Source: Brachybacterium saurashtrense (lineage in GTDB: Bacteria > Actinomycetota > Actinomycetes > Actinomycetales > Dermabacteraceae). From it: a stretch of 64,000 nt of DNA. The stretch covers positions 3,596,001-3,660,000 of the forward strand of contig NZ_CP031356.1 in assembly GCF_003355475.1 (NCBI RefSeq), given 5' to 3'. Below, piece after piece: positions 1 through 64,000 of this stretch. The notes beneath the pieces are model-generated. The model saw only the letters and a list, made by a program, of their open reading frames with translations. It had not been told where the DNA came from and searched no databases. Position 1 is the first letter of the stretch, and every line of letters begins with the position of its first letter. A program made the translations under genes and the position numbers.

Positions 1-260
1 CGCGCCACCACCCGGTCCAGCACCCCCAGCCCGTCGAGGGTGGTCACCGGGGCGCTGTCCAGCAGCACCACCCGCTGCGGCGGCGCCGCGAACGTCACCT
101 CGGCATCGCAGTTCTCGACCGTGACCGGGGAGGCGGTCGTGCCGGGCGCGCCGTCGGGGGAGGAGCGATGACCGCCCTCGGCGCTCGTGCAGGCGGTGGC
201 GGCCAGGCCCAGCACGCCGAGGAGCGAGGTCATGAGGGTGCGGCGGGGGAGGGTGGACAT
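1..260 (-). CDS. ABC transporter substrate-binding lipoprotein, partial (N-terminus)
   Basis: Only the first 86 codons lie in the window; the gene runs off the left edge. The start at 260 gives a basic N-terminus (MSTLPRR), a hydrophobic stretch and a lipobox-like ATAC with the cysteine at residue 24, so export and lipid anchoring are expected. The mature start contains an NC-x-AEVTF-xx-PPQRVV-type sequence, as in the FecB/TroA-like binding proteins for iron-siderophore, haem or cobalamin. It lies 112 bp downstream of a FecCD permease on the same strand, which supports one transport operon. The ligand cannot be told from this fragment. An ATPase gene would be expected further left. Confidence 0.75.
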   Translation of the reverse strand, partial: MSTLPRRTLMTSLLGVLGLAATACTSAEGGHRSSPDGAPGTTASPVTVENCDAEVTFAAPPQRVVLLDSAPVTTLDGLGVLDRVVA

Positions 261-372
261 CAGGCGGGGATCCTTCGGACGGGGCGAGCGGAGCGGGGGT
301 GTGGAGGGAGCCGACGGGGCAGGCGGGCGAGCACCGGGCGAGCGGGCGGGACGGGGGAGGGAGCGGCGGCGC

Positions 373-1560
373 TCACCCGCCGTCGTGCCGCATGCGCCGG
401 ATCAGCACCAGCAGGAACGGTGCCCCCACCGCCGCCGTGATCACCCCGATCGGCAGCTCGCGCGGCGCCATCGCGAGCCGCGCGAGCACGTCGGCCCACA
501 CCAGGAACCCGGCGCCCAGCAGCGCGCTCGCCGGGAGCGCGGCCCGGTGCCCGGGGCCCACCAGGCGCCGGGCCAGGTGCGGGATCACCAGGCCCACGAA
601 GCCGATCGCCCCGGCCCCGGCCACCGCGGCGGCGGTGCACAGCGAGACGATCACCAGCATCCCGATCCGGGTGCGGTCCGGGGAGAGGCCCAGCGCGTGG
701 GCCACGTCGTCCCCGGCGGCGAGGGCGTCCAGCAGCGGGGCGCGGGCGGTGAGCACGGCGGTGCCGCCCAGCGCGGCCAGCACCGCCAGCAGCAGCACGG
801 CGTCGAACCGGCCCAGGGCGAGCGAGCCCAGCATCCAGAACATCACCGAGCGGGAGCCCTCGGCGGAGTCCGAGGAGAAGATCAGCAGGCTCGTCAGCGC
901 GGAGAGGGCGTAGCCCACCGCCACCCCGGAGAGCAGCAGCCGCAGGGAGGTGACCCGGCCGTTCGACCGGGCGATCACGAACACCGTCAGCGCGGCCGCG
1001 AGCGCGCCCGCGAACGCGAGCGCCGGCTGCGCGTACGCCCCCAGCGCCGCCCCGGCGCCCAGCAGGATCGCCGCCGCCGCGCCGGTGGAGGCCCCTCCGG
1101 AGACGCCCAGGATGTACGGATCGGCGAGCAGGTTGCGCACCATCGCCTGCAGCGCCGCACCGCTGATGGCCAGGCAGGCGCCCACGGCCGCGCCCATCAG
1201 CACCCGCGGCACCCGCACCGACCACACGATGGCCTGGGCCGCGGGATCGGGGACCGGCGGCACCGGCGCGCCGAGCTGGTGCGCGATCACCTGGAGCGAG
1301 ACGGCGGGGGAGAGCGGCACCGGTCCGATCCCCACGCACAGCAGCAGGCTCACCGCGAGCAGGGCGGCGAGGACGAGCAGGATCGCCGCGGTGCGGCGGG
1401 ACCGGGCGCGCAGCCCCAGTGGGTCGGAGCCGGCGCCGACGGGGTCACCGGACAGGCCCGGCGCGGCCGGCCCTCGCGCCGCGTCGTCAGGCCGCTGCGC
1501 CACGTCGTCGGGCCGCTGCGCCGCCCGGAGCGGCGAGAGATCGGCGTGCGGTGTGGACAT
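373..1560 (-). CDS. FecCD-family ABC transporter permease
   Basis: A 395-aa integral membrane protein of the FecCD/BtuC permease family (iron-siderophore, haem, cobalamin or related metal chelates). It has many hydrophobic helices, the conserved ILGVSGGAS loop about one third along, and the GAIGFVGLVIPH segment near the C-terminus. The first about 50 residues are a non-conserved cytoplasmic extension. I chose the ATG at 1560 because GGAGGGAGGG lies just upstream; a longer in-frame extension to 1638 would run through the operator. The binding lipoprotein follows and an ArsR gene precedes it, so metal-responsive control is likely. Substrate is not resolved. Confidence 0.9.
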   Translation of the reverse strand: MSTPHADLSPLRAAQRPDDVAQRPDDAARGPAAPGLSGDPVGAGSDPLGLRARSRRTAAILLVLAALLAVSLLLCVGIGPVPLSPAVSLQVIAHQLGAPVPPVPDPAAQAIVWSVRVPRVLMGAAVGACLAISGAALQAMVRNLLADPYILGVSGGASTGAAAAILLGAGAALGAYAQPALAFAGALAAALTVFVIARSNGRVTSLRLLLSGVAVGYALSALTSLLIFSSDSAEGSRSVMFWMLGSLALGRFDAVLLLAVLAALGGTAVLTARAPLLDALAAGDDVAHALGLSPDRTRIGMLVIVSLCTAAAVAGAGAIGFVGLVIPHLARRLVGPGHRAALPASALLGAGFLVWADVLARLAMAPRELPIGVITAAVGAPFLLVLIRRMRHDGG

Positions 1561-1576
1561 GACCCTCCCTCCCTCT

Positions 1577-1600
1577 ATACTTGTGCGAGCGTACAAGTAT
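1577..1600. promoter_or_regulatory. Perfect 8-bp inverted repeat, probable ArsR operator
   Basis: The arms ATACTTGT and ACAAGTAT are perfect inverted copies separated by 8 bp. The site lies 17 bp before the FecCD permease start, abutting its ribosome binding site and so probably overlapping the promoter. A palindrome this AT-rich stands out in the local sequence. Geometry fits a winged-helix dimer such as the ArsR protein encoded immediately upstream. Binding by that protein is inference. Confidence 0.6.
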
Positions 1601-1665
1601 TGGGGTGGGTCGGGCTCGCCCGTGCCACGAGATGTCATCGTGGCGCGGGCCGGGGGACGGGCCGG

Positions 1666-2103
1666 TCAGCGGGGCGGCAGGGGGTCGCCCTCCGGGGAGT
1701 GCTCGGGCCGATCGTCCGTGTGCCGCACTCCCGGCAGGTGGCCGGAGCCGAGATCGTGCAGCAGCGCATGGATCGTCGCGTCGGCCAGCTCGTACCGCAC
1801 CTCGCGCCCCTCCCTCCGGGACCGCACCCAGCCGGCCTCCCGCAGCATCGCCAGCGCGTGCGAGGTGGTGGAGTCGTGCGCGTCCAGCGCCCGGGCCACG
1901 TCCGAGCTGCGCACCCCCGGGTGCGCGTGCAGGCAGAACAGGATCCGCAGGCGCCGCGGATCGGCCAGCAGCGCCATCCTCCGCGCGAGCTCCTCCACCC
2001 CGTCGGCCTCCGCGAGCAGCGCCCGCAGCTCCTCCACCAGGGCGGAGTCGTCGCCCGCCGCGCCGGGGGCGTCGCGGACGTGCAGGGGATCGGAGGAGTG
2101 CAT
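1666..2103 (-). CDS. ArsR-family winged-helix transcriptional regulator
   Basis: A 145-aa protein with the ArsR/SmtB core: LADPRRLRILFCL, then a recognition-helix region STTSHALAMLREAGWV and the wing REGREVRYELAD. The alpha-3 metal motif ELCxCD is absent. Instead the C-terminal helix and tail carry several Asp and His residues (DATIHALLHDLGSGH and a following RHTDD, PEHS), recalling alpha-5/C-terminal sensors such as NmtR. The start at 2103 was chosen because sequence further upstream is low-complexity. It is co-directional with the FecCD permease, with a strong inverted repeat in between. Likely represses the transporter until its metal ligand is sufficient; the metal is unknown. Confidence 0.8.
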   Translation of the reverse strand: MHSSDPLHVRDAPGAAGDDSALVEELRALLAEADGVEELARRMALLADPRRLRILFCLHAHPGVRSSDVARALDAHDSTTSHALAMLREAGWVRSRREGREVRYELADATIHALLHDLGSGHLPGVRHTDDRPEHSPEGDPLPPR

Positions 2104-2258
2104 GCCACCACCGTAGCGGGGCCGCGGGCGGCGCCCCGGGGCGCAGGGGCCCTCGAGGGCGCGGCCCCGTGACCGCCGTCCCTCTCCCTCGTTCCCCGCG
2201 ACCCCTACACTGTCGCGACGGACGCGCACTGTTCCCGATCCGCAATGAGGTGAGCGCG

Positions 2259-3629
2259 ATGATCGACCTGCTCTGGGGTCTCGGAGGGATGGCCGGGCTG
2301 CTGCTCATCGCCGTCGCCCTGTCCAGCAACCGGCGGGCGATCCGCCTGCGCACCGTGCTCGGCGCCTTCGCGCTGCAGCTGGGCCTGGGCGCCCTCGTCC
2401 TGTACTGGGGGCCGGGGCAGTGGGCGCTGCAGAAGGTCTCCGCCGGCTTCCAGGCCGTCATCGACACCTCCGGGGAGGGCATCTCCTTCCTGTTCGGCGG
2501 CCTGCTGCCCGCCGAGGGGGAGGGCGCGATCTTCGCCCTGCAGGTGCTGCCGGTGATCGTGTTCTTCGCGTCCCTCACCGCGGTGCTCTACCACTGGAGG
2601 ATCCTGCCCAAGGTGGTGCAGTGGCTCGGCGGCGGGCTGGGGAAGCTGCTGGGCACGAGCTACGGCGAATCGGTCAACGCCGCCGCGAACATCTTCGTGG
2701 GCCAGACCGAGGCGCCGCTGGTGATCCGCCCCTATGTGGAGGGGCTGTCCCGCTCCGGCCTGTTCGCCGTGATGGTGGGCGGCCTCTCCACCGTGGCCGG
2801 CTCCGTGCTGGTGGGCTACTCGCTGCTGGGCGCGCCGCTGGAGTACCTCATCGCCGCCAGCTTCATGGCCGCGCCGGGCGCGCTGCTGATGGCGAAGATC
2901 CTGGTGCCGGAGACCGATCCGGAGGCCGTGGCGCGCGAGGCAGAGCTGGTCGCGGCCACGAACCGCAGCCGCGGCGCGACCGGCGGCGGGGCCTCCGCGG
3001 TGGCCGCTCCGGAGGAGAGCGCCGACGGGCTGGCGCAGGATGGTCCTGCGCAGGACGGCCCGGTGCAGGACGGGACGGACCAGGACGGAGAGGAGGATGC
3101 CGGGGGCACCCGGTATGCGAACGTCATCGACGCGGCCGCCGGCGGTGCCTCCGACGGCCTGCGGCTCGCCCTGAACGTGGGCGCGATGCTGCTGGCCTTC
3201 ATCTCCCTGATCGCCCTGATCAACCTGCTGATCGGCGTGGTGGGCGGCTGGTTCGGCGCCGGGGACCTCACCTTCGAGCAGATCCTGGGCTGGGTGTTCG
3301 CACCGATCATGGCGATGATCGGGGTGCCCTGGAGCGAGGCCGTCGCCGCCGGCAGCTTCGTGGGCCAGAAGGTGGTGGTCAACGAGTTCGTGGCCTTCGC
3401 CGGCTTCGGCCCGCAGATCGAGTCCTTCAGCCCCAAGACCGCCGCGATCACCAGCTTCGCGCTGACCGGCTTCGCCAACCTCTCCTCGCTGGGGATCCTG
3501 CTGGGCGGCCTGGGCGGCATCGCCCCCAGCCGGCGCTCCGAGATCGCGCAGCTGGGGCTGAAGGCCATCCTCGCCGGCACCCTCGCCAACCTCATGAGCG
3601 CCACCATCGCCGGGATCATGATCGGCTGA
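2259..3629 (+). CDS. Concentrative nucleoside transporter (CNT family, NupC-like)
   Basis: A 456-aa inner-membrane cation-coupled nucleoside importer. It shows the CNT hallmarks GQTEAPLVIRPY in the first half and VVVNEFVAF in the second, with about ten hydrophobic segments and the family gate. The ATG at 2259 follows GAGGTG at suitable spacing. Unusual for the family is a hydrophilic, acidic loop of about 80 residues in the middle, containing an imperfect short repeat (AQDGP, VQDGT, DQDGE) encoded around 3034-3095. The gene converges with the carotenoid operon, with only 12 bp between stop codons and no obvious terminator. Its specificity (pyrimidine or purine) is not readable. Confidence 0.92.
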   Translation: MIDLLWGLGGMAGLLLIAVALSSNRRAIRLRTVLGAFALQLGLGALVLYWGPGQWALQKVSAGFQAVIDTSGEGISFLFGGLLPAEGEGAIFALQVLPVIVFFASLTAVLYHWRILPKVVQWLGGGLGKLLGTSYGESVNAAANIFVGQTEAPLVIRPYVEGLSRSGLFAVMVGGLSTVAGSVLVGYSLLGAPLEYLIAASFMAAPGALLMAKILVPETDPEAVAREAELVAATNRSRGATGGGASAVAAPEESADGLAQDGPAQDGPVQDGTDQDGEEDAGGTRYANVIDAAAGGASDGLRLALNVGAMLLAFISLIALINLLIGVVGGWFGAGDLTFEQILGWVFAPIMAMIGVPWSEAVAAGSFVGQKVVVNEFVAFAGFGPQIESFSPKTAAITSFALTGFANLSSLGILLGGLGGIAPSRRSEIAQLGLKAILAGTLANLMSATIAGIMIG

Positions 3630-3641
3630 CGACTCTGACGG

Positions 3642-4526
3642 TCAGGCGCGCAGGGCCATCCACAGCAGCAGCTGCGTGAGCAGGAAGCCGCTGAGCAGGT
3701 TCAGCCGCAGGAAGCGGGCCCAGCCGCGGTGCGCCCGCTCGGCCTCGTCGTCGGTGAGGGACCGGAACGGCCAGGTGCTGACCAGGTACGGCACCACCAG
3801 CAGGCCCGCGAGCGCGGCCGGCCATCCCGCGGGCAGCATCAGCAGCCCGGCCGCGGCGTAGAGCGCCAGCGCGAGGCGCACGGTGCGGGCCGCGCCGATC
3901 ACCGTCGCGATCGAGCCGATCCCCGCCTCCCGGTCGGGCTGGACGTCCTGCACCGCACCGAAGGCGTGGGAGGCCATGCCCCACAGGAAGAACGCGCCGA
4001 GCACGCACAGCGCCGTCGGCCCCACCGGGGCGCCGCTCAGCGCCAGGCCGAACACGGCCGGGCCCACGAAGTGGGTGGAGGAGGTCAGCGAGTCCAGCAC
4101 CGGCCGTTCCTTCAGCCGGATCCGCGGCGCGGAGTAGCCGACCACCGCGGCGAGCACCACCACGAGCACCGCGCCGGAGGCCGCATCGCCCATCGCCAGC
4201 AGCACCAGCACGAACGGCAGCGTGCTCAGCGCCGCGGCCCACAGGGTCACGCGGTGCATCCCCCGGGACAGCACGATCCCCTCCACCCCGCCCTTGCGGG
4301 GGTTGCGCAGGTCCGAGTCGTGGTCGAAGACGTCGTTCACGCCGTACATCAGCAGGTTGTACGGGATCAGGAAGAACACGGTGCCGATCAGCAGCGCCGC
4401 GTCGAGGCCGCCGCCTGCCAGCAGATAGGCGGCGGCGAAGGGGTAGGCGGTGTTGATCCAGCTCAGCGGCCGGGAGGTGCCCAGCAGCTGGCGCAGCGGA
4501 CCGGGGGCGGTCTCGACGGTGCTCAT
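3642..4526 (-). CDS. crtEb: UbiA-family prenyltransferase, probable lycopene elongase
   Basis: A 294-aa multi-pass prenyltransferase with both UbiA Asp-rich motifs: NDVFDHDSD near residue 65 and DVQPDREAG near 190. Being the last gene of a carotenoid operon beside split lycopene cyclase genes, it most likely adds two C5 units to lycopene to give a C50 backbone (flavuxanthin type), as CrtEb does in Corynebacterium and Micrococcus. The start at 4526 overlaps the stop of crtYf by 4 nt. The longer upstream in-frame extension overlaps crtYf and is rejected. Function is by family plus context. Confidence 0.88.
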   Translation of the reverse strand: MSTVETAPGPLRQLLGTSRPLSWINTAYPFAAAYLLAGGGLDAALLIGTVFFLIPYNLLMYGVNDVFDHDSDLRNPRKGGVEGIVLSRGMHRVTLWAAALSTLPFVLVLLAMGDAASGAVLVVVLAAVVGYSAPRIRLKERPVLDSLTSSTHFVGPAVFGLALSGAPVGPTALCVLGAFFLWGMASHAFGAVQDVQPDREAGIGSIATVIGAARTVRLALALYAAAGLLMLPAGWPAALAGLLVVPYLVSTWPFRSLTDDEAERAHRGWARFLRLNLLSGFLLTQLLLWMALRA

Positions 4527-4831
4527 CTCTCCTCCTGCGGGCCCAGCAGCAGCCACAGCGAGGGCAGCAGCAGCCCGGCGGCGAGCGGCCAGGCGAGGTC
4601 CTCCACCGGGGCGAGGCCGAGGCGGGGCCCCAGCAGGTCCTCCCCGGCGAAGCGGAACAGATCCGCCGCGATCATCAGGGAGTCGAACACCGCGGTGAGC
4701 ATCAGCAGCACAGCGATCGTGACCGCGGTGGTCGCCCACCAGCGCCTCCCCGGCCGACGCAGCACGACGGTCACGGCGAGCACCAGCAGCGGGACCAGCA
4801 GGAACAGCCCGGCGAGCATCGCGTAGCTCAT
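4523..4831 (-). CDS. crtYf: Lycopene cyclase subunit (CrtYf-like)
   Basis: A 102-aa hydrophobic protein with three predicted membrane segments, the size of one half of the heterodimeric actinobacterial C50 carotenoid cyclases. It contains FDSLMIAADLFRF, similar to the conserved region of small lycopene cyclase domain proteins. It overlaps crtYe upstream and the prenyltransferase downstream by 4 nt each, so equal dosage through coupled translation is expected. Whether the rings are epsilon, beta or gamma cannot be read. The assignment as second subunit rests on order (Ye then Yf) and length. Confidence 0.8.
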   Translation of the reverse strand: MSYAMLAGLFLLVPLLVLAVTVVLRRPGRRWWATTAVTIAVLLMLTAVFDSLMIAADLFRFAGEDLLGPRLGLAPVEDLAWPLAAGLLLPSLWLLLGPQEER

Positions 4832-5169
4832 GGCACCTCCGCCCGCGGCCCGGCCAGCACCCTGTCCACCAGCCCCCACAGCACCAGCGTGAGATAGCTG
4901 AGGAAGGTGATGAACACGAGCTCCTCGAGCGGGAGCTCGGGCCCCAGCAGGATGCCCGTCATCCACGGGCTGTCCCCCATCCGGTAGTGGCCCACGGAGA
5001 TCGCCGCGAGGTCCCACAGCAGGAACAGCGCGAACCCCGCCCCCACCACCATGACGCCGCGGCGCGGGGCGCGCCACAGCACCAGGCGGAAGCGCCGGTC
5101 CAGCAGCGCCATGCATGCCGTCGGCACCAGCAGGCACAGCAGGTACACCAGGCCCGTCCCTCCCGTCAT
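4828..5169 (-). CDS. crtYe: Lycopene cyclase subunit (CrtYe-like)
   Basis: A 113-aa membrane protein with the lycopene-cyclase domain signature PELPLEELVFITFL near residues 77-90, which carries the conserved Pro-Glu-Glu residues. There are three hydrophobic segments. It follows crtI directly (4-nt overlap) and precedes crtYf (4-nt overlap). Together the two small proteins should cyclise the elongated C50 intermediate. The start at 5169 is the only one that fits the overlap pattern and gives the normal length. Confidence 0.85.
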   Translation of the reverse strand: MTGGTGLVYLLCLLVPTACMALLDRRFRLVLWRAPRRGVMVVGAGFALFLLWDLAAISVGHYRMGDSPWMTGILLGPELPLEELVFITFLSYLTLVLWGLVDRVLAGPRAEVP

Positions 5170-6773
5170 GCCGCCGCCCCCTCGGGGCTCCGGGCGGGCT
5201 CCGGCAGCGGGGAGGAGGAGCGGTCGCCGCGCATCCGCTTGGCCACCAGCTCGGCGCTGATCAGGCACATCGGCAGCCCGATGCCCGGCAGCGTGCTGGA
5301 TCCGGCGTACAGCAGCCCGCGCACCCGGCGGGACGCGTTGCCGGCCCGGAAGAAGGCGCTCTGGCGCAGCGTGTGGGCGGGACCGAGCATGCTGCCGTGC
5401 CAAGCGCCGAGGTCCTCGGCGAACTCTCCCGGCCCGATGGTGCGGCGCACCACGATCCGCTCGGCGAGGTCGTCGATCCCCGCCTCCTCGGCGAGGCGGG
5501 CGATCGCCTCGTCGGCGATGCGCTCCACCGCGGCGTCGCCGCGGCCGTCCTGCCCGCCCCGGCCCAGGGACGGATCGGCCGGCACGGGCACCAGCACGAA
5601 GAGGTTCTCGTGGCCCGGCGGTGCGGCCGAGGGATCGGTCGCCGAGGGTCGGCACACGTAGCTCGAGGCGGGGGAGGGCACGCGTCCCTCGCGCAGCGCC
5701 CCGAAGTTCTCCCCCCAGTCGCGGGTGAACAGCAGCGTGTGGTGGGCCAGCTGCGGCAGGTGGCCGCGCACGCCCAGCAGCACCAGCACCGCGCCCGGGC
5801 CGGGGGTGCGCCGGCGCCACCACGAGTCGGGATAGGTGCGCAGCGCGCTCGGCAGCAGAGCGGTCTCCACGTGGTGGAGATCAGCGGTGGCGACCACCGT
5901 CCGGGCCGGGAGCGTGCGCACGGTCCCGTCGGCCGCCCGCACCTCGACCCCGCGCGCCTCGGCCCTGTGCGTGAGCGCCCCGCGCGCCGCGGCCCGGCGG
6001 CCTGTCGGGGCGGTGAGGATCCGCGTGGCGCGGACGCCGGTGTGCAGGCGCACCCCCTGCTCCTCGGCCAGGCGCACGATCACGTCGATCAGGTGGGTGA
6101 AGCCGCCCATCGGGTACTGTACCCCGCCGGTGAGGTCCAGGGCGCTCATCAGGTGGTACATGCTCGGGGTGCGGTCCGGGGAGGAGCCCAGGAACACCGC
6201 CGGGTAGCCCAGCACCTGCCGCAGGCGCGGATCGCGGAAGCGGCGGGCCACGAAGCGCTCGAGCGGCTCGGCCAGCAGGCCCAGCAGCCGCGGCGCCTGG
6301 GCGATCACCGAGGGGTGCAGCAGGCCGCGCGGGGAGGTGAAGGAGGTGTACAGGAAGCGCTCGAGGGCCACGTCATAGGTGCGCGCGGCGGAGTCGAGGT
6401 AGCGGGCCAGGCGCAGCCCCGCCCCGCGCTCGACCCGCTCGAACAGGTCCGTGTTCCGGGCGGCGGAGGCGCTGATGTCGAACGGCTCGCTGCGCCCCTC
6501 GAACAGCACCCGGTAGCCGGGATCCAGCTGTCGCAGGTCCAGCTGCTCGGCGGCGGAGGTGCCCAGCAGGCGGAGGAAGTGGTCGAACACCTCCGGCATC
6601 AGGTACCAGGAGGGGCCGGTGTCGAAGCGGAACCCGCCGTGCTCCCAGGTGCCGGCGCGCCCGCCCAGCTCCTCGCGCGCCTCCACCAGGTCCACCTCGT
6701 GCCCGTCGCGGGCCAGCAGCGCTGCGGTGGCGAGGCCCGAGATCCCGCCGCCGATCACCACCACCCGGCTCAT
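5166..6773 (-). CDS. crtI: Phytoene desaturase
   Basis: A 535-aa FAD-dependent desaturase converting phytoene to lycopene. The N-terminus has the dinucleotide-binding GGGISGLATAALLARDGH at residues 8-25 followed by ELGGRAGTW, and the C-terminus has GLLYAGSSTLPGIGLPMCLI, the standard CrtI flavin signature. Length is slightly above the usual 500-520. The start at 6773 overlaps the crtB stop by 4 nt. It sits between crtB and the cyclase subunits, which is the expected pathway order. Confidence 0.95.
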   Translation of the reverse strand: MSRVVVIGGGISGLATAALLARDGHEVDLVEAREELGGRAGTWEHGGFRFDTGPSWYLMPEVFDHFLRLLGTSAAEQLDLRQLDPGYRVLFEGRSEPFDISASAARNTDLFERVERGAGLRLARYLDSAARTYDVALERFLYTSFTSPRGLLHPSVIAQAPRLLGLLAEPLERFVARRFRDPRLRQVLGYPAVFLGSSPDRTPSMYHLMSALDLTGGVQYPMGGFTHLIDVIVRLAEEQGVRLHTGVRATRILTAPTGRRAAARGALTHRAEARGVEVRAADGTVRTLPARTVVATADLHHVETALLPSALRTYPDSWWRRRTPGPGAVLVLLGVRGHLPQLAHHTLLFTRDWGENFGALREGRVPSPASSYVCRPSATDPSAAPPGHENLFVLVPVPADPSLGRGGQDGRGDAAVERIADEAIARLAEEAGIDDLAERIVVRRTIGPGEFAEDLGAWHGSMLGPAHTLRQSAFFRAGNASRRVRGLLYAGSSTLPGIGLPMCLISAELVAKRMRGDRSSSPLPEPARSPEGAAA

Positions 6774-7636
6774 CGCCGCACCCCCAGCGCGGCGCGGGTG
6801 AGCACCAGCGCCTTGCGCGGCGCGGGCACTCGCACCCGGGCACGGCGGATCCGGGCCGCGGGGGTGGCCCGCAGCCGGCGCGCCAGCTCCGCGTACAGGC
6901 CGTGGGCGGCGGCGACGGCGCGACGGCTGGAGGAGGGCAGATGCGGCAGCGCGGTCGCGGCGTGGGCGAGGTCCGCCTCGATCTCGTCCAGCAGCAGGTC
7001 CCGGCGGGCGTCGTCGAACGCCGCCGGGTCCAGGCCGGGCCCGTAGACCCGTCCCAGCTGGTCGTGGTCCTCCGCGAGATCGCGCAGGAAGTTCACCTTC
7101 TGGAAGGCGGCGCCGAGCGCGCTCGCCGCCGGGGCCAGGCGCGCGTACTCGGCCTCGTCCCCGTCCAGGAACACCCGCAGGCACATCAGGCCCACCACCT
7201 CGGCGGAGCCGTGCACGTACTCCGCGAGACTCGCCCGGTCGTGCACGGCGACGGTGAGGTCCGCCCGCATCGAGGCGAAGAACGGATCGATCAGCGCGGC
7301 GTCGATGCCGCAGCGCCGGGCGGTCACCGCGAACGCCTGCACCACGAGGTTCGTGGAGCGCCCTCCGGCGAGGGCGCGGGCCGTCTCGGCGGCGAGGTCC
7401 TCCAGCATCCGCGACCGCTCCTGCACCGTGAGGGCGGGCTCCGGATCGTCGACCACCTCATCGGCGATCCTCACCAGGGCGTAGATGCTGCGCACGTGGG
7501 TGCGCACCGGCTCGTCCAGCAGGCGCGAGGCCCATCCGAAGCTCGTCGAGTAGCCGGCGATCACGCACTCGGCGCTGCGCTGCGCGACCCGGTCGTAGAG
7601 CGTCGCGGCGGGCACGGTCCGCTCCCGCGGGGTCAT
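6770..7636 (-). CDS. crtB: Phytoene synthase
   Basis: A 288-aa squalene/phytoene synthase. Both Asp-rich sites are visible: IADEVVDDPE near residue 58 and NFLRDLAEDHDQLGRVYGP near 185. It condenses two geranylgeranyl diphosphates into phytoene. The ATG at 7636 has GGAGGAGG upstream and overlaps the preceding TspO-like gene by 4 nt, as does its own end with crtI. Confidence 0.95.
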   Translation of the reverse strand: MTPRERTVPAATLYDRVAQRSAECVIAGYSTSFGWASRLLDEPVRTHVRSIYALVRIADEVVDDPEPALTVQERSRMLEDLAAETARALAGGRSTNLVVQAFAVTARRCGIDAALIDPFFASMRADLTVAVHDRASLAEYVHGSAEVVGLMCLRVFLDGDEAEYARLAPAASALGAAFQKVNFLRDLAEDHDQLGRVYGPGLDPAAFDDARRDLLLDEIEADLAHAATALPHLPSSSRRAVAAAHGLYAELARRLRATPAARIRRARVRVPAPRKALVLTRAALGVRR

Positions 7637-8496
7637 CGTGCCTCCTCCGTCGGTCGATGCCCGCCGCGCGGGGAGCGGGCCGCCTCGGCGGCGGGACGGA
7701 CGGCCGACGGGGAGCGGCCGGGCTCCGCCGCCTGCGCGGTGCGCCACCACGCCCACACCGCCGCCGCCGCGATCACCGCCGCGGCGGCGAGGGCGGCGAG
7801 CGCCGTGACGGGGGAGTGGGGCGCGTCCAGCGCGCGGCCCACGGCGATCCACACCAGCCCCCAGATCATCGCCGCCGGGGCGGCGACCGGCCGGCGTCCC
7901 GCCCGGACCAGCGCCACGCCGAGCACCGCGACCGCGGCCAGCACGGCCGCGGCGAGGACGCCGGGCGCCCCGAAGCCGGCGAACCCGGCGCCCTTCAGCG
8001 CGGCGGCGATGTTCGCGCAGGTCGCGACGCTCACCCATCCCAGGTACACCCCGAAGGTGCCGTCCACCACGAGCCGCTCGAGGGTGCCGCCGGCGGGGCG
8101 TGCGGCGAGCCGATGGGCGAGCAGGCCCAGCACCGCCAGCAGCAGCACGATCACCACCACGCTGACCCCCACCGCCCCGGCCTGGATGCTGAGGATCCAC
8201 GCCGCGTTCAGCAGCAGCGAGCCGATCGCGGGCAGGGTGACGCCGCGGTGGTCGTGGCGGTCCCACCACTGCCACACGCAGTACGCGCCGAGTCCCAGGT
8301 AGATGAGGCTCCAGATCCGGAAGGCGCCGGTCGCGGGGGCGAGGTGGGTGGCGTCGGCGGCGAGCAGGCCGCCGGCGGCCTCGTCGATCGGGTCGCCGCC
8401 GAACGCCCCCACCCCCACGGCGGTGCCCAGCATCGCGAGCGCGAAGCTCACGGTGACGGCGAGATGGCGCAGGAGCGGACGGGCGGGGCGGGTCAT
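7633..8496 (-). CDS. TspO/MBR-like tryptophan-rich membrane protein
   Basis: A 287-aa multi-pass membrane protein resembling the tryptophan-rich sensory protein (TspO/MBR) family, with FRIWSLIYLGLGAYCVWQWWD near residues 59-79 and a second Trp-rich segment WAWWRT near the C-terminus. It is much longer than classical TspO (about 160 aa), with about eight hydrophobic stretches and a hydrophilic tail. It is wholly embedded in the carotenoid operon by 4-nt overlaps. Family members are linked to tetrapyrrole or oxidative and light stress in other bacteria; a role in carotenoid handling here is inference from position only. Confidence 0.72.
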   Translation of the reverse strand: MTRPARPLLRHLAVTVSFALAMLGTAVGVGAFGGDPIDEAAGGLLAADATHLAPATGAFRIWSLIYLGLGAYCVWQWWDRHDHRGVTLPAIGSLLLNAAWILSIQAGAVGVSVVVIVLLLAVLGLLAHRLAARPAGGTLERLVVDGTFGVYLGWVSVATCANIAAALKGAGFAGFGAPGVLAAAVLAAVAVLGVALVRAGRRPVAAPAAMIWGLVWIAVGRALDAPHSPVTALAALAAAAVIAAAAVWAWWRTAQAAEPGRSPSAVRPAAEAARSPRGGHRPTEEAR

Positions 8497-10067
8497 GAGA
8501 GCTCCTCGGGGTCGGTGCCGGAGCGGGCGGGCGCGGCAGGGGCGGGACGGGCTGTCGTGGACCGGGCCGGCTCCGCCGTCTCGGCGGTGCGGGCGATGTT
8601 GCGCTGCATGCCGCCGAACACGATCCCGTGGAACGGCCACACCGCCCACCAGTACAGGTCCCCGCGCAGGCCGCGGGGGTGATAGATCGCGCGCTGGTGG
8701 AGGATCGCGGAGCCGTCGGCGGTCTCCTCCACCCCGAGCTCCAGCCAGGCCCGGCCCGGCAGGCGCATCTCGGCGCGCAGGCGCAGCAGGCGCCCCCGGT
8801 CCAGGCGCTCCACGCGCCACCAGTCCAGCGCCTCTCCCACCGCGAGGCGGTCGGGGTGGCGGCGACCGCGGCGCAGCCCGGGCCCGCCGACGAGGCGGTC
8901 CATCAGCCCCCGCGCCACCCAGCCCAGGCGCCAGGAGTACCAGCCGCGGCGGCCGCCGATGCCCTCGATCACCGCCCACAGGGTCTCCGGCGCGGCATCG
9001 ACCGGGCACTGCCGTTCGTCGCAGCGCACGATCCCGCCGGACCACTCCGGATCCTCCGGCAGCGGGGAGGAGGGCGCGCCGGCCGGGGTGGCCGAGTGCC
9101 AGGCGGTGACCACGTCCAGCTCCCGGATCCTCGTCAGCGCCAGCGCGATCGCCCGGTCCACCCCGGTGAGGCCGCCCGGGGGCGCGGGCACCAGACGCTG
9201 CAGATCCGACTCCGCCGCGACCGATTCGTGGATCAGCGACTCCACCAGCGGCCGCGCGATCGCAGTGGGCACCGGGGTGACCAGGCCGATCCAGTGGCTG
9301 GCCAGGCGCGGGGTGAGCACGGGGACGGTGAGGATGCGCCGCCTGGGCAGGCCTGCAGCCCGGGCGTAGGCCTGCAGCAGCGCGGCGAAGGAGAGCACGT
9401 CTGGCCCGGCCACGTCGAAGGTGCGGTTCGGGGCGCCCTCGAGGCGGGCGGCCGCCACCAGGTAGTGCAACACGTCCCGCACGGCGATCGGCTGGATCCG
9501 GTTGTGCAGCCAGCGCGGCGCCACCATCAGCGGCAGGCGCTCGGAGAGATGACGCATCATCTCGAAGGACGCGCTGCCGGAGCCGAGGATCACCGCGGCC
9601 CGCAGCACCACCGCTGGCACCTCGCCGGCCAGCAGGATCTCCCCCACCTCCCGGCGGGAGGCCATGTGGGCGGAGAGCGGCTCCTGGTCGGGATGGATCC
9701 CGCCCAGGTACACGATCCGTCGCACCCCTGCCCGGGCCGCGGCCTCGGCGAAGGCACGCGCCCCCTCGCGGTCGCGGTCGGCGAAGCGGCGCCCGCCGCC
9801 CATGGCATGGATCAGGTAATAGGCGGTGTCCACGCCGGCGAGGGCCGCGTCCAGGCTCGCCCCGTCCTCGACGTCGGCCTCCACCACTTCGACCGCACCG
9901 CGCCAGGGACGGCCCTCGAGCCGGTCGGCGTGACGGGCCATCGCGCGCACCCGCAGCCCCGCCTCGAGCAGGGCCGGGACCAGGCGGCCGCCGATGTAGC
10001 CGCTGGCTCCCGTGACCAGGACCAGCGCCGAGGAGGCGTCGGCCGGGGGTGAGGCGGTGGTGCTCAT
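8493..10067 (-). CDS. NAD(P)H-binding SDR with C-terminal DUF2867-like domain
   Basis: A 524-aa two-domain protein. Residues 15-300 are an atypical/extended SDR with the cofactor motif TGASGYIGG, while residues about 350-500 form a SRPBCC-like DUF2867 region (WSWRLGWVARG, then VWPFHGIVFGGM). Proteins of this architecture occur in actinobacterial carotenoid and quinone-related loci, but no reaction is assigned to them here. It lies between crtE and the TspO-like gene with 4-nt overlaps on both sides, so it is co-translated with the pathway. Confidence 0.8.
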   Translation of the reverse strand: MSTTASPPADASSALVLVTGASGYIGGRLVPALLEAGLRVRAMARHADRLEGRPWRGAVEVVEADVEDGASLDAALAGVDTAYYLIHAMGGGRRFADRDREGARAFAEAAARAGVRRIVYLGGIHPDQEPLSAHMASRREVGEILLAGEVPAVVLRAAVILGSGSASFEMMRHLSERLPLMVAPRWLHNRIQPIAVRDVLHYLVAAARLEGAPNRTFDVAGPDVLSFAALLQAYARAAGLPRRRILTVPVLTPRLASHWIGLVTPVPTAIARPLVESLIHESVAAESDLQRLVPAPPGGLTGVDRAIALALTRIRELDVVTAWHSATPAGAPSSPLPEDPEWSGGIVRCDERQCPVDAAPETLWAVIEGIGGRRGWYSWRLGWVARGLMDRLVGGPGLRRGRRHPDRLAVGEALDWWRVERLDRGRLLRLRAEMRLPGRAWLELGVEETADGSAILHQRAIYHPRGLRGDLYWWAVWPFHGIVFGGMQRNIARTAETAEPARSTTARPAPAAPARSGTDPEELS

Positions 10068-11191
10068 GCGGGCTGGTCCTCCTTCGCGCGGGGCGGCGCG
10101 GCGTCGGCCGACGGGTGGGCGGGGCCGGGCAGGGTGAGCTCCACGCCGCGGAGGATCTGGGCCGTGGTGGCCTCGAGGGCGTCGCGCAGCGCCGCGGGCA
10201 GACCGTGCCGCAGGGCGGCCTCGGAGGCGCTGGTGAGGTGCCAGTGCGCGAGATCCTCCACCCAGGCGCGGGAGCCGCACGCGGTGAGCAGGTCGCGGGC
10301 GCGGGAGGCGTCGTGGTCGTCGAGGTCCGCGCGCCCCAGCAGCGACTGCAGGGCGGGCCAGGTCTCGGTGGTGGAGGCGTGGGCGATCAGCGCCGTGCGC
10401 TTGCCCTCGCGCAGGTCCCCGAGCGCGCTCTTGCCGGTGCGCTGCGCGTCGCCGAAGGTGCCCAGCAGGTCGTCCACCAGCTGGAAGCCGATCCCCAGCA
10501 GGCTGCCGATCTCGTCGAGGGCGGAGTGCACCTCGGAGGGCGCCTCGGCCAGCAGCGCCCCGGCGCGCAGCGGCAGCTGGAAGGAGTACAGAGCCGTCTT
10601 CAGCTCCGCGACCGCGAGCACCTCGCGCAGCGGGGCGGGGTCGGCGGCCGGTGCGAGCTGGAGGCGCACGTCGGCGAGCTCGCCGGCGGCCGTCGCGTGC
10701 AGGGTGGTCTCGAACAGGTCCAGCAGCCCCTCCACCACCGGGGCCGGGGCCTCGCAGCGGCAGATCGTGCGCATCGCCGTGATCAGGCCCAGGTCCCCGG
10801 CGAGGATCCCGGCGGCCTGGCCCAGCCGGCGCGCCCCGGCGGGGGTCGCGCCGTGCCGGGCGGCCTGCGCGGCCGCGCCCCCGGGGACGCTGGGCACACC
10901 GCGGCGCACCTCGTCCCCGTCGATCACGTCGTCCTGCACCACGAAGGCCGTGTGCAGCAGCTCCAGCGCCGCCCCCACCTGCACGGCGGCCTCGTGCCTC
11001 GTGCCGCCGAGCGCCGCGTGCGCGGAGAGCAGCAGGGCGGGGCGCAGCCGCTTGCCGCCCTCGACGGCGTCGCCCAGCGCGGTCCACAGCTGCTCGTGAT
11101 CGGGCAGCGGGAGCGGCCCGGGCAGGGCGGCGCCGCGCGCCAGCTGGCGGCGCAGCTCGCGATCGACGGACGGCAGGTGGGCGTCGCTCAT
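10064..11191 (-). CDS. crtE: Polyprenyl (geranylgeranyl-type) diphosphate synthase
   Basis: A 375-aa trans-isoprenyl diphosphate synthase. The first Asp-rich motif is VQDDVIDGDEVRRG (about residue 87) and the second is FQLVDDLLGTFGD (about residue 245). It supplies the C20 precursor for crtB and probably dimethylallyl chain extension. GGKRLRP near residue 45 binds the diphosphate. It overlaps the stop of idi by 4 nt. Chain length is assigned from context. Confidence 0.92.
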   Translation of the reverse strand: MSDAHLPSVDRELRRQLARGAALPGPLPLPDHEQLWTALGDAVEGGKRLRPALLLSAHAALGGTRHEAAVQVGAALELLHTAFVVQDDVIDGDEVRRGVPSVPGGAAAQAARHGATPAGARRLGQAAGILAGDLGLITAMRTICRCEAPAPVVEGLLDLFETTLHATAAGELADVRLQLAPAADPAPLREVLAVAELKTALYSFQLPLRAGALLAEAPSEVHSALDEIGSLLGIGFQLVDDLLGTFGDAQRTGKSALGDLREGKRTALIAHASTTETWPALQSLLGRADLDDHDASRARDLLTACGSRAWVEDLAHWHLTSASEAALRHGLPAALRDALEATTAQILRGVELTLPGPAHPSADAAPPRAKEDQPA

Positions 11192-11769
11192 GGCGTGCTC
11201 CCCGGCGTGAGGGCTTCCCCGAGCTGCGGCACCTGCGCGACCGCCCACGGGCTGAGGGTCCACGGGGCGAGGTCCACCAATGCGGCGAGGTCGGCGGGCT
11301 CCACCCAGCGCAGATCCATCACCTCGTCCGGGTTCGGCACGGGGTCGCTCTGCGCGAGGGCGACGAAGACGGGGCACACCTCGTTCTCCACCACCCCCGA
11401 GGCGTCCACCGCGCGGTAGCGGAACTCCGGCAGCACCTCCCGCGGTGCGCCCACGCGCATGCCCAGCTCGTGCCGGGCATGGCGGGCGATGGCCTCCGGG
11501 AAGCTCTCGCCTTGCCGGGGGTGGCCGCAGAACGAGTTGGTCCAGACCCCCGGCCAGGTGCGCTTGCCCAGCGCCCGACGGGTGAGCAGCACCCGGCCGC
11601 CGGCGTCCACCACATGGCAGGAGAAGGCGAGGTGCAGGGGAGTGCGGGCGGAGTGCACGGTAGCGCGCGGCGCGAGACCGCACGGCGCGCCGTCGGCGTC
11701 GAGGAGGACGACGTGGTCCTCGACGGCCCCCTCGGCCCGATCCCCCTCCGGCACGGTGGTGTCGATCAC
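11188..11769 (-). CDS. idi: Isopentenyl-diphosphate delta-isomerase (type I)
   Basis: A 193-aa Nudix-fold isomerase interconverting IPP and DMAPP. It contains the type I signature TNSFCGHPRQGES with the catalytic Cys, and the second active-site segment VVENEVCPVF with the catalytic Glu. The start is GTG at 11769, preceded by GAGGAG at good spacing. It is the first gene of the nine-gene carotenoid operon, 56 bp from a divergent MarR gene. Expression is probably set at that shared promoter region. Confidence 0.95.
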   Translation of the reverse strand: MIDTTVPEGDRAEGAVEDHVVLLDADGAPCGLAPRATVHSARTPLHLAFSCHVVDAGGRVLLTRRALGKRTWPGVWTNSFCGHPRQGESFPEAIARHARHELGMRVGAPREVLPEFRYRAVDASGVVENEVCPVFVALAQSDPVPNPDEVMDLRWVEPADLAALVDLAPWTLSPWAVAQVPQLGEALTPGSTP

Positions 11770-11786
11770 AAGCGCTCCTCACAAGT

Positions 11787-11807
11787 ACTTAGCCTGTCTA
11801 CCTAAAT
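11787..11807. promoter_or_regulatory. Imperfect inverted repeat in the idi/marR divergent promoter region
   Basis: ACTTAG and CTAAAT (5 of 6 positions symmetric, core TTAG/CTAA) flank a 9-bp spacer midway between the two divergent starts. This 56-bp region is AT-rich relative to its surroundings and must hold both promoters. A MarR dimer binding here could repress the crt operon and itself, as CrtR does in Corynebacterium. That is inference by analogy. Confidence 0.45.
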
Positions 11808-11825
11808 CGACTGTAACATCTGAGC

Positions 11826-12356
11826 ATGAGCGAGAGCACGCGGCACGATGGCGCCGGGACCGCCGCGCCGTACTGGTACACCGAGCAGCACGGCGCCGTG
11901 GCGCTGCTCGCCGCGCTGCGTCGCTTCCGCGCCGCGGATCAGGAGATGCGCCGCCGGATGAGCGCCGGCATGGACATGAACACCACCGATCTCGAGGCGC
12001 TGCGCTTCGTGATCGCGCACGAGCTCGCCGAGTCCCCGGTCACCCCGCTGCAGCTGGCGCGGCACCTGGAGATCTCCGGCGCCTCCACCTCGAAGCTGCT
12101 GGACCGGCTCACCGCCTCGGGCCACCTCGCCCGGGCGCCGCACCCCCACGACGGCCGCTCCCGGATCGTCGTCGCCACCGAGCATGCCCACGCCCAGGTG
12201 CGGGAGCGGCTGCGCGGGATGCACGAGAGGATGCTGGAGATCGCCCACGACGTGCCGCCCTCCGCGCGCACCGCCGCCATCTGCTTCCTGGACGCGATGG
12301 CGGAGCAGCTCGAGACGGAGGCCGCGCCCGAGCGGCTCACCCCGCCTGCACCGTGA
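11826..12356 (+). CDS. MarR-family regulator divergent from the carotenoid operon
   Basis: A 176-aa MarR protein. Winged-helix region: TPLQLARHLEISGASTSKLLDRLTASGHL at residues about 74-102 and the wing HPHDGRSRIVVATE. The N-terminal and C-terminal helices for dimerisation are present. Transcribed away from idi with 56 bp between starts, it is the likely local controller of carotenoid synthesis. C. glutamicum CrtR is a precedent for a MarR regulator that senses prenyl precursors; the ligand here is unknown. An efficient hairpin follows the gene. Confidence 0.88.
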   Translation: MSESTRHDGAGTAAPYWYTEQHGAVALLAALRRFRAADQEMRRRMSAGMDMNTTDLEALRFVIAHELAESPVTPLQLARHLEISGASTSKLLDRLTASGHLARAPHPHDGRSRIVVATEHAHAQVRERLRGMHERMLEIAHDVPPSARTAAICFLDAMAEQLETEAAPERLTPPAP

Positions 12357-12388
12357 GCCGGGCGGGCGAGGCACGGTGCGCGCTGCAC

Positions 12389-12432
12389 GGCCGACGGGCC
12401 CCTTGCACCGGGGTGCGAGGGGCCCGACGGCC
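12389..12432. terminator. Strong hairpin between marR and the convergent MFS gene
   Basis: A 44-nt inverted repeat with 21-nt arms, 19 positions paired (core GGGCCCCT...AGGGGCCC). There is no U-tract on either side. Lying between convergent genes, it probably serves as a bidirectional terminator or 3'-end stabiliser. Confidence 0.7.
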
Positions 12433-12479
12433 GCGGAGCGGGAGAGCTCGGAGGGAAGAGGGCGTCGGGGAGCGGTCGC

Positions 12480-13927
12480 TCAGAACCGCCCGGTGGCCAC
12501 CAGCTCGTGCGCTCCTTCTGGCGCGCCACGTCCCGGGGGTAGACCCGGTAGAACATCGTCCAGTACACGGCGTTGAGCAGGTACGGCACCACCGCGAACC
12601 ACACGAACGTCGTCTGGCTGCTGAACGCCTCGGCCACGAAGCCGAGTCCGAGAACCATCAGGGCGGTGATGCCGCCCTGGATGAGAGAGAACAGCATCGC
12701 GAACGCGGTGGCGCTCAGCTGGGAGGGGACCACGTTGGAGACCATCGGCGGCACGCAGCCGGAGAAGCCCACGGAGAACACCAGGCCCAGCAGCAGGTTC
12801 AGCGGGATCGAGACCACGAAGCCCTCGTAGGGGAGCTGGGTGACCAGCGCGACGGTGCCCGCGAAGGAGACCAGGTAGATCTGCATGAGCATGATGCGGC
12901 CCTTCTCGCCGAAGCTCCGCACGAACAGGTCCGCCAGGCGCCCGCCGAGGAAGCTGGAGAACACGGCGCCGAGGGAGAAGAAGGACATCGCCATCGTGGC
13001 CTGGAAGACGCTCAGGCCCCGCTCCACGACCAGGAAGTTCGGGTAGAAGGCCAGCAGCACCAGGCTCGTGACCAGCACGACCATGCCGGCCATGAGGGAG
13101 ACGGTGGGGATCTTGAACAGCGTGGCACCGTCGGAGATCTTGAAGCGGCCGGCCTCGGCCATCATGTCCTCGCGGGCGGTGTTCTGGCGGGGGTCCTTCA
13201 CCCACATCGCTATGAGCACGCCGGAGAGGATGGAGATCGCGCCCATGGTCCACATGGCGTAGCGCCAGGCGTCGGGGCTGGGGTCGTCCCCGCGGGCGAA
13301 GAGGCCGATCGCCGGCCCCATCACGATGCCCACGCCGGTGCCGACCGCACGGATCGTGCCGTAGGCCTTGCCGCGCTGCGACTGGCGGAACAGGTCCGGG
13401 AGCAGGCCGTTGATGATCGGCTCGGAGGCGACGGTGCCCACCACGCTGATCGAGTACAGGATCAGCAGCCAGGTGAAGTTCGGGGCGAAGCCGGAGGCGA
13501 TGGTCCACAGCCCCCACACGCCGGTGACGAGGAGGAGGATCTTCTTGCGGCCGTACTTGTCCGCCATCATCGCCCAGAAAGGGCCGAACAGCATGCGCGC
13601 GAACTTGCTGATCGCGCTGAGCAGTCCCAGCATCCCCTCGCCCACGCCGAAGGCGGCGCCGATGAGCGGGAAGAAGGTGTCGATCAGCCCGCCCTCGGAG
13701 TTGTCGACCGCCTGGGAGAAGCCCATGGCGGCCATCGCCCTGCCGTTGCCCTTGCCCGAGGGGCCGTCCTCGGCGAGGGCGTCGGGGCGGCGCGCATCGC
13801 TGTCCACGAGGGCGACGCCGAGGCCGGGGCCGCCGGCGGGGCGACGATCGAGCCGGTGGCCGTGGAGACGGCGCCGGGGAAGGGGTCGGGCCGGCCGGTG
13901 CCGGCCCCGGGGGGAAAGGTCGTCCAT
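12480..13927 (-). CDS. MFS transporter with apparent 3' frameshift
   Basis: A major facilitator with MMADKYGRKKILLL (the loop 2-3 signature) and about twelve membrane segments, encoded in one frame from 13927 to about 12515. There the frame runs on without a stop, antisense through the terminator and marR, to 11939. A neighbouring frame would end sensibly as ELVATGRF-stop at 12480. A single missing base near 12508-12516 explains this. The ATG at 13927 follows AGAGGA; residues 6-38 from it look unlike protein in this frame, so a second pair of compensating indels or a start at 13735 is possible. Substrate unknown. Either a sequencing error or a real 3' mutation. Confidence 0.75.
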
Positions 13928-14682
13928 CGTTGGTCCTCTCGAGATCTGCCCGGGGCAGAGGTGAACAGCGGTGTTCCAGTGCGAGGGAGCGGGGTGCGCT
14001 CGCGGTGCCGCCGGGTGGGCGGACGGTGTGACGCGGTGCTGCGTCGTGGGCCGAGAGTCTTGGAGCGCGAGGCGGCGGACTGGGCAAGCTGCCACAAGTT
14101 GCAGAGGCGCGGTTGCCGACCGCGGTGCGGGGAAAACGCTTGGCGCCGGGAGGGTGACGCCATCAACGCTGGTCCTGGGTTCGCAGCGCGTCCGGATCGC
14201 GAAATGTTCTCGGGCCGTGATGTGCGAGTCCTCGATGCCCGGAGCATCCGACCGTCGTCAGATCTGGCAATTCATGGCAACAGAGGGGTTCTCGGAGGGC
14301 CGACGCAGAGACCCGTGCCGGGGAGCGAGGGCGGGCGCGGGAAGCGAGGGGGGCGACGCTCGGCGAGGGACCGGCGGCACGTGCCGGGGTCGGCGGTGGC
14401 GGAACGCCGGTGAGCGCCGGCAGAGGCGTGGGTCGCTGCGCGTCCGCGAGGCGGTGTCGGTGCGCCTCGTGCGAGAACTCCGGCGCGCCTCGCGCGGGAA
14501 CGCTGCGTCGGGACTGGCGCGGATGGTCGTCATTCGTCCATCCCGCGCAGAGCACTGGAGGCGCGCAGAGCAGAGCCCGCGCCACGGACTCGAGGACAGC
14601 CCTCGGAAGGGCCTTCTCGAGGGCGCCCGAACACCGCACAGGATGATGTGGCCGAGGACACCTCGAAAAGGGCCGTTCTGGC
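13928..14682. other. Long upstream region of the rRNA operon without a supported gene
   Basis: About 750 bp between the MFS start and the first rRNA promoter. Open frames exist on both strands, but none has a recognisable domain, a convincing start or consistent third-position GC. I see no tRNA or small RNA. It probably holds the MFS promoter and upstream elements for the rrn promoters. Confidence 0.5.
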
Positions 14683-14711
14683 TTGACGGGGTCTGTGGAG
14701 GTGCGTAATGT
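14683..14711 (+). promoter_or_regulatory. rRNA promoter P1
   Basis: TTGACG and TAATGT with exactly 17 bp between them form a near-consensus sigma-70-type promoter about 335 bp upstream of 16S. It is the best promoter match in this part of the window. Confidence 0.75.
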
Positions 14712-14835
14712 TCTTCCTCGTGCCCCGGACAACGGGAACGAGGAACGGACAGCGATCCGGACCGAGATTCCCGCACTGACCTGGCACGACAGATCTTCCG
14801 AGAGAGGATCGCGGCGCGGATCACACCGCACCGAT

Positions 14836-14864
14836 TTGACTCGGAGAACTGACCCGGCTAAGTT
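14836..14864 (+). promoter_or_regulatory. rRNA promoter P2
   Basis: TTGACT and TAAGTT with a 17-bp spacer, about 180 bp upstream of the 16S gene and 125 bp after P1. Tandem promoters are usual for actinobacterial rrn operons. Confidence 0.7.
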
Positions 14865-14920
14865 AGCGGAGTTGCCTCGGAGCGAAGGCCCGGAAGGGTT
14901 CAGAGCACTGAGTGCGCGTG

Positions 14921-14950
14921 TTGCTTGATATCTCAATAGCGTGTCTGTTT
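14921..14950 (+). promoter_or_regulatory. rRNA leader antitermination/processing box
   Basis: The segment containing TTGATATCTCAATAGCGTG matches the leader box conserved before actinobacterial 16S genes. A related sequence (TTTTTTGAGAACTGTATAGTG) precedes the 23S gene at about 16865-16886. Such paired boxes act in antitermination and RNase III processing of pre-rRNA. Confidence 0.55.
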
Positions 14951-15046
14951 ATCGATGCCATTATTTTGAATGGCAATTTTGAAACGGATGATACAGCAGA
15001 AATGCTGGTTGTTTGTTTCTGTTGTCAGGATACTGTTTTTCATGTT

Positions 15047-20010
<4,964 letters not shown>

Positions 20011-20128
20011 CATAGTGTTATGTGTTGATTGTTTGCTGTGTGTGTTCGCGTCCACTGTGCGGTTCTCGAGGAGCAACCCGCTGCGTGCCCTGTTGGGGGT
20101 GTGTGGGGGCTGGTTGGGTCTCGTCGTG

Positions 20129-20247
20129 TTACGGCGGTCATAGCGTCGAGGAAACGCCCGGTTCCATTCCGAACCCGGAAGCTAAGCTCGATAGCGCCGA
20201 TGGTACTGCACTCGGGAGGGTGTGGGAGAGTAGGTCGCCGCCGGACA
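20129..20247 (+). rRNA. rrf: 5S ribosomal RNA
   Basis: About 119 nt with pairing ends (ACGGCGG near the start, CCGCCG near the end) and the conserved CCGAACCCGGAAGCTAAG segment. It lies about 120 nt after 23S and just before the operon terminator. Confidence 0.95.
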
Positions 20248-20256
20248 TCTTTCACT

Positions 20257-20320
20257 GGGAGTGGAGGAGTTGCTGAACCCCGATATGTGTCGGGTGTTCG
20301 CCTCCTCCACTCCCTTTTTT
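20257..20320 (+). terminator. rRNA operon rho-independent terminator
   Basis: GGGAGTGGAGGAG pairs perfectly with CTCCTCCACTCCC and is followed directly by TTTTTT. The loop is about 32 nt with a smaller internal hairpin. Confidence 0.92.
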
Positions 20321-20358
20321 CATGCCCGGACGCTGCCGGGCCCGCGACACCAGTCCCG

Positions 20359-20517
20359 TCTCACGACGAGGACGTGGCCCGCGCATGGGAGGTCGCGGCT
20401 CCGACCCATACCGGGACCACCTGGATCAACAGGGACGGCGCCGTGAACCCCCGCGCCCCCTTCGACCGGATCAAGCACTCCGGTCAGGGACGGGCGTTCG
20501 CCGTGCCGGGGCGCCCT
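20359..20517 (+). pseudogene. Remnant of an aldehyde dehydrogenase C-terminus
   Basis: One frame encodes about 50 residues that match the end of the ALDH fold: VARAWEVAA then GTTWINRDGAVNPRAPFD and IKHSGQGRAFAVPG, corresponding to the usual GTVWIN, PRAPFGG-KxSG-GRE-G block. There is no start, and nothing of the remaining about 400 residues is nearby. It lies right after the rRNA terminator. This looks like debris of a deletion or rearrangement. The rest of 20321-20696 holds no other supported feature. Confidence 0.6.
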
Positions 20518-20696
20518 GCCGCGGTGCGGAGGCCCTGCTGTGCGCATCGGCCACTCCAGCTCTGGACCCTCCGCGGCCCGTGATGCCATAGTGATCGTGA
20601 GCGGTGGCGCCGCCCCTCAGCGCCCCGCCGCCGGCCCCGCGCCGTCGCGGAGCCCCCGCCGACACGGTCCGCCGCCCCGACGATGGGAGGCCGATG

Positions 20697-21872
20697 ATGG
20701 CAACACCCCCGATGCCCCCGCCGCGCCCGGATCCGGCCCACCCCGGCCCGAGCATCCCCACCACGATGCAGGCGGTGCAGCTGGTGGGCCACGGCGGCCT
20801 GGAACAGCTGATCCATGCCCGCGACGTGCCCACCCCGCAGCCAGCCGCGGGGGAGGTGCTGATCGACGTGCACGCCTGCGGCATGAACAACACCGACATC
20901 TGGGTGCGCGAGGGCGCCTACGGCTCGGACACCGACCCGGCCGCGGTCTCCACCTGGCGGCGCGGCCGCTCCACCCTCACCTTCCCCCGCATCCAGGGCG
21001 CGGACATCGTGGGCCGCATCGCCGCCGTGGGCGACGGTGTGGACGAGACCCGGATCGGGCAGCGGGTGCTCGTGGACTTCTCCCTCTACCACCGCCCCGA
21101 GGGGGACGACTCCCTGGCGGACATCGACTACATCGGCCACGGCCGCGACGGCGGCTACGCCGAGTACGTCACCGTCCCCGCCGAGAACGCCCATCCCGCC
21201 CCGGAGCAGGTCTCGGACGCAGGCCTGGCCACCTTCTGCTGCGCCTACCTCACCGCCGAGCACATGCTGGACCGGGCCCGGCTCGCGGAGGGCGAGCGGG
21301 TGCTGGTCACCGGCGCCTCCGGCGGCGTCGGCTCGGCGGTCCTGCAGCTCGCGCGGGCGCGCGGCGCGATCCCCTACGCCGTCACCAGCGCCGGGAAGGA
21401 GGCCGCGCTGCAGGCCCTCGGCGCCGAGGCGACGGTCCTGCGCGATGCCCCGGACCTGGTCGCCGCGGTGGAGAGCGTGGCCGACGGCCCGATCGACGTG
21501 GTCGCGGACCTGGTGGCCGGGCCGCTGTTCAACGACCTGCTGCGGATCCTGCGTCCGGAGGGCCGGTACACCACCGCCGGGGCGATCGGTGGACCGGTGG
21601 TCGACCTGGACCTGCGCACCGTGTACCTCAAGCATCTGGAGCTGCACGGCTCCTCCCAGGGCACCCGCACCGCCTTCCGTCGCCTGCTGGGCCACATCGA
21701 GTCCGGCACCATCCGACCGCTGCTGGACCGCACCTTCCGTCTGTCCGATCTGCACGACGCGCAGCGCGCCTTCCTGGCCAAGTCCTACATCGGCAAGCTG
21801 GTGGTGGTCCCGGACCGTCACTGGGAGCAGGTGGGGGCGCCCTTCGAGCACGGGAGCCGTGATGCGACGTGA
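20697..21872 (+). CDS. Zinc-type alcohol dehydrogenase / quinone oxidoreductase family protein
   Basis: A 391-aa MDR-superfamily oxidoreductase. The GroES-like domain is at residues 20-170 (GEVLIDVHACGMNNTDIWVREG) and the Rossmann domain has VTGASGGVGSAVLQLARARG near residue 205. Catalytic-zinc ligands of classical ADHs are not obvious (CGMNN rather than CGTDH), closer to the quinone reductase or acryloyl-CoA reductase branch. Two ATGs are adjacent; the second (20697) has GGGAGG at better spacing. The next gene overlaps by 11 nt, so the pair is likely co-translated. Substrate unknown. Confidence 0.88.
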   Translation: MATPPMPPPRPDPAHPGPSIPTTMQAVQLVGHGGLEQLIHARDVPTPQPAAGEVLIDVHACGMNNTDIWVREGAYGSDTDPAAVSTWRRGRSTLTFPRIQGADIVGRIAAVGDGVDETRIGQRVLVDFSLYHRPEGDDSLADIDYIGHGRDGGYAEYVTVPAENAHPAPEQVSDAGLATFCCAYLTAEHMLDRARLAEGERVLVTGASGGVGSAVLQLARARGAIPYAVTSAGKEAALQALGAEATVLRDAPDLVAAVESVADGPIDVVADLVAGPLFNDLLRILRPEGRYTTAGAIGGPVVDLDLRTVYLKHLELHGSSQGTRTAFRRLLGHIESGTIRPLLDRTFRLSDLHDAQRAFLAKSYIGKLVVVPDRHWEQVGAPFEHGSRDAT

Positions 21873-22893
21873 ACGCAGCATCACCCTGATCGACACTCAG
21901 TCCGGCGGCGACGTGTCCCGCGTGGTCACCGCGGGGATCGAGCCGATCCCCGGCACCACCGCCCTGGAGAAGGCCCGGTTCCTGGAGCGGGAGGGCGACG
22001 GTCTGCGCCGCCTGCTGCTGTCCGAGCCGTACGGCGACCCGGCCATGTCCGTGGACCTGATCGTCGAGCCCGGCCACCCCGAGGCGCAGGCCGGCTACAT
22101 CATCATGGAGGCGATGGGCTACCCCCTGTACTCCGGCTCCAACACCCTGTGCGTCGCCACCGCCCTGCTCGAGTCCGGGATGATCGAGATGGTCGACGGC
22201 GAGCAGCAGATCGTGCTCGAGTCCCCGGCGGGTCTCGCCCACATCACCGCCCGCAACGCCGACGGGCGGGTCGAGTCCGTCACCACCCAGGGCGCCCCCG
22301 CCTACGTCGCGGACCGCGCCGTGACCATCGAGGTCCCGGGCATCGGCCCGGTCGCCTGCGACCTGGTCTGGTCCGGCGGCTACTACGCGATGATCGACGC
22401 GACCGCGCAGGGCTTCACCCTCGCCCGCGAGGAGGAGATCGCCCTGACCGCCTTCGGCGACGCCTTCGTGCGTGCCGCCCGGCCCGGCCTGCGCCGCGAG
22501 CACCCCTCCCTGGGGGACGTGGGCCCGCTGCCGTTCGTGCACTTCATGGGCCCGGTGGAGGACTCGGCCGACGGCCGCTGCGTGTCCCGCTCCGCCACCT
22601 ACGTCCACCCCGGCGTCCTCTGCCGCAGCCCCACCGGCACCGGCACCTCCGCCCGCCTCGCCCTGATGGCCGTGCAGGGACAGCTGCGCCCGGGCGACAG
22701 CCTGGAGACGATCTCCCCGCGCGGCAACCGCTTCGTGGGCACCGTGATCGGGGAGGACACGGTGGGGGACTTCCCCGCCTGGCACTCCCACATCACCGGC
22801 TCCGCCCGCCTGCTGGCCCGCTCGAGGGTCACCGTGGATCTCGACGATCCGCTGGTGGACGCCTCGGACCTGGAGCCGCTGCTGAGCTGGTGA
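21862..22893 (+). CDS. Proline racemase-family protein, probably 3-hydroxyproline dehydratase-like
   Basis: A 343-aa member of the proline racemase superfamily. The two positions normally held by catalytic cysteines are here Ser91 (in YSGSNTLCVATALLESG) and Thr258 (in LCRSPTGTGTSARLAL). Loss of the Cys pair argues against racemisation and points to the dehydratase-like branch acting on trans-3-hydroxy-L-proline or a related substrate. It overlaps the upstream oxidoreductase by 11 nt. It converges on an enoyl-CoA hydratase with 15 bp between ends. Confidence 0.82.
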   Translation: MRRERSITLIDTQSGGDVSRVVTAGIEPIPGTTALEKARFLEREGDGLRRLLLSEPYGDPAMSVDLIVEPGHPEAQAGYIIMEAMGYPLYSGSNTLCVATALLESGMIEMVDGEQQIVLESPAGLAHITARNADGRVESVTTQGAPAYVADRAVTIEVPGIGPVACDLVWSGGYYAMIDATAQGFTLAREEEIALTAFGDAFVRAARPGLRREHPSLGDVGPLPFVHFMGPVEDSADGRCVSRSATYVHPGVLCRSPTGTGTSARLALMAVQGQLRPGDSLETISPRGNRFVGTVIGEDTVGDFPAWHSHITGSARLLARSRVTVDLDDPLVDASDLEPLLSW

Positions 22894-22908
22894 GCCTCCG
22901 CGCCCGCC

Positions 22909-23706
22909 TCACCGCCCGCCGAACTCGGGCCGGCGCTTGGCGAGGAACGCTGCAGTGCCCTCGGCCTTGTCCTCGGTGGTGTACAGCAGCGTCTGGGCGA
23001 GCTGCTCGAGCAGCATGCCGGTGCGCTGATCGGTGTCGCTGCCGGGACGGATCACCATCTTCGCCAGGCGGATCGCGAGCGGCCCCTTGCGCAGTACGGT
23101 GGTCATGATCTCCGTGGCGGTGTCGAGCAGGTCCTCGGCGGGCACCACGGTGGTGACCAGGCCGTGGCGCTCGGCCTGCTCGGCGGTCAGGGCGCGGCCG
23201 GTCAGCACCATCTCCAGGGCGCGGCCGGCCCCGACCAGGCGGGACAGGCGCTGGGTGCCGCCGGCGCCGGGCAGCACCCCGAGCGCGGTCTCGGGAAGTC
23301 CCATGGTCGCGCCGTGGACGGCGATGCGGATGTCGCAGGCCATCGCCAGCTCCAGCCCGCCGCCGAGCGCGGCGCCGTTGAGGGCGGCGAGGGTGGGCTT
23401 CGGGTACTCCTCGATCCGGTCGTACAGGCGCTGCATGGCGTTGGCGAGCCCGTCGGCCATCGACCAGTTCTCGACCTCGGCGATGTCGGCGCCGGCGGCG
23501 AAGGCGCGCTCGCCGGTGCCGGTGACGATGATCCCGCGGACGGCGTCGTCGGCCTCCCACTCGTCCAGGACCTGCCCGATCTCGCCGAGCATGGCGGCGT
23601 TCAGCGCGCCCAGCTGCGCGGGCCGGTCGAGGGTGAGCGCGCCGATGCCGTCGCGCACGGCGACCTGGACGGTCTCGAAGCGGGCGGGCGGCTGCGGAAC
23701 GGACAT
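22909..23706 (-). CDS. Enoyl-CoA hydratase/isomerase family protein
   Basis: A 265-aa crotonase. Both hydratase glutamates are present, in the oxyanion-hole segment ALGGGLELAMACD and in GLPETALGVLPGAGGTQRL. Hydration of an enoyl-CoA is therefore plausible. It is the last gene of a TetR/acyl-CoA dehydrogenase/SDR/hydratase run on the minus strand, suggesting a beta-oxidation-like path for a specific carboxylic acid. Confidence 0.92.
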   Translation of the reverse strand: MSVPQPPARFETVQVAVRDGIGALTLDRPAQLGALNAAMLGEIGQVLDEWEADDAVRGIIVTGTGERAFAAGADIAEVENWSMADGLANAMQRLYDRIEEYPKPTLAALNGAALGGGLELAMACDIRIAVHGATMGLPETALGVLPGAGGTQRLSRLVGAGRALEMVLTGRALTAEQAERHGLVTTVVPAEDLLDTATEIMTTVLRKGPLAIRLAKMVIRPGSDTDQRTGMLLEQLAQTLLYTTEDKAEGTAAFLAKRRPEFGGR

Positions 23707-23751
23707 GATCTCCTGCTCTCTGGGGCGGGGCGGCGGGGTGCGCCGGTGCGG

Positions 23752-24522
23752 TCAGGCCATCGTCAGTCCGCCGGAGACGGACAGGGTCTGACCGGTGATG
23801 TAGTGGGAGGCGGGGGAGGCCAGGAACGCGACCGCGTTGGCGAGGTCCTCCGGCTGGGCGAGGCGGCGCAGCGGGATCGCCTTCTCCAGCGCGGTGCGCA
23901 GCTTCGGGTTGTCGGCGGAGATCTGGTCGAACAGGGGAGTGTCCGCCGGGCCGGGGCAGACGGCGTTGGCGGTGATCCCGGCGCGGGCGGCCTCGCGGGC
24001 GAGGGTCTTGGTGAAGGCGACGATTCCGCCCTTGCACGCGGAGTACACCGCCTCCCCGGAGGAGCCGACGCGGGCGGCGTCGGAGGCGATGTTCACGACG
24101 GTGCCGTGACCCTGTTCGGTCATCTGCCGCACCACCACCTGGCTGCAGTGCAGCGTGCCGAACAGGTTGATCTGCACGATCGTGTCCCAGACGGCGTGGT
24201 CCTGCTCGAGGAAGGGGCCGGCCTTGTCCCAGCCGGCGTTGTTGACCAGCACGTCGATGCGGCCGAAGCGCTCCACCACCTGCGCCGCCATCGCCTCGAC
24301 GCCGGCGCGGTCGCTGACGTCCACCGGCACGGCGAGGGCCTGGCCGCCCAGCTCGGCGGCGAGAGCATCGGCCGACGGGCCATCGATGTCGGCGACGACC
24401 ACCACCGCGCCCTCGGCGGCGAGGCGGCGGGCGATCCCGCGGCCGATGCCGCTGCCGGCTCCGGTGACGATGCTGATCCGCCCGGTGAGGTCGTGGTCGG
24501 TGGTCTCGGGCGTGGTCTCCAT
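23752..24522 (-). CDS. SDR-family oxidoreductase (3-hydroxyacyl-CoA dehydrogenase-like)
   Basis: A 256-aa classical SDR. Cofactor motif TGAGSGIGRG (residues 20-29), NNAG at 94-97 and the catalytic tetrad Ser/Tyr/Lys in IASDA and YSACK. Overall sequence resembles BadH-type 2-hydroxycyclohexanecarboxyl-CoA dehydrogenases. It lies between the acyl-CoA dehydrogenase and the enoyl-CoA hydratase, fitting the alcohol oxidation step. The start at 24522 has AGGAG upstream. Confidence 0.88.
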   Translation of the reverse strand: METTPETTDHDLTGRISIVTGAGSGIGRGIARRLAAEGAVVVVADIDGPSADALAAELGGQALAVPVDVSDRAGVEAMAAQVVERFGRIDVLVNNAGWDKAGPFLEQDHAVWDTIVQINLFGTLHCSQVVVRQMTEQGHGTVVNIASDAARVGSSGEAVYSACKGGIVAFTKTLAREAARAGITANAVCPGPADTPLFDQISADNPKLRTALEKAIPLRRLAQPEDLANAVAFLASPASHYITGQTLSVSGGLTMA

Positions 24523-24551
24523 GGAGGTGCTCCTGGATCGGTGGGGGAGGG

Positions 24552-25694
24552 TCACGGCGCTGCCTCGCGGTCCACGCAGTGGCGGGCGATGACGAGCTTC
24601 ATGATCTGGGCGGTGCCGTCCCCGATCTGCAGCCCCAGCACATCCCGCAGCCTCTGCTCGATCGGACGGTCGGTGAGGTAGCCGTACTGGCCGTGGCTGA
24701 GCAGGCACTGGTGGATCACGTCGTACGCCGTCTTCGGCGCCCACCATTTGCACATCGCCGCCTCCTTGGTGTGCGGCAGGTCGTTGTCCTTCAGCCACAG
24801 CGTCTTCTGGCACAGCAGTCGCGCCGCGGCCACCTGCGTCTCCGCCTCGGCGAGCGGGAAGGCGAGGCCCTGGAAGGAGCTCAGAGGCCTGTCGAAGGCG
24901 GTGCGGGTGCTGGTGTACTCCCAGGTCTCCTCGAGGGTGGCCTGCGCGGCGCCGAGCACCTGCATCCCGATCAGGGCGCGGGAGAAGTCGAATCCCTGCA
25001 TCACCTGGGTGAAGGCGCAGCCCTCGGTGCCCAGCAGGTGTCCCTCGGGCACCCAGGTGCCGTCGACGTCGATCAGGCCGCGACCCACCGCGGTGGTGCC
25101 CATGTCCGGCAGGCGGCGGCGGGTGATCCCCTCGCGGTCCAGCTCGACCAGGAAGGCGGACAGGCCGCGGCCGCGGCTCCCGTCGGCCGTGCGCGCGAAG
25201 ACCACCGCGGCGTCGCAGTGCATCGCGAACGACATCGACTTGGTGCCGCGCAGCACCCAGCCGCCGCGCTCGCGATGCGCGGTCATCGAGGGGCTGCCGG
25301 CGTCGGAGCCGTTGCCCGGCTCGGACAGGCCGATCGCGACGATCCCGGCACCGGAGGTGAGGTGCGGGATCCAGCGGGCGGCGATCTCCTCCGGTGCGTT
25401 GCGGGCCAGGACCTGGCCCACCAGGGAGCCGATGATCTGCACGTAGGCGACGTTGAGGTCGCCGCGGGCGATCTGCTCGGCGATCATGCCGGTGGCCAGG
25501 GAGCGTCCGTCGCGGCCGCCGAAGGCACGGGGCAGCTCCGGGGCGATCAGCCCCTTCCGGCCCATCTCGCGGACCAGGTCGGGGTCGATGCGACCGGCAC
25601 GTTGGCGCTCGGCCATGCCGGGGGCGATGCGGGTGGCGATCTCCGCCGCGGAGTCGATGTCGTGCTGCATCGCCTCGTCGAGGGCGAAGTCCAT
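24552..25694 (-). CDS. Acyl-CoA dehydrogenase with Asp in the catalytic-base position
   Basis: A 380-aa FAD acyl-CoA dehydrogenase, complete from the N-terminal helical domain to the C-terminal RLRDVLGLQIGDGTAQIMK block. The usual GEGT/YEGT catalytic glutamate is replaced by Asp359 (GDGT). Asp bases have been described in dehydrogenases acting on alicyclic acyl-CoAs, which fits the BadH-like SDR next door; a cyclohexanecarboxyl-CoA-type substrate is inference. The ATG at 25694 follows CAGGAG. Part of the TetR operon. Confidence 0.9.
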   Translation of the reverse strand: MDFALDEAMQHDIDSAAEIATRIAPGMAERQRAGRIDPDLVREMGRKGLIAPELPRAFGGRDGRSLATGMIAEQIARGDLNVAYVQIIGSLVGQVLARNAPEEIAARWIPHLTSGAGIVAIGLSEPGNGSDAGSPSMTAHRERGGWVLRGTKSMSFAMHCDAAVVFARTADGSRGRGLSAFLVELDREGITRRRLPDMGTTAVGRGLIDVDGTWVPEGHLLGTEGCAFTQVMQGFDFSRALIGMQVLGAAQATLEETWEYTSTRTAFDRPLSSFQGLAFPLAEAETQVAAARLLCQKTLWLKDNDLPHTKEAAMCKWWAPKTAYDVIHQCLLSHGQYGYLTDRPIEQRLRDVLGLQIGDGTAQIMKLVIARHCVDREAAP

Positions 25695-25734
25695 GGCGTC
25701 TCCTGTGCGGGAGGGGCGGGCATGCCCGGCGCGG

Positions 25735-26439
25735 TCAGCGGTGCGGGTGGGTGCGGTCATCGGAGGGTTCTGCGGCGAGGTCGGCGAGCAGATCGGCGTA
25801 GCGGTCGCGATGTCCGGGGGCGAGCACGGCGGACAGCAGCAGCGCCGTCTGCTCGGTCACGAACGCCTCGAAGCTGATCCGCGGGGCGAAGTACCAGTTC
25901 TTCAGCGCCCAGGAGTGGGCGACGGTGACCAGGTCGTAGGTGAACAGCTCGGCGTGCAGCGGGCGCAGCAGCCCCTGCGCGACGGCGGCGTCGACGGCGC
26001 TGCGCAGCGGGGCGGTGGAGCGGATCTCGAGCTCCTTGATGACCTTCCGCCCCTCCGCGTCGAGGGTGTGGGACTCCCGGTAGGTGAGCATGACGGCCTG
26101 GCGGTCGTCGCGGATCACGGTGCAGTAGGCGGCGAAGGCGGCGGCGATCTGCCGCACCGGGTCCTCCTCCGGCCCCAGCGCGGCCGCGACGCGACGGGTG
26201 ATGTCGTCCAGCACGTCCTCGGTGACGGCGCGGACCAGCTCCTGCTTGCCGGCGAAGTAGCGGTAGATCAGCCCCACGGACACCCCGGCGGCGGTGGCGA
26301 TGGACTGCATGGACACCTCGTGGGAGCCGCGCCGCTCCAGCAGCGGGACGGCGGCGGCCAGGATCTGGGCGCGGCGCGCGTCCGAGCGCGTGGCACGGGC
26401 GGCCTCCTGCGGGGCGATGGGGGCCTCGGAGCGCAGCAC
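25735..26439 (-). CDS. TetR-family regulator of the acyl-CoA operon
   Basis: A 234-aa TetR protein with the HTH at about residues 25-72 (RRAQILAAAVPLLERRG to VSVGLIYRYFAGKQELV). The ligand domain is unassigned. It is the first gene of the minus-strand operon, 40 bp before the acyl-CoA dehydrogenase. A palindrome about 40 bp upstream of its start is a probable autoregulatory operator. FadR-like control by an acyl-CoA is plausible. Confidence 0.88.
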   Translation of the reverse strand: MLRSEAPIAPQEAARATRSDARRAQILAAAVPLLERRGSHEVSMQSIATAAGVSVGLIYRYFAGKQELVRAVTEDVLDDITRRVAAALGPEEDPVRQIAAAFAAYCTVIRDDRQAVMLTYRESHTLDAEGRKVIKELEIRSTAPLRSAVDAAVAQGLLRPLHAELFTYDLVTVAHSWALKNWYFAPRISFEAFVTEQTALLLSAVLAPGHRDRYADLLADLAAEPSDDRTHPHR

Positions 26440-26478
26440 GGCACGACCTCTCGACGATGAGAAGACCGCTCAGCGGAA

Positions 26479-26496
26479 GTGAACGGTGATTCACCG
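26479..26496. promoter_or_regulatory. Overlapping palindromes upstream of the tetR operon
   Basis: CGGTGA-T-TCACCG is a perfect 13-bp palindrome (26484-26496), and GTGAA...TTCAC with a 6-bp spacer overlaps it (26479-26494). It lies 40-57 bp upstream of the TetR start, the expected place for a TetR operator. Confidence 0.6.
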
Positions 26497-26647
26497 ATGA
26501 GTGTGACGTGGGGCACCCCGGGGCGTCAAGGGTCGGCGAGGCGGGCGCGGCCCTCCGGGCGATGCGGCCCGGCCCGGCGGGGAGCTGTCGGGCCGGGGTG
26601 CGGTCGCCGGCGTGCGGGTCGTGGAGCGAGCTGCGGCGCGGGCCCGC

Positions 26648-27898
26648 TCAGCAGGCGGCCGGCTCCTCGACCCGGGGCGGCGTCGCCGCCGCGCGGGCCT
26701 GCTGGCGGCGGTGCACCGCGAAGGACCAGGCGGCGATCCCGAGGCCCAGCACGGCCAGCACCACGCCCGTCCAGGACGGGGCCACCAGGCCCCAGCCGGC
26801 CGCGAGCACGGCCGCGCCGAGCGCGGCGCCCAGCGAGTTGCCGATGTTCAGCGCCGAGTGGTGCAGCGCCGCGGCGAGGGAGGGGGCGTCCGGCGAGGCG
26901 TCCAGCAGGAACAGCTGCAGGGAGGGGCCCATCAGCTGGGAGGTGACCGCGATCGCCAGCAGCATCGCCATCCCGGCGATCGCGTGCTCGGCCACCAGGG
27001 CGAACACCGTCAGGCTCAGCGCCATCCCGACCAGGCCCGCGAAGATCGTGCCGTACACGCTGCGGTCCGCGAGGCGGCCGGCGAGGATGTTCCCGGCCGT
27101 CATGCCCACGCCGAACACGAACAGCGCCACCGGCACGGCGCGCTCGCCGAGGCCCATCAGGCCCGGCACGATCTCGCCCACGTAGCTGTACACGGCGAAC
27201 ATGCCGCCGAAGCCGATGGAGCCGATGCCGAGGGCGAACCACACCTGGGCGCGGCGCAGCGCGCCCAGCTCGGCACGGATCGACCCGGTGGTCCCGGCGT
27301 TCTCGGGCTCGGGCACCAGGCGCCAGATCGCCAGCGTGCTCACGGCCGCGACCAGCACCACGATCACGTAAGCGGAGCGCCAGCCCACCGCCTGGCCGAA
27401 GGCGGTGGAGGCGGGCACGCCCAGCATCGTCGCGATCGTCAGGCCCAGCATCACCAGCGAGACGGAGCGGGCCCGCTGCCCGGCGGGGGAGAGACGCGCG
27501 ACGACCAGCGAGGCGACGCCGAAGAACGCGCCGTGGGGGAGGCCGGAGAGGAAGCGCGCCCCGGCGAGCACGCTGAAGCTCGGTGCCATCGCCGAGAGCA
27601 GGTTCCCCAGGCCGATCAGGCCGATCAGCAGCATCAGCAGCCTTGCCCGGGGCATCCTCACCGCCGCGATCGTCACCGCGGGGGCGCCGACCACCACGCC
27701 CAGCGCGTACAGCGTGATGAGCATGCCGGCCTGCGGGATCGAGACCTCGAGATCGTCCGCGATCTGCGGCAGCAGGCCCATGGACGCGAACTCGGTGGTG
27801 CCGATCGCGAAGGCGCCCATCGCCATCGCGAGGATCACCAGGCGCAGGCGGCCGCGGGAGAGCGGCGCCGTCGAGGCCGAGGGGGTGGGGAGCGACAT
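26648..27898 (-). CDS. MFS efflux transporter (DHA1, AraJ/PbuE-like)
   Basis: A 416-aa twelve-helix major facilitator. The N-terminus has AIGTTEFASMGLLPQIADDL, the hallmark of the sugar/purine/drug efflux branch of DHA1. There is a hydrophilic linker near residue 200. The start at 27898 has GGAGG upstream. It is co-directional with the TetR operon but 208 bp before it, so probably separate. Substrate unknown. Confidence 0.9.
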   Translation of the reverse strand: MSLPTPSASTAPLSRGRLRLVILAMAMGAFAIGTTEFASMGLLPQIADDLEVSIPQAGMLITLYALGVVVGAPAVTIAAVRMPRARLLMLLIGLIGLGNLLSAMAPSFSVLAGARFLSGLPHGAFFGVASLVVARLSPAGQRARSVSLVMLGLTIATMLGVPASTAFGQAVGWRSAYVIVVLVAAVSTLAIWRLVPEPENAGTTGSIRAELGALRRAQVWFALGIGSIGFGGMFAVYSYVGEIVPGLMGLGERAVPVALFVFGVGMTAGNILAGRLADRSVYGTIFAGLVGMALSLTVFALVAEHAIAGMAMLLAIAVTSQLMGPSLQLFLLDASPDAPSLAAALHHSALNIGNSLGAALGAAVLAAGWGLVAPSWTGVVLAVLGLGIAAWSFAVHRRQQARAAATPPRVEEPAAC

Positions 27899-28167
27899 GA
27901 GGAGCCTCCAGCGCGGGTCAGGGTGGGGCACGCTGCCGACGCTGGAAGCGAGAGGGGGACGGTTCGATCGTAGTGGCGGGCGGGGGAGCGGGGCCAGGGA
28001 GGTCCGCGGGCGGTGTGCGGGAAGCCATCGTCGGTCGACGGGGGTGGGCCGACGGGGCGCGGACGGTCCGCGCCGTCGGCCGTGGGCGGCGGTACTGTGC
28101 TCAGCAGCCGGTCGTGGCCGCCCGGTCAGGGAGGCCGCGGCTCTCCTGCGACCCGTTGGGACCCCAC

Positions 28168-28476
28168 ATGGAACAGATCACCGTCTCCGGCAGCCCCGAG
28201 CCCGTGCCCACCTCGCCGATCGCGGCGAGGCTCCTGCGCGAGCGGCTCGAGTCCGTGCGCGGCAGCCGCGGCCAGGAGGCGGCGGCACAGCTCGAGGAGC
28301 TCGTGGGCCAGCGCATCGCGACCCTCCGCGAGGGCGGCATGCCCAGCATCGACCTGGCCACCATGCGCTCGATCGTGGACTACGTGGAGCTGCCCGAGGA
28401 GCCGGAGCCCACCGGGATGGGCCGCGCGGTCGCCGAGATGAAGGACAAGCTCGCCCGCCGCGGCGGGATGCGCTGA
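28168..28476 (+). CDS. Small hypothetical protein
   Basis: A 102-residue, mostly helical, charged protein without signal or membrane segments. It contains a heptad-like stretch (RLLRERLESVRGSRGQEAAAQLEELVGQRIATL) and a C-terminal GMGRAVAEMKDKLARRGG. I do not recognise the family. The spacing and codon bias are consistent with a real gene. It stands alone between a divergent MFS and the sulfur transporter. Confidence 0.55.
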   Translation: MEQITVSGSPEPVPTSPIAARLLRERLESVRGSRGQEAAAQLEELVGQRIATLREGGMPSIDLATMRSIVDYVELPEEPEPTGMGRAVAEMKDKLARRGGMR

Positions 28477-28608
28477 CCCCGGGAAGCGCCCCACCTCGGC
28501 GCTGTCGGCCGCTGCGCGGCGGGGTCATCGGTGCGGGCCCGCACGGGGGTGCGGCGTCGGCCGTCGTGCGCCTCGCCGGACCGTTCATCCCCCGACTCAC
28601 GGGTTTCG

Positions 28609-28625
28609 CTTATGAGTCTCATAAG
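28609..28625. promoter_or_regulatory. Perfect 17-bp palindrome before the YeeE/YedE gene
   Basis: CTTATGAG-T-CTCATAAG, 14 bp before the start codon. It is strikingly AT-rich for this genome. Position at the promoter/5' end suggests an operator for a repressor. No regulator gene is adjacent, so the factor would act in trans. Confidence 0.6.
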
Positions 28626-28638
28626 TTAGCGTCGCCGC

Positions 28639-29706
28639 ATGATCGTCACCGGACTCCTCCTCGGCGCCCTGCTCGGCTACGTGCTCCAGCGCTCCCGGTT
28701 CTGCGTCACCGGCGCGTTCCGCGACCTGTACATGACCCGGTCCACGCGCTACTTCACCCCCTTCCTGCTCGCCATCGCGATCCAGGCCGTCGGCGTCGTC
28801 CTCCTCACGGGCGCCGGCGTGATCGCCCCCGAGGCGGCGCAGTTCGCGCCGCTGGCCGTGATCGGCGGCGGGCTGCTGTTCGGCATCGGCATCGTCATGG
28901 CCGGCGGCTGCGCCACCGGCACCTACTACCGCGCCGGCGAGGGCCTGATCGGCTCCTGGGTGGCACTGATCTTCTACGCCCTGTTCGCGGCCGTGATGAA
29001 GTACGGCCCGCTGCAGGGCTTCACCGAGTCCGCCCGCGCCCGCACCGTGGGCGACGCGACCATCCAGGAGACCCTGGGCGTGAGCGCCTGGGTGCCCACG
29101 ATCGCGTTCAGCGCCCTGGTGGCCGTGCTGGTGGTGCGCCAAGTGCGCGCCAACGCCGGTCGCACCGCCGTGCGCCTGCCCGCCCGCCGCAGCGGCCTGG
29201 GCCACTACCTCGCCGACATCCCCTGGAACCCCTGGGTGGGCGGCGTGCTGCTGGGCCTGCTCGCGATCGCCGCCTGGGTGCTCTCCACCGCCGCCGGGCG
29301 CAACGGCGGCCTGGGCATCACCACCCCCTCGGCCAAGATCGCCACCTTCCTCACCACCGGGGACGTCACCCTCGTGGACTGGTCCGTGATGCTGGTGCTC
29401 GGCATCCTGCTCGGATCCTTCGCCGCGGCGAAGCTCTCCGGCGAGTTCCGCTGGCGGGTGCCGGATGCGCAGACCATCCTGCGCAGCGCCGGCGGCGGCG
29501 TCGCGATGGGTGTGGGCGCCGCGCTCGCCGGCGGCTGCACCATCGGCAACTCCCTCGTGGAGACCAGCCTGTTCAGCTACCAGGGCTGGGTCTCCTTCGT
29601 GGCGATCATGCTCGGCACCTGGGGCGCGGCCTGGCTGTTCCTGGTGCGCCCGCAGAAGGCCGCCGCCGCCAGCCGCCCCGCCCCCACCCTCACCCCGGCC
29701 GCCTGA
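28639..29706 (+). CDS. YeeE/YedE-family sulfur transporter
   Basis: A 355-aa polytopic membrane protein with duplicated halves. Conserved Cys motifs: RSRFCVTGAFRD near residue 20, MAGGCATGTYYR near 91-102 and LAGGCTIGNSLVETS near 297. These Cys-containing loops form the thiosulfate path in the characterised homologue TsuA. The next gene is TusA-like, the common partner. Likely imports thiosulfate or a related sulfur compound. An operator-like palindrome precedes it. Confidence 0.92.
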   Translation: MIVTGLLLGALLGYVLQRSRFCVTGAFRDLYMTRSTRYFTPFLLAIAIQAVGVVLLTGAGVIAPEAAQFAPLAVIGGGLLFGIGIVMAGGCATGTYYRAGEGLIGSWVALIFYALFAAVMKYGPLQGFTESARARTVGDATIQETLGVSAWVPTIAFSALVAVLVVRQVRANAGRTAVRLPARRSGLGHYLADIPWNPWVGGVLLGLLAIAAWVLSTAAGRNGGLGITTPSAKIATFLTTGDVTLVDWSVMLVLGILLGSFAAAKLSGEFRWRVPDAQTILRSAGGGVAMGVGAALAGGCTIGNSLVETSLFSYQGWVSFVAIMLGTWGAAWLFLVRPQKAAAASRPAPTLTPAA

Positions 29707-29751
29707 GCCGGCGACCCACCGCCCTCACCGCTCCCACCGGAAGGACCCCTC

Positions 29752-29982
29752 ATGCCCGCCTACACCCTCCAGACCAACGGCGCCGTCTGCCCCTTCCCGC
29801 TGATCGACGCCAAGAGCGCCATGCAGCAGCTGAACCCCGGGGACGACCTCATCATCGGCTTCGACTGCACCCAGGCCACCGACTCCCTGCCCCAGTGGGC
29901 CGCGGAGGACGGCCACGAGGTGGTCAACTTCGACCGCGTGGGCGAGGCGGGCTGGACCATCACAGTGCGCAAGGGCGCCTGA
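29752..29982 (+). CDS. TusA-like sulfur carrier protein
   Basis: A 76-aa protein with the CPxP motif (Cys13-Pro-Phe-Pro) of the TusA/SirA family, whose Cys carries persulfide sulfur. The fold-length and DGHEVVNF segment agree. It follows the YeeE/YedE transporter by 45 bp, the usual pairing for delivering imported sulfur. RBS GGAAGGA is present. Confidence 0.92.
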   Translation: MPAYTLQTNGAVCPFPLIDAKSAMQQLNPGDDLIIGFDCTQATDSLPQWAAEDGHEVVNFDRVGEAGWTITVRKGA

Positions 29983-29991
29983 GCCCTGAGG

Positions 29992-30034
29992 CTGACGGGC
30001 CCCGCCGCGAGAAATCCGCGGCGGGGCCCGTCAG
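29992..30034 (+). terminator. Hairpin after the YeeE/YedE-TusA operon
   Basis: CTGACGGGCCCCGCCGCG pairs perfectly (18 bp) with its inverse, around a 7-nt loop. No U-tract follows. It lies 10 bp after the TusA stop and faces a convergent gene. Confidence 0.78.
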
Positions 30035-30142
30035 TCGTGGGGGCGGAGTCGGCGGTCGGCCTCGAAGCCCATGGGGGCCGGACACGAGGCGACGACGATC
30101 ACCCGCCGACGCTGAATGGTGGCATCGGTGTCGCCGGGGCAC

Positions 30143-31189
30143 TCAGAGCGTGGAACCTGGGTCGCCTGGCGAGGGCGGTTCAGGCGTCGGCCCTGATGTG
30201 ATCTGTCCGAGAATGGCCTCCGACAGGTGCGTCCAGGTTCCCGTGGCGACCATCTGTTCGAGGAAGGTGTCCACGAACTCACGTGCATCGCCGCCCCGTG
30301 GAAGCCCGATCCCGTATGGCCTGGTCAGGATCGGTTCGCCGACGACGGCGACGGCAGCATCGGCAACGACGTTGCGCAACAGGATGCCTTGGTCGCAGAC
30401 GTACGCATCGACGCGGCCCTCTTCCAGCATGAGCAGGCAGCTCTCGTTGTCCGGGAGGATCTGGACGGTTCGGGGTCGGGGGACATGGCTCTCTATCGCC
30501 TCGGGCCCCGCGGAGCCGTCCAGGGTCACGAGATCCCTCCCGGCGAGATCCGCGGGAGAGGTGATCTGGGAGGCATCGTCGGTCCGCACCTGGATCGCAG
30601 TGCCGGTCAGGTAGTACGGGCCGGCGAAGTCGACGAATCGACGGCGTTCTTCCGTGATGAGGTAGGTGGCCACCACGCAGTCCACGGAGCCGCTGGTCAG
30701 CAGGCTTTCGCGGGTGTCCACCGAGGACTCGATGTAGTGCACCTGCTCTTCGCCGCCCGCACCGAGGAGGTAGCGGGCCAGCAGCTGGGTGATCCCGGCA
30801 TCGAATCCGCGCGGTGTCGCGTCGGGGCTCATCGAGATGGAGAAGACAGGGTTGTGCAGCGTCCCTCCTCGGACAAGGGTGCCCCGGTCTCGCACGCCCG
30901 TTGCCCAGGTGCTGTTGCGAATCGCCCCTTCCTCGGCGAGGGGGCCGGAGGCGATGACCTCCTCGTAGGAGAGCGGCTGCCGCCTCTCGAGGCTCGTGCT
31001 CTCCTCGGTGGGAGCGGCCGCCGAGGAAGGCGTCGCGTCCCGGCGGACAGAGGAGGCCGACGGAGACGGCGGGCCGCTCTCGGCAGACAGGTCGGTCGCG
31101 TCGCGGCGCGAGCAGGCGGAGAGAGCAAGGGCGGCGAGGCCGGCCAGCGCGGTGCGACGCGCGCAGACGTTTCGGGTCACTGTCGTCAC
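30143..31189 (-). CDS. Extracellular solute-binding lipoprotein (amino-acid type, PBP2 fold)
   Basis: A 348-aa lipoprotein: GTG start, basic N-terminus, hydrophobic stretch and lipobox LSAC (Cys26). After a Ser/Pro-rich linker the SBP_bac_3 fold begins (FSISMSPDATPRGFDAGITQLLARYLLG; later VDCVVATYLITEERRRFVDFAGPYYLTGTA). Such proteins feed amino-acid ABC importers or act as sensors. No permease is adjacent; it lies beside a kinase/propeller cluster, so a sensing role is possible. Ligand unknown. Confidence 0.85.
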   Translation of the reverse strand: MTTVTRNVCARRTALAGLAALALSACSRRDATDLSAESGPPSPSASSVRRDATPSSAAAPTEESTSLERRQPLSYEEVIASGPLAEEGAIRNSTWATGVRDRGTLVRGGTLHNPVFSISMSPDATPRGFDAGITQLLARYLLGAGGEEQVHYIESSVDTRESLLTSGSVDCVVATYLITEERRRFVDFAGPYYLTGTAIQVRTDDASQITSPADLAGRDLVTLDGSAGPEAIESHVPRPRTVQILPDNESCLLMLEEGRVDAYVCDQGILLRNVVADAAVAVVGEPILTRPYGIGLPRGGDAREFVDTFLEQMVATGTWTHLSEAILGQITSGPTPEPPSPGDPGSTL

Positions 31190-31759
31190 CGTGCTTGCGC
31201 GATCGGTGACCCACGGGCCCGTCCCGCTGCGCCCTCAGGGGTGACGCGGGGAGGCCGGATTCCCGTCCGGAAGATCGACTGCTGGCAGGCATCGCCGTCG
31301 CGATTCACAGCGGGTGGGGGTGCGACTGCAGCGAGGGTGGCGCGAGGAGTGTGCGACATGGGTCTCTCTTCGATGGCGGGGCGGTCGCGGGCTGAGCTCC
31401 GAGCAGCCTTCGTGCGGTGCTGCGTGCCGGCGCCGCCTCCGCTGCGGGGCCGCCGAGCCGCCCGACGTGGTCGGAATCATGATGGCTCGCCTCATCACAC
31501 GATGTCTCCGGGATCGCGGCAATGGATCCGCTGCGATCCGGAGGGATTCGGACGCTCCCGGACGGCAGGGCCGACTCGGTCCGGTACTGCCTGGCTCTTC
31601 GCGGCGGGCTCCGTCGATCACGGGGCAGTCCACCTGTGGGCTCCGAGGTGTCCGGAACTGTTCGGGTCGATCTCGAACGCAGCCGACGATGCCCCGGGCT
31701 GAGGAGACTGGCCTCGTCAGCGGCAGAAACCCGATCCCGAACACTCGCAGAGGCCACCG
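31190..31759. other. 570-bp divergent intergenic region without a supported gene
   Basis: Open frames exist on both strands but have Arg/Pro/Ser-rich, non-globular translations and no ribosome binding site. The region must carry promoters for the binding lipoprotein (minus) and the beta-propeller/kinase operon (plus). I see no convincing RNA gene. Confidence 0.5.
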
Positions 31760-33310
31760 ATGTCCGAGAACACGCCCCAGCCTTGGTCCCCGAGCCGGTC
31801 AGGCTCTGCGACTGCGCCTCCGTCGGCCTCCCGAGCCCAGGCGGCGGGAATGCAGCCCCCGCCGCCCCTCCCACCGCCGCCCGGGAACGGAACACCCGCA
31901 CCGGCTGAGGGAGATTCCGCCCCCCACGGTGCCCCGCTCGATGGCCCCGTGAGGCGTCGCCGGAGGGGAGGGCTGATCACAGTGATCGTGATCGCCGTGG
32001 TGCTCGTGCTCCTGGTCGCGATGGCCGGAGTGATCGCTGCGACCCGTCTCCTGGGCGGCTCTGCGGGCAGTGCCTCGGTGCCGACGGTCGAGAGCATCCG
32101 GGAGCAGCCCGAAGAGGCGTGGACGTACTCCTACCAGGGCCGTGACGAGATAACAGATATCTCCGGCCTCGTCCCAGTCAGCGAGGAAACCTTCGCGGCG
32201 ATCTACCTCTCCACCGGGGAGAGCAAGCCGAGCCGGGTCGCGATGGTCGATGGGGAGACCGGCGAGGAGACGTGGACCGTCCCGCTCGAATCGCTCGGCA
32301 TAGACCCGATGGCGTGGCCCGAGCTGCTGCCTGTCTCTCCCGAAGGGCATCTGACGGTCGCAGTCACGGACTCGGCCGTCGACAGCGAGGGTGATCGCAC
32401 CTGGGACGCCACCGAGGTGTACCTCATCGCACTCGACCCGAGTGATGGACGGGTCGTCTCCGAGACCACAATGCGCGGGCATGCCTACATCGCCCAGGAG
32501 TACGGGGCAGAGACCGCGTACTTCCACGTCCCGCCGCCCCAGGCGGTGGTGGTGCAGCGCGACGGCGGGCTCGTGCGGCTCGACACCTCGGACCTCGAGG
32601 GTGATCCGGTGTGGTCTGCGAACATCCCGGACGTCTACACCACCGAGATCGTCGGAGACTTCGTGCGGGTGAGCACCGCCGGCACGGAGTGGTGGCTGGA
32701 TGTCGACACCGGATTCGAACCGGACTGGTTCGTCGGCGAGGGGGAGGAAGTCATGTTCCTTCCCACCTTCGACTCGATGATCCTTCGCTTCGAGTACGCC
32801 GATTCGGGGATCTACTACCTCGATGGGCTCGACGAGGAGGGCGGGGTGATGTGGTCCGCGGAGCCGGACATGTTCCATGCCGTCGCCTCGCCGACGGGCC
32901 GGATGCTGTTCTTCTCCGAGTACGTGGAAAGCGACGACGGACCCTTCCGGTACCTGATGCGCATCGATCCCCTCACGGGGGACGAGATGTGGGACCAGGA
33001 GTACGAAGAGCCGTTCTGGTCGGCATTCGAGCAGACCGTCGACGGACAGCTCGTCGTCCACGTCCAGGACAGCGCAGTTCTCGTGGAGGCGGAGACCGGG
33101 GAGCGCACACACCGGCTCCGCGGAAGACCGGTCACGCTTGCCACCGACGTCATCTACACCACGGACGAGGATCGGCTCCGCGCCATGGACGCGGGCAACG
33201 GGGACGAGCTGTGGTCTCTGCGCCTGAGGACCGAGGACGAGGTCGTGAGCATCGGGTCGATGCTCGTCACGTTCGACGCCGAGCGTGGTCAGATCACGCG
33301 CCTGCGATGA
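31760..33310 (+). CDS. Membrane-anchored PQQ-like beta-propeller protein
   Basis: A 516-aa type II membrane protein: a Pro-rich cytosolic N-terminus (1-62), RRRRR then one transmembrane helix at 71-95, and an extracellular domain of repeated blades with D-G-TGE-xW motifs (DGETGEETWTVPL, DPLTGDEMWDQEY, DAGNGDELWSLRL). It resembles the pyrrolo-quinoline-quinone-like propellers common in actinobacterial cell-surface proteins, without evidence for quinone binding. It overlaps the following lipoprotein gene (ATGA) and precedes a PASTA kinase, suggesting an envelope-sensing role. Confidence 0.85.
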   Translation: MSENTPQPWSPSRSGSATAPPSASRAQAAGMQPPPPLPPPPGNGTPAPAEGDSAPHGAPLDGPVRRRRRGGLITVIVIAVVLVLLVAMAGVIAATRLLGGSAGSASVPTVESIREQPEEAWTYSYQGRDEITDISGLVPVSEETFAAIYLSTGESKPSRVAMVDGETGEETWTVPLESLGIDPMAWPELLPVSPEGHLTVAVTDSAVDSEGDRTWDATEVYLIALDPSDGRVVSETTMRGHAYIAQEYGAETAYFHVPPPQAVVVQRDGGLVRLDTSDLEGDPVWSANIPDVYTTEIVGDFVRVSTAGTEWWLDVDTGFEPDWFVGEGEEVMFLPTFDSMILRFEYADSGIYYLDGLDEEGGVMWSAEPDMFHAVASPTGRMLFFSEYVESDDGPFRYLMRIDPLTGDEMWDQEYEEPFWSAFEQTVDGQLVVHVQDSAVLVEAETGERTHRLRGRPVTLATDVIYTTDEDRLRAMDAGNGDELWSLRLRTEDEVVSIGSMLVTFDAERGQITRLR

Positions 33311-33717
33311 ACGCCCCCTGGAGCGTCCGCCAGCGAGATGCGGCAGCCGTCGCCGTCGTCGCGCTCTCACTCGCGGTGCTCAGCGGATGCTCCGGTGGAC
33401 GTTCCGTGGCCGCGTACTGCGACGTCCACGCCACCTACGAGGAGCGCTACCAGACCTCGATGAGCGAGGCCGTCGAGAGATTCGAGGACGATCCCCTCGG
33501 CGCTGTGGCACAGGGCGGCACCGCCGTCGGCGACCTCGCGAACATGTGGCACGAGCTGGCCGCCGCAGCACCCGAGGAGATCCGCGCCGACACCGAACGC
33601 GTCGCCGAGCTCATGGACGCCCAGGTGGGGGCGGAGCTCCCTACCGTCCTGCAGAACTACCTCATGATGCAGGGCCCGCTGCAGCGGGTGGACGCCTTCA
33701 TCGTGGAGAACTGCTGA
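33307..33717 (+). CDS. Small lipoprotein of the kinase cluster
   Basis: A 136-aa protein with a typical lipoprotein signal (lipobox LSGC, Cys28). The mature part is helical and acidic (residues 35-136), with two further Cys (in AAYCDV and the C-terminal ENC) that could pair. Family not recognised. The start overlaps the stop of the propeller gene by 4 nt and the kinase follows after 39 bp, so it is probably part of one operon. Confidence 0.8.
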   Translation: MNAPWSVRQRDAAAVAVVALSLAVLSGCSGGRSVAAYCDVHATYEERYQTSMSEAVERFEDDPLGAVAQGGTAVGDLANMWHELAAAAPEEIRADTERVAELMDAQVGAELPTVLQNYLMMQGPLQRVDAFIVENC

Positions 33718-33756
33718 TCACACTCGGTCCAGCACCAAAACCAGAAGGAGCTCGAA

Positions 33757-35670
33757 ATGAACGAACGGCCCGTGGGCAGTTCCTACCTGCTCAGCGACCA
33801 GCGGCTCGGGGCCGGCGCGATGGGCGTCGTGTACCGAGGCCGCGACCGGCAGGGGAACCCCTACGCGATCAAGGTGCTCCGAACCGAGTTCGCCGAGGAC
33901 CAGGTGCTGGTGCAGAAGTTCGTCCAGGAGAGGTCGGCACTGACCGGGGTCGACCATCCGCATGTGGTGGTGATGCGCGACCTGGTCGTCGAAGGAGGCA
34001 CATTGGCGATCGTCATGGAGCTCGTCGAAGGCCATGACCTCCGTGCAGAGCTGGCCTCGCACGGTCCGCTGCGACCAGCTGAGATCTCGTCCATCGGCGC
34101 AGCCGTCGCCTCGGGACTGGCCGCCGTCCATGCGGCTGGACTCATCCATCGCGATCTCAAGCCCGAGAACGTGCTGCTCGACACGACCGGGGGACGCCGG
34201 GTGCCGAAGGTCGCCGATTTCGGGATCTCACGCATCGCCGATGCGGCAGCGGCCACCAGGTCCACCGTGCCGATGGGCACCCCGAACTACGCCGCCCCGG
34301 AGATCGCGGACGGGAAGGTGCCCACGGGAGCCGCGGACGTGTACTCGCTGGGGATCATGCTCTATGAGCTGGCCTGCGGAGTCACGCCCTTTCAAGGGGG
34401 AAGTCAGCTCGCCGTGATGCGGCGCCACGCCGACGACGCGGTGCCGCGCCCGGAGGGCATCCCTGAGGACCTGTGGCGGACGATCGTCGACATGACCGCG
34501 AAGGATCCGCTCGCACGGCCCACGGCGGCACAGGTCGCGCTCTATCTCTCTCAGCTGGAGCAGCGTCTGTCGGGGGAGCGTCCCGCTCCGCAACTCACCG
34601 ATCCGCTGCCGACCGTGCCGCTGGTGCCCCGGAACACCGCTTCCCCGACGGCCGCGCTCCCTGCGGACACCGGCGCCTCTCCCACTGTCGCGCTCTCCTC
34701 GCCCACGGCCCGGATGACCCCGGTGCCGCGCGGCGCAAGGGTGACCGAGGCCGCTCCGCAGGAGGAGAGTGTGCGGCGCGGCCGCTCCCGCGGGATGCGG
34801 CGATTCTTCGCGGTGGCCGCTGCGCTCATGGTCCTCGGCGGTGCCGGTGGGGTGTTCGCGTACTCGCAGTGGGGCTCGGACGAAGCCCCTGACGAGGCCG
34901 CAGAGCGCTCCACCGAGGCCACGGAGGGCGGTGAGACTGCGCCATCAGGAGACTCGGTCGAGGAGACCGTCGAGGCGACGCGAGTCGCCGCGGGCGATCC
35001 CACGGGCGATGACGCAGGCGAGAGCGAGTCCGCGACCGCAGCGCCGTCACCGTCCCCGGAGGAGGTCCTCGCGATGCCCGATCTGGTGGGACAGTCGCTC
35101 GCCGAGGCGAAGCTCTCCCTGCCGGGCACCGAGATATCCGTGGTGGAGCAGCTCGATCCGGACACGGTGGACAACACGATCCTCGCGCAGACCGTCCCGG
35201 AAGGGGAGGAGGTGCCGGACAGCGTCGAGGTGACGGTCGCGCGACAGCCGGTGACCGTGTACCTGGACACCCTTGAGACGGCAGACGGATATGGCTTCGA
35301 CACCGACCTGGCCCACCTGGACGGAGAGACGTACCCGCGATCGGTCGTCTCGGATCTCTGGGACGACGACGGCTACGGTGAATGGAACCTCGGTCGCGGC
35401 TACCGCGAGATGGTGGCCCTAGTCGGGCGGTCCGATGATGCGACGGGCGCAGGGGAGACGGTCCAGGTCGATGTCTATCTCGACGGCCGCAGCGTGTGGT
35501 CGGAGCGGGTACAGGTCGGGAACCCGGTGGAGCTGCGGATCGACGTGACAGACGCGCTCCGTCTGCGCATCGAGTACACCTCGCTCGAGGAGGAAGAAGC
35601 GTATCTGGTCCTCGGTGACGTCCACCTGCTCGGACTGCCGGAGGAAGTCCCCGAGCCCGCCGATGAATGA
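33757..35670 (+). CDS. Receptor-type Ser/Thr protein kinase with PASTA and C-terminal sugar-binding-like domain
   Basis: A 637-aa transmembrane kinase. Kinase domain 8-275: Gly-rich loop LGAGAMGVVY (18-26), Lys39, catalytic HRDLKPEN (131-138), DFG (154-156) and APE. A Pro/Thr-rich juxtamembrane stretch leads to one transmembrane helix (349-371). Outside are an acidic linker, one PASTA repeat (about 439-496) and a beta-rich domain (497-637) resembling NPCBM carbohydrate-binding modules. RBS AGAAGGAG. The stop overlaps the start of a broken FHA-ABC gene, whose FHA domains would be natural readers of its phosphothreonines. Confidence 0.93.
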   Translation: MNERPVGSSYLLSDQRLGAGAMGVVYRGRDRQGNPYAIKVLRTEFAEDQVLVQKFVQERSALTGVDHPHVVVMRDLVVEGGTLAIVMELVEGHDLRAELASHGPLRPAEISSIGAAVASGLAAVHAAGLIHRDLKPENVLLDTTGGRRVPKVADFGISRIADAAAATRSTVPMGTPNYAAPEIADGKVPTGAADVYSLGIMLYELACGVTPFQGGSQLAVMRRHADDAVPRPEGIPEDLWRTIVDMTAKDPLARPTAAQVALYLSQLEQRLSGERPAPQLTDPLPTVPLVPRNTASPTAALPADTGASPTVALSSPTARMTPVPRGARVTEAAPQEESVRRGRSRGMRRFFAVAAALMVLGGAGGVFAYSQWGSDEAPDEAAERSTEATEGGETAPSGDSVEETVEATRVAAGDPTGDDAGESESATAAPSPSPEEVLAMPDLVGQSLAEAKLSLPGTEISVVEQLDPDTVDNTILAQTVPEGEEVPDSVEVTVARQPVTVYLDTLETADGYGFDTDLAHLDGETYPRSVVSDLWDDDGYGEWNLGRGYREMVALVGRSDDATGAGETVQVDVYLDGRSVWSERVQVGNPVELRIDVTDALRLRIEYTSLEEEEAYLVLGDVHLLGLPEEVPEPADE

Positions 35671-36396
35671 GAGCCCGCTCGGCAGCCCGTCCGCTCCCTA
35701 GGCTCGCCTGCTCTGGGCGGATGGCGAGCTGACCCTCGCCCCCGGCGACAGCGATTGCGTGGGGCGCTCCGACGAGCACCGGGTCCAGGTGGTCCATCCG
35801 CTGGTCTCGCGTTCCCATGCGAGAATCCGCCACCTCGGCGCCACCTGCGAAGTGTCGGACCTGGGCAGCACCCACGGCACGTTTCTCGCGGGGGAGAGGA
35901 TCCGCGGCGTCGTGACCGGGACGCTTCCGGCGTCTATGCAGCTGGGCCCGGCCGGGCCCGTGCTGCATCTCGTTCACGAGACCAGTGCGCCCTCCCCGGC
36001 GCTCGGCCGGGGTGCCTTCCATGAGGTGCTCATCGGACGGGACCACGCCTGTGAGGTTCGGCTCGGTGACCTCCTGGTCTCGCGTCGGCACGCCAGGATC
36101 AGCTGGGATGGACCGAGCCCGGTGGTCGAGGACCTGGGCAGCGTGAACGGGACCTACGTGGACGGCCATCGCATCACCCGGGCGGAGATCGACGCCGACA
36201 GCCTGCTCATGGTCGGCGGGAGCCGGCTGCAGGTCGATGCCAGCGGTGTCCGCCTGATCGAGGGCACCGAGGTCCGTTTCGCTACCGTCGGCCTGGGCGT
36301 CACGCTGCCCAGCGGTCGCACTCTGCTCGACGACGTCAGCTTCAGCCTGGCCCCGGGCGCCCTCATGGCCGTCATCGGCGGCTCCGGCACCGGCAA
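35663..36396 (+). pseudogene. FHA-FHA-ABC transporter gene, 5' part (interrupted)
   Basis: The 5' half of a gene continued at 49155-50693. From the ATG at 35663 (overlapping the kinase stop) the frame reads MNESPLGSPSAP and meets an in-frame TAG at 35699. Beyond it are two FHA domains (GRSDEHRV with SRSHAR and STHGTF; IGRDHACEV with SRRHAR and SVNGTY) and the start of an ATPase up to GGSGTG, where an island is inserted. Read on into the island, the frame ends at a TGA at 36413-36415. In intact relatives this is a phosphothreonine-binding ABC-2 exporter linked to the adjacent kinase. Confidence 0.88.
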
Positions 36397-36412
36397 TACC
36401 ACATGGCGGATC
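36380..36412. other. attL: left junction of the integrated island
   Basis: Sequence left of AA at 36395-36396 belongs to the Walker A codons of the FHA-ABC gene; sequence to the right (TACCACATGG) does not. The only bases shared with the right junction are this AA, as expected for the 2-bp crossover of a large serine integrase. Confidence 0.82.
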
Positions 36413-36413
36413 T

Positions 36414-36470
36414 GACGCCAGTAACGACTATCGACGACGACACGCTGATCAGCAATGAGCGACTGGCGTC
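36414..36470. repeat. 9-bp inverted repeat at the left end of the island
   Basis: GACGCCAGT (36414-36422) and ACTGGCGTC (36462-36470) are perfect inverted copies 39 bp apart, within 75 bp of the left junction and upstream of the first cargo gene. This could be a recombinase-accessory or regulator site, or a transcription-blocking hairpin. Confidence 0.5.
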
Positions 36471-36523
36471 GAAAACTAAAGTGATGTGATACCTTCTCTG
36501 TAGGTGGATGAAGGGAGCCTCAG

Positions 36524-37246
36524 GTGGCGATCGACGAGGGACGTGCATGGGCGTTGCGGGCGCTGGGAGCCGATGGAGTGCTGGTGCGGGAGCAGATCTC
36601 GGCCATCATCCGCGACTGCCACGAGAAGATGGCGAACGCGCAGGCGGAAGCCGACATGAAGCACACCGGCGTGTACGGGCAGATCTGGCGTAAGTGCCTG
36701 GATGAGTTTGTGGCGGTGCTCGGGCGGCTTCCCTCGGCTGAGATCATCCCGCGGCGGGGCTACAAGCTGGTCTCGTTCAACGGCGTGGTCCTCTTCCCGT
36801 GGCGCTTCGCCAGGGAGCGCTCCACGGACATCGGATCGCGTCCTTTCGCGGTGTCGGACACGCGTATCTCCCTCTTTAGGCAGGAACGGGATCTCGCGCA
36901 GCAGCGCCTAGACATTGAGTACGAGCACCCGGAACTGACCGAGGAGGAGCGAGAGCTTCTCAACGCCGAAGCCAAGGCGCTCGAAGAGACGCTGACGTCT
37001 CACCGCGTGGTCGTCGTGCCCTACGCGAGCAACTCGTCTGCGCTTCACAGCATCGACTGGGGCGAGGCGACTCTGGGAGCCGATGGCTACCTCACCTTTG
37101 TATCGATGGAGTCGTTGCTCGACGTCGGATCGGACTCGTTGGTGGATGTCGAGCCTGCAGAGGAAGAGGGCTTCTCGAACGGCCCTATCCCGCGCCCTCA
37201 GCTGGGGGTGAAGGAGGAAGAGGCAGACGGAGGCGCTCATGGATGA
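36524..37246 (+). CDS. Unknown protein paired with XRE/ImmA metallopeptidase
   Basis: A 240-aa soluble protein from a GTG start (RBS AAGGGAG). The N-terminal half is helical (ADGVLVREQISAIIRDCHEKMANAQAEADM); the middle has a charged helical hairpin and a VVVVPYASNSSALHSIDWGEA segment; the C-terminus is acidic. No family is recognised. Its stop overlaps the start of the metallopeptidase gene by 8 nt, so the two are translationally coupled. It may be the substrate or partner of that protease. Confidence 0.75.
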   Translation: MAIDEGRAWALRALGADGVLVREQISAIIRDCHEKMANAQAEADMKHTGVYGQIWRKCLDEFVAVLGRLPSAEIIPRRGYKLVSFNGVVLFPWRFARERSTDIGSRPFAVSDTRISLFRQERDLAQQRLDIEYEHPELTEEERELLNAEAKALEETLTSHRVVVVPYASNSSALHSIDWGEATLGADGYLTFVSMESLLDVGSDSLVDVEPAEEEGFSNGPIPRPQLGVKEEEADGGAHG

Positions 37247-38402
37247 CCGGGACACCCTGTTCTCCCTGGTCGGGCCATCCGATCGCCCTGACCTCGGTAC
37301 GGTCGCGGGCAGCTTCGACCCTGCACGCCTGACGCAGGCGCGTTTCGCGGCAGGCCTGTCGAAGGCCAAGCTCGCCGACCTCGTCGGGGTGACACCCGCG
37401 GCCATCGGTCAGTACGAGTCACAGTCCTCTACGCCCCGACGTGACCTCCTGCCCGTGCTCGCACGCGAACTGCACGTGCCCGTGGACTACTTCGCAACCG
37501 GCCGGCCGATCGGTCGAGTGGACGGCTCACAGGCGCACTTCCGGAGCTTGCGTTCGACGTCCGCGCGAGACCGCGCGAAGGCGATCGCGTTCATCGAGCA
37601 GGTGTGGGAGCTGACATTCGCGCTGGAGAAGAAGGTCCGCTTCCCGGAGGTCGATCTGCCACCGATCGACCGGGGGCACGCGGACCCGATTTCGGCTGCC
37701 CAGGCCCTTCGCGCGCAGTGGGGGCTTGGCTTGAAGCCGGTGAAGCATCTGGTCGCACTGGCGGAGTCGCACGGAATCGTCGTCAGTCTGCTCACGATGG
37801 CGAACGCGGATGTTGCTCGTGTTGGTGCATTCTCTACGTCGCACCTGGCAAGGCCAGTCATCGTGGTCACCCCGGAGCGGGCGAAGTCCGTGTTCGTGTA
37901 CCGGTTCACGATCGCGCACGAGCTCGGACACGTGCTGCTGCACGGTGAGGCGGCACCGGGTGACAAGCAGCAAGAACGCGAAGCGGACCAGTTCGCCGCT
38001 GAGTTCCTCACGCCGCGCTCCCAGATCGTGAACCTGCTGCCACGCACGGTGAACTTGTCTCGGCTGGACGAGTTGTCGCGACATTGGGGTGTCTCCGTCG
38101 ACTCGCTGCTGCTGCGGATGAAGGAGACCGGCACCGTCTCTGATGCATCGATCCGGCGCGGGTATCAGAAGCTGAACCAGTTGCGTAGCTCGGGACTGGA
38201 AACACCCGAACCCGTGAACGTCTACCCCGGAGAGGTGCCCTCGATGCTCGCGCAGGCGTCTGGGCTCGCCGATCAAGCAGGCTACGGGCAGGCCGACCTT
38301 GCACGAGAGCTGAAATGGCACCCCGCGCGGGTGCGCGAGGTCCTCGGTGCGGAAGACCCCCGACCAGCTCTACGGATCGTCGGCGACCCACCCCAGGCAT
38401 AG
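37239..38402 (+). CDS. XRE-family HTH / ImmA-IrrE metallopeptidase fusion
   Basis: A 387-aa protein with an N-terminal Cro/CI helix-turn-helix (about residues 30-85, LSKAKLADLVGVTPAAIGQYESQ) and a C-terminal ImmA/IrrE zinc peptidase domain with HELGH (227-231) and a downstream EREADQFAAEFL Glu helix. Such fusions control mobile elements by cleaving repressors after stress, or act in toxin-antitoxin-like and defence modules. It is coupled to an upstream unknown gene and ends next to convergent recombinase genes. Confidence 0.9.
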   Translation: MDDRDTLFSLVGPSDRPDLGTVAGSFDPARLTQARFAAGLSKAKLADLVGVTPAAIGQYESQSSTPRRDLLPVLARELHVPVDYFATGRPIGRVDGSQAHFRSLRSTSARDRAKAIAFIEQVWELTFALEKKVRFPEVDLPPIDRGHADPISAAQALRAQWGLGLKPVKHLVALAESHGIVVSLLTMANADVARVGAFSTSHLARPVIVVTPERAKSVFVYRFTIAHELGHVLLHGEAAPGDKQQEREADQFAAEFLTPRSQIVNLLPRTVNLSRLDELSRHWGVSVDSLLLRMKETGTVSDASIRRGYQKLNQLRSSGLETPEPVNVYPGEVPSMLAQASGLADQAGYGQADLARELKWHPARVREVLGAEDPRPALRIVGDPPQA

Positions 38403-38414
38403 GACTGCGTGCCA

Positions 38415-39770
38415 TCACTTGCGGGGATGCAGTTCGATGCGAAAGTCGAAATGCCTACCCGAGCGCCCGGACTGAACGATCAAGGTTGAGACGAGCGCAT
38501 CGACGATCGTGCGCTGGCGGCCGGCCGTCAGGACGCCGATGGTCGACGCAGCTTCTGGGTGTTGGCGGAGGAGTCTGCCTCTGAGGTGCCTGCGGAGATC
38601 GGCGTCGGCCTCGGCGATGATCGACGTGGGGTGAAGGCGCCGGTGAAGGAACGCCTTGTGCGTGATCTTGCCCGCACCGTACTGCTCCGCGGCAGTTAGC
38701 ATCTCTGTCGATGCGGCTTCGAGCATCGAGAGAAGCGTTGCGGGAGCGCGCACCGGAAGACACGTTAACGCTGAGGACTGGAGCCGTCCAAGCTGAGCGA
38801 TGACTGCTCGATTGGCCCGGCGCATGTCGGCGGCGACGCTGCCACACGAGCTGGGTTGCGCTCGGCACCGATACACGCGTTGCCCTTTGCTGGTGACTGT
38901 GCTCACCAGTCGGTGACCGCACGTGCCGCAGCGTGCGAGCGCGCCGAGGAGCGTCGTTGATGAACGGGTGGCGTCGCGTCGAGGCGCGAGTGGGATGGCG
39001 CGGATCAGCGCAGATTCGTCGGGGGTGATAGCCCTTTCCCATGTCCCTTGGTTAGGTCCGCGTTGAGAGTGAAGCCGGCTGCTGGTCAGAATCGATCGCG
39101 CTGTCGTCGGGCGCCAGGAGATTCCACCGGCGGGAGTGGGGATGCCGGCGTCCGTGAGCTCGCCGGCGATCACGGCGACGGAGAGGCCAGCGAGGTAACC
39201 ATGGACAATGCGCCGCAGCGTCCAAGCCTCGGACGGGTGGAGAGACCCATCGTCGAGATACCCGTAGTGGCGTCCTCCATGGAGTAGCCCGCGCGCTGCT
39301 GTTGGGCTCGCGCAACCCGCGCGCCTTTGTGGGCGGATTCGTAGTTCGCGAACGCGACGCGTTGACGGGCGAACAGGCGTCCCTCGTGCCGGTTGAGGTC
39401 GAAGCATCCGCCGTGGACGGGACTCCACCCGGATCGGGCGCATGTCGAGTAGGTCGAGAAGCTGTTCAAGCTCTCGGGGTTTGCGGTAGAGACGGTCCAG
39501 GTGCCACACGAGGATCGTTCCCGCTTCGGATTCCTCGAGTTGTCGGAGGAGCTGCTGGTAGGCGGGGCGTGCGCGGTCTTGGTAGGCGGAGACGGCTTCG
39601 TCGACGAACTCCATCGTGCGCGTGTAGCCGAGGTGGGCGGCGAGGGCGGTGCAGTCGGCTCGTTGTTGCTCGATGGAGGCGTGTTCGCTGGTGCGGTTCG
39701 CGGAGATCCGCAGGTAGAGCAGCGCAGTCGTTGTTCTGATGGGGATACTCCGAGCAGGCGCAGCCCGCAC
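38415..39770 (-). pseudogene. Large serine recombinase with two compensating frameshifts
   Basis: A 451-codon frame from GTG 39770. The resolvase domain (LLYLRIS with the nucleophile Ser; VWHLDRLYRKPRELEQLLDLLD) is followed by out-of-frame residues from about 117 to 160. In the neighbouring frame this stretch reads HGGCFDLNRHEGRLFARQRV and YESAHKGARVARA, the proper continuation. The frame is regained at LLHGGRHYGYL. An extra base near 39420 and a missing base near 39290 explain it. The recombinase zinc ribbon (CGTCGH, then CRAQPSSC) and coiled coil follow. Probably inactive unless these are sequencing errors. Confidence 0.8.
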
Positions 39771-39822
39771 CTGCTTCCCACGGGGGCGCGATCATCAGAC
39801 CGGACCGCGGGTGGGCGGTTGG

Positions 39823-41238
39823 TCAGGGGCGGTAGGTGATGCGGACGCGGCCGGGGTCGAAGCTTCGCCCGGGGCGTCCGGGAACGATCCGGAGGCGGGT
39901 GATCAGCGTGGTGATGACCGCGCGCTGGTCGGTGACATCCAGCGCGTCCCACCAGGCCTGTAGCGCGTGCCGGTTCCCGATCGGCGCCGCGTAGAGGGCG
40001 ATCGCCCCCTTGGCGGTGACCAGGCGCCGCTCGACATCGCGAAGCGCGGCAGCGGCGGCCTCGACCCCGCTGCGGTGTTCCCCGCGGGTGATGACACGGT
40101 CCTGGTAGTCCTGATCGAGCTGACCGATCCGTGTGTTGATCTTCACGACCTGCCGCAGTGGCCCGCTGGCCGACGCGTTGCCCGCGCCGACTCGCGGATG
40201 GGTGAGGCGGTGCAGGACGCGTTCGGTGACATAGGCATCGAGATGGGCGGCGTTGATGCTCAGCCCGCCACGTTCCGGACGGGACGGGTTCTTCTGGCAG
40301 GCGTATCGCCGCGTTTCGCCGGCGGGAGAGAGCTTCCCGGTGATGGTGAGCCCGGCGCCGCACTTCCCGCACCGCGCGATCCCACCCAACAGCGTCGGGA
40401 GGGCCGGTGTGGAGCGGCGGCGGGCGGGATCGGTGAGGATCGCCCGGATCTGCGCGGTCTACTCCGGGGGGATGATCGGTTCCCAATCACCCGGGCCGAG
40501 AATCTCCCGCCCACCCGCGGGGACCACCCGCGTGTCGGGAGCGTAGGCGCGTTGCCCGGAGATGCGGGCGGAGGACAGCACGCTGCGCACCGTGTACGGG
40601 TGCCACAGCCCAGACGTCCCGGTCCCGGCGCGCAGGGGCGGGATGCCGGAGCGGTTGAGCCAGGCGGTAATGGAACGCAGAGACTCGCCAGCGAGGAACC
40701 GATCGGCCATCTGCCGGATCACCGCCGCCTGCTCCGGGATCAGCACGCCGCCGGGCCCGTACCCGAACCGTGCGGGGCCGTGCCAGGCGCCTTGCTCGGC
40801 GAGGCGCTTGTTGGCGCGTTTGACGCGGTCGGACTTGTGCCCGGACTCGTACGCGGCGATCGCGACGAGCTGCCAGGCCATGAGCCGGCCCTCGGCGGTG
40901 TTCAGATCGAACCCGCCACCACGGACGGCCTCGATCCGCACCGGGTGCTGCTCGACCAGATCGATCAGGTCTTCGAGTTCACGCGGCTACCGGTAGAGGC
41001 GATCGACGTGCCAGACGACGATGTGCCTCACCGCGGCCCGCACCTGCGCGACCAGCGCGTCGTACCCGTTCCGTCGGCCACCATCGAACGCGGACACGTC
41101 GTTGTCGATGAACACCTGCGGATCGGTGAACCCGAGCTTCGCCGCGTGGGCGGCGCAGTCTTCTTGCTGGCGTTGGATGCCGGCTTGCAGGCCGGTGCGG
41201 TCCTGCGAGATCCGCAGATACACCGCCGCTTGCCCCAT
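39823..41238 (-). pseudogene. Second large serine recombinase with two in-frame amber codons
   Basis: One continuous frame of about 470 codons, interrupted by TAG at 40987-40989 (where the family has RLYRKPREL, here RLYR-stop-PREL) and TAG at 40459-40461 (PPE-stop-TAQIRAIL). The pieces are the resolvase domain (VYLRISQDRTG), the recombinase domain (GGGFDLNTAEGRLMAWQL, HGPARFGYG) and the zinc ribbon plus coiled coil (CGKCGAG, CQKNPS). It is a paralogue of the recombinase just downstream. Single-base changes at each codon would restore it. Confidence 0.82.
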
Positions 41239-41240
41239 CA

Positions 41241-41612
41241 CTACACCTCTGTCTCCCTCTCCCAAGGTAGGAGAGCGGAAATGTCCGTGGTCGTCCCTAA
41301 TGTTCCCGGTATGACTAGTGGTGTGTCCCGCGACGGCGATGTCTTGCCCTCCCGGCCTGCGAAGGAGGCCGTGCGCGAGATCTTCGTCGTGAGCGCTGTG
41401 GGGTTGTTCGTCGTGTTCGTCCTGGCTGCCATTCCTAGCTGTTGCGGGTCATGACGTCGCCGACCAGCGCGCTCCAGATCGAGGTCAGGCAACGATTCGT
41501 CACCCGCCGGGTAGACTGCCGCCGCAGCTTCCCGTTCGGCTGCTTCAACGTCCTCGACGGGCAAGAACGTGTCTGACTCCCCGTAGATCCCGTCCCAGTC
41601 GATCGCACCCAC
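41241..41612 (-). CDS. Hypothetical protein upstream of the recombinase
   Basis: A 123-codon frame from GTG 41612 whose first about 60 residues look protein-like and acidic (WDGIYGESDTFLPVEDVEAAERE, then PDLDLERAGRR). The later part overlaps a better supported plus-strand gene (41281-41454), so the true gene may end earlier or be degraded. TAGGCT lies 6 nt before the start codon, the layout of a leaderless transcript. No domain is recognised. Confidence 0.4.
   Translation of the reverse strand: MGAIDWDGIYGESDTFLPVEDVEAAEREAAAAVYPAGDESLPDLDLERAGRRRHDPQQLGMAARTNTTNNPTALTTKISRTASFAGREGKTSPSRDTPLVIPGTLGTTTDISALLPWERETEV
41281..41454 (+). CDS. 57-aa single-pass membrane protein
   Basis: Small gene with an excellent RBS (AGGAG, 8 nt before ATG). 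The product has a 33-residue polar N-terminus and one hydrophobic helix (residues about 34-53) ending in SCCGS. Family unknown. It is the only plus-strand gene between the recombinases and gajA. Small one-helix proteins are frequent in phage and defence islands as toxins or sensors, but no function can be claimed. Confidence 0.5.
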   Translation: MSVVVPNVPGMTSGVSRDGDVLPSRPAKEAVREIFVVSAVGLFVVFVLAAIPSCCGS

Positions 41613-41939
41613 GTTCTGAGCCTAGAAAAGCGACCGGCGTCACCGCCAGGTAATGTTGGACGCCGAGGATTGACGCTTGGCGCGCGAGGAGGACGATCGG
41701 TCCGTGTCGTTGGCCGTCCCCCCAGGACCGCAGCCCTGTCTGAGCCGAGGCTGTGATGGCCGTTGCGGGTGGAACGGTGGGACGCGATGTCGCTCGCCCT
41801 CGCGCTCGCAAAGAGCTATCAGATCGAGACCAGTACGAGCAGCACTCCCGGAGACTCCTTCGCCAGAATGGGACTCTGCTTCGCGACTTCGAGGCAGTCG
41901 ATCTGCGGGCGAACGCTCGCCCTAGGGGATGAGGACCCG

Positions 41940-43547
41940 ATGAAGCTCACTCGTCTGCACATCGCGAATCACAGTCGTATCGCGGATGTCTCGATCGATA
42001 TCCGCGACCATCTGGTGCTGGTGGGTGCGAATGACGTGGGCAAGAGCTCGGTGCTGCGTTGTCTTCAGCTCGTTCTCGGGGCGTCGACCGCTCAGCTGTA
42101 CGCGCAGATCGCCGGGGAGGACTTCCGAGACGCCGACAGCGAGTTCGTCGTGGAGGTCGAGCTTGTGGACTTCTCGGATGATGAGAAGGCGGCGTTTCCG
42201 GACGAGATCGACATCGACGCGATCACTGGGGCCAGAACGCTGGCGCTTCGCCTGAGCGCGAGCATCGACGCGAACGAGACGCTGAACGTCGAGCGGATCG
42301 CCGTGGGCGCGGGCACCCGACGTCAGCTGTCCAGGGCGCAGCTCGATGCGATCGGATGGCGGTTTCTCAGCGCCACGAGCCAGGCGCGTGAACTCCGCGA
42401 CGATCGCCGCTCGGCACTCAAAGACCTCCTGGAAGCAGTCGAGCTGGGCGCCGAGAAGGCGGACTTCGACGGTGCCGTGCAGCAACTGGCGACGGTGCTG
42501 TCGGAGTCGACGGTGATGGAAGGCGTCCGTACAGACCTTGCCACGCAGTTGACGAAGGCACTGCCGTCCGCGATCGACACCGACGATCTAACGTTCGTGC
42601 CCGGCTCATCGGCCGAGCAGGATGTCCTGAGCGACGTGCGCCTGCAGATCCAGAAGGACGGGACGCTGCGGGATCTCACGGCACAGTCCGACGGGATGCG
42701 TGCCCTGTATGCGATCGCGCTGTACGACCTGACAAGCTCGGGCGCCAACGTCGTGGGAATCGACGAACCCGAGATCCACCTCCACCCGACCAGCCAGCGC
42801 AGTCTGGCGCGCCTGCTGAAAGCCAGCAGCAGCCAGAAGATCATCGCGACGCACTCACCGGATATCGTCGGCGCGTTCGATCCCGACTCCATCGTCGTCG
42901 TCAAGGCCGGCGGCGTCTTGGTACAGCCGCTGGCTGGCTTTCTCACCAGCGATGAACGGTTGACCGTGCGCTGGTGGGTTCGCGACAGGCTCGAGCCGCT
43001 CACCGCCCGCCGCGTGATCGCAGTCGAAGGCATCGCCGACCGGATCATTGTCGAGCGAGCTGCGGACCTCACCAGCCGGACCCTCGACCGGCTCGGGGTC
43101 TCCCTCATCGAAACCAACGGTGCGGGCGACATGGGCGCGATCAACACCCTGTTCGGCCCCAGCGGCTTCGACGTTCCACTGTCCCTGCTGATCGACGCGG
43201 ACGCGGAGACAGCCACCGCCACCAAACTGGGCGTGCAGCCGACGGACCTGAACGCCAACTTCGTGTGGGTCTCGCGAGCGGATCTCGAAGACGAGTACGT
43301 CGCCGCCATCGGAGCAGCGCCCCTTCAAGCCGCTCTGGCCGCTTCCACCCTCTTCAAACCGAACCAGCTACGCGCGCTGCGGGCTACCGGTCCGGGCGGA
43401 ACGTTCACCGATGCCGACGTGGCGAGCTTCTGCAGGTCGTACAAGGTGAACGCGGCGCTGGTCGCTGTTTCGCTACTCGACCAGGCCGCCGCGCGTGCGA
43501 TTCGTAGCATCGAGGGGATGCTGTCGCAGGTCGAGGCCTCGCTATGA
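41940..43547 (+). CDS. gajA: Gabija GajA-like OLD-family ATPase/Toprim nuclease
   Basis: A 535-aa protein. N-terminal ABC-type ATPase: MKLTRLHIANHSRIADVSID start, Walker A GANDVGKSS (29-37), a signature-like QSDGMRAL (249-256), Walker B VVGIDEPEIHLHP (271-283) and a switch His in ATHSPD. C-terminal Toprim nuclease: Glu363 in AVEG and the DxD pair Asp419/Asp421 in LLIDADAE. This is a class 2 OLD nuclease, defined by pairing with a UvrD-like helicase, which overlaps by 4 nt downstream. In Gabija, GajA nicks invading DNA when nucleotides are depleted. All catalytic residues are present. Confidence 0.9.
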   Translation: MKLTRLHIANHSRIADVSIDIRDHLVLVGANDVGKSSVLRCLQLVLGASTAQLYAQIAGEDFRDADSEFVVEVELVDFSDDEKAAFPDEIDIDAITGARTLALRLSASIDANETLNVERIAVGAGTRRQLSRAQLDAIGWRFLSATSQARELRDDRRSALKDLLEAVELGAEKADFDGAVQQLATVLSESTVMEGVRTDLATQLTKALPSAIDTDDLTFVPGSSAEQDVLSDVRLQIQKDGTLRDLTAQSDGMRALYAIALYDLTSSGANVVGIDEPEIHLHPTSQRSLARLLKASSSQKIIATHSPDIVGAFDPDSIVVVKAGGVLVQPLAGFLTSDERLTVRWWVRDRLEPLTARRVIAVEGIADRIIVERAADLTSRTLDRLGVSLIETNGAGDMGAINTLFGPSGFDVPLSLLIDADAETATATKLGVQPTDLNANFVWVSRADLEDEYVAAIGAAPLQAALAASTLFKPNQLRALRATGPGGTFTDADVASFCRSYKVNAALVAVSLLDQAAARAIRSIEGMLSQVEASL

Positions 43548-45232
43548 AGATCCAGCCCACCGCAGCACAGGTCCAGATCCGCGACAGCAACCAGATGGGA
43601 ATGCTCGTCGTCGCACCAGCAGGGTGTGGCAAGAGCGAAGCGCTCGCACTGCGCGTGCAGGGGATGCTCCGTCGGGGTGTTGCCGCAGGGGCCCGACGCA
43701 TCCTGGTCGCCACATTCTCCAACCGCGCGAAGGACAACATCCGAGAACGCCTGCGCCATTACCTGACCCCAGCAGAGCTCCGCGACAAGGTGACCGTCAT
43801 CAACTTCCACGGGCTGTCTGCTCGCCTGTACCGATCGCACGCCGCCGCGATCGGCTTGGACCCAGAGTGGACTCTGCCGGAGAACGACTGGGTAAAGGAA
43901 CAGTGCCAGCGCGCCGGACTCAACTACGGACAAGCCGCCGGAGTCGACAAAGTGCTCCAATGCATCAAGCAGGACCCCGTGAACGACGCTGACGTGCTCC
44001 GGCTTGTCGAAGCACACGGAAACGTCGACGCCCTCGAGATCGAGCAGCTTCGCGTACAGGACCAGCAGCTCACCTACGATGATCTGCCGCGCATGGCCGA
44101 GTTGATCCTCGCTCGCGACGAAGTGGCAGACCTGTACCGGGTGCATTTCGTCGCGGTCGTGGTCGATGAGTTCCAGGACCTCACCCCTCAGCAGCTGCGG
44201 ATCATCAAACGGATCGGCGCCGGCCGCACCACCTATGCCGGCGACCTCGCCCAGGGCATCTACGGATTCACTGGAGCCAAGCCCGAAGAGGTGTACGCAC
44301 AGATCACCGACGAAGTAGGCGAGGTTGTCCAGTTGACCGAGTCGCATCGCTCATCACCGGCCGTGCTCGCCGCGGTGAACGCGTTAGTGCCGCTCACGCA
44401 CGGAACCGCGCTCACTTGCGCAGCCCCCGACACCTGGCCATCCGGTGGCATCGCCGTCGAAGTGAGCCATCAGACCGCAGACGCTGAGGCGGGGTGGCTC
44501 GTCAAGCTCGCGAAGGCCATCCTGTCCCGCGCCCCGGGCCAGCGCATCGGCGTCATCTCCCGCATCGGCTCGAGACGACGGTTCGCGGACGCCGCGTTCA
44601 CCGCCGAGCAAGGGTTCGAGGTTCACAGGTGGGACGACGGCGTGCTGGATACCGATACCGCACGTCGAGTCAAGTCGGTCCTGGCCAGCATGGACGCTGC
44701 AGCAGTTCTCGACGCGGACGACTCGATCGAGTTCCTGCGGGACTTCGCCGAATTCCACCAGATCCAGGATCCGGCGGATCGGCTCGCGCTCGCCGACGCC
44801 CTGGGCTGGGTACTCGAACTGCTCACGCAGGGGCTGACCCTGGCCGAGATCTCGAAACGAATCCGAGTCGGTGACAACTCGACCCTGCTCACCAAGCCAG
44901 GGGTTCACCTGCTCTCCGGCCACGCCGGAAAAGGACAGCAGTTCGACTGGGTCGTCGTCATCGGCCTCGAGGACGGCAACGTTCCCTTCTTCGAGGCAAA
45001 GAGCGACGAGGCCCTGCGAGAAGAGGCGCGCGTCCTCTCCGTGATGATGTCACGCGCCCGGCACGGGCTCATCCTGTCCCACGCGGCAGCGGTCCCCGCG
45101 CTGAACGGGAGAGTGTTCGCTAAGGAACCCTCGCGGTTCCTCACCTCTGCGCTGCGTGCGACCCTGACTGACACAGATGGGCTCGTTCAATGGTTCAGGA
45201 CCGCGTCGTGGGATGCGATCGCCAGGCGCTGA
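43544..45232 (+). CDS. gajB: Gabija GajB-like UvrD/PcrA-family helicase
   Basis: A 562-aa superfamily 1 helicase. Walker A PAGCGKSE (25-32), motif Ia ATFSNRAKDN, Walker B VVVDEFQDLTP (205-215), motif III AGDLAQGIYGF, motif IV LTESHRS, motif V SGHAGKGQQFDWV and motif VI VMMSRARHGLI. It overlaps gajA by 4 nt (ATGA). GajB proteins sense DNA ends or degraded nucleic acid and activate GajA. Slightly longer than the about 500-residue prototype. All SF1 motifs appear intact, so the Gabija pair is probably functional. Confidence 0.9.
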   Translation: MKIQPTAAQVQIRDSNQMGMLVVAPAGCGKSEALALRVQGMLRRGVAAGARRILVATFSNRAKDNIRERLRHYLTPAELRDKVTVINFHGLSARLYRSHAAAIGLDPEWTLPENDWVKEQCQRAGLNYGQAAGVDKVLQCIKQDPVNDADVLRLVEAHGNVDALEIEQLRVQDQQLTYDDLPRMAELILARDEVADLYRVHFVAVVVDEFQDLTPQQLRIIKRIGAGRTTYAGDLAQGIYGFTGAKPEEVYAQITDEVGEVVQLTESHRSSPAVLAAVNALVPLTHGTALTCAAPDTWPSGGIAVEVSHQTADAEAGWLVKLAKAILSRAPGQRIGVISRIGSRRRFADAAFTAEQGFEVHRWDDGVLDTDTARRVKSVLASMDAAAVLDADDSIEFLRDFAEFHQIQDPADRLALADALGWVLELLTQGLTLAEISKRIRVGDNSTLLTKPGVHLLSGHAGKGQQFDWVVVIGLEDGNVPFFEAKSDEALREEARVLSVMMSRARHGLILSHAAAVPALNGRVFAKEPSRFLTSALRATLTDTDGLVQWFRTASWDAIARR

Positions 45233-45296
45233 CCGACAGCCGACTCGCACATCACGTAGCAGCGTGCGTCCCGCCCAACGTCTCCGACCCAGTTCG

Positions 45297-45302
45297 TAGT
45301 CT
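45297..45302 (+). promoter_or_regulatory. Possible leaderless promoter of the first Mrr-like gene
   Basis: TAGTCT, a TANNNT -10 element, ends 6 nt before the GTG start at 45309. There is no Shine-Dalgarno sequence. This spacing places the transcription start on the start codon, a common actinobacterial arrangement. It suggests the gene has its own promoter rather than depending only on gajAB transcription. Confidence 0.5.
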
Positions 45303-45308
45303 TGAACT

Positions 45309-47054
45309 GTGCCCACCTACGACTGGCCGCTAATTCAGCAGCGGAGCGGAGACTCGATCGAGTCTCTTATCGCGACCCTCTTGCGCCGCGAGTACACCGA
45401 CGCGCGGCAGGTCAACCCGTCACAGGGTGATGGCGGCATCGACATCCTCCGCTCGACAGACGATGGCCTCGAGATCTGGCAGGTCAAAGGCTTCACGACC
45501 GCGATGACCGACAGCCAGTTCCGTCAGGTCAAGAAGTCTTGGGAACGGCTCGTAGAAGAACATGTCACACCAGGCAAACATCAGATCTTCCGCTACCACC
45601 TCGTGACGCCCTGGACACCGACCGAAGAGCGCATCACTCTGTTCGATGAGCTCACCGCGGACGCATCGTTCTCGTGCCAGTGGGACAGCGACGCCTTCAT
45701 CGCTGGTCTCGCGGACCGCTATCCCGAGACCATGCAGCGGTTCGTTCACGGTGAAGGGGTGCTGGAGCAGTTCATCAGCCAGAAGGCGATGCTGGCATCT
45801 TCGCCGGTCGAGCGTGGCGAATCGCTGACAATGCTCGATGCGATCGAGACCCGGCAGGACGCGCTGGACGTCATCCGTGACACGGTCAGCGAGAACTACC
45901 GTATTGAGCACGGCACCCGCACGGCGGCTAACGCCCATGACGTTCCGCTGCCGTCTGATGACGATCCGGCCGTCTATCACCGGATGACCTATCTCGGAGA
46001 CGCTCGGTGGAAATACGAGTCCGTCGTGCCGCGCTCCGTGGATGCCGTCGAGATCGATCCCATCATCCTGAACATGGAGTTCCTGGCGGCGCCGGGCACA
46101 CCTGAACATGACGCCGTGCGAGCGTGGTCCGAATGGGGCATTCCGTTCCAGGGCGCGCACGTCAGAACCACCACCGTCGGCGGTCCCTTCTCCGACGACG
46201 AGCCAGCCGAATCAACGGTCTCTTTCATCGAGAGAGGACGCGACGACGCGCCACCGCTCTACCTCCGCTGCATTACAAGCGACGGGGAGAGTCGGTTCCG
46301 CTTGCCGTTGGTCGTTGCCGCACGGACGGTCGGCACGCACACTGGCTGGTTGCGTCTGGTCGCCGACACACCAGAGCGAGCGCTCAACTTCGAGCTGCGT
46401 TTCAAGCAGGGCGAGGACACTGACGCAAAGGTGCAGATGGGGAACGTTGATGGGCGCAACCCCGAGGCTGTCCGCGATGAGCTCGAAACCCTGCTGAGCA
46501 TCAGCGAAGGCGATGTCATCTCCGTGGAAACCAGCAACGGCCAGTCACTGATTCGAACGCACGGAACAGTCCTGCCGACCGCGCTGGAAGCGATTCATCT
46601 ACCGGTGGCGCAGCATCTCGTCCAGTTGCAAGCTCACACGGCGGCCGTGCTCGTCATGCCCTCAATCGAGGAAATCACCGACGGTCAGTTCCGCTACCTC
46701 TCGCTCCTGGCCTCGATTTACGGTGGCACCGCGCACCGATGGAACTGGGCAGAGGTCACCCTCCGGGTGCCCGAGGATCCTGCCGAGGCACTGCGCATCA
46801 AGGAAGTCGCCGCGAACGTCGCCTCCGGCGGCCACCTGGTCAAGGTAGAAGAACCCGTGTTCCAGCTCGGGAACCGGACTTACACGATCGACCATCCTCT
46901 CGCAAGCACCGCGCATTCAGTCCAGTTCGAAGCAGGGATCGATCCCGCGGCCCTCCACCCTGGAGATACCTTCCGACTGATCCCCGGAGCCGACGCTGGC
47001 GTCACGACGGCGAAGATCGTTGACTGGACCCCCGGGAGTATCTCGTTCGACTGA
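45309..47054 (+). CDS. Mrr-like PD-(D/E)XK nuclease with uncharacterised C-terminal region (paralogue A)
   Basis: A 581-aa protein. Residues 10-130 form a restriction-endonuclease-like fold: Glu19 (SIESLIATLL), SQGDGGIDIL with Asp45, then EIWQVKGF with Gln58-x-Lys60, as in Mrr-type nucleases. LVTPWTPTEE follows, then about 430 residues, mostly beta-rich, with no family I recognise. It shares this whole architecture with the convergent gene 47103-48806. It lies 76 bp after gajB with its own likely promoter. A defence nuclease is the best guess; the long tail may sense or bind a trigger. Confidence 0.82.
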   Translation: MPTYDWPLIQQRSGDSIESLIATLLRREYTDARQVNPSQGDGGIDILRSTDDGLEIWQVKGFTTAMTDSQFRQVKKSWERLVEEHVTPGKHQIFRYHLVTPWTPTEERITLFDELTADASFSCQWDSDAFIAGLADRYPETMQRFVHGEGVLEQFISQKAMLASSPVERGESLTMLDAIETRQDALDVIRDTVSENYRIEHGTRTAANAHDVPLPSDDDPAVYHRMTYLGDARWKYESVVPRSVDAVEIDPIILNMEFLAAPGTPEHDAVRAWSEWGIPFQGAHVRTTTVGGPFSDDEPAESTVSFIERGRDDAPPLYLRCITSDGESRFRLPLVVAARTVGTHTGWLRLVADTPERALNFELRFKQGEDTDAKVQMGNVDGRNPEAVRDELETLLSISEGDVISVETSNGQSLIRTHGTVLPTALEAIHLPVAQHLVQLQAHTAAVLVMPSIEEITDGQFRYLSLLASIYGGTAHRWNWAEVTLRVPEDPAEALRIKEVAANVASGGHLVKVEEPVFQLGNRTYTIDHPLASTAHSVQFEAGIDPAALHPGDTFRLIPGADAGVTTAKIVDWTPGSISFD

Positions 47055-47102
47055 TCCGTAACTTCGGCTGATCCGTAACCGGGCCGGGGCAACCAGGGAG
47101 GC

Positions 47103-48806
47103 TCAACCTGCTGCGTCGTCTGAATGCTCCATGGGTAAGGAGAATCGGACGCGCCGATTGGGCGTCGTGAGCCAGTGCACCGACCGGCCATCGACTTCGC
47201 GTCGTTCAAGGATGGTTGCGTCTTCGATCCACATGCGAGCCGTGCCGAAGTGGATCGTCTGTTCACCGATGGTGACCTCAAGGGGGACGTCGATTGCGAG
47301 CAGACCCGGAATCGTGTCGACCTCGGCTGGCAGCTCGACCCCCAGGGCGTGGCCCTTGGGATAAGCAGCTATGACCACTTTCCCCTCGAGGATCGTGGCC
47401 GCGCGCCGCCACTCTGCAACCTGAGCGAAGGTGGTCTCGGTCAGGTCTGGAACTCGGACGATGGTGCCTGTGTGCTGTTGCAGCCGTGCCAGCGCGTCAA
47501 CCGGAGCTGCGACGCCGTTGAGGACCTCGCGTATCTCATCGGGGAAGTCGATATTCCAGTTCGGGTCGACGGTCGCGCTCAGGGGAGGGGCGCCTTTCCG
47601 TCGCACGTAGACGGTGTTCGGGTGTGACGTTGACGTGATGAAGGCCAAAGCAGTTTTTACGTCCGACGCGGGCTGGTTCGAGTAGTCGCCGAACCGGAAC
47701 TCTCGTTTTCCGCTCTCCGACGCCGTGTAGCGGTCCTCGATGGTGAAGACGTGGTTCTTCTGCTGCAGAACCACCCGGAGGCCTTTCGTGCCTTCGCTTC
47801 GCGCAATCCGGGTCACCTCGGTCTCGGCGATAGGCACACCCTCGGCGGAGCGGGTTGCGAGGATGAGGTCTGGGTCAGCTCCCACCTCGTCGTCAACCGG
47901 AAGGACTTGCATCGCCGCGTTCGTCAAGGGGCCGCCGAGACCGCCGGGCGCGTCGATACTGCCTGCAAATGCGCCAGCCGGTACCGCAAACGGTGCGCCG
48001 TAATCGAAGAAGTCTTGAAGAGCCGTCGCCAGATCGGAACCGCCTTCCGCGCTCACGGCCCCGGAGATGACAATCGGACGCTCCGTGGCCGAGGCTGCAC
48101 ATCGAGCGATGACGTCGACGGCCTGCCACTTCCTTCCCTGCCCGTCGGATTGAATCCACGTCATCATCAGGTTCGGCCGTTTGACCAGGCCCGGCAGCTC
48201 TCCCTCTCCAAGCCGGAGTTCGTACCGGTAGTGGGGATCTCCGTCGAGGACCGTGAGCGCTGTCGCCAACCGGGATGAAACGGTGGGGACGTCCAGCTTC
48301 TGACCTGCGTCGGCGGGAGCGAGCAGGGCAACGACTGCTTGGTAGGCCTGCTCGATGCGGCTCTTGCCGCCATCCAGGTAGTAATCGATGACTTCCGGGT
48401 ACTTTGCCGTGAGGGCCTCGACGTATGCCAGGCCGTTCCACGTTACAGTGCGCCCTCTGTCGTCGAGGCCTTGTAGCCAAGCGTCAGCTTCCGGCGTCGG
48501 ATCCCAGGGCGTGACTAGATGCCATTCCTCGACGTTGAGAGTGGCCCACCGAGGGTCGGTTTGCAGCCGAGTCCACGACTCCTCAACGTTGTTCTGTTGA
48601 GTCGTTGAGAGCGGCCCCGTGTAGCGCTTGACCTGGTAGACGACATCCCCGCCGTTCGCGGCCGCGCCTCTGTCGAGGATGTCGACCCCGCCATCGCCTC
48701 TTGAGGGTGTGATCCGCACAGAGTTTGGCCGTTCCCGGTTGATGAGCATCGCGACGACAGCCTCGACGTCGTTGCCCTCATATCGTGCCCAAGCGACGCG
48801 TGTCAT
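47103..48806 (-). CDS. Mrr-like PD-(D/E)XK nuclease with uncharacterised C-terminal region (paralogue B)
   Basis: A 567-aa paralogue of the convergent neighbour. Head: Glu15 (DVEAVVAML), PSRGDGGVDIL with Asp42, VVYQVKRYTG with Gln58-x-Lys60. Shared further on: LVTPWDPTPE, KYPEVIDYYLDGGKSRIEQAY matching RYPETMQRFVHGEGVLEQFI, and the late VDALARLQQHTGTIVRVP matching LVQLQAHTAAVLVMP. The start at 48806 has GGGAG upstream. The two genes meet tail to tail with 48 bp between stops, at the right end of the island. The pair may act as a heteromer or as two separate systems. Confidence 0.82.
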   Translation of the reverse strand: MTRVAWARYEGNDVEAVVAMLINRERPNSVRITPSRGDGGVDILDRGAAANGGDVVYQVKRYTGPLSTTQQNNVEESWTRLQTDPRWATLNVEEWHLVTPWDPTPEADAWLQGLDDRGRTVTWNGLAYVEALTAKYPEVIDYYLDGGKSRIEQAYQAVVALLAPADAGQKLDVPTVSSRLATALTVLDGDPHYRYELRLGEGELPGLVKRPNLMMTWIQSDGQGRKWQAVDVIARCAASATERPIVISGAVSAEGGSDLATALQDFFDYGAPFAVPAGAFAGSIDAPGGLGGPLTNAAMQVLPVDDEVGADPDLILATRSAEGVPIAETEVTRIARSEGTKGLRVVLQQKNHVFTIEDRYTASESGKREFRFGDYSNQPASDVKTALAFITSTSHPNTVYVRRKGAPPLSATVDPNWNIDFPDEIREVLNGVAAPVDALARLQQHTGTIVRVPDLTETTFAQVAEWRRAATILEGKVVIAAYPKGHALGVELPAEVDTIPGLLAIDVPLEVTIGEQTIHFGTARMWIEDATILERREVDGRSVHWLTTPNRRVRFSLPMEHSDDAAG

Positions 48807-48842
48807 CGGAGCCCGCTCCCTTCGTGCTTCATGGCCGCGCAT

Positions 48843-49129
48843 GCCGGCGATGAGCTCACCCTATCGGGCTCGACGCAAGGCCTGCCCCGCCTCGTTCGGC
48901 ACTCTGGCAGGGCGGATTCAGAGCGTGATCCCGAGGTCGCAGTCTCTGAGTGTTGAGCGTCCGGCTCACGAGTCCCGTGTCCGTGGTGATGTTTCTAGGT
49001 CGGCGAGAACGGGGAGGGAAGCCGTGTCGAGCCGTCGAGGCGTCAGAGATGCTACGCGCTTTCACGGGGAGCTCCGGATGGTCGGATGTGCACGGATGAA
49101 TACTTGTTCAAAGCAGGATTCAATGCGAG
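48843..49129. other. Right-end region of the island without a gene
   Basis: About 290 bp between the start of paralogue B and the right junction. No supported gene. It becomes AT-rich toward the junction (GAGAAAATATAGGGGG), which probably contains the recombinase-binding arm. Confidence 0.5.
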
Positions 49130-49175
49130 AAAATATAGGGGGTATCGTAGCGAAGACCACCCTGCTGAATGCGCT
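49130..49175. other. attR: right junction of the integrated island
   Basis: Right of AA at 49153-49154 the sequence GACCACCCTGCTGAATGC continues the Walker A codons (KTTLLNAL). To the left, TATCGTAGCG is island sequence. Joined with the right side of attL, the rebuilt attP contains GGTAT...ATACC spaced by 8 bp across the crossover. Confidence 0.82.
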
Positions 49176-50693
49176 GACCGCAGCCCAGCCTGCAACGTCC
49201 GGGCAGGTCCTTTACGACGCGCGTGACCTCTCCCAGCATCTGGAAAGCCTCCGCGGCAGCATAGGCGTGGTGCCTCAGGATGACGTCGTCCACCACCACC
49301 TCACGGCGCGGCAGGCACTCGGGTATGCCGCCGAGCTCCGGTTCGATCCCGAGGTCCCGAGCGCCGACAGGGAACGACGCGTGAGCGAGGTGCTCGAGGA
49401 GCTCGGCCTCACCGAGCACCAGCACACCCGTATCAGCTCCCTCTCCGGCGGGCAGCACAAGCGTGTCTCGGTGGCGATCGAACTGCTCACCCGCCCCTCT
49501 CTGCTGGTCCTCGACGAACCCACTTCGGGTCTCGACCTTGATCTCGTCGCCGAGGTGATGGAGACCCTCCGCCGACTGGCCGACGACGGACGGACCGTCC
49601 TGGTGGTCACCCATTCGCCGGAGGGCTTGGATCTGTGCGACCGCCTGCTCATCCTGGCCCCCGGTGGGAAGGTCTCCTTCTTCGGGGATCCGGACGACGC
49701 GCGTCCCCACTTCGGCGCCCAGACCTTCGGTGACGTCGTCGCCGCGACCAAAACCGATCCGGAGGGAACGGTCTCGCGGTTCCGTGCCTCGGCCGGCTAT
49801 GTGCGCGATGTGCGCACACCGATCGGCCGAATGGCCAGCACACGCACCGAGCTGGGTGAGGATCCCCGCTCGCCGTCGCTGCGGCGGCAGGCCTCCGTGG
49901 AGGGGCGACGCCAACTGCGGATCCTCTGGGCCGACCGCGCGCTCGCCGGCTTCGTGGTGGCCATGCCCCTCATCCTCGCGGCTCTCGTGCTGGTGATCCC
50001 GGGAGAGCAGGGCCTGGCCCACCCGGACCTGGCGAGCTGCCCTCGGGGCAGCCCAATCAGATCCTGATCGTGCTCACCCTCGGTGCGGTGTTCCTGGGAC
50101 TCTCCGCGAGCATCCGTGACCTGGTGACCGAGCGCGCGATCTTCGTGCGCGAGCGGGCTATCGGGCTCTCACCGGTCGCCTACGTCCTCGCCAAGCTCAG
50201 TGTGCTGGGAATGCTCACCCTCGCCCAGACAGTGATGCTGGTGCCCGTGGTGCTGCTGTTCCGGGACGGGCCCGACAGCGGAATCCTCCTGTGGCCAGCA
50301 GGAGAGCTCGTGCTCGCGCTGTGGCTGTGTGCCCTGACCAGCGCAGCGATGGGTCTGCTGGTCTCCTCCCTCGTGGGCTCCGGGGAGCAGACCTTGCCGG
50401 TGATGGTGGTGCTGGTGACGATGCAGCTGGTTCTCAGCGGCGGGTTGTTCCCTGTCGCAGATCGAGCCGTGCTCGAACAGCTCGCCTGGCTGTCCCCGTC
50501 GCGCTGGGGATTCGCGGCGATGGGAGCGACCTCTGACATCACGGCCATCTCCCTGGTGGGCGAGGATCCGCTGTGGGAGCCCAGCGCGTGGGTCTGGCTG
50601 GGTTGCCTGCTGATACTGTGCGTGCTGACCACGGTGTTGAGCGGGGCGGCGATGCGGCGGCTGGCGAGGCGCTACAGGGTGCGCGGGCGCTGA
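49155..50693 (+). pseudogene. FHA-ABC transporter gene, 3' part (frameshifted)
   Basis: Continuation of the gene begun at 35663. ATPase remainder: KTTLLNALTA, VPQDD (Q-loop), LSGGQHKRVSVAIELL (signature), LLVLDEPTSGLDLD (Walker B). Near 50030 the frame breaks: it ends at 50067, while the ABC-2 membrane domain (LTLGAVFLGLSASIRDLVTERAIF onward, about six helices) continues one frame over to 50693. A one-base indel between the ATPase and the first extracellular loop accounts for this. With the amber at codon 13 and the island, the gene carries three independent lesions. Confidence 0.87.
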
Positions 50694-50730
50694 CCCGGGG
50701 CGACCGGTGCCGGACACGGCCCCGCCGCGC

Positions 50731-52606
<1,876 letters not shown>

Positions 52607-52630
52607 CGGACGACCGTAGCAGAGTTCGCC

Positions 52631-52754
52631 TCAGTCCCCGAACCGCAGCTCCACGCGACGGTCCGCCGCGAGGGCCGAGGGATCGTCGGCGCCTCCGCTC
52701 GCCGCGGGCTGCGTGTCGCCGTGGCCCGTCACCTCGAGGGTGAGGTCCGGGCCC
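52631..52754 (-). pseudogene. Remnant of an OmpA-family C-terminal domain
   Basis: A minus-strand frame encodes LEVTGHGDTQPAAS and PSALAADRRVELRFGD-stop, the end of an OmpA/MotB peptidoglycan-binding domain (G-x-GD-x-P, A-xx-RRVE). Only about 40 residues remain, and the frame upstream runs antisense-like into the FadR gene with no OmpA continuation. It is a truncated relic lying between the thiC promoter and the end of the FadR gene. Confidence 0.55.
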
Positions 52755-53459
52755 TCAGCCGTTCTCGCCGGCGAGGCGTTCGATGATCTCCCGCATCCGC
52801 GCCGCGGCGCGCTCCTCGTCGCCGGCACGGATCGCGGCGGCGACCTCGCGGTGCAGGGACAGGTCGTGACCATCCGGCACCCGGGCGCCGCGCTCCACGA
52901 GGGCGCGGTGGCGCAGCCCCTCCTCGATCACCTCGCGCAGACGCTGCAGCATCGCGTTGCCGGAGAGGTCCAGCACGGCGGCATGGAAGGCGCGGTCCGC
53001 GGCATGGAAGGCGCCGTGCTCGGGTCCGTCGGCCGCCTCGACCATCGCCGCCGCCGCACGCTCCAGCGCTGCGGTCCCGGCCTGCTCCTCGCGCACGGCG
53101 CGGGCGGCGGCCGCCGCGGCGGCGGGCTCGATCGCGTGGCGCAGCGCCCGCAGCTCTGCCAGCTGACGGGCCGGCTGCGGCCCCTCGAGCCGCCAGCGGA
53201 TCACCCGCGGATCCAGCAGGTCCCACTCGGCCGGAGGGCGGATCCGCAGCCCCACCCGGCGCCCGGCGCTGAGCATCCCCAGCGCGCCGAGCACCCGCGT
53301 CACCTCCCGCACCACGCTGCGGGACGCGCCCGTGCGGGCGATGAAGCCGTCCACGGTGTCGGTGTGCCCGGCAGGCAGCTGACCGGCGACGATCGCGGCG
53401 CCGAGCTGCTCCAGCGCCCGGTCGAAGGCGCTCGGCGGGGTGGTCGTGCCGGTGCTCAT
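52755..53459 (-). CDS. FadR-subfamily GntR regulator (FCD domain)
   Basis: A 234-aa regulator: an N-terminal winged helix (FDRALEQLGAAIVAGQLPAG to GASRSVVREVTRVLGALGML) and a helical FCD ligand domain. FCD metal-site candidates Asp/His appear in FHAADRAFHAAVLDLS and LHREVAAAIRAGD. It overlaps the upstream SDR stop by 4 nt. A palindrome with the FadR-type pattern TNGTNNNACNA lies in the divergent promoter region at 54254-54264. It likely represses both flanking SDR units until an organic acid binds. Confidence 0.88.
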   Translation of the reverse strand: MSTGTTTPPSAFDRALEQLGAAIVAGQLPAGHTDTVDGFIARTGASRSVVREVTRVLGALGMLSAGRRVGLRIRPPAEWDLLDPRVIRWRLEGPQPARQLAELRALRHAIEPAAAAAAARAVREEQAGTAALERAAAAMVEAADGPEHGAFHAADRAFHAAVLDLSGNAMLQRLREVIEEGLRHRALVERGARVPDGHDLSLHREVAAAIRAGDEERAAARMREIIERLAGENG

Positions 53460-54184
53460 GCCTGGGAGACGGGGGAGAGCGCCAGCTCGTCGATCCGCAC
53501 GTGGCCGGGGGAGTCCAGCACGAAGCAGACGGTGCGGGCGATGTCCTCGGCGCTCAGCATCCGGGCGCGGGCCTCGGCGTCCGGGACGGAGGGTCGCTGG
53601 TCGAGGAAGTCGGTGGCGACGTCTCCGGGGCACAGGTGGCAGGCGCGCACGCCGTGGGCGGCCTCCTGCTGGTTCAGGGTGCGCACCAGCGAGCCGAGCG
53701 CCGTCTTGCTCGCCGAGTAGGCCACCCCCGCGCCGGGCTGGAAGGACCAGCCCGCATAGGAGGAGATCACCACCACCTGCCCGTCGCGCTCGCGCAGGCG
53801 GGGGAGGGCGGCGTCGATCGCGTTGGCCACGGCGGTGAGGTTGGTGGCGAGGATGGCGTCGAACTGCGCGAGGTCCTGATCGTCCCAGCGACGCTGCGGG
53901 GCGTTCAGCCCGGCGGCCAGGACGAGCGCGTCGATCCCGCCGAGCCGCTCCGCGACCTGCGCGGCCGTCTCCCGCACCGCCGCCCGGTCCTGCACGTCCA
54001 GCGGGAGGGCCAGGGCCGTGCCGCCCTCCTCGCGGATCTCGGCGGCGAGCTGCTCCAGCGGCGCGGGCCGACGGCCGCTCAGCGCCACGGCCCAGCCCGC
54101 ACGCGCCGCCTGCAGGGCGGTGGCGCGGCCCATCCCGCTGCCCGCGCCGGTGATCCACACCGTGCGCTGTGTGGTGGTGCTCAT
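53456..54184 (-). CDS. SDR-family oxidoreductase
   Basis: A 242-aa classical SDR: WITGAGSGMGRATAL (residues 10-24), a degenerate NNAG (LAAG), and catalytic Ser/Tyr/Lys in ISSYAG and YSASK. Substrate unknown. It is first in a two-gene operon with the FadR regulator (4-nt overlap) and divergent from a second SDR, so the three probably serve one pathway. Confidence 0.88.
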   Translation of the reverse strand: MSTTTQRTVWITGAGSGMGRATALQAARAGWAVALSGRRPAPLEQLAAEIREEGGTALALPLDVQDRAAVRETAAQVAERLGGIDALVLAAGLNAPQRRWDDQDLAQFDAILATNLTAVANAIDAALPRLRERDGQVVVISSYAGWSFQPGAGVAYSASKTALGSLVRTLNQQEAAHGVRACHLCPGDVATDFLDQRPSVPDAEARARMLSAEDIARTVCFVLDSPGHVRIDELALSPVSQA

Positions 54185-54251
54185 CGCGGTCCTCCTCGCG
54201 GCGCGGCCCCACGGGCCGGCCAGGGTGTCGGTGACAGGACGTCTGCCCACC

Positions 54252-54266
54252 AATAGTATGACTATT
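54252..54266. promoter_or_regulatory. FadR-type operator between divergent SDR genes
   Basis: AATAGT-ATG-ACTATT is a perfect 15-bp palindrome; its core TAGTATGACTA fits the FadR/FCD consensus TNGTNNNACNA. It lies 68 bp from one start and 48 bp from the other. The cognate regulator is very likely the FadR-type gene at 52755-53459. Confidence 0.7.
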
Positions 54267-54314
54267 AGGAACGGTCGGTGTGCGGCACGCCCGCCGCGAG
54301 GAGAGGAACGAGCG

Positions 54315-55124
54315 ATGGAACTGGATCTGCGGGACAGGGTGGTCGTGGTGACCGGGGCGGGGCGCGGGATCGGCGCGGTGATCGCGCGGCGCTTCGCCGC
54401 CGAGGGTGCGCACGTCGCCGCGCTGGACCTCGCCCACGAGGACGCCGCGACGGCGACCGAGGAGGCGACCGACGGGGCGGGCGGGGCGCCGGATGCCGCC
54501 GACGGGACCGCGATCCTGCCGGTGGTGTGCGACGTGACCGACCCCGACTCCGTCGACGCCGCGGTGGCGCAGGTGGTGGCCCGCCACGGCCGGATCGACG
54601 TGCTGGTCAACAACGCCGGGATCGTCGCGGACTCCACGGTGCTCGAGACCGACTGGGAGACCTGGCGGCGCTGCCTCGACGTGAACGCCGGCGGCACCTT
54701 CCTCATGTGCCGGGCCGCTGCCCCGCACATGCAGGACTCCGGCCGCGGCCGGATCCTCAACGCCGCCTCGTTCGCCGCGATCGTGCCCAGCGTGGGCAGC
54801 GCCGCCTACGCCGCCTCGAAGGCCGCGGTGGTGCAGCTCAGCCGGGTGCTCGCCTCCGAGCTGGGCCCCCACGGCATCACCGTGAACTCCTACGCCCCCG
54901 GCATGGTGCCCACCGCCATGAACGGATTCGCCGAGATGCCCGCCGCGCAGCAGGACCGCCTGCTGGACACCCTCTCGCTGCGCCGCTGGGAGAGCGCCGA
55001 CGACGTCGCCGACCTGCTGCTCTTCCTCGCCAGCGACCAGGCCTCCTACATCACCGGCGCCCTGCTGGACGTCTCCGGCGGGAAGTTCGCCACTCAGATC
55101 CCGGCGGTGGCGTACGGGCGGTAA
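54315..55124 (+). CDS. SDR-family oxidoreductase (FabG-like)
   Basis: A 269-aa SDR with VVTGAGRGIGAVIARRF, NNAG, and YAASK. It has a short extra acidic insertion after the second strand (ATATEEATDGAGGAP). Divergent from the SDR/FadR operon and sharing its operator-bearing promoter region. RBS GAGGAG. It converges on the homocysteine methyltransferase-family gene. Probably dehydrogenates a sugar acid or hydroxy acid; unproven. Confidence 0.9.
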   Translation: MELDLRDRVVVVTGAGRGIGAVIARRFAAEGAHVAALDLAHEDAATATEEATDGAGGAPDAADGTAILPVVCDVTDPDSVDAAVAQVVARHGRIDVLVNNAGIVADSTVLETDWETWRRCLDVNAGGTFLMCRAAAPHMQDSGRGRILNAASFAAIVPSVGSAAYAASKAAVVQLSRVLASELGPHGITVNSYAPGMVPTAMNGFAEMPAAQQDRLLDTLSLRRWESADDVADLLLFLASDQASYITGALLDVSGGKFATQIPAVAYGR

Positions 55125-55142
55125 GTGCGGATTCCCCGCCCC

Positions 55143-56189
55143 TCAGGCGCGCTCGCCGAGGCCCACCACGTGCTCGGGCAGGCGCTCGTTGCTGCCGTAC
55201 ATGAAGTGGTTGGCCATGTTCTCGGAGAACCGGCTGGCCTCCGGGGTGCGGCCCACCGCCTCGGCCACCTCGCGGATGTGGATCGGGGCGGCGCCGCAGC
55301 ACACGCCCAGGTAGTTCACGCCCAGGCCGTACGCCTCCTCGGCGAAGGCCCGGATCTCGTACCGGTTGGTGTACAGCGGGTCCAGGGCGGTGGGGAAGGT
55401 GCGCCCGTGCGGGGAGGGCACGGTGGCGGCCACGTCCGAGAGGTTGAAGAACGTGGGCTCCTGCTCGGTGGTGCGGTAGGGGATCGGCAGCGCGCCCACG
55501 TGGCAGGAGACCGCCTCGCGGATCTGCCGCAGCCAGGGCAGCATCGTGTCCGGGCCGCGGAAGCAGTTCAGGCCCACCACGTCCGCCCCGCCCTGTTCGA
55601 GACGCTGGGCGGTCTGCACGATCCCGGCCCCGTCGGCCATCTCCTGGAACGCCATCGGCGCCAGCGTGAGCACCACCGGCAGCCCGGAGGCCTTCGCGAT
55701 CTCGAGCGCGGCCAGCGCCTCGCCGGCGTAGTAGAAGGTCTCGCCGATGATCAGATCGGCGCCCTCCTCCACGGCCCAGCCCACCATCTCCTCGAACATG
55801 CCGCGCACCTCGGCCTGGCGGGCGGGATCGGCCGGGTCCCAGATGTTGGAGTTGGAGATGTTGCCGGCCATGAGGTTGCCGGGCACGGCGTCGGCGACCT
55901 CGCGGGCGATGCCGAGCGCGGCGCGGTTCAGCGGCTCCAGCAGCTCCTCCTTGCCGATCACGCGCATCTTCTCGCGGTGGCCGTTGTAGGTGAACGCCTC
56001 GACGATGTCGGAGCCGGCACGCTGGAAGTCCACATGCAGGGTGCGCAGCGCCTCCGGGTGCTCCAGCGCCACCTCGGGGACGAACTCTCCGGCGGTGAGG
56101 TAGCCACGGCGCTCGAGCTCGAACAGGAACCCCTCCGCACAGAGGACGGGACCGGCGTCGAGGCGGTCGGTGAGGATGTTCTGGGACAT
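55143..56189 (-). CDS. Homocysteine S-methyltransferase family protein (BHMT-like)
   Basis: A 348-aa TIM-barrel methyltransferase with the three zinc cysteines: GLNCFRG near residue 214 and GVCCGAAP near 303. Other family parts are AEGFLFELERRGYL and GADLIIGETFYYAGEA. Such enzymes move a methyl group from betaine, S-methylmethionine or a related donor to homocysteine. The donor is not readable. It stands alone on the minus strand. Confidence 0.87.
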   Translation of the reverse strand: MSQNILTDRLDAGPVLCAEGFLFELERRGYLTAGEFVPEVALEHPEALRTLHVDFQRAGSDIVEAFTYNGHREKMRVIGKEELLEPLNRAALGIAREVADAVPGNLMAGNISNSNIWDPADPARQAEVRGMFEEMVGWAVEEGADLIIGETFYYAGEALAALEIAKASGLPVVLTLAPMAFQEMADGAGIVQTAQRLEQGGADVVGLNCFRGPDTMLPWLRQIREAVSCHVGALPIPYRTTEQEPTFFNLSDVAATVPSPHGRTFPTALDPLYTNRYEIRAFAEEAYGLGVNYLGVCCGAAPIHIREVAEAVGRTPEASRFSENMANHFMYGSNERLPEHVVGLGERA

Positions 56190-56437
56190 GGTCGTACTCC
56201 GTCGTCGATCGGTGCGGGGCGGTTGGGGGCGAGAGTAGCCCGGCGCCGCGGCGCTGTCTCCTGCGTGGCTCCGTGTGAACGCCGGCGACCGGGACGTGCG
56301 CAGCGAGGAGACGACTCCGGCGCCCACGACCACCCTCCCGCCCGCGGGCCTGCGACGGGTCCGCGCCCCGCGTAGGGTGGCCCGCAACGCGGCGCCGCGT
56401 CCGGTGGCGTCGATCCACGAGGGGGAGCGGAGCAGCG

Positions 56438-56575
56438 ATGGGACGACGACGCCGACGTGGACGCCCGTTCCGGAGCGACCGGGCGTCCCTGTTCCTGGAG
56501 ACCTTCGATCTGATCGCCGAGGTGGGGGCTGTGCTGGTGCGCCTGCCGCTGATGCTCTTGCGCCTGCTCCTCTGA
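56438..56575 (+). CDS. Possible 45-aa cationic/amphipathic small protein
   Basis: An ATG preceded by a purine-rich stretch opens a 45-codon frame: an Arg-rich start (MGRRRRRGRPFR) then an amphipathic hydrophobic segment ending LMLLRLLL. Short size and high GC make a chance frame possible. It lies alone between the methyltransferase and the helicase gene. Confidence 0.35.
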   Translation: MGRRRRRGRPFRSDRASLFLETFDLIAEVGAVLVRLPLMLLRLLL

Positions 56576-56683
56576 GCACACTGCGCACGGTGCGGCCTGT
56601 GCTCGCGGCGCCCGGAGAGCCGCGTCGGCCCGCGTGCAGGCGGCCCGGTCGCAGGCGCCCCCGCCGCGCAGCGCCCCGCGCCC

Positions 56684-58423
56684 TCAGCCGCTGCCCTCGG
56701 TGAAGCTCGCCGTGGGCAGCCAGTCCGCGCCCAGCAGTGCGGCCACGTCGGTGAGCCCCTCGGTGTCCCCGCCCACGGTGTCGGAGGCGGCGGCGATCCG
56801 TTCCACCATCGCGCGCGAGACCTGCTCCTCGACGGTGCCCTCCGCGTAGGCGATGTGCCAGGGGGAGACCTGGTGGTCGCGGTGGGTGCGGCCGGTGACC
56901 TGCCGGCCCGCGATGCCGGAGAAGCGCGCCTGGTGGAACAGTCCCATGCGCGGCGCGGTCGAGGCCTGGCGCCCGCCCGGGAGGGTCTCCCCGGCGTGCA
57001 GGCTGATCGAGGCGACGGTGGTGAACACGCACACCGGCGCCTGCCCGGTCTGGAAGCGCAGCCTCTCGGCCTCGACGTCGAACCGGTCCCGGCCGTAGAT
57101 CGTGGCGACCTCGAGCCCGGCGTCCTGCAGCCGCTCGGTGATCGGCTCCGCGGCGGTGCCCACGAACTCCACCGAGCAGGCCACCTGCCGCCCGGCCTCC
57201 ACCTGCTGGCCGATCCACGCCACGGTGGAGTCCACCCGCAGCAGCCCCGCCTTCTGCCGGAACCGCAGCAGCGCGGCCCGCCCCTTCGCGGTGTTGCGGC
57301 CGCGCCGGGCGATGTCCATCTCGCGGCAGAACTCGCCCCACTCCGTCTCGTACGCCTCCCGCTCCGCGGGCGTGAGCGCCACCGGCATCCCGGAGATCGG
57401 CACGGCGCCCCAGGGTGCGGCCCGGTGCAGCATCGCCGTCGGCCGCTGGTCCTCGAGCCAGGCGCGCACCCGTGCGAGATCCTCCGCCCGACGGGTCGCG
57501 TCGGTGGTCCAGGCGGCGCCGTAGCGGCCGCGCTCCAGCGCGATGCCGTGCCGCTCCAGCGCGGCGGAGAAGTCCACGCCGGGCTGCTTCACGGAGGTCC
57601 ACTCGCGCATCGGCTCGCCGTGCGCCTGCGCGTAGGCGGGCGCGAGGTAGGGCAGCTCCAGCGGGGTGTGGCCGGGGGTGGCGGTGGTGGCGATGACGAA
57701 CGGCGCCGCGTCATGGGAGCGGGAGTGCCCGGAGAGCCGTGCCCAGTGCGTCCACCGCTTGGTGGTGGTGCGGCGCAGGGCGTGGGCCTCGTCCGCGATG
57801 ATCACGTCCCAGTCGTGGCCGAGCACCTTCTCCAGCCGGTCCCAGGTGATCACCACCCACTCCAGGCCGCTGTCGCCCAGCGCCGTGATGGTGCGGCACC
57901 AGTGCCCGATCGTGATCGCGGCCGGCCGGTCCGCCACCACCAGCACCCGCTGCGCGCCGCGCAGATCGCCCACCGCGCTCGCCCCCAGCACCGCGGAGAT
58001 CGTCTTGCCCACGCCGGGCTCGTCGGCCAGCAGGAACTGGCGCCCGCCGGCGGCGGCCCGTGCCGCGATCGCATCGGCCGCCTCGTACTGCAGCTGCCGC
58101 GGCTCCAGATCCTCCGCCGGCTCCGGCACCGCGGCGGGCGCGCCGGGATTGTGGAGGTTCTCCAGGAAGCGGCCCAGCGTGTGCGGGCCGGGGGAGTAGG
58201 GCGCCAGGTGCGCGGGCAGGCTGCGGCCGACGAACACGTGCATCTTCACGGCCGGATGCCAGCTCGCGCCCTCGACCTGTGTGCCGTAGGGGACGTCGAG
58301 GATCCACAGCCGCTCCCCGGGGCCTACGAAGGGCAGCTCCTTCGGGGCCGAGCGGGCGCCGCCGCCCCTCCTGCGCGAGGAGGACCGGCGCCGGCGGGTG
58401 CTGGAGCGACGAGTGCTGGCCAC
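56684..58423 (-). CDS. SNF2/DEAD-like helicase family protein
   Basis: A 579-aa superfamily 2 ATPase from a GTG start. After a basic Ser/Arg-rich N-terminus: Walker A DEPGVGKTIS (134-143), DEAH (211-214), motif III TTATP, and the C-terminal half ending in motif VI GRQVTGRTHRDHQ. Resembles SNF2-type translocases or helicases of phage-like style. No nuclease or methylase partner is adjacent except a small gene 10 bp upstream. Role unknown. Confidence 0.85.
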   Translation of the reverse strand: MASTRRSSTRRRRSSSRRRGGGARSAPKELPFVGPGERLWILDVPYGTQVEGASWHPAVKMHVFVGRSLPAHLAPYSPGPHTLGRFLENLHNPGAPAAVPEPAEDLEPRQLQYEAADAIAARAAAGGRQFLLADEPGVGKTISAVLGASAVGDLRGAQRVLVVADRPAAITIGHWCRTITALGDSGLEWVVITWDRLEKVLGHDWDVIIADEAHALRRTTTKRWTHWARLSGHSRSHDAAPFVIATTATPGHTPLELPYLAPAYAQAHGEPMREWTSVKQPGVDFSAALERHGIALERGRYGAAWTTDATRRAEDLARVRAWLEDQRPTAMLHRAAPWGAVPISGMPVALTPAEREAYETEWGEFCREMDIARRGRNTAKGRAALLRFRQKAGLLRVDSTVAWIGQQVEAGRQVACSVEFVGTAAEPITERLQDAGLEVATIYGRDRFDVEAERLRFQTGQAPVCVFTTVASISLHAGETLPGGRQASTAPRMGLFHQARFSGIAGRQVTGRTHRDHQVSPWHIAYAEGTVEEQVSRAMVERIAAASDTVGGDTEGLTDVAALLGADWLPTASFTEGSG

Positions 58424-58432
58424 CCGCAGACC

Positions 58433-58636
58433 CTACCGGGGCCCGGGCCTGCGGATCAGATCCTCCCCGGCGACCTCCTGCGCGTGCACCAGGACGAAGC
58501 CCTGAGCGGTCTCGGGCACGTACTCGACCACGGCGCCGCTGCGGGCGAGGAGATCCTTCCACCGCTCCAGCACCTCGCGCTCCTCCGGCGTGCCGCAGGG
58601 CAGGCCGTCCCGCCGACGGCTCTCCCGCTCCAGCAT
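58433..58636 (-). CDS. Small hypothetical protein preceding the helicase
   Basis: A 67-aa charged protein (PEEREVLERWKDLLARSGAVVEY, then QGFVLVHAQEV) ending 10 bp before the helicase start, so probably co-transcribed. The chosen ATG at 58636 has only a weak RBS; a longer frame upstream looks non-coding. No domain recognised. Confidence 0.5.
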   Translation of the reverse strand: MLERESRRRDGLPCGTPEEREVLERWKDLLARSGAVVEYVPETAQGFVLVHAQEVAGEDLIRRPGPR

Positions 58637-58756
58637 GCGCACCGGTGCGGGAGGCGGTGAGGAGAGCCAGTCGAAGGATGTGGGAGGAGTCGAGTGCCCT
58701 CTCGTGAGCGTTCTCGCAAGCCCCTGACCTGCGGTGACGAGAGTACGGCGGGGGCG

Positions 58757-58772
58757 GCTCAAAGGGTTGAGC
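58757..58772. promoter_or_regulatory. Inverted repeat upstream of the levansucrase gene
   Basis: GCTCAA-AGGG-TTGAGC, perfect 6-bp arms, about 145 bp before the GH68 start. TTGACG...GTCAA follows at about 58798-58824. Either could be a LacI-type operator or promoter element for the fructan genes; the LacI gene lies in the same locus. Confidence 0.4.
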
Positions 58773-58916
58773 GGCGGGTGAGCGCCGCCACGTGGACTTG
58801 ACGCCCTCGCTTCAGCACGTGTCAAAGTCGGGTCCGACGAGCGCCGGCGGTCGACGACCGCACGTGGGTCGCCGTCCCCGACACCCGTCTCCCGCATCCT
58901 CGATCCAGGAGAAGAC

Positions 58917-60491
58917 GTGTCCCGTCACACCACCCCCCTGAACCCCACCCGCCGCGGCTTCGGCGCCCTCGCGCTGGGTACCCTGGCCGCCGCCGGCACC
59001 GCCTCGGCGCTCGGCTCCTCCGCGGCCCAGGCCGCGCCCGCCACCCCGGCCGCCCCCGCGGCCCCGACCGCGGACGGCCCGCAGCCCACCCCGCACACCC
59101 AGGCGGCGCACGATCCGATCTCCAGCGACTTCCACGCCCGGTGGACCCGCGCCGACGCCCGCCAGATCATGCGCACCCAGAACGACTCCTCCGTGGCGCG
59201 CGGCGAGAACTCCATGCCCGAGTCGATCACCATGCCGGAGATCCCCGCGGACTTCCCGATCATGACCGACGAGGTGTGGGTCTGGGACACCTGGTCGCTG
59301 ACCGACGAGTACTCCAACCAGATGAGCTACAAGGGTTGGGACGTCATCTTCTCCCTGGTCGCCCCGCGCGACATCCCCTTCGACGAGCGCCACTGGAGCG
59401 CTCGCATCGGCTACTTCACCCGCCCCTCCAGCGCCGAGCCCGACGACGCCTGGACCTACGGCGGCTACCTCTTCGAGGACGAGACCTCGCTGTCGAACAC
59501 CGAGTGGTCCGGCTCCGCCCGCCTGATGCAGGGCAACAAGGTGCGCGTGTTCTACACCGCCACCACCTTCGGCGAGAAGCGGCCCGGCACGGCGGGCAAG
59601 CCCGCGGTGCTCGCCACCGTCGAGGGCGCCATCAAGGCCACCCGCGACGGCGTGAGCTTCTCGAAGTTCGGCGAGCACCTCGAGATCGCCGAGCCCGACG
59701 GCACGTGGTACCAGACCCAGGAGCAGAACCCGTACTTCTCCTTCCGCGACCCCTTCACCTTCGAGGACCCGGCCACCCCGGGGATCACGTTCATGCTCTT
59801 CGAGGGTTGCGGCGCCGGAGTGCCCGGCACCGCCCGGACCGATGCCACCGCTGCGGACCTCGGCTACGTCGACGGAGACCCGTTCGCGGAGACCGTCGAC
59901 GAGGTCAACTCCCAGGGCGTCCAGTGGCAGCGCGGTAACATCGGCCTGGCCTGGGCCGATTCCAAGGACCTCACCTCCTGGACCATGCTCCCCCCGATCC
60001 TCACCGCCTACGCGGTCAACGATCAGACCGAGCGCCCGCAGATGATCATCGAGGACGGGAAGTACTACCTGTTCACCATCTCCCACCAGTTCACCTACGC
60101 GGCGGGTCTCCGCGGACCCGACGGCGTCTACGGATTCGTGGGCGACGGCGTGCGCTCCGACTTCCAGCCGCTGAACTCCTCCGGCGTGGTGCTGGGCAGC
60201 CCCGTGGACCTCAACCTCCCGGCCGATGCCCCTGAATCGCCCACGGCGGGCCAGAACCCCCGCCAGTTCCAGGCGTACTCGCACTACATCCAGCCCGGCG
60301 GGCTGGTGCAGTCGTTCATCGACAACGTGGAGGGCCGTCGCGGCGGAACCCTCTCGCCCACGGTGAAGGTGGACGTCGACGGCGCCACCGCCACCTCCGC
60401 GGTGGACTACTCCTTCGGGGACGACGGCCTGGGGCCGTACGCGTACCTCCCGACCAACGAGCGCAAGGGCGGCGTCGGCCACTACAAGTGA
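58917..60491 (+). CDS. Tat-exported GH68 levansucrase/inulosucrase
   Basis: A 524-aa secreted fructosyltransferase. Twin-arginine signal (TRRGFGAL) with an Ala-rich cleavage region near residue 40. The GH68 triad is complete: nucleophile Asp124 in WVWDTWS, transition-state Asp278 in SFRDPF, acid/base Glu372 in TERPQ. It converts sucrose to levan or fructooligosaccharides plus glucose. GTG start with AGGAG. It converges with a GH32 hydrolase, with a strong terminator in between. Confidence 0.93.
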   Translation: MSRHTTPLNPTRRGFGALALGTLAAAGTASALGSSAAQAAPATPAAPAAPTADGPQPTPHTQAAHDPISSDFHARWTRADARQIMRTQNDSSVARGENSMPESITMPEIPADFPIMTDEVWVWDTWSLTDEYSNQMSYKGWDVIFSLVAPRDIPFDERHWSARIGYFTRPSSAEPDDAWTYGGYLFEDETSLSNTEWSGSARLMQGNKVRVFYTATTFGEKRPGTAGKPAVLATVEGAIKATRDGVSFSKFGEHLEIAEPDGTWYQTQEQNPYFSFRDPFTFEDPATPGITFMLFEGCGAGVPGTARTDATAADLGYVDGDPFAETVDEVNSQGVQWQRGNIGLAWADSKDLTSWTMLPPILTAYAVNDQTERPQMIIEDGKYYLFTISHQFTYAAGLRGPDGVYGFVGDGVRSDFQPLNSSGVVLGSPVDLNLPADAPESPTAGQNPRQFQAYSHYIQPGGLVQSFIDNVEGRRGGTLSPTVKVDVDGATATSAVDYSFGDDGLGPYAYLPTNERKGGVGHYK

Positions 60492-60512
60492 TCGGCGGCC
60501 CCCTCTGAGCAT

Positions 60513-60554
60513 CCGGGCGCGGCGCCCTCCCTCCGGGGAGGGCGCCGCGCCCGG
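60513..60554. terminator. Hairpin between convergent GH68 and GH32 genes
   Basis: A perfect inverted repeat: CCGGGCGCGGCGCCCTCCC pairs with its inverse around a 4-nt loop. No U-tract. Probably bidirectional. Confidence 0.82.
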
Positions 60555-60567
60555 AGCGTGTCACGGC

Positions 60568-62151
60568 TCAGTGCTCACGCAGCACCAGGCCGGTGACGTG
60601 CAGGTCGCCGCCGTCCACGTAGAGCGACGCCCCGGTGTCCCCGGGAAGCAGGTGCACCTGCTGGGAGAGCACCGTGTACCCCTCGTTCACGAACACCTCC
60701 ACACTCTGGGTGTCCACCAGCACCCGCAGGTGCACGGAGCGGGCGGCGGGGTCGAGAGGCGCCTCCGCCTGCCGGAACTCGCCGAAGGAGAAGCCCTCGA
60801 GGTCCGAGGGGCCGCGGTCCACGTAGACCCAGCCGTCGATCACGCCCACGTTCGTGTGCCGGCTCCCGTCGGCCGAGCGCCCCACCGAGAGCCCCACGTT
60901 CGTGGCCGCCTCCCAGTGGAGATCGAGCTCGAGCTCATAGGCCCGGGCATCGACGTCCAGGATCGCGGCGGCGCCTCCGCTCGCGCCGTCGAGCGTCACG
61001 TCGGGCAGGGACCGCTCGGACCGCGCCGCCGCGGCCAGCGCGGGAACCGGCGTCGAGACCAGCGCGCAGCGACCGTCGGCCTCACGCCGCAGGCGCAGCT
61101 CGCGCACCACGGAGAACTGGCCGTTGTACCCGTCGCTCGCATCGGTGGGGACCTCCCGGTTCGCGTACTTCCAGTTGTTCATCCAGCCGATCGCGTAGCG
61201 CAGCTGCTCCGGATCCTCGGGGGCCGGCCAGGTCACCGCCGCGTACCAGTCCCAGCCGTGGTCGAGCCACTGCGGGGTGAGCGACTCGGCGAGGAACTGC
61301 TCGCCGTCCCAGCGGCCGATCCAGTAGGCGTAGGTCATCGGCAGGCCCGCCCCGTGCGCATCCATGCTCGCGCCGAGCACCCAGTGGGACGTGCCGTCGT
61401 CGGCCGTCATCTCGAACAGGTCCGGGCACTCGATCCCGCCCAGATCTGGATCGTCGGGGTGGAGGCGGTAGTCGAAGTTGCGGCGCAGCGTCCAGGTGAG
61501 CAGGTCTGTGGAGGTGTAGAAGGCTGCGTAGCGCTGCCGGCCGATCACGCACACCCACTCCTCCCTCGCGGCATCCCAGTGGAGCTTCGGGTCACGGAAC
61601 CACTCGGCGTTCTCGATCTCCTGCGGCGTCTCCGCCTCCCGCCCGTCCTCGTTGACGATCACCGGCTCCTCGACCGGGGTGAACGTCGCGCCGCCGTCGA
61701 GCGAGTAGTACAGGTACTGCTCCTGGTGCCTGCGCACGCCGTCGGTGGGCTGGGTGGCGTAGGCGAGGACCGCGCCGGTGCCGAACCCCGCGGTGCCGTG
61801 CTCGTCGAGCACCAGCGATCCCGACCAGACCGGGAAGTCCGGTCGCAGCGGGATCGCCTCGCCGTGGTGCGTGAAGGTGACCAGGTCCGCGGTGCTCGCG
61901 CGGTCCCAGCCGCCGTCCCCGGAGTTCTCGGCGGAGTGCAGGTAGTAGAGCTGAGCGATGCCGTCCAGCACCACGGGCCGCTGGGGATCGCAGAGCCAGC
62001 CCTGCGGCGGCGTGAGGTGGAAGCGGGCCCTCAGGGAGGCGGGGCCCTCCGCGTGGGAGGGGGTGGAGAGGGGCGGCATCGCGGCTCCTGTGAGGACCAG
62101 CGCTCCGCAGCCGGTGGTGCGCAGCAGGTCTCGTCGGGTGGGTCGGATCAT
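60568..62151 (-). CDS. Tat-exported GH32 fructan hydrolase (levanase/invertase type)
   Basis: A 527-aa secreted glycosidase. Twin-arginine signal (TRRDLLRT). GH32 residues: Asp55 in WLCDPQRP (equivalent of the WMNDPN nucleophile), Asp187 in WFRDPK and Glu241 in ECPDLF, followed by the C-terminal beta-sandwich. The Asn of NDPN is replaced (CDPQ), which may change specificity. It lies behind LacI and a sugar permease on the same strand, so the cells likely re-import products of their own levan or of plant fructan. Confidence 0.92.
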   Translation of the reverse strand: MIRPTRRDLLRTTGCGALVLTGAAMPPLSTPSHAEGPASLRARFHLTPPQGWLCDPQRPVVLDGIAQLYYLHSAENSGDGGWDRASTADLVTFTHHGEAIPLRPDFPVWSGSLVLDEHGTAGFGTGAVLAYATQPTDGVRRHQEQYLYYSLDGGATFTPVEEPVIVNEDGREAETPQEIENAEWFRDPKLHWDAAREEWVCVIGRQRYAAFYTSTDLLTWTLRRNFDYRLHPDDPDLGGIECPDLFEMTADDGTSHWVLGASMDAHGAGLPMTYAYWIGRWDGEQFLAESLTPQWLDHGWDWYAAVTWPAPEDPEQLRYAIGWMNNWKYANREVPTDASDGYNGQFSVVRELRLRREADGRCALVSTPVPALAAAARSERSLPDVTLDGASGGAAAILDVDARAYELELDLHWEAATNVGLSVGRSADGSRHTNVGVIDGWVYVDRGPSDLEGFSFGEFRQAEAPLDPAARSVHLRVLVDTQSVEVFVNEGYTVLSQQVHLLPGDTGASLYVDGGDLHVTGLVLREH

Positions 62152-62186
62152 CGGGTGTTCTCCATCGTCATCGGTGGGAGCGGTCG

Positions 62187-62202
62187 GTGTGTGTGTGTGT
62201 GT
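62187..62202. repeat. (GT)8 dinucleotide repeat upstream of the GH32 gene
   Basis: Eight GT units 36 bp before the GH32 start (CA repeat on the coding strand). Length changes here could alter the promoter or leader spacing. Confidence 0.6.
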
Positions 62203-62286
62203 GGCGCGCCGGGCTCGCCGCGCGTGCGCACGGCGGGCGGTGCCCGCGACGGGGCTGGTCGAGACGGGGTGGGGAGACGCTGCGGC

Positions 62287-63318
62287 TCAGAGCGCAGCGA
62301 TGGAGGAGCGGGTCACGGCCGGGCAGGCCACACGCAGGGACGCGCCCGGCTCCACCTCCTCCGCGCCGAGCAGTACCCGCACCCCGGCGGCGCCCAGCTC
62401 GTAGTGGGGAAGCGCCACGGTGGACAGCGGCGGGCGGAGGTGGCCGGCGATGACCTCCTGGTTGTCGAAGCCGACCACCGCCATGTCCCCGGGAATGCGC
62501 AGACCTCGTTCCCGCAGGGCGTCGTACAGCCCCATCGCGACCCGGTCGTTGTGGCAGAAGACGCCGGTCGCGCCGAGTGAGAGCACCTGCTCGGCGATGG
62601 CGTACCCGCCCTCCTGCTCCGGGGCCGCCTCGAGCACCAGCGCCTCGTCGACCCCGGCGCCGAGGGCGGCATGCGCCTCGCGGTAGCCCTGCAGTCGCCC
62701 CTCCCGCGCCGGGGACGGGGAGGTGGTGTTCACGAACGCGATCCGGCGATGCCCCTGGGACAGCAGGAGCTCCGTCGCGGTGCGGCCGCCGTCCACCTCG
62801 TCCGGCACCACGGCGCGGGTGGGGGTGCCGGGGGCGAAGCAGTTGACCAGCACGTGGTCCGTCTCCGCGAGGGCGTCCGGGATCGCCGTCGCGCGGTGGT
62901 TCCAGGTGGAGTACAGGATGCCTCGCACCTTGTACTCCAGCATCATCGCCAGCGCATCGCGCTCCGCCGCCTCGTCCCCCTCGGTGTTGGCGACCAGCAG
63001 CACGCGGCCGTGCCGCCACGCCTCTTCCTGGGCGCCGCGGATGATCTGCCCGGCGAAGGGGGTGGTCGCGATGGAGTCGGCGACCAGCCCGATGAACGCG
63101 CTGGTGCCCTGCACCAGGTTCTTGGCCAGCACGTTGGGGCGGTAGCCGAGCTCCTCCACGGCCTGCTGCACCCGGGCGCGGGCCTCGGCGCCGATGCGCG
63201 CCCCCGGTTTGTCGTTGACCACGTGCGAGACCGTGGTCACCGAGACGCCGGCCCGTTCGGCGACCTCGCGCATCGTCACCGTGCGGTCTGCTCGCCCCGT
63301 GCTCGTCATCGATGTCAT
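62287..63318 (-). CDS. LacI-family regulator of the fructan locus
   Basis: A 343-aa regulator. LacI HTH at the N-terminus (TMREVAERAGVSVTTVSHVVND) with the hinge LVQG, then a periplasmic-binding-like sugar domain (GVFCHNDRVAMGLYDALRERG). The start at 63318 overlaps the permease stop as ATGA; an internal ATG at 63309 is better spaced from AAGGG and may be used instead. Encoded between a sugar ABC permease and GH32, it should control fructan/fructoside uptake and hydrolysis. Effector unknown. Confidence 0.9.
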   Translation of the reverse strand: MTSMTSTGRADRTVTMREVAERAGVSVTTVSHVVNDKPGARIGAEARARVQQAVEELGYRPNVLAKNLVQGTSAFIGLVADSIATTPFAGQIIRGAQEEAWRHGRVLLVANTEGDEAAERDALAMMLEYKVRGILYSTWNHRATAIPDALAETDHVLVNCFAPGTPTRAVVPDEVDGGRTATELLLSQGHRRIAFVNTTSPSPAREGRLQGYREAHAALGAGVDEALVLEAAPEQEGGYAIAEQVLSLGATGVFCHNDRVAMGLYDALRERGLRIPGDMAVVGFDNQEVIAGHLRPPLSTVALPHYELGAAGVRVLLGAEEVEPGASLRVACPAVTRSSIAAL

Positions 63319-64000
63319 CCCTTGCTCGCTCCGCTCTCGAGACCATAGATCATGGCGCGGTTGAGCACGAGGAACACGAGCAGCAGCGGGGTCACCGTGA
63401 TGGACACGGCCGCGAAGGTCGCCGTCCAGTCCGTGTTGCCCATCGCCCCGATGTAGTTCTGCAGCCCCAGGGGGATGGTCTTCAGCTCCTCGCTGAGGAG
63501 GAAGGTGTTGGCGAAGATGAAGTCGTTCCAGATGAAGATCGCGTTCACCATCACCACGGTCACCACGGTGTTCCATGACATCGGCAGGGTGATCCGGGCG
63601 AAGATCCGATAGGGGCCGGCGCCGTCGAGCGTGGCCGCCTCGTAGAGCTCGCGGGGGATGTAGCTGTAGAAGGAGAGGAACAGATACAGGGCCATCGGGA
63701 GCGCGAAGCCAGCCAGCGGGATGATCACCGCCGCGCGCGTGTCGAGGATGCCCAGGCGGGAGTAGTCGATGAACAGCGGCACCAGCGCCACCTGGACCGG
63801 CACCACGATGCCCAGCAGGAACAGCCCCTTGGCGAGGCCGGAGAAGCGGAAGCCGAGCACGGCGATCGCGTACGCCCCGGCCATCCCGCACACCACCAGC
63901 AGCAGGCATGCGCCGCCGGTGATGAGCAGGCTGTTGAGGATGTTGCGCAGGAGGTCCCCCTGCTCGATCGCCCGCACCACGTTGTCGAACGTCAGCTGGG
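63315..64000 (-). CDS. Carbohydrate ABC transporter permease, partial (MalG type)
   Basis: The C-terminal about 228 residues of a MalG-type inner-membrane permease; the start lies beyond the right edge. The EAA loop that docks the ATPase is visible (YEAATLDGAGPYRIFARITLPM), with five helices. It should pair with an upstream permease and binding protein off the window. It is coupled to LacI by a 4-nt overlap and likely imports sucrose or fructooligosaccharides. Confidence 0.92.
   Translation of the reverse strand, partial: QLTFDNVVRAIEQGDLLRNILNSLLITGGACLLLVVCGMAGAYAIAVLGFRFSGLAKGLFLLGIVVPVQVALVPLFIDYSRLGILDTRAAVIIPLAGFALPMALYLFLSFYSYIPRELYEAATLDGAGPYRIFARITLPMSWNTVVTVVMVNAIFIWNDFIFANTFLLSEELKTIPLGLQNYIGAMGNTDWTATFAAVSITVTPLLLVFLVLNRAMIYGLESGASKG

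Follow-up and report, generated by a model that had tools for sequence, protein, structure and literature searches.

Site-specific integrases usually bind an element to one gene or tRNA, and among them are the large serine integrases of phages and ICEs (TP901-1, phiC31 and Bxb1 type). Inteins and homing elements sit in P-loops, where they exploit near-invariant codons. In the available part of PMC10083194, the Mg-chelatase (comM/yifB) gene is given as the target of 12.4% of site-specific large serine recombinases (LSRs), and the DUF4368 domain is found in 63% of a multi-targeting LSR clade. SCC/ECC cassettes, as described in the accessible text of PMC6222049, target rlmH.

The DNA analysed here (the window, 64,000 nucleotides of the Brachybacterium saurashtrense genome) contains an FHA-ABC gene split within its Walker A codons. 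With high confidence, the intervening DNA is read as a recombinase-borne defence island from a clade that uses, as its attB, the bases spelling the Walker A lysine region.

The split FHA-ABC gene and its island

The island (36397-49154, 12,758 bp) interrupts the gene between AA and G of the Walker A lysine codon. The left half ends at 36396 with the bases GGC GGC TCC GGC ACC GGC AA, the right half restarts at 49155 with G ACC ACC CTG CTG, and the halves fused at AA give the single frame GGSGTGKTTLLNAL. The locus comprises the following features.

35702-36396, plus strand: N-terminal half of FHA-ABC, with FHA matches, the start of the ABC domain and Walker A as far as GTG-AA; in-frame TAG at 35699
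36395-36396, plus strand: proposed crossover dinucleotide AA, left copy; Walker A lysine codon bases 1-2, compared with four N-half and seven C-half junctions
36397-49154, no strand: island, 12,758 bp
36397-36416, plus strand: P' half-site TACCACATGGCGGATCTGAC at the island left end; other P' arms agree at 16-20 of 22 positions
36524-37246, plus strand: ORF of 240 aa without family match
37239-38402, plus strand: HTH + ImmA/IrrE peptidase (PADLOC RmrA-type)
38415-39770, minus strand: RecA, large serine recombinase; two compensating frameshifts about 40 codons apart
39823-41238, minus strand: RecB, large serine recombinase; in-frame TAG codons at 40987-40989 and 40459-40461
41763-43547, plus strand: GajA of Gabija (PDLC00075, 725 bits; profile match begins near 41940)
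43544-45232, plus strand: GajB helicase of Gabija (PDLC00121, 699 bits)
45309-47054, plus strand: Mrr-like protein 1, a weak assignment (Mrr_cat E 0.054, below cut-off; Avs2 N-terminal region E 1e-5)
47103-48842, minus strand: Mrr-like protein 2 (Mrr_cat 23 bits, cut-off 21), convergent with Mrr-like protein 1
49129-49152, plus strand: P half-site GAAAATATAGGGGGTATCGTAGCG at the island right end; with AA included, 4 of 26 mismatches against the arm at L079:16578
49153-49154, plus strand: proposed crossover dinucleotide AA, right copy
49155-50693, plus strand: C-terminal half of FHA-ABC, beginning at G of AAG; frame 1 to about 50055, frame 3 from 50049 (frameshift)

An earlier note on this DNA had placed the island precisely within Walker A codons, with the frame restored by excision at AA, and this is borne out by the fused protein, which showed no gap at the junction when aligned with homologues of 17 genomes, one from each (L024, an 18th homologue locus, was left out of the alignment). 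Because the Walker lysine is kept in all 17, the G of AAG was assigned to the host side and the crossover placed at AA. The same note had described AA as the only bases shared by the two ends; AA is indeed common to both junctions, but ACCAC is also shared after one mismatch (AA-T-ACCAC and AA-G-ACCAC). The empty site expected in related Brachybacterium was not found, as a search of the 37 other genomes in the genus for the FHA-ABC protein gave no match (E<=1e-60), and the empty site therefore rests on homologues that are 39-52% identical. Synteny with three sister genomes amounted to thiC plus one 308-base match at 69%.

Judged by its predicted proteins, the island is a defence island, with Gabija plus two Mrr-like proteins as its cargo. 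GajA and GajB are adjacent, and their genes (41763-43547 and 43544-45232) overlap. The HTH + ImmA/IrrE protein has a 38% identical counterpart at the equivalent place in the G461 element (L079), in which a different ORF, without similarity at E 1e-5, stands at the place of the 240-aa ORF. The seven island proteins other than RecB, and one antisense ORF, contained no relaxase or FtsK-type transfer gene, and a megablast search of the island DNA against plasmids gave no match.

Related elements and their target junctions

Eight elements of the same recombinase clade were found in seven to eight target genes, with four N-half and seven C-half junctions readable; the two G461 contigs may carry the two flanks of a single ABC-F gene, in which case the targets number seven. 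Element boundaries could be defined without reference to proteins, since the ends are common to elements with different flanks. Both junctions lie on one contig for three elements, and one junction each was available for the other five, two of which have flanks of merely 52-53 bp at a contig start; a second junction was looked for in the G481 contig and a G461 contig and not found. All readable target junctions (11 of 11) lie between AA and G of the Walker A lysine codon. The N-halves before AA read VIGGSGTG, LTGANGSG, LVGPAGAG and LIGPNGAG, and the C-halves read KTTLLNALT, KTTAMSALK, KSTTMRLLI, KTTAMNALR, KTTLLGAML, KTTLLEALL and KSTMLSAIA.

The target genes encode ABC, ABC-F-like and CpaF-type ATPases and TrwC/TraA-type relaxase-helicases, that is, unrelated P-loop NTPases. 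The C-halves scanned (G481, G503, G119 and G320) start at T2SSE 155, ABC_tran 24 (twice) and AAA_30 31, and the G320 N-half is a TrwC relaxase. The earlier note had proposed that a large serine recombinase attaches at P-loop codons and had suggested that other islands with related recombinases might sit in Walker A codons; insertions by clade members in this same codon were found in G461, G481, G503, G320, G119 and G264. In 4 of 4 N-halves the N-terminal fragment continues as G-N-T-T and reaches a stop no more than 2-4 codons later, so that the target is inactivated. In G320 and G264 the genes knocked out are relaxase genes of, probably, other mobile elements.

In the recombinase tree, a clade of 11 rows (support 100/99) includes window RecA and RecB and takes in all nine rows with a read site (seven elements), plus two L006 rows, whose site was not read. 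The eighth element, G503, lies outside the tree and is represented by a remnant of 171 residues, which has 96% identity to the G481 recombinase. The rows L084 (a short remnant), L093, L104, L105 and L108 were left out of the tree, which leaves G085, G322 and G292 (identity to the G481 recombinase of 38, 38 and 43%) unplaced. L006 (Frigoribacterium) has the same recombinase pair and GajB; its integration site was not readable, a truncated GajA adjoining a siderophore-type gene, with no P-loop, at its left edge. The complete elements of G320 and G119 encode one recombinase each (E<=1e-6). A RecD/Tra-like protein is also encoded by the G320 element.

Beyond the clade, 13 distant recombinase loci (L116-L128, 34-43% identical) showed no Walker A half in the 700 bp upstream of the recombinase when inspected by eye. 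Two of these, L116 and L125, sit at other motifs in genes that look cpaF-like by eye. Within the order, relatives of RecA at E<=1e-60 were limited to its own genome (1 of 396); plasmids gave no match to RecA at 1e-20, and phages gave three records, with 27-29% identity. Searches of IMG/VR returned no match to L006 RecA or to the G481 recombinase, and one distant match (L025, 36%) to L006 RecB.

Attachment arms, proposed recognition word and state of the recombinases

The left arm is conserved among elements as AA-TACCAC-RTG-N7-TGAC (N7 approximate), and the window right arm recurs in another genome, within an intact attP-like P.AA.P' at L079 from 16578. Single-recombinase elements have a near-palindromic attP and paired elements an asymmetric one: P agrees with its own P' at 14 of 22 positions in G320 (0 of 20,000 shuffles as high) and 13 of 22 in G119 (8 of 20,000), compared with 5 of 22 in both the window and G461 (13,597 and 15,318 of 20,000). 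Single-recombinase P arms match the P' of other elements at 10-14 of 22 positions, the weakest value, 10, being reached by 330 of 20,000 shuffles. A scan of IMG/VR with the P' arm pattern returned three contigs, judged to be chance, with no recombinase at E 1e-3 and no P-loop ahead of the match. Arm matches in L006 and L025 (best E 0.048) were likewise taken as chance.

The mechanism proposed is that a circular element, with attP arranged as P-arm.AA.P'-arm, is brought by a clade large serine recombinase to an attB approximating GGN-AA-G-WC-SAC (G-K-[T/S]-T), and that strand exchange would take place at AA in the lysine codon. This would leave the host gene as ...GxxxxG-AA followed by TACCAC(A/G)TG... 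and, at the far end, as ...AA followed by G(A/T)C(C/G)AC.... The P' half-site opens with N-A-C-C-A-C, the same bases that spell Thr-Thr after the lysine in attB, and this likeness would account for the use of both attP and many P-loops by a single recombinase. As the attB word is found in one P-loop family after another, many unrelated ATPase genes would be open to the lineage.

RecB-type recombinases appear to be sufficient alone in the single-recombinase elements with near-palindromic attP, while in the paired form (window and G461) the P arm, which differs from P', is probably the task of RecA, acting in a heteromer. This role of RecA is suggested by the asymmetry of attP in paired elements relative to single-recombinase ones, in a comparison of two elements of each kind with both arms known. 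From the sequences, it seems fairly likely that a serine recombinase lineage evolved to use the Walker A lysine spelling as attB and that duplication into RecA and RecB split the job, with one paralogue per arm.

Several P-loop sites per genome had been expected, and a 24-base P-loop word has 40 sites in the host genome when up to 3 mismatches are allowed, against 0 for the reversed control. The B' bases near the core that are common to all seven C-halves are G-W-C-S-A-C only, mirrored in P', which would suit a short, relaxed DNA target (about AAGWCSAC) that hits P-loops through their high-GC Walker A spelling and not through any adaptation to the motif itself; recombinases with several targets and distinct motifs are also described in PMC10083194. 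Such a target is nevertheless considered unlikely, as AAG[AT]C[CG]AC fell in the Walker A frame at 9 of 60 sites in 456,930 bases, a share that makes seven Walker A hits out of seven very unlikely (0.15^7). In the same bases, 9 of the 13 GGNAAG[AT]C[CG]AC sites were in the Walker A frame, and the enzyme therefore probably reads the upstream G's too. If GGN is required, the longer word suffices, and the short target merges with the preferred reading, in which attB is the spelling of the Walker A lysine region.

Both large serine integrases noted earlier in the island are present, but neither is intact, RecA having frameshifts and RecB TAG codons. A profile scan covering window RecA, G481, L006 RecA and L079 RecB gave Resolvase N-terminal, Recombinase and Zn-ribbon matches to window RecA of 65, 33.3 and 25.6 bits, each above cut-off; all three domains were detected in the other proteins, the Zn-ribbon just below cut-off in two of them (25 and 21.7 versus 25.3). 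The G481 element has a single recombinase, to which window RecB is 52% identical. Across RecA, RecB and the target gene, the window has three TAGs and three frameshifts, the target gene contributing the in-frame TAG at 35699, shortly past the ATG at 35663, and a frameshift near 50,040. With lesions in both recombinases and two more in the target gene, the window copy is probably a fossil whose recombinases have since decayed and which is now immobile, and there is no sign that it moved by its own enzymes. Sequencing errors in a still mobile island are an improbable source of the recombinase lesions: a short C run coincides with one of the RecA frameshifts and RecB, stops aside, is 77% identical to the G461 copy, yet the two RecB TAGs are in-frame stops, not indels, and the recombinases of G461 (RecA), L006 (RecB), G264 and G503 are broken as well (those of G481, G461 C222, G320 and G119 being open).

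An ordinary integrase dedicated to the FHA-ABC gene would resemble most large serine recombinases, 82.8-88.3% of LSR clusters being predicted to target 1-3 gene clusters (PMC10083194, accessible part), but it is highly improbable here, since it is contradicted by clade elements in CpaF-type, ABC-F-like, ABC and relaxase-helicase genes and by the lack of FHA-ABC matches in the 37 other genomes of the genus. An assembly or annotation artefact at 36396 or 49153, which the nearby frameshifts and TAG could hint at and which the earlier note had raised, has a negligible probability, because the genome is one 3.72-Mb contig and both island ends recur in other genomes.

Relation to known systems

Large serine recombinases are well known, and their aim at Walker A codons across NTPase families appears to be new, as a search at title and abstract level for serine recombinases with Walker A, P-loop or ATPase targets found no such system. 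The clade would represent a different answer to the problem of host range, using a site that is near-invariant through protein function yet present in many copies per genome. If true, a high-GC genome would offer dozens of landing sites, including relaxase genes of rival mobile elements. The elements also offer a model, open to testing, of how attP and attB could be recognised alike, a natural setting in which to study whether serine recombinases act as heteromers on an asymmetric attP, and perhaps a tool for directing insertions to P-loop genes.

The phage and ICE integrases have the same Resolvase + Recombinase + Zn-ribbon architecture and an attB in coding genes, the best phage match being Streptomyces phage phiCAM (32% identical to the G481 recombinase). 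They differ from the present clade in that the latter targets motif codons common to non-homologous genes, rather than one gene, and in that some of its members pair recombinases. The comM/yifB LSRs likewise target a conserved ATPase gene, and in G070 this gene is split within Walker A (between GPP and GSGKT, with GGCCCGCC shared). The G070 recombinase, however, forms a long branch outside the clade, with a different crossover position and one target gene, and G070 is thus a parallel case, not a member of the same clade. The ComM/YifB survey, aimed at P-loop targeting as a general phenomenon, matched at least 385 of 396 genomes; 33 were hand-picked for several matches or a low score, and the 10 stretches examined held one Walker A split (G070) and several splits elsewhere (residues ~78 and ~310).

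The multi-targeting TndX-like DUF4368 LSRs also have several unrelated target genes per lineage; the example in the available part of PMC10083194 has a TT core and T/A-rich ends, in contrast to the GC-rich coding motif of the window clade, and DUF4368 had no match at E 0.1 in window RecA, G481, L006 RecA or L079 RecB. SCC/ECC cassettes (CcrA + CcrB) likewise combine two adjacent large serine recombinases with variable cargo; Ccr models scored window RecA at 16.8 (CcrA), 20.2 (CcrB) and 20.2 (CcrC) bits, with cut-offs of 700, 900 and 900. Finally, inteins leave the protein by splicing, whereas the window island inactivates its target.

Split gene and its junctions

The earlier claim that the gene encoding the FHA-ABC transporter is split exactly within its Walker A codons was borne out. 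The gene breaks off after GGC-AA at 36396 and restarts with G-ACC-ACC at 49155, and the joined reading frame (GGSGTGKTTLLNALT) is gapless at the junction when aligned with 17 homologues. The homologue search matched 18 of 396 genomes of the order, including the source genome, and gave 18 places in 17 other genomes, 17 of which were aligned. Because all 17 (17/17) keep the Walker A lysine, the G of AAG belongs to the host, and AA is assigned as the crossover. These junctions are very unlikely to be assembly artefacts, since the source genome is a single 3.72 Mb contig and both island ends recur elsewhere. The target itself is accessory, as none of the 37 other genomes of the genus has a match at E<=1e-60.

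Features of the window
Between 36396 and 49155: island, 12,758 bp
38415-39770, minus strand: RecA, large serine recombinase matching the Resolvase, Recombinase and Zn-ribbon models; frame changes twice
39823-41238, minus strand: RecB, second large serine recombinase; two in-frame TAGs
15049-20246: rRNA operon (16S, 23S, 5S)

The window island looks like an old, decayed insertion. Lesions are present not only in both recombinases but also in the target gene: a TAG at 35699, and a frameshift near 50,040, around which the alignment to homologue L007 passes from frame 1 (49153-50055) to frame 3 (50049-50639). Window RecB (TAG, 40987) and the RecA of another genome, G461 (frameshift, locus L079 about 6116), are each broken directly after the same D-R-[LI]-Y-R motif, a shared break point that may be coincidence.

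Elsewhere in the window, the rRNA operon accounts for the low-GC stretch, and a TPP riboswitch (52498-52607, minus strand) lies upstream of thiC, which was matched in 3/8 sister genomes tested. At 6779-6869, ARAGORN calls an unusual tRNA-??? whose anticodon has two bases; the Rfam tRNA models do not match this interval at the gathering score.

Related elements and their insertion sites

With the RecA of L006 (Frigoribacterium sp. JB110) as query, matches at E<=1e-45 were obtained in three of the 186 family f17 genomes; the G481 recombinase matched 18 of 396 order genomes at E<=1e-50, with G000, G119, G264 and G320 falling inside the clade described below and G085, G322 and G292 left out of the tree. 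In a tree of 25 recombinases, RecA, RecB and the recombinases of single-recombinase elements group together in a clade of 11 rows (support 100/99). Nine of the 11, from seven elements, are all the rows whose site is at a Walker A lysine; the other two are those of L006, for which the insertion site is unreadable. The 14 rows outside it, for few of which the site was determined, include the G070 recombinase, from a ComM insertion in Walker A. G503 retains 171 residues of its recombinase, which share 96% identity with the G481 protein; this remnant was left out of the tree.

The interpretation of P-loop codons as an attachment site is supported by independent elements, all 11 readable junctions (4/4 N-halves and 7/7 C-halves of the target genes) lying at the lysine codon. 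At the start of G461 contig C516, 53 bp before the core, the N-half reads ...RIRLTGANGSG-AA|TACCACATGG. One element end is common to G461 C222, G481 and G503, with flanks KSTMLSAIAGRY, KTTLLGAMLREV (a T2SSE model match) and KTTLLEALLGRY (an ABC model match), respectively. Another, identical over 36 bp, is common to G320 (flank KTTAMSALKRAW, an AAA_30 match, the N-half of the same target being TrwC), G119 (KSTTMRLLIDYL, an ABC match) and G264 (KTTAMNALRRAW, assigned by likeness to G320). Second junctions read LVGPAGAG-AA|TACCACATG in G320 (element of 19,122 bp) and LIGPNGAG-AA|TACCACGTG in G119 (8,317 bp). Because G461 C516 and C222 could flank one gene, there are seven or eight targets in total. 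In the four readings found (window, G461, G320, G119), the N-halves continue as GNTTWRI*, GNTTWDL*, GNTTC* and GNTTCSF*, that is, G-N-T-T and then a stop within 2-4 more codons (window copy at 36395-36415).

TrwC/TraA-type relaxase-helicase genes are interrupted in G320 (C1 about 831035-850158) and G264 (C88 near 9046, L115). These targets probably serve the transfer of a different mobile element, and the G320 element itself encodes a RecD/Tra-like protein.

Complete G320 and G119 elements have one recombinase each, and the window and G461 elements two each. The five left arms (P', after AA) agree in TACCAC(A/G)TG and in TGAC at positions 17-20. In the two single-recombinase elements for which both arms were read, the right arm (P, before AA) carries the P' half-site inverted, matching its own P' at 14/22 in G320 and 13/22 in G119; of 20,000 shuffles, 0 and 8 scored as high. 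The G481-type P arm matches the P' of other elements at 12-14 of 22, its own P' not being among the arms read. In the window and G461, P does not resemble its own P', matching it at 5/22 each (13,597 and 15,318 of 20,000 shuffles as high).

The window P arm is nevertheless conserved: it recurs at L079:16578, differing at 4 of 26 positions and joined directly to AA and a P' arm. This recurrence is independent support for the window's right end and suggests that in paired elements a second paralogue may read the odd P arm. L079:16578-16625 (G461 C516) is an intact attP-like P.AA.P' junction, read as lying between two tandem elements of the clade. Because this 58-kb contig has only one recombinase pair, the second tandem element may be a passenger or may end at C222.

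Cargo

The window island carries Gabija GajA/GajB, an HTH/ImmA regulator of RmrA type, two Mrr-like proteins (one weakly so) and one ORF without assignment. The Mrr-like proteins (45309-47054 and 47103-48842) are convergent, about 580 aa, with Mrr-like N-termini, and alike by eye; one weakly resembles the Avs2 N-terminus. They are a possible unrecognised defence pair. L006 shares GajB and the RecB-RecA pair with the window and has GajA in truncated form. Beside the G461 pair (L079) are two type IIG restriction-modification-like proteins and a PDC-M36A-like protein, and one protein of the G320 element matches Dsr1 over its first 270 residues.

Target choice and known systems

With up to 3 mismatches allowed, GGCNCCGGCAAGACCACCCTGCTG matches at 40 sites in the source genome and the reversed word at 0. 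Over 456,930 bases, 9/60 AAG[AT]C[CG]AC words are in Walker A frame, as are 9/13 of those preceded by GGN, so a DNA reader needing about GGN-AAG-WCSAC would hit mostly Walker A codons. For such a reader, a protein-level cue would be unnecessary.

Among the matches listed in a yifB/comM survey of 396 genomes, splits occur near residues 78 and 310, plus one within Walker A. At L057 (G070 C15), an element with a serine recombinase of another lineage lies in yifB/comM Walker A codons, with common core GGCCCGCC. More distant serine recombinases at L116 (G085) and L125 (G292) adjoin, by eye, genes resembling cpaF that are interrupted at motifs other than Walker A which look conserved (VVIPDIT; ALNSG).

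The available portions of Durrant and colleagues (PMC10083194), PMC6222049 and PMC3218068 contain no description of Walker A codons serving as a common attB. PMC6222049 covers the CcrAB pair, and PMC3218068 lists serine-recombinase elements of actinobacteria that lie in protein-coding genes and in a tRNA gene. The large serine recombinase island is of a known kind; what would be new, judged from sequence, is its target logic.
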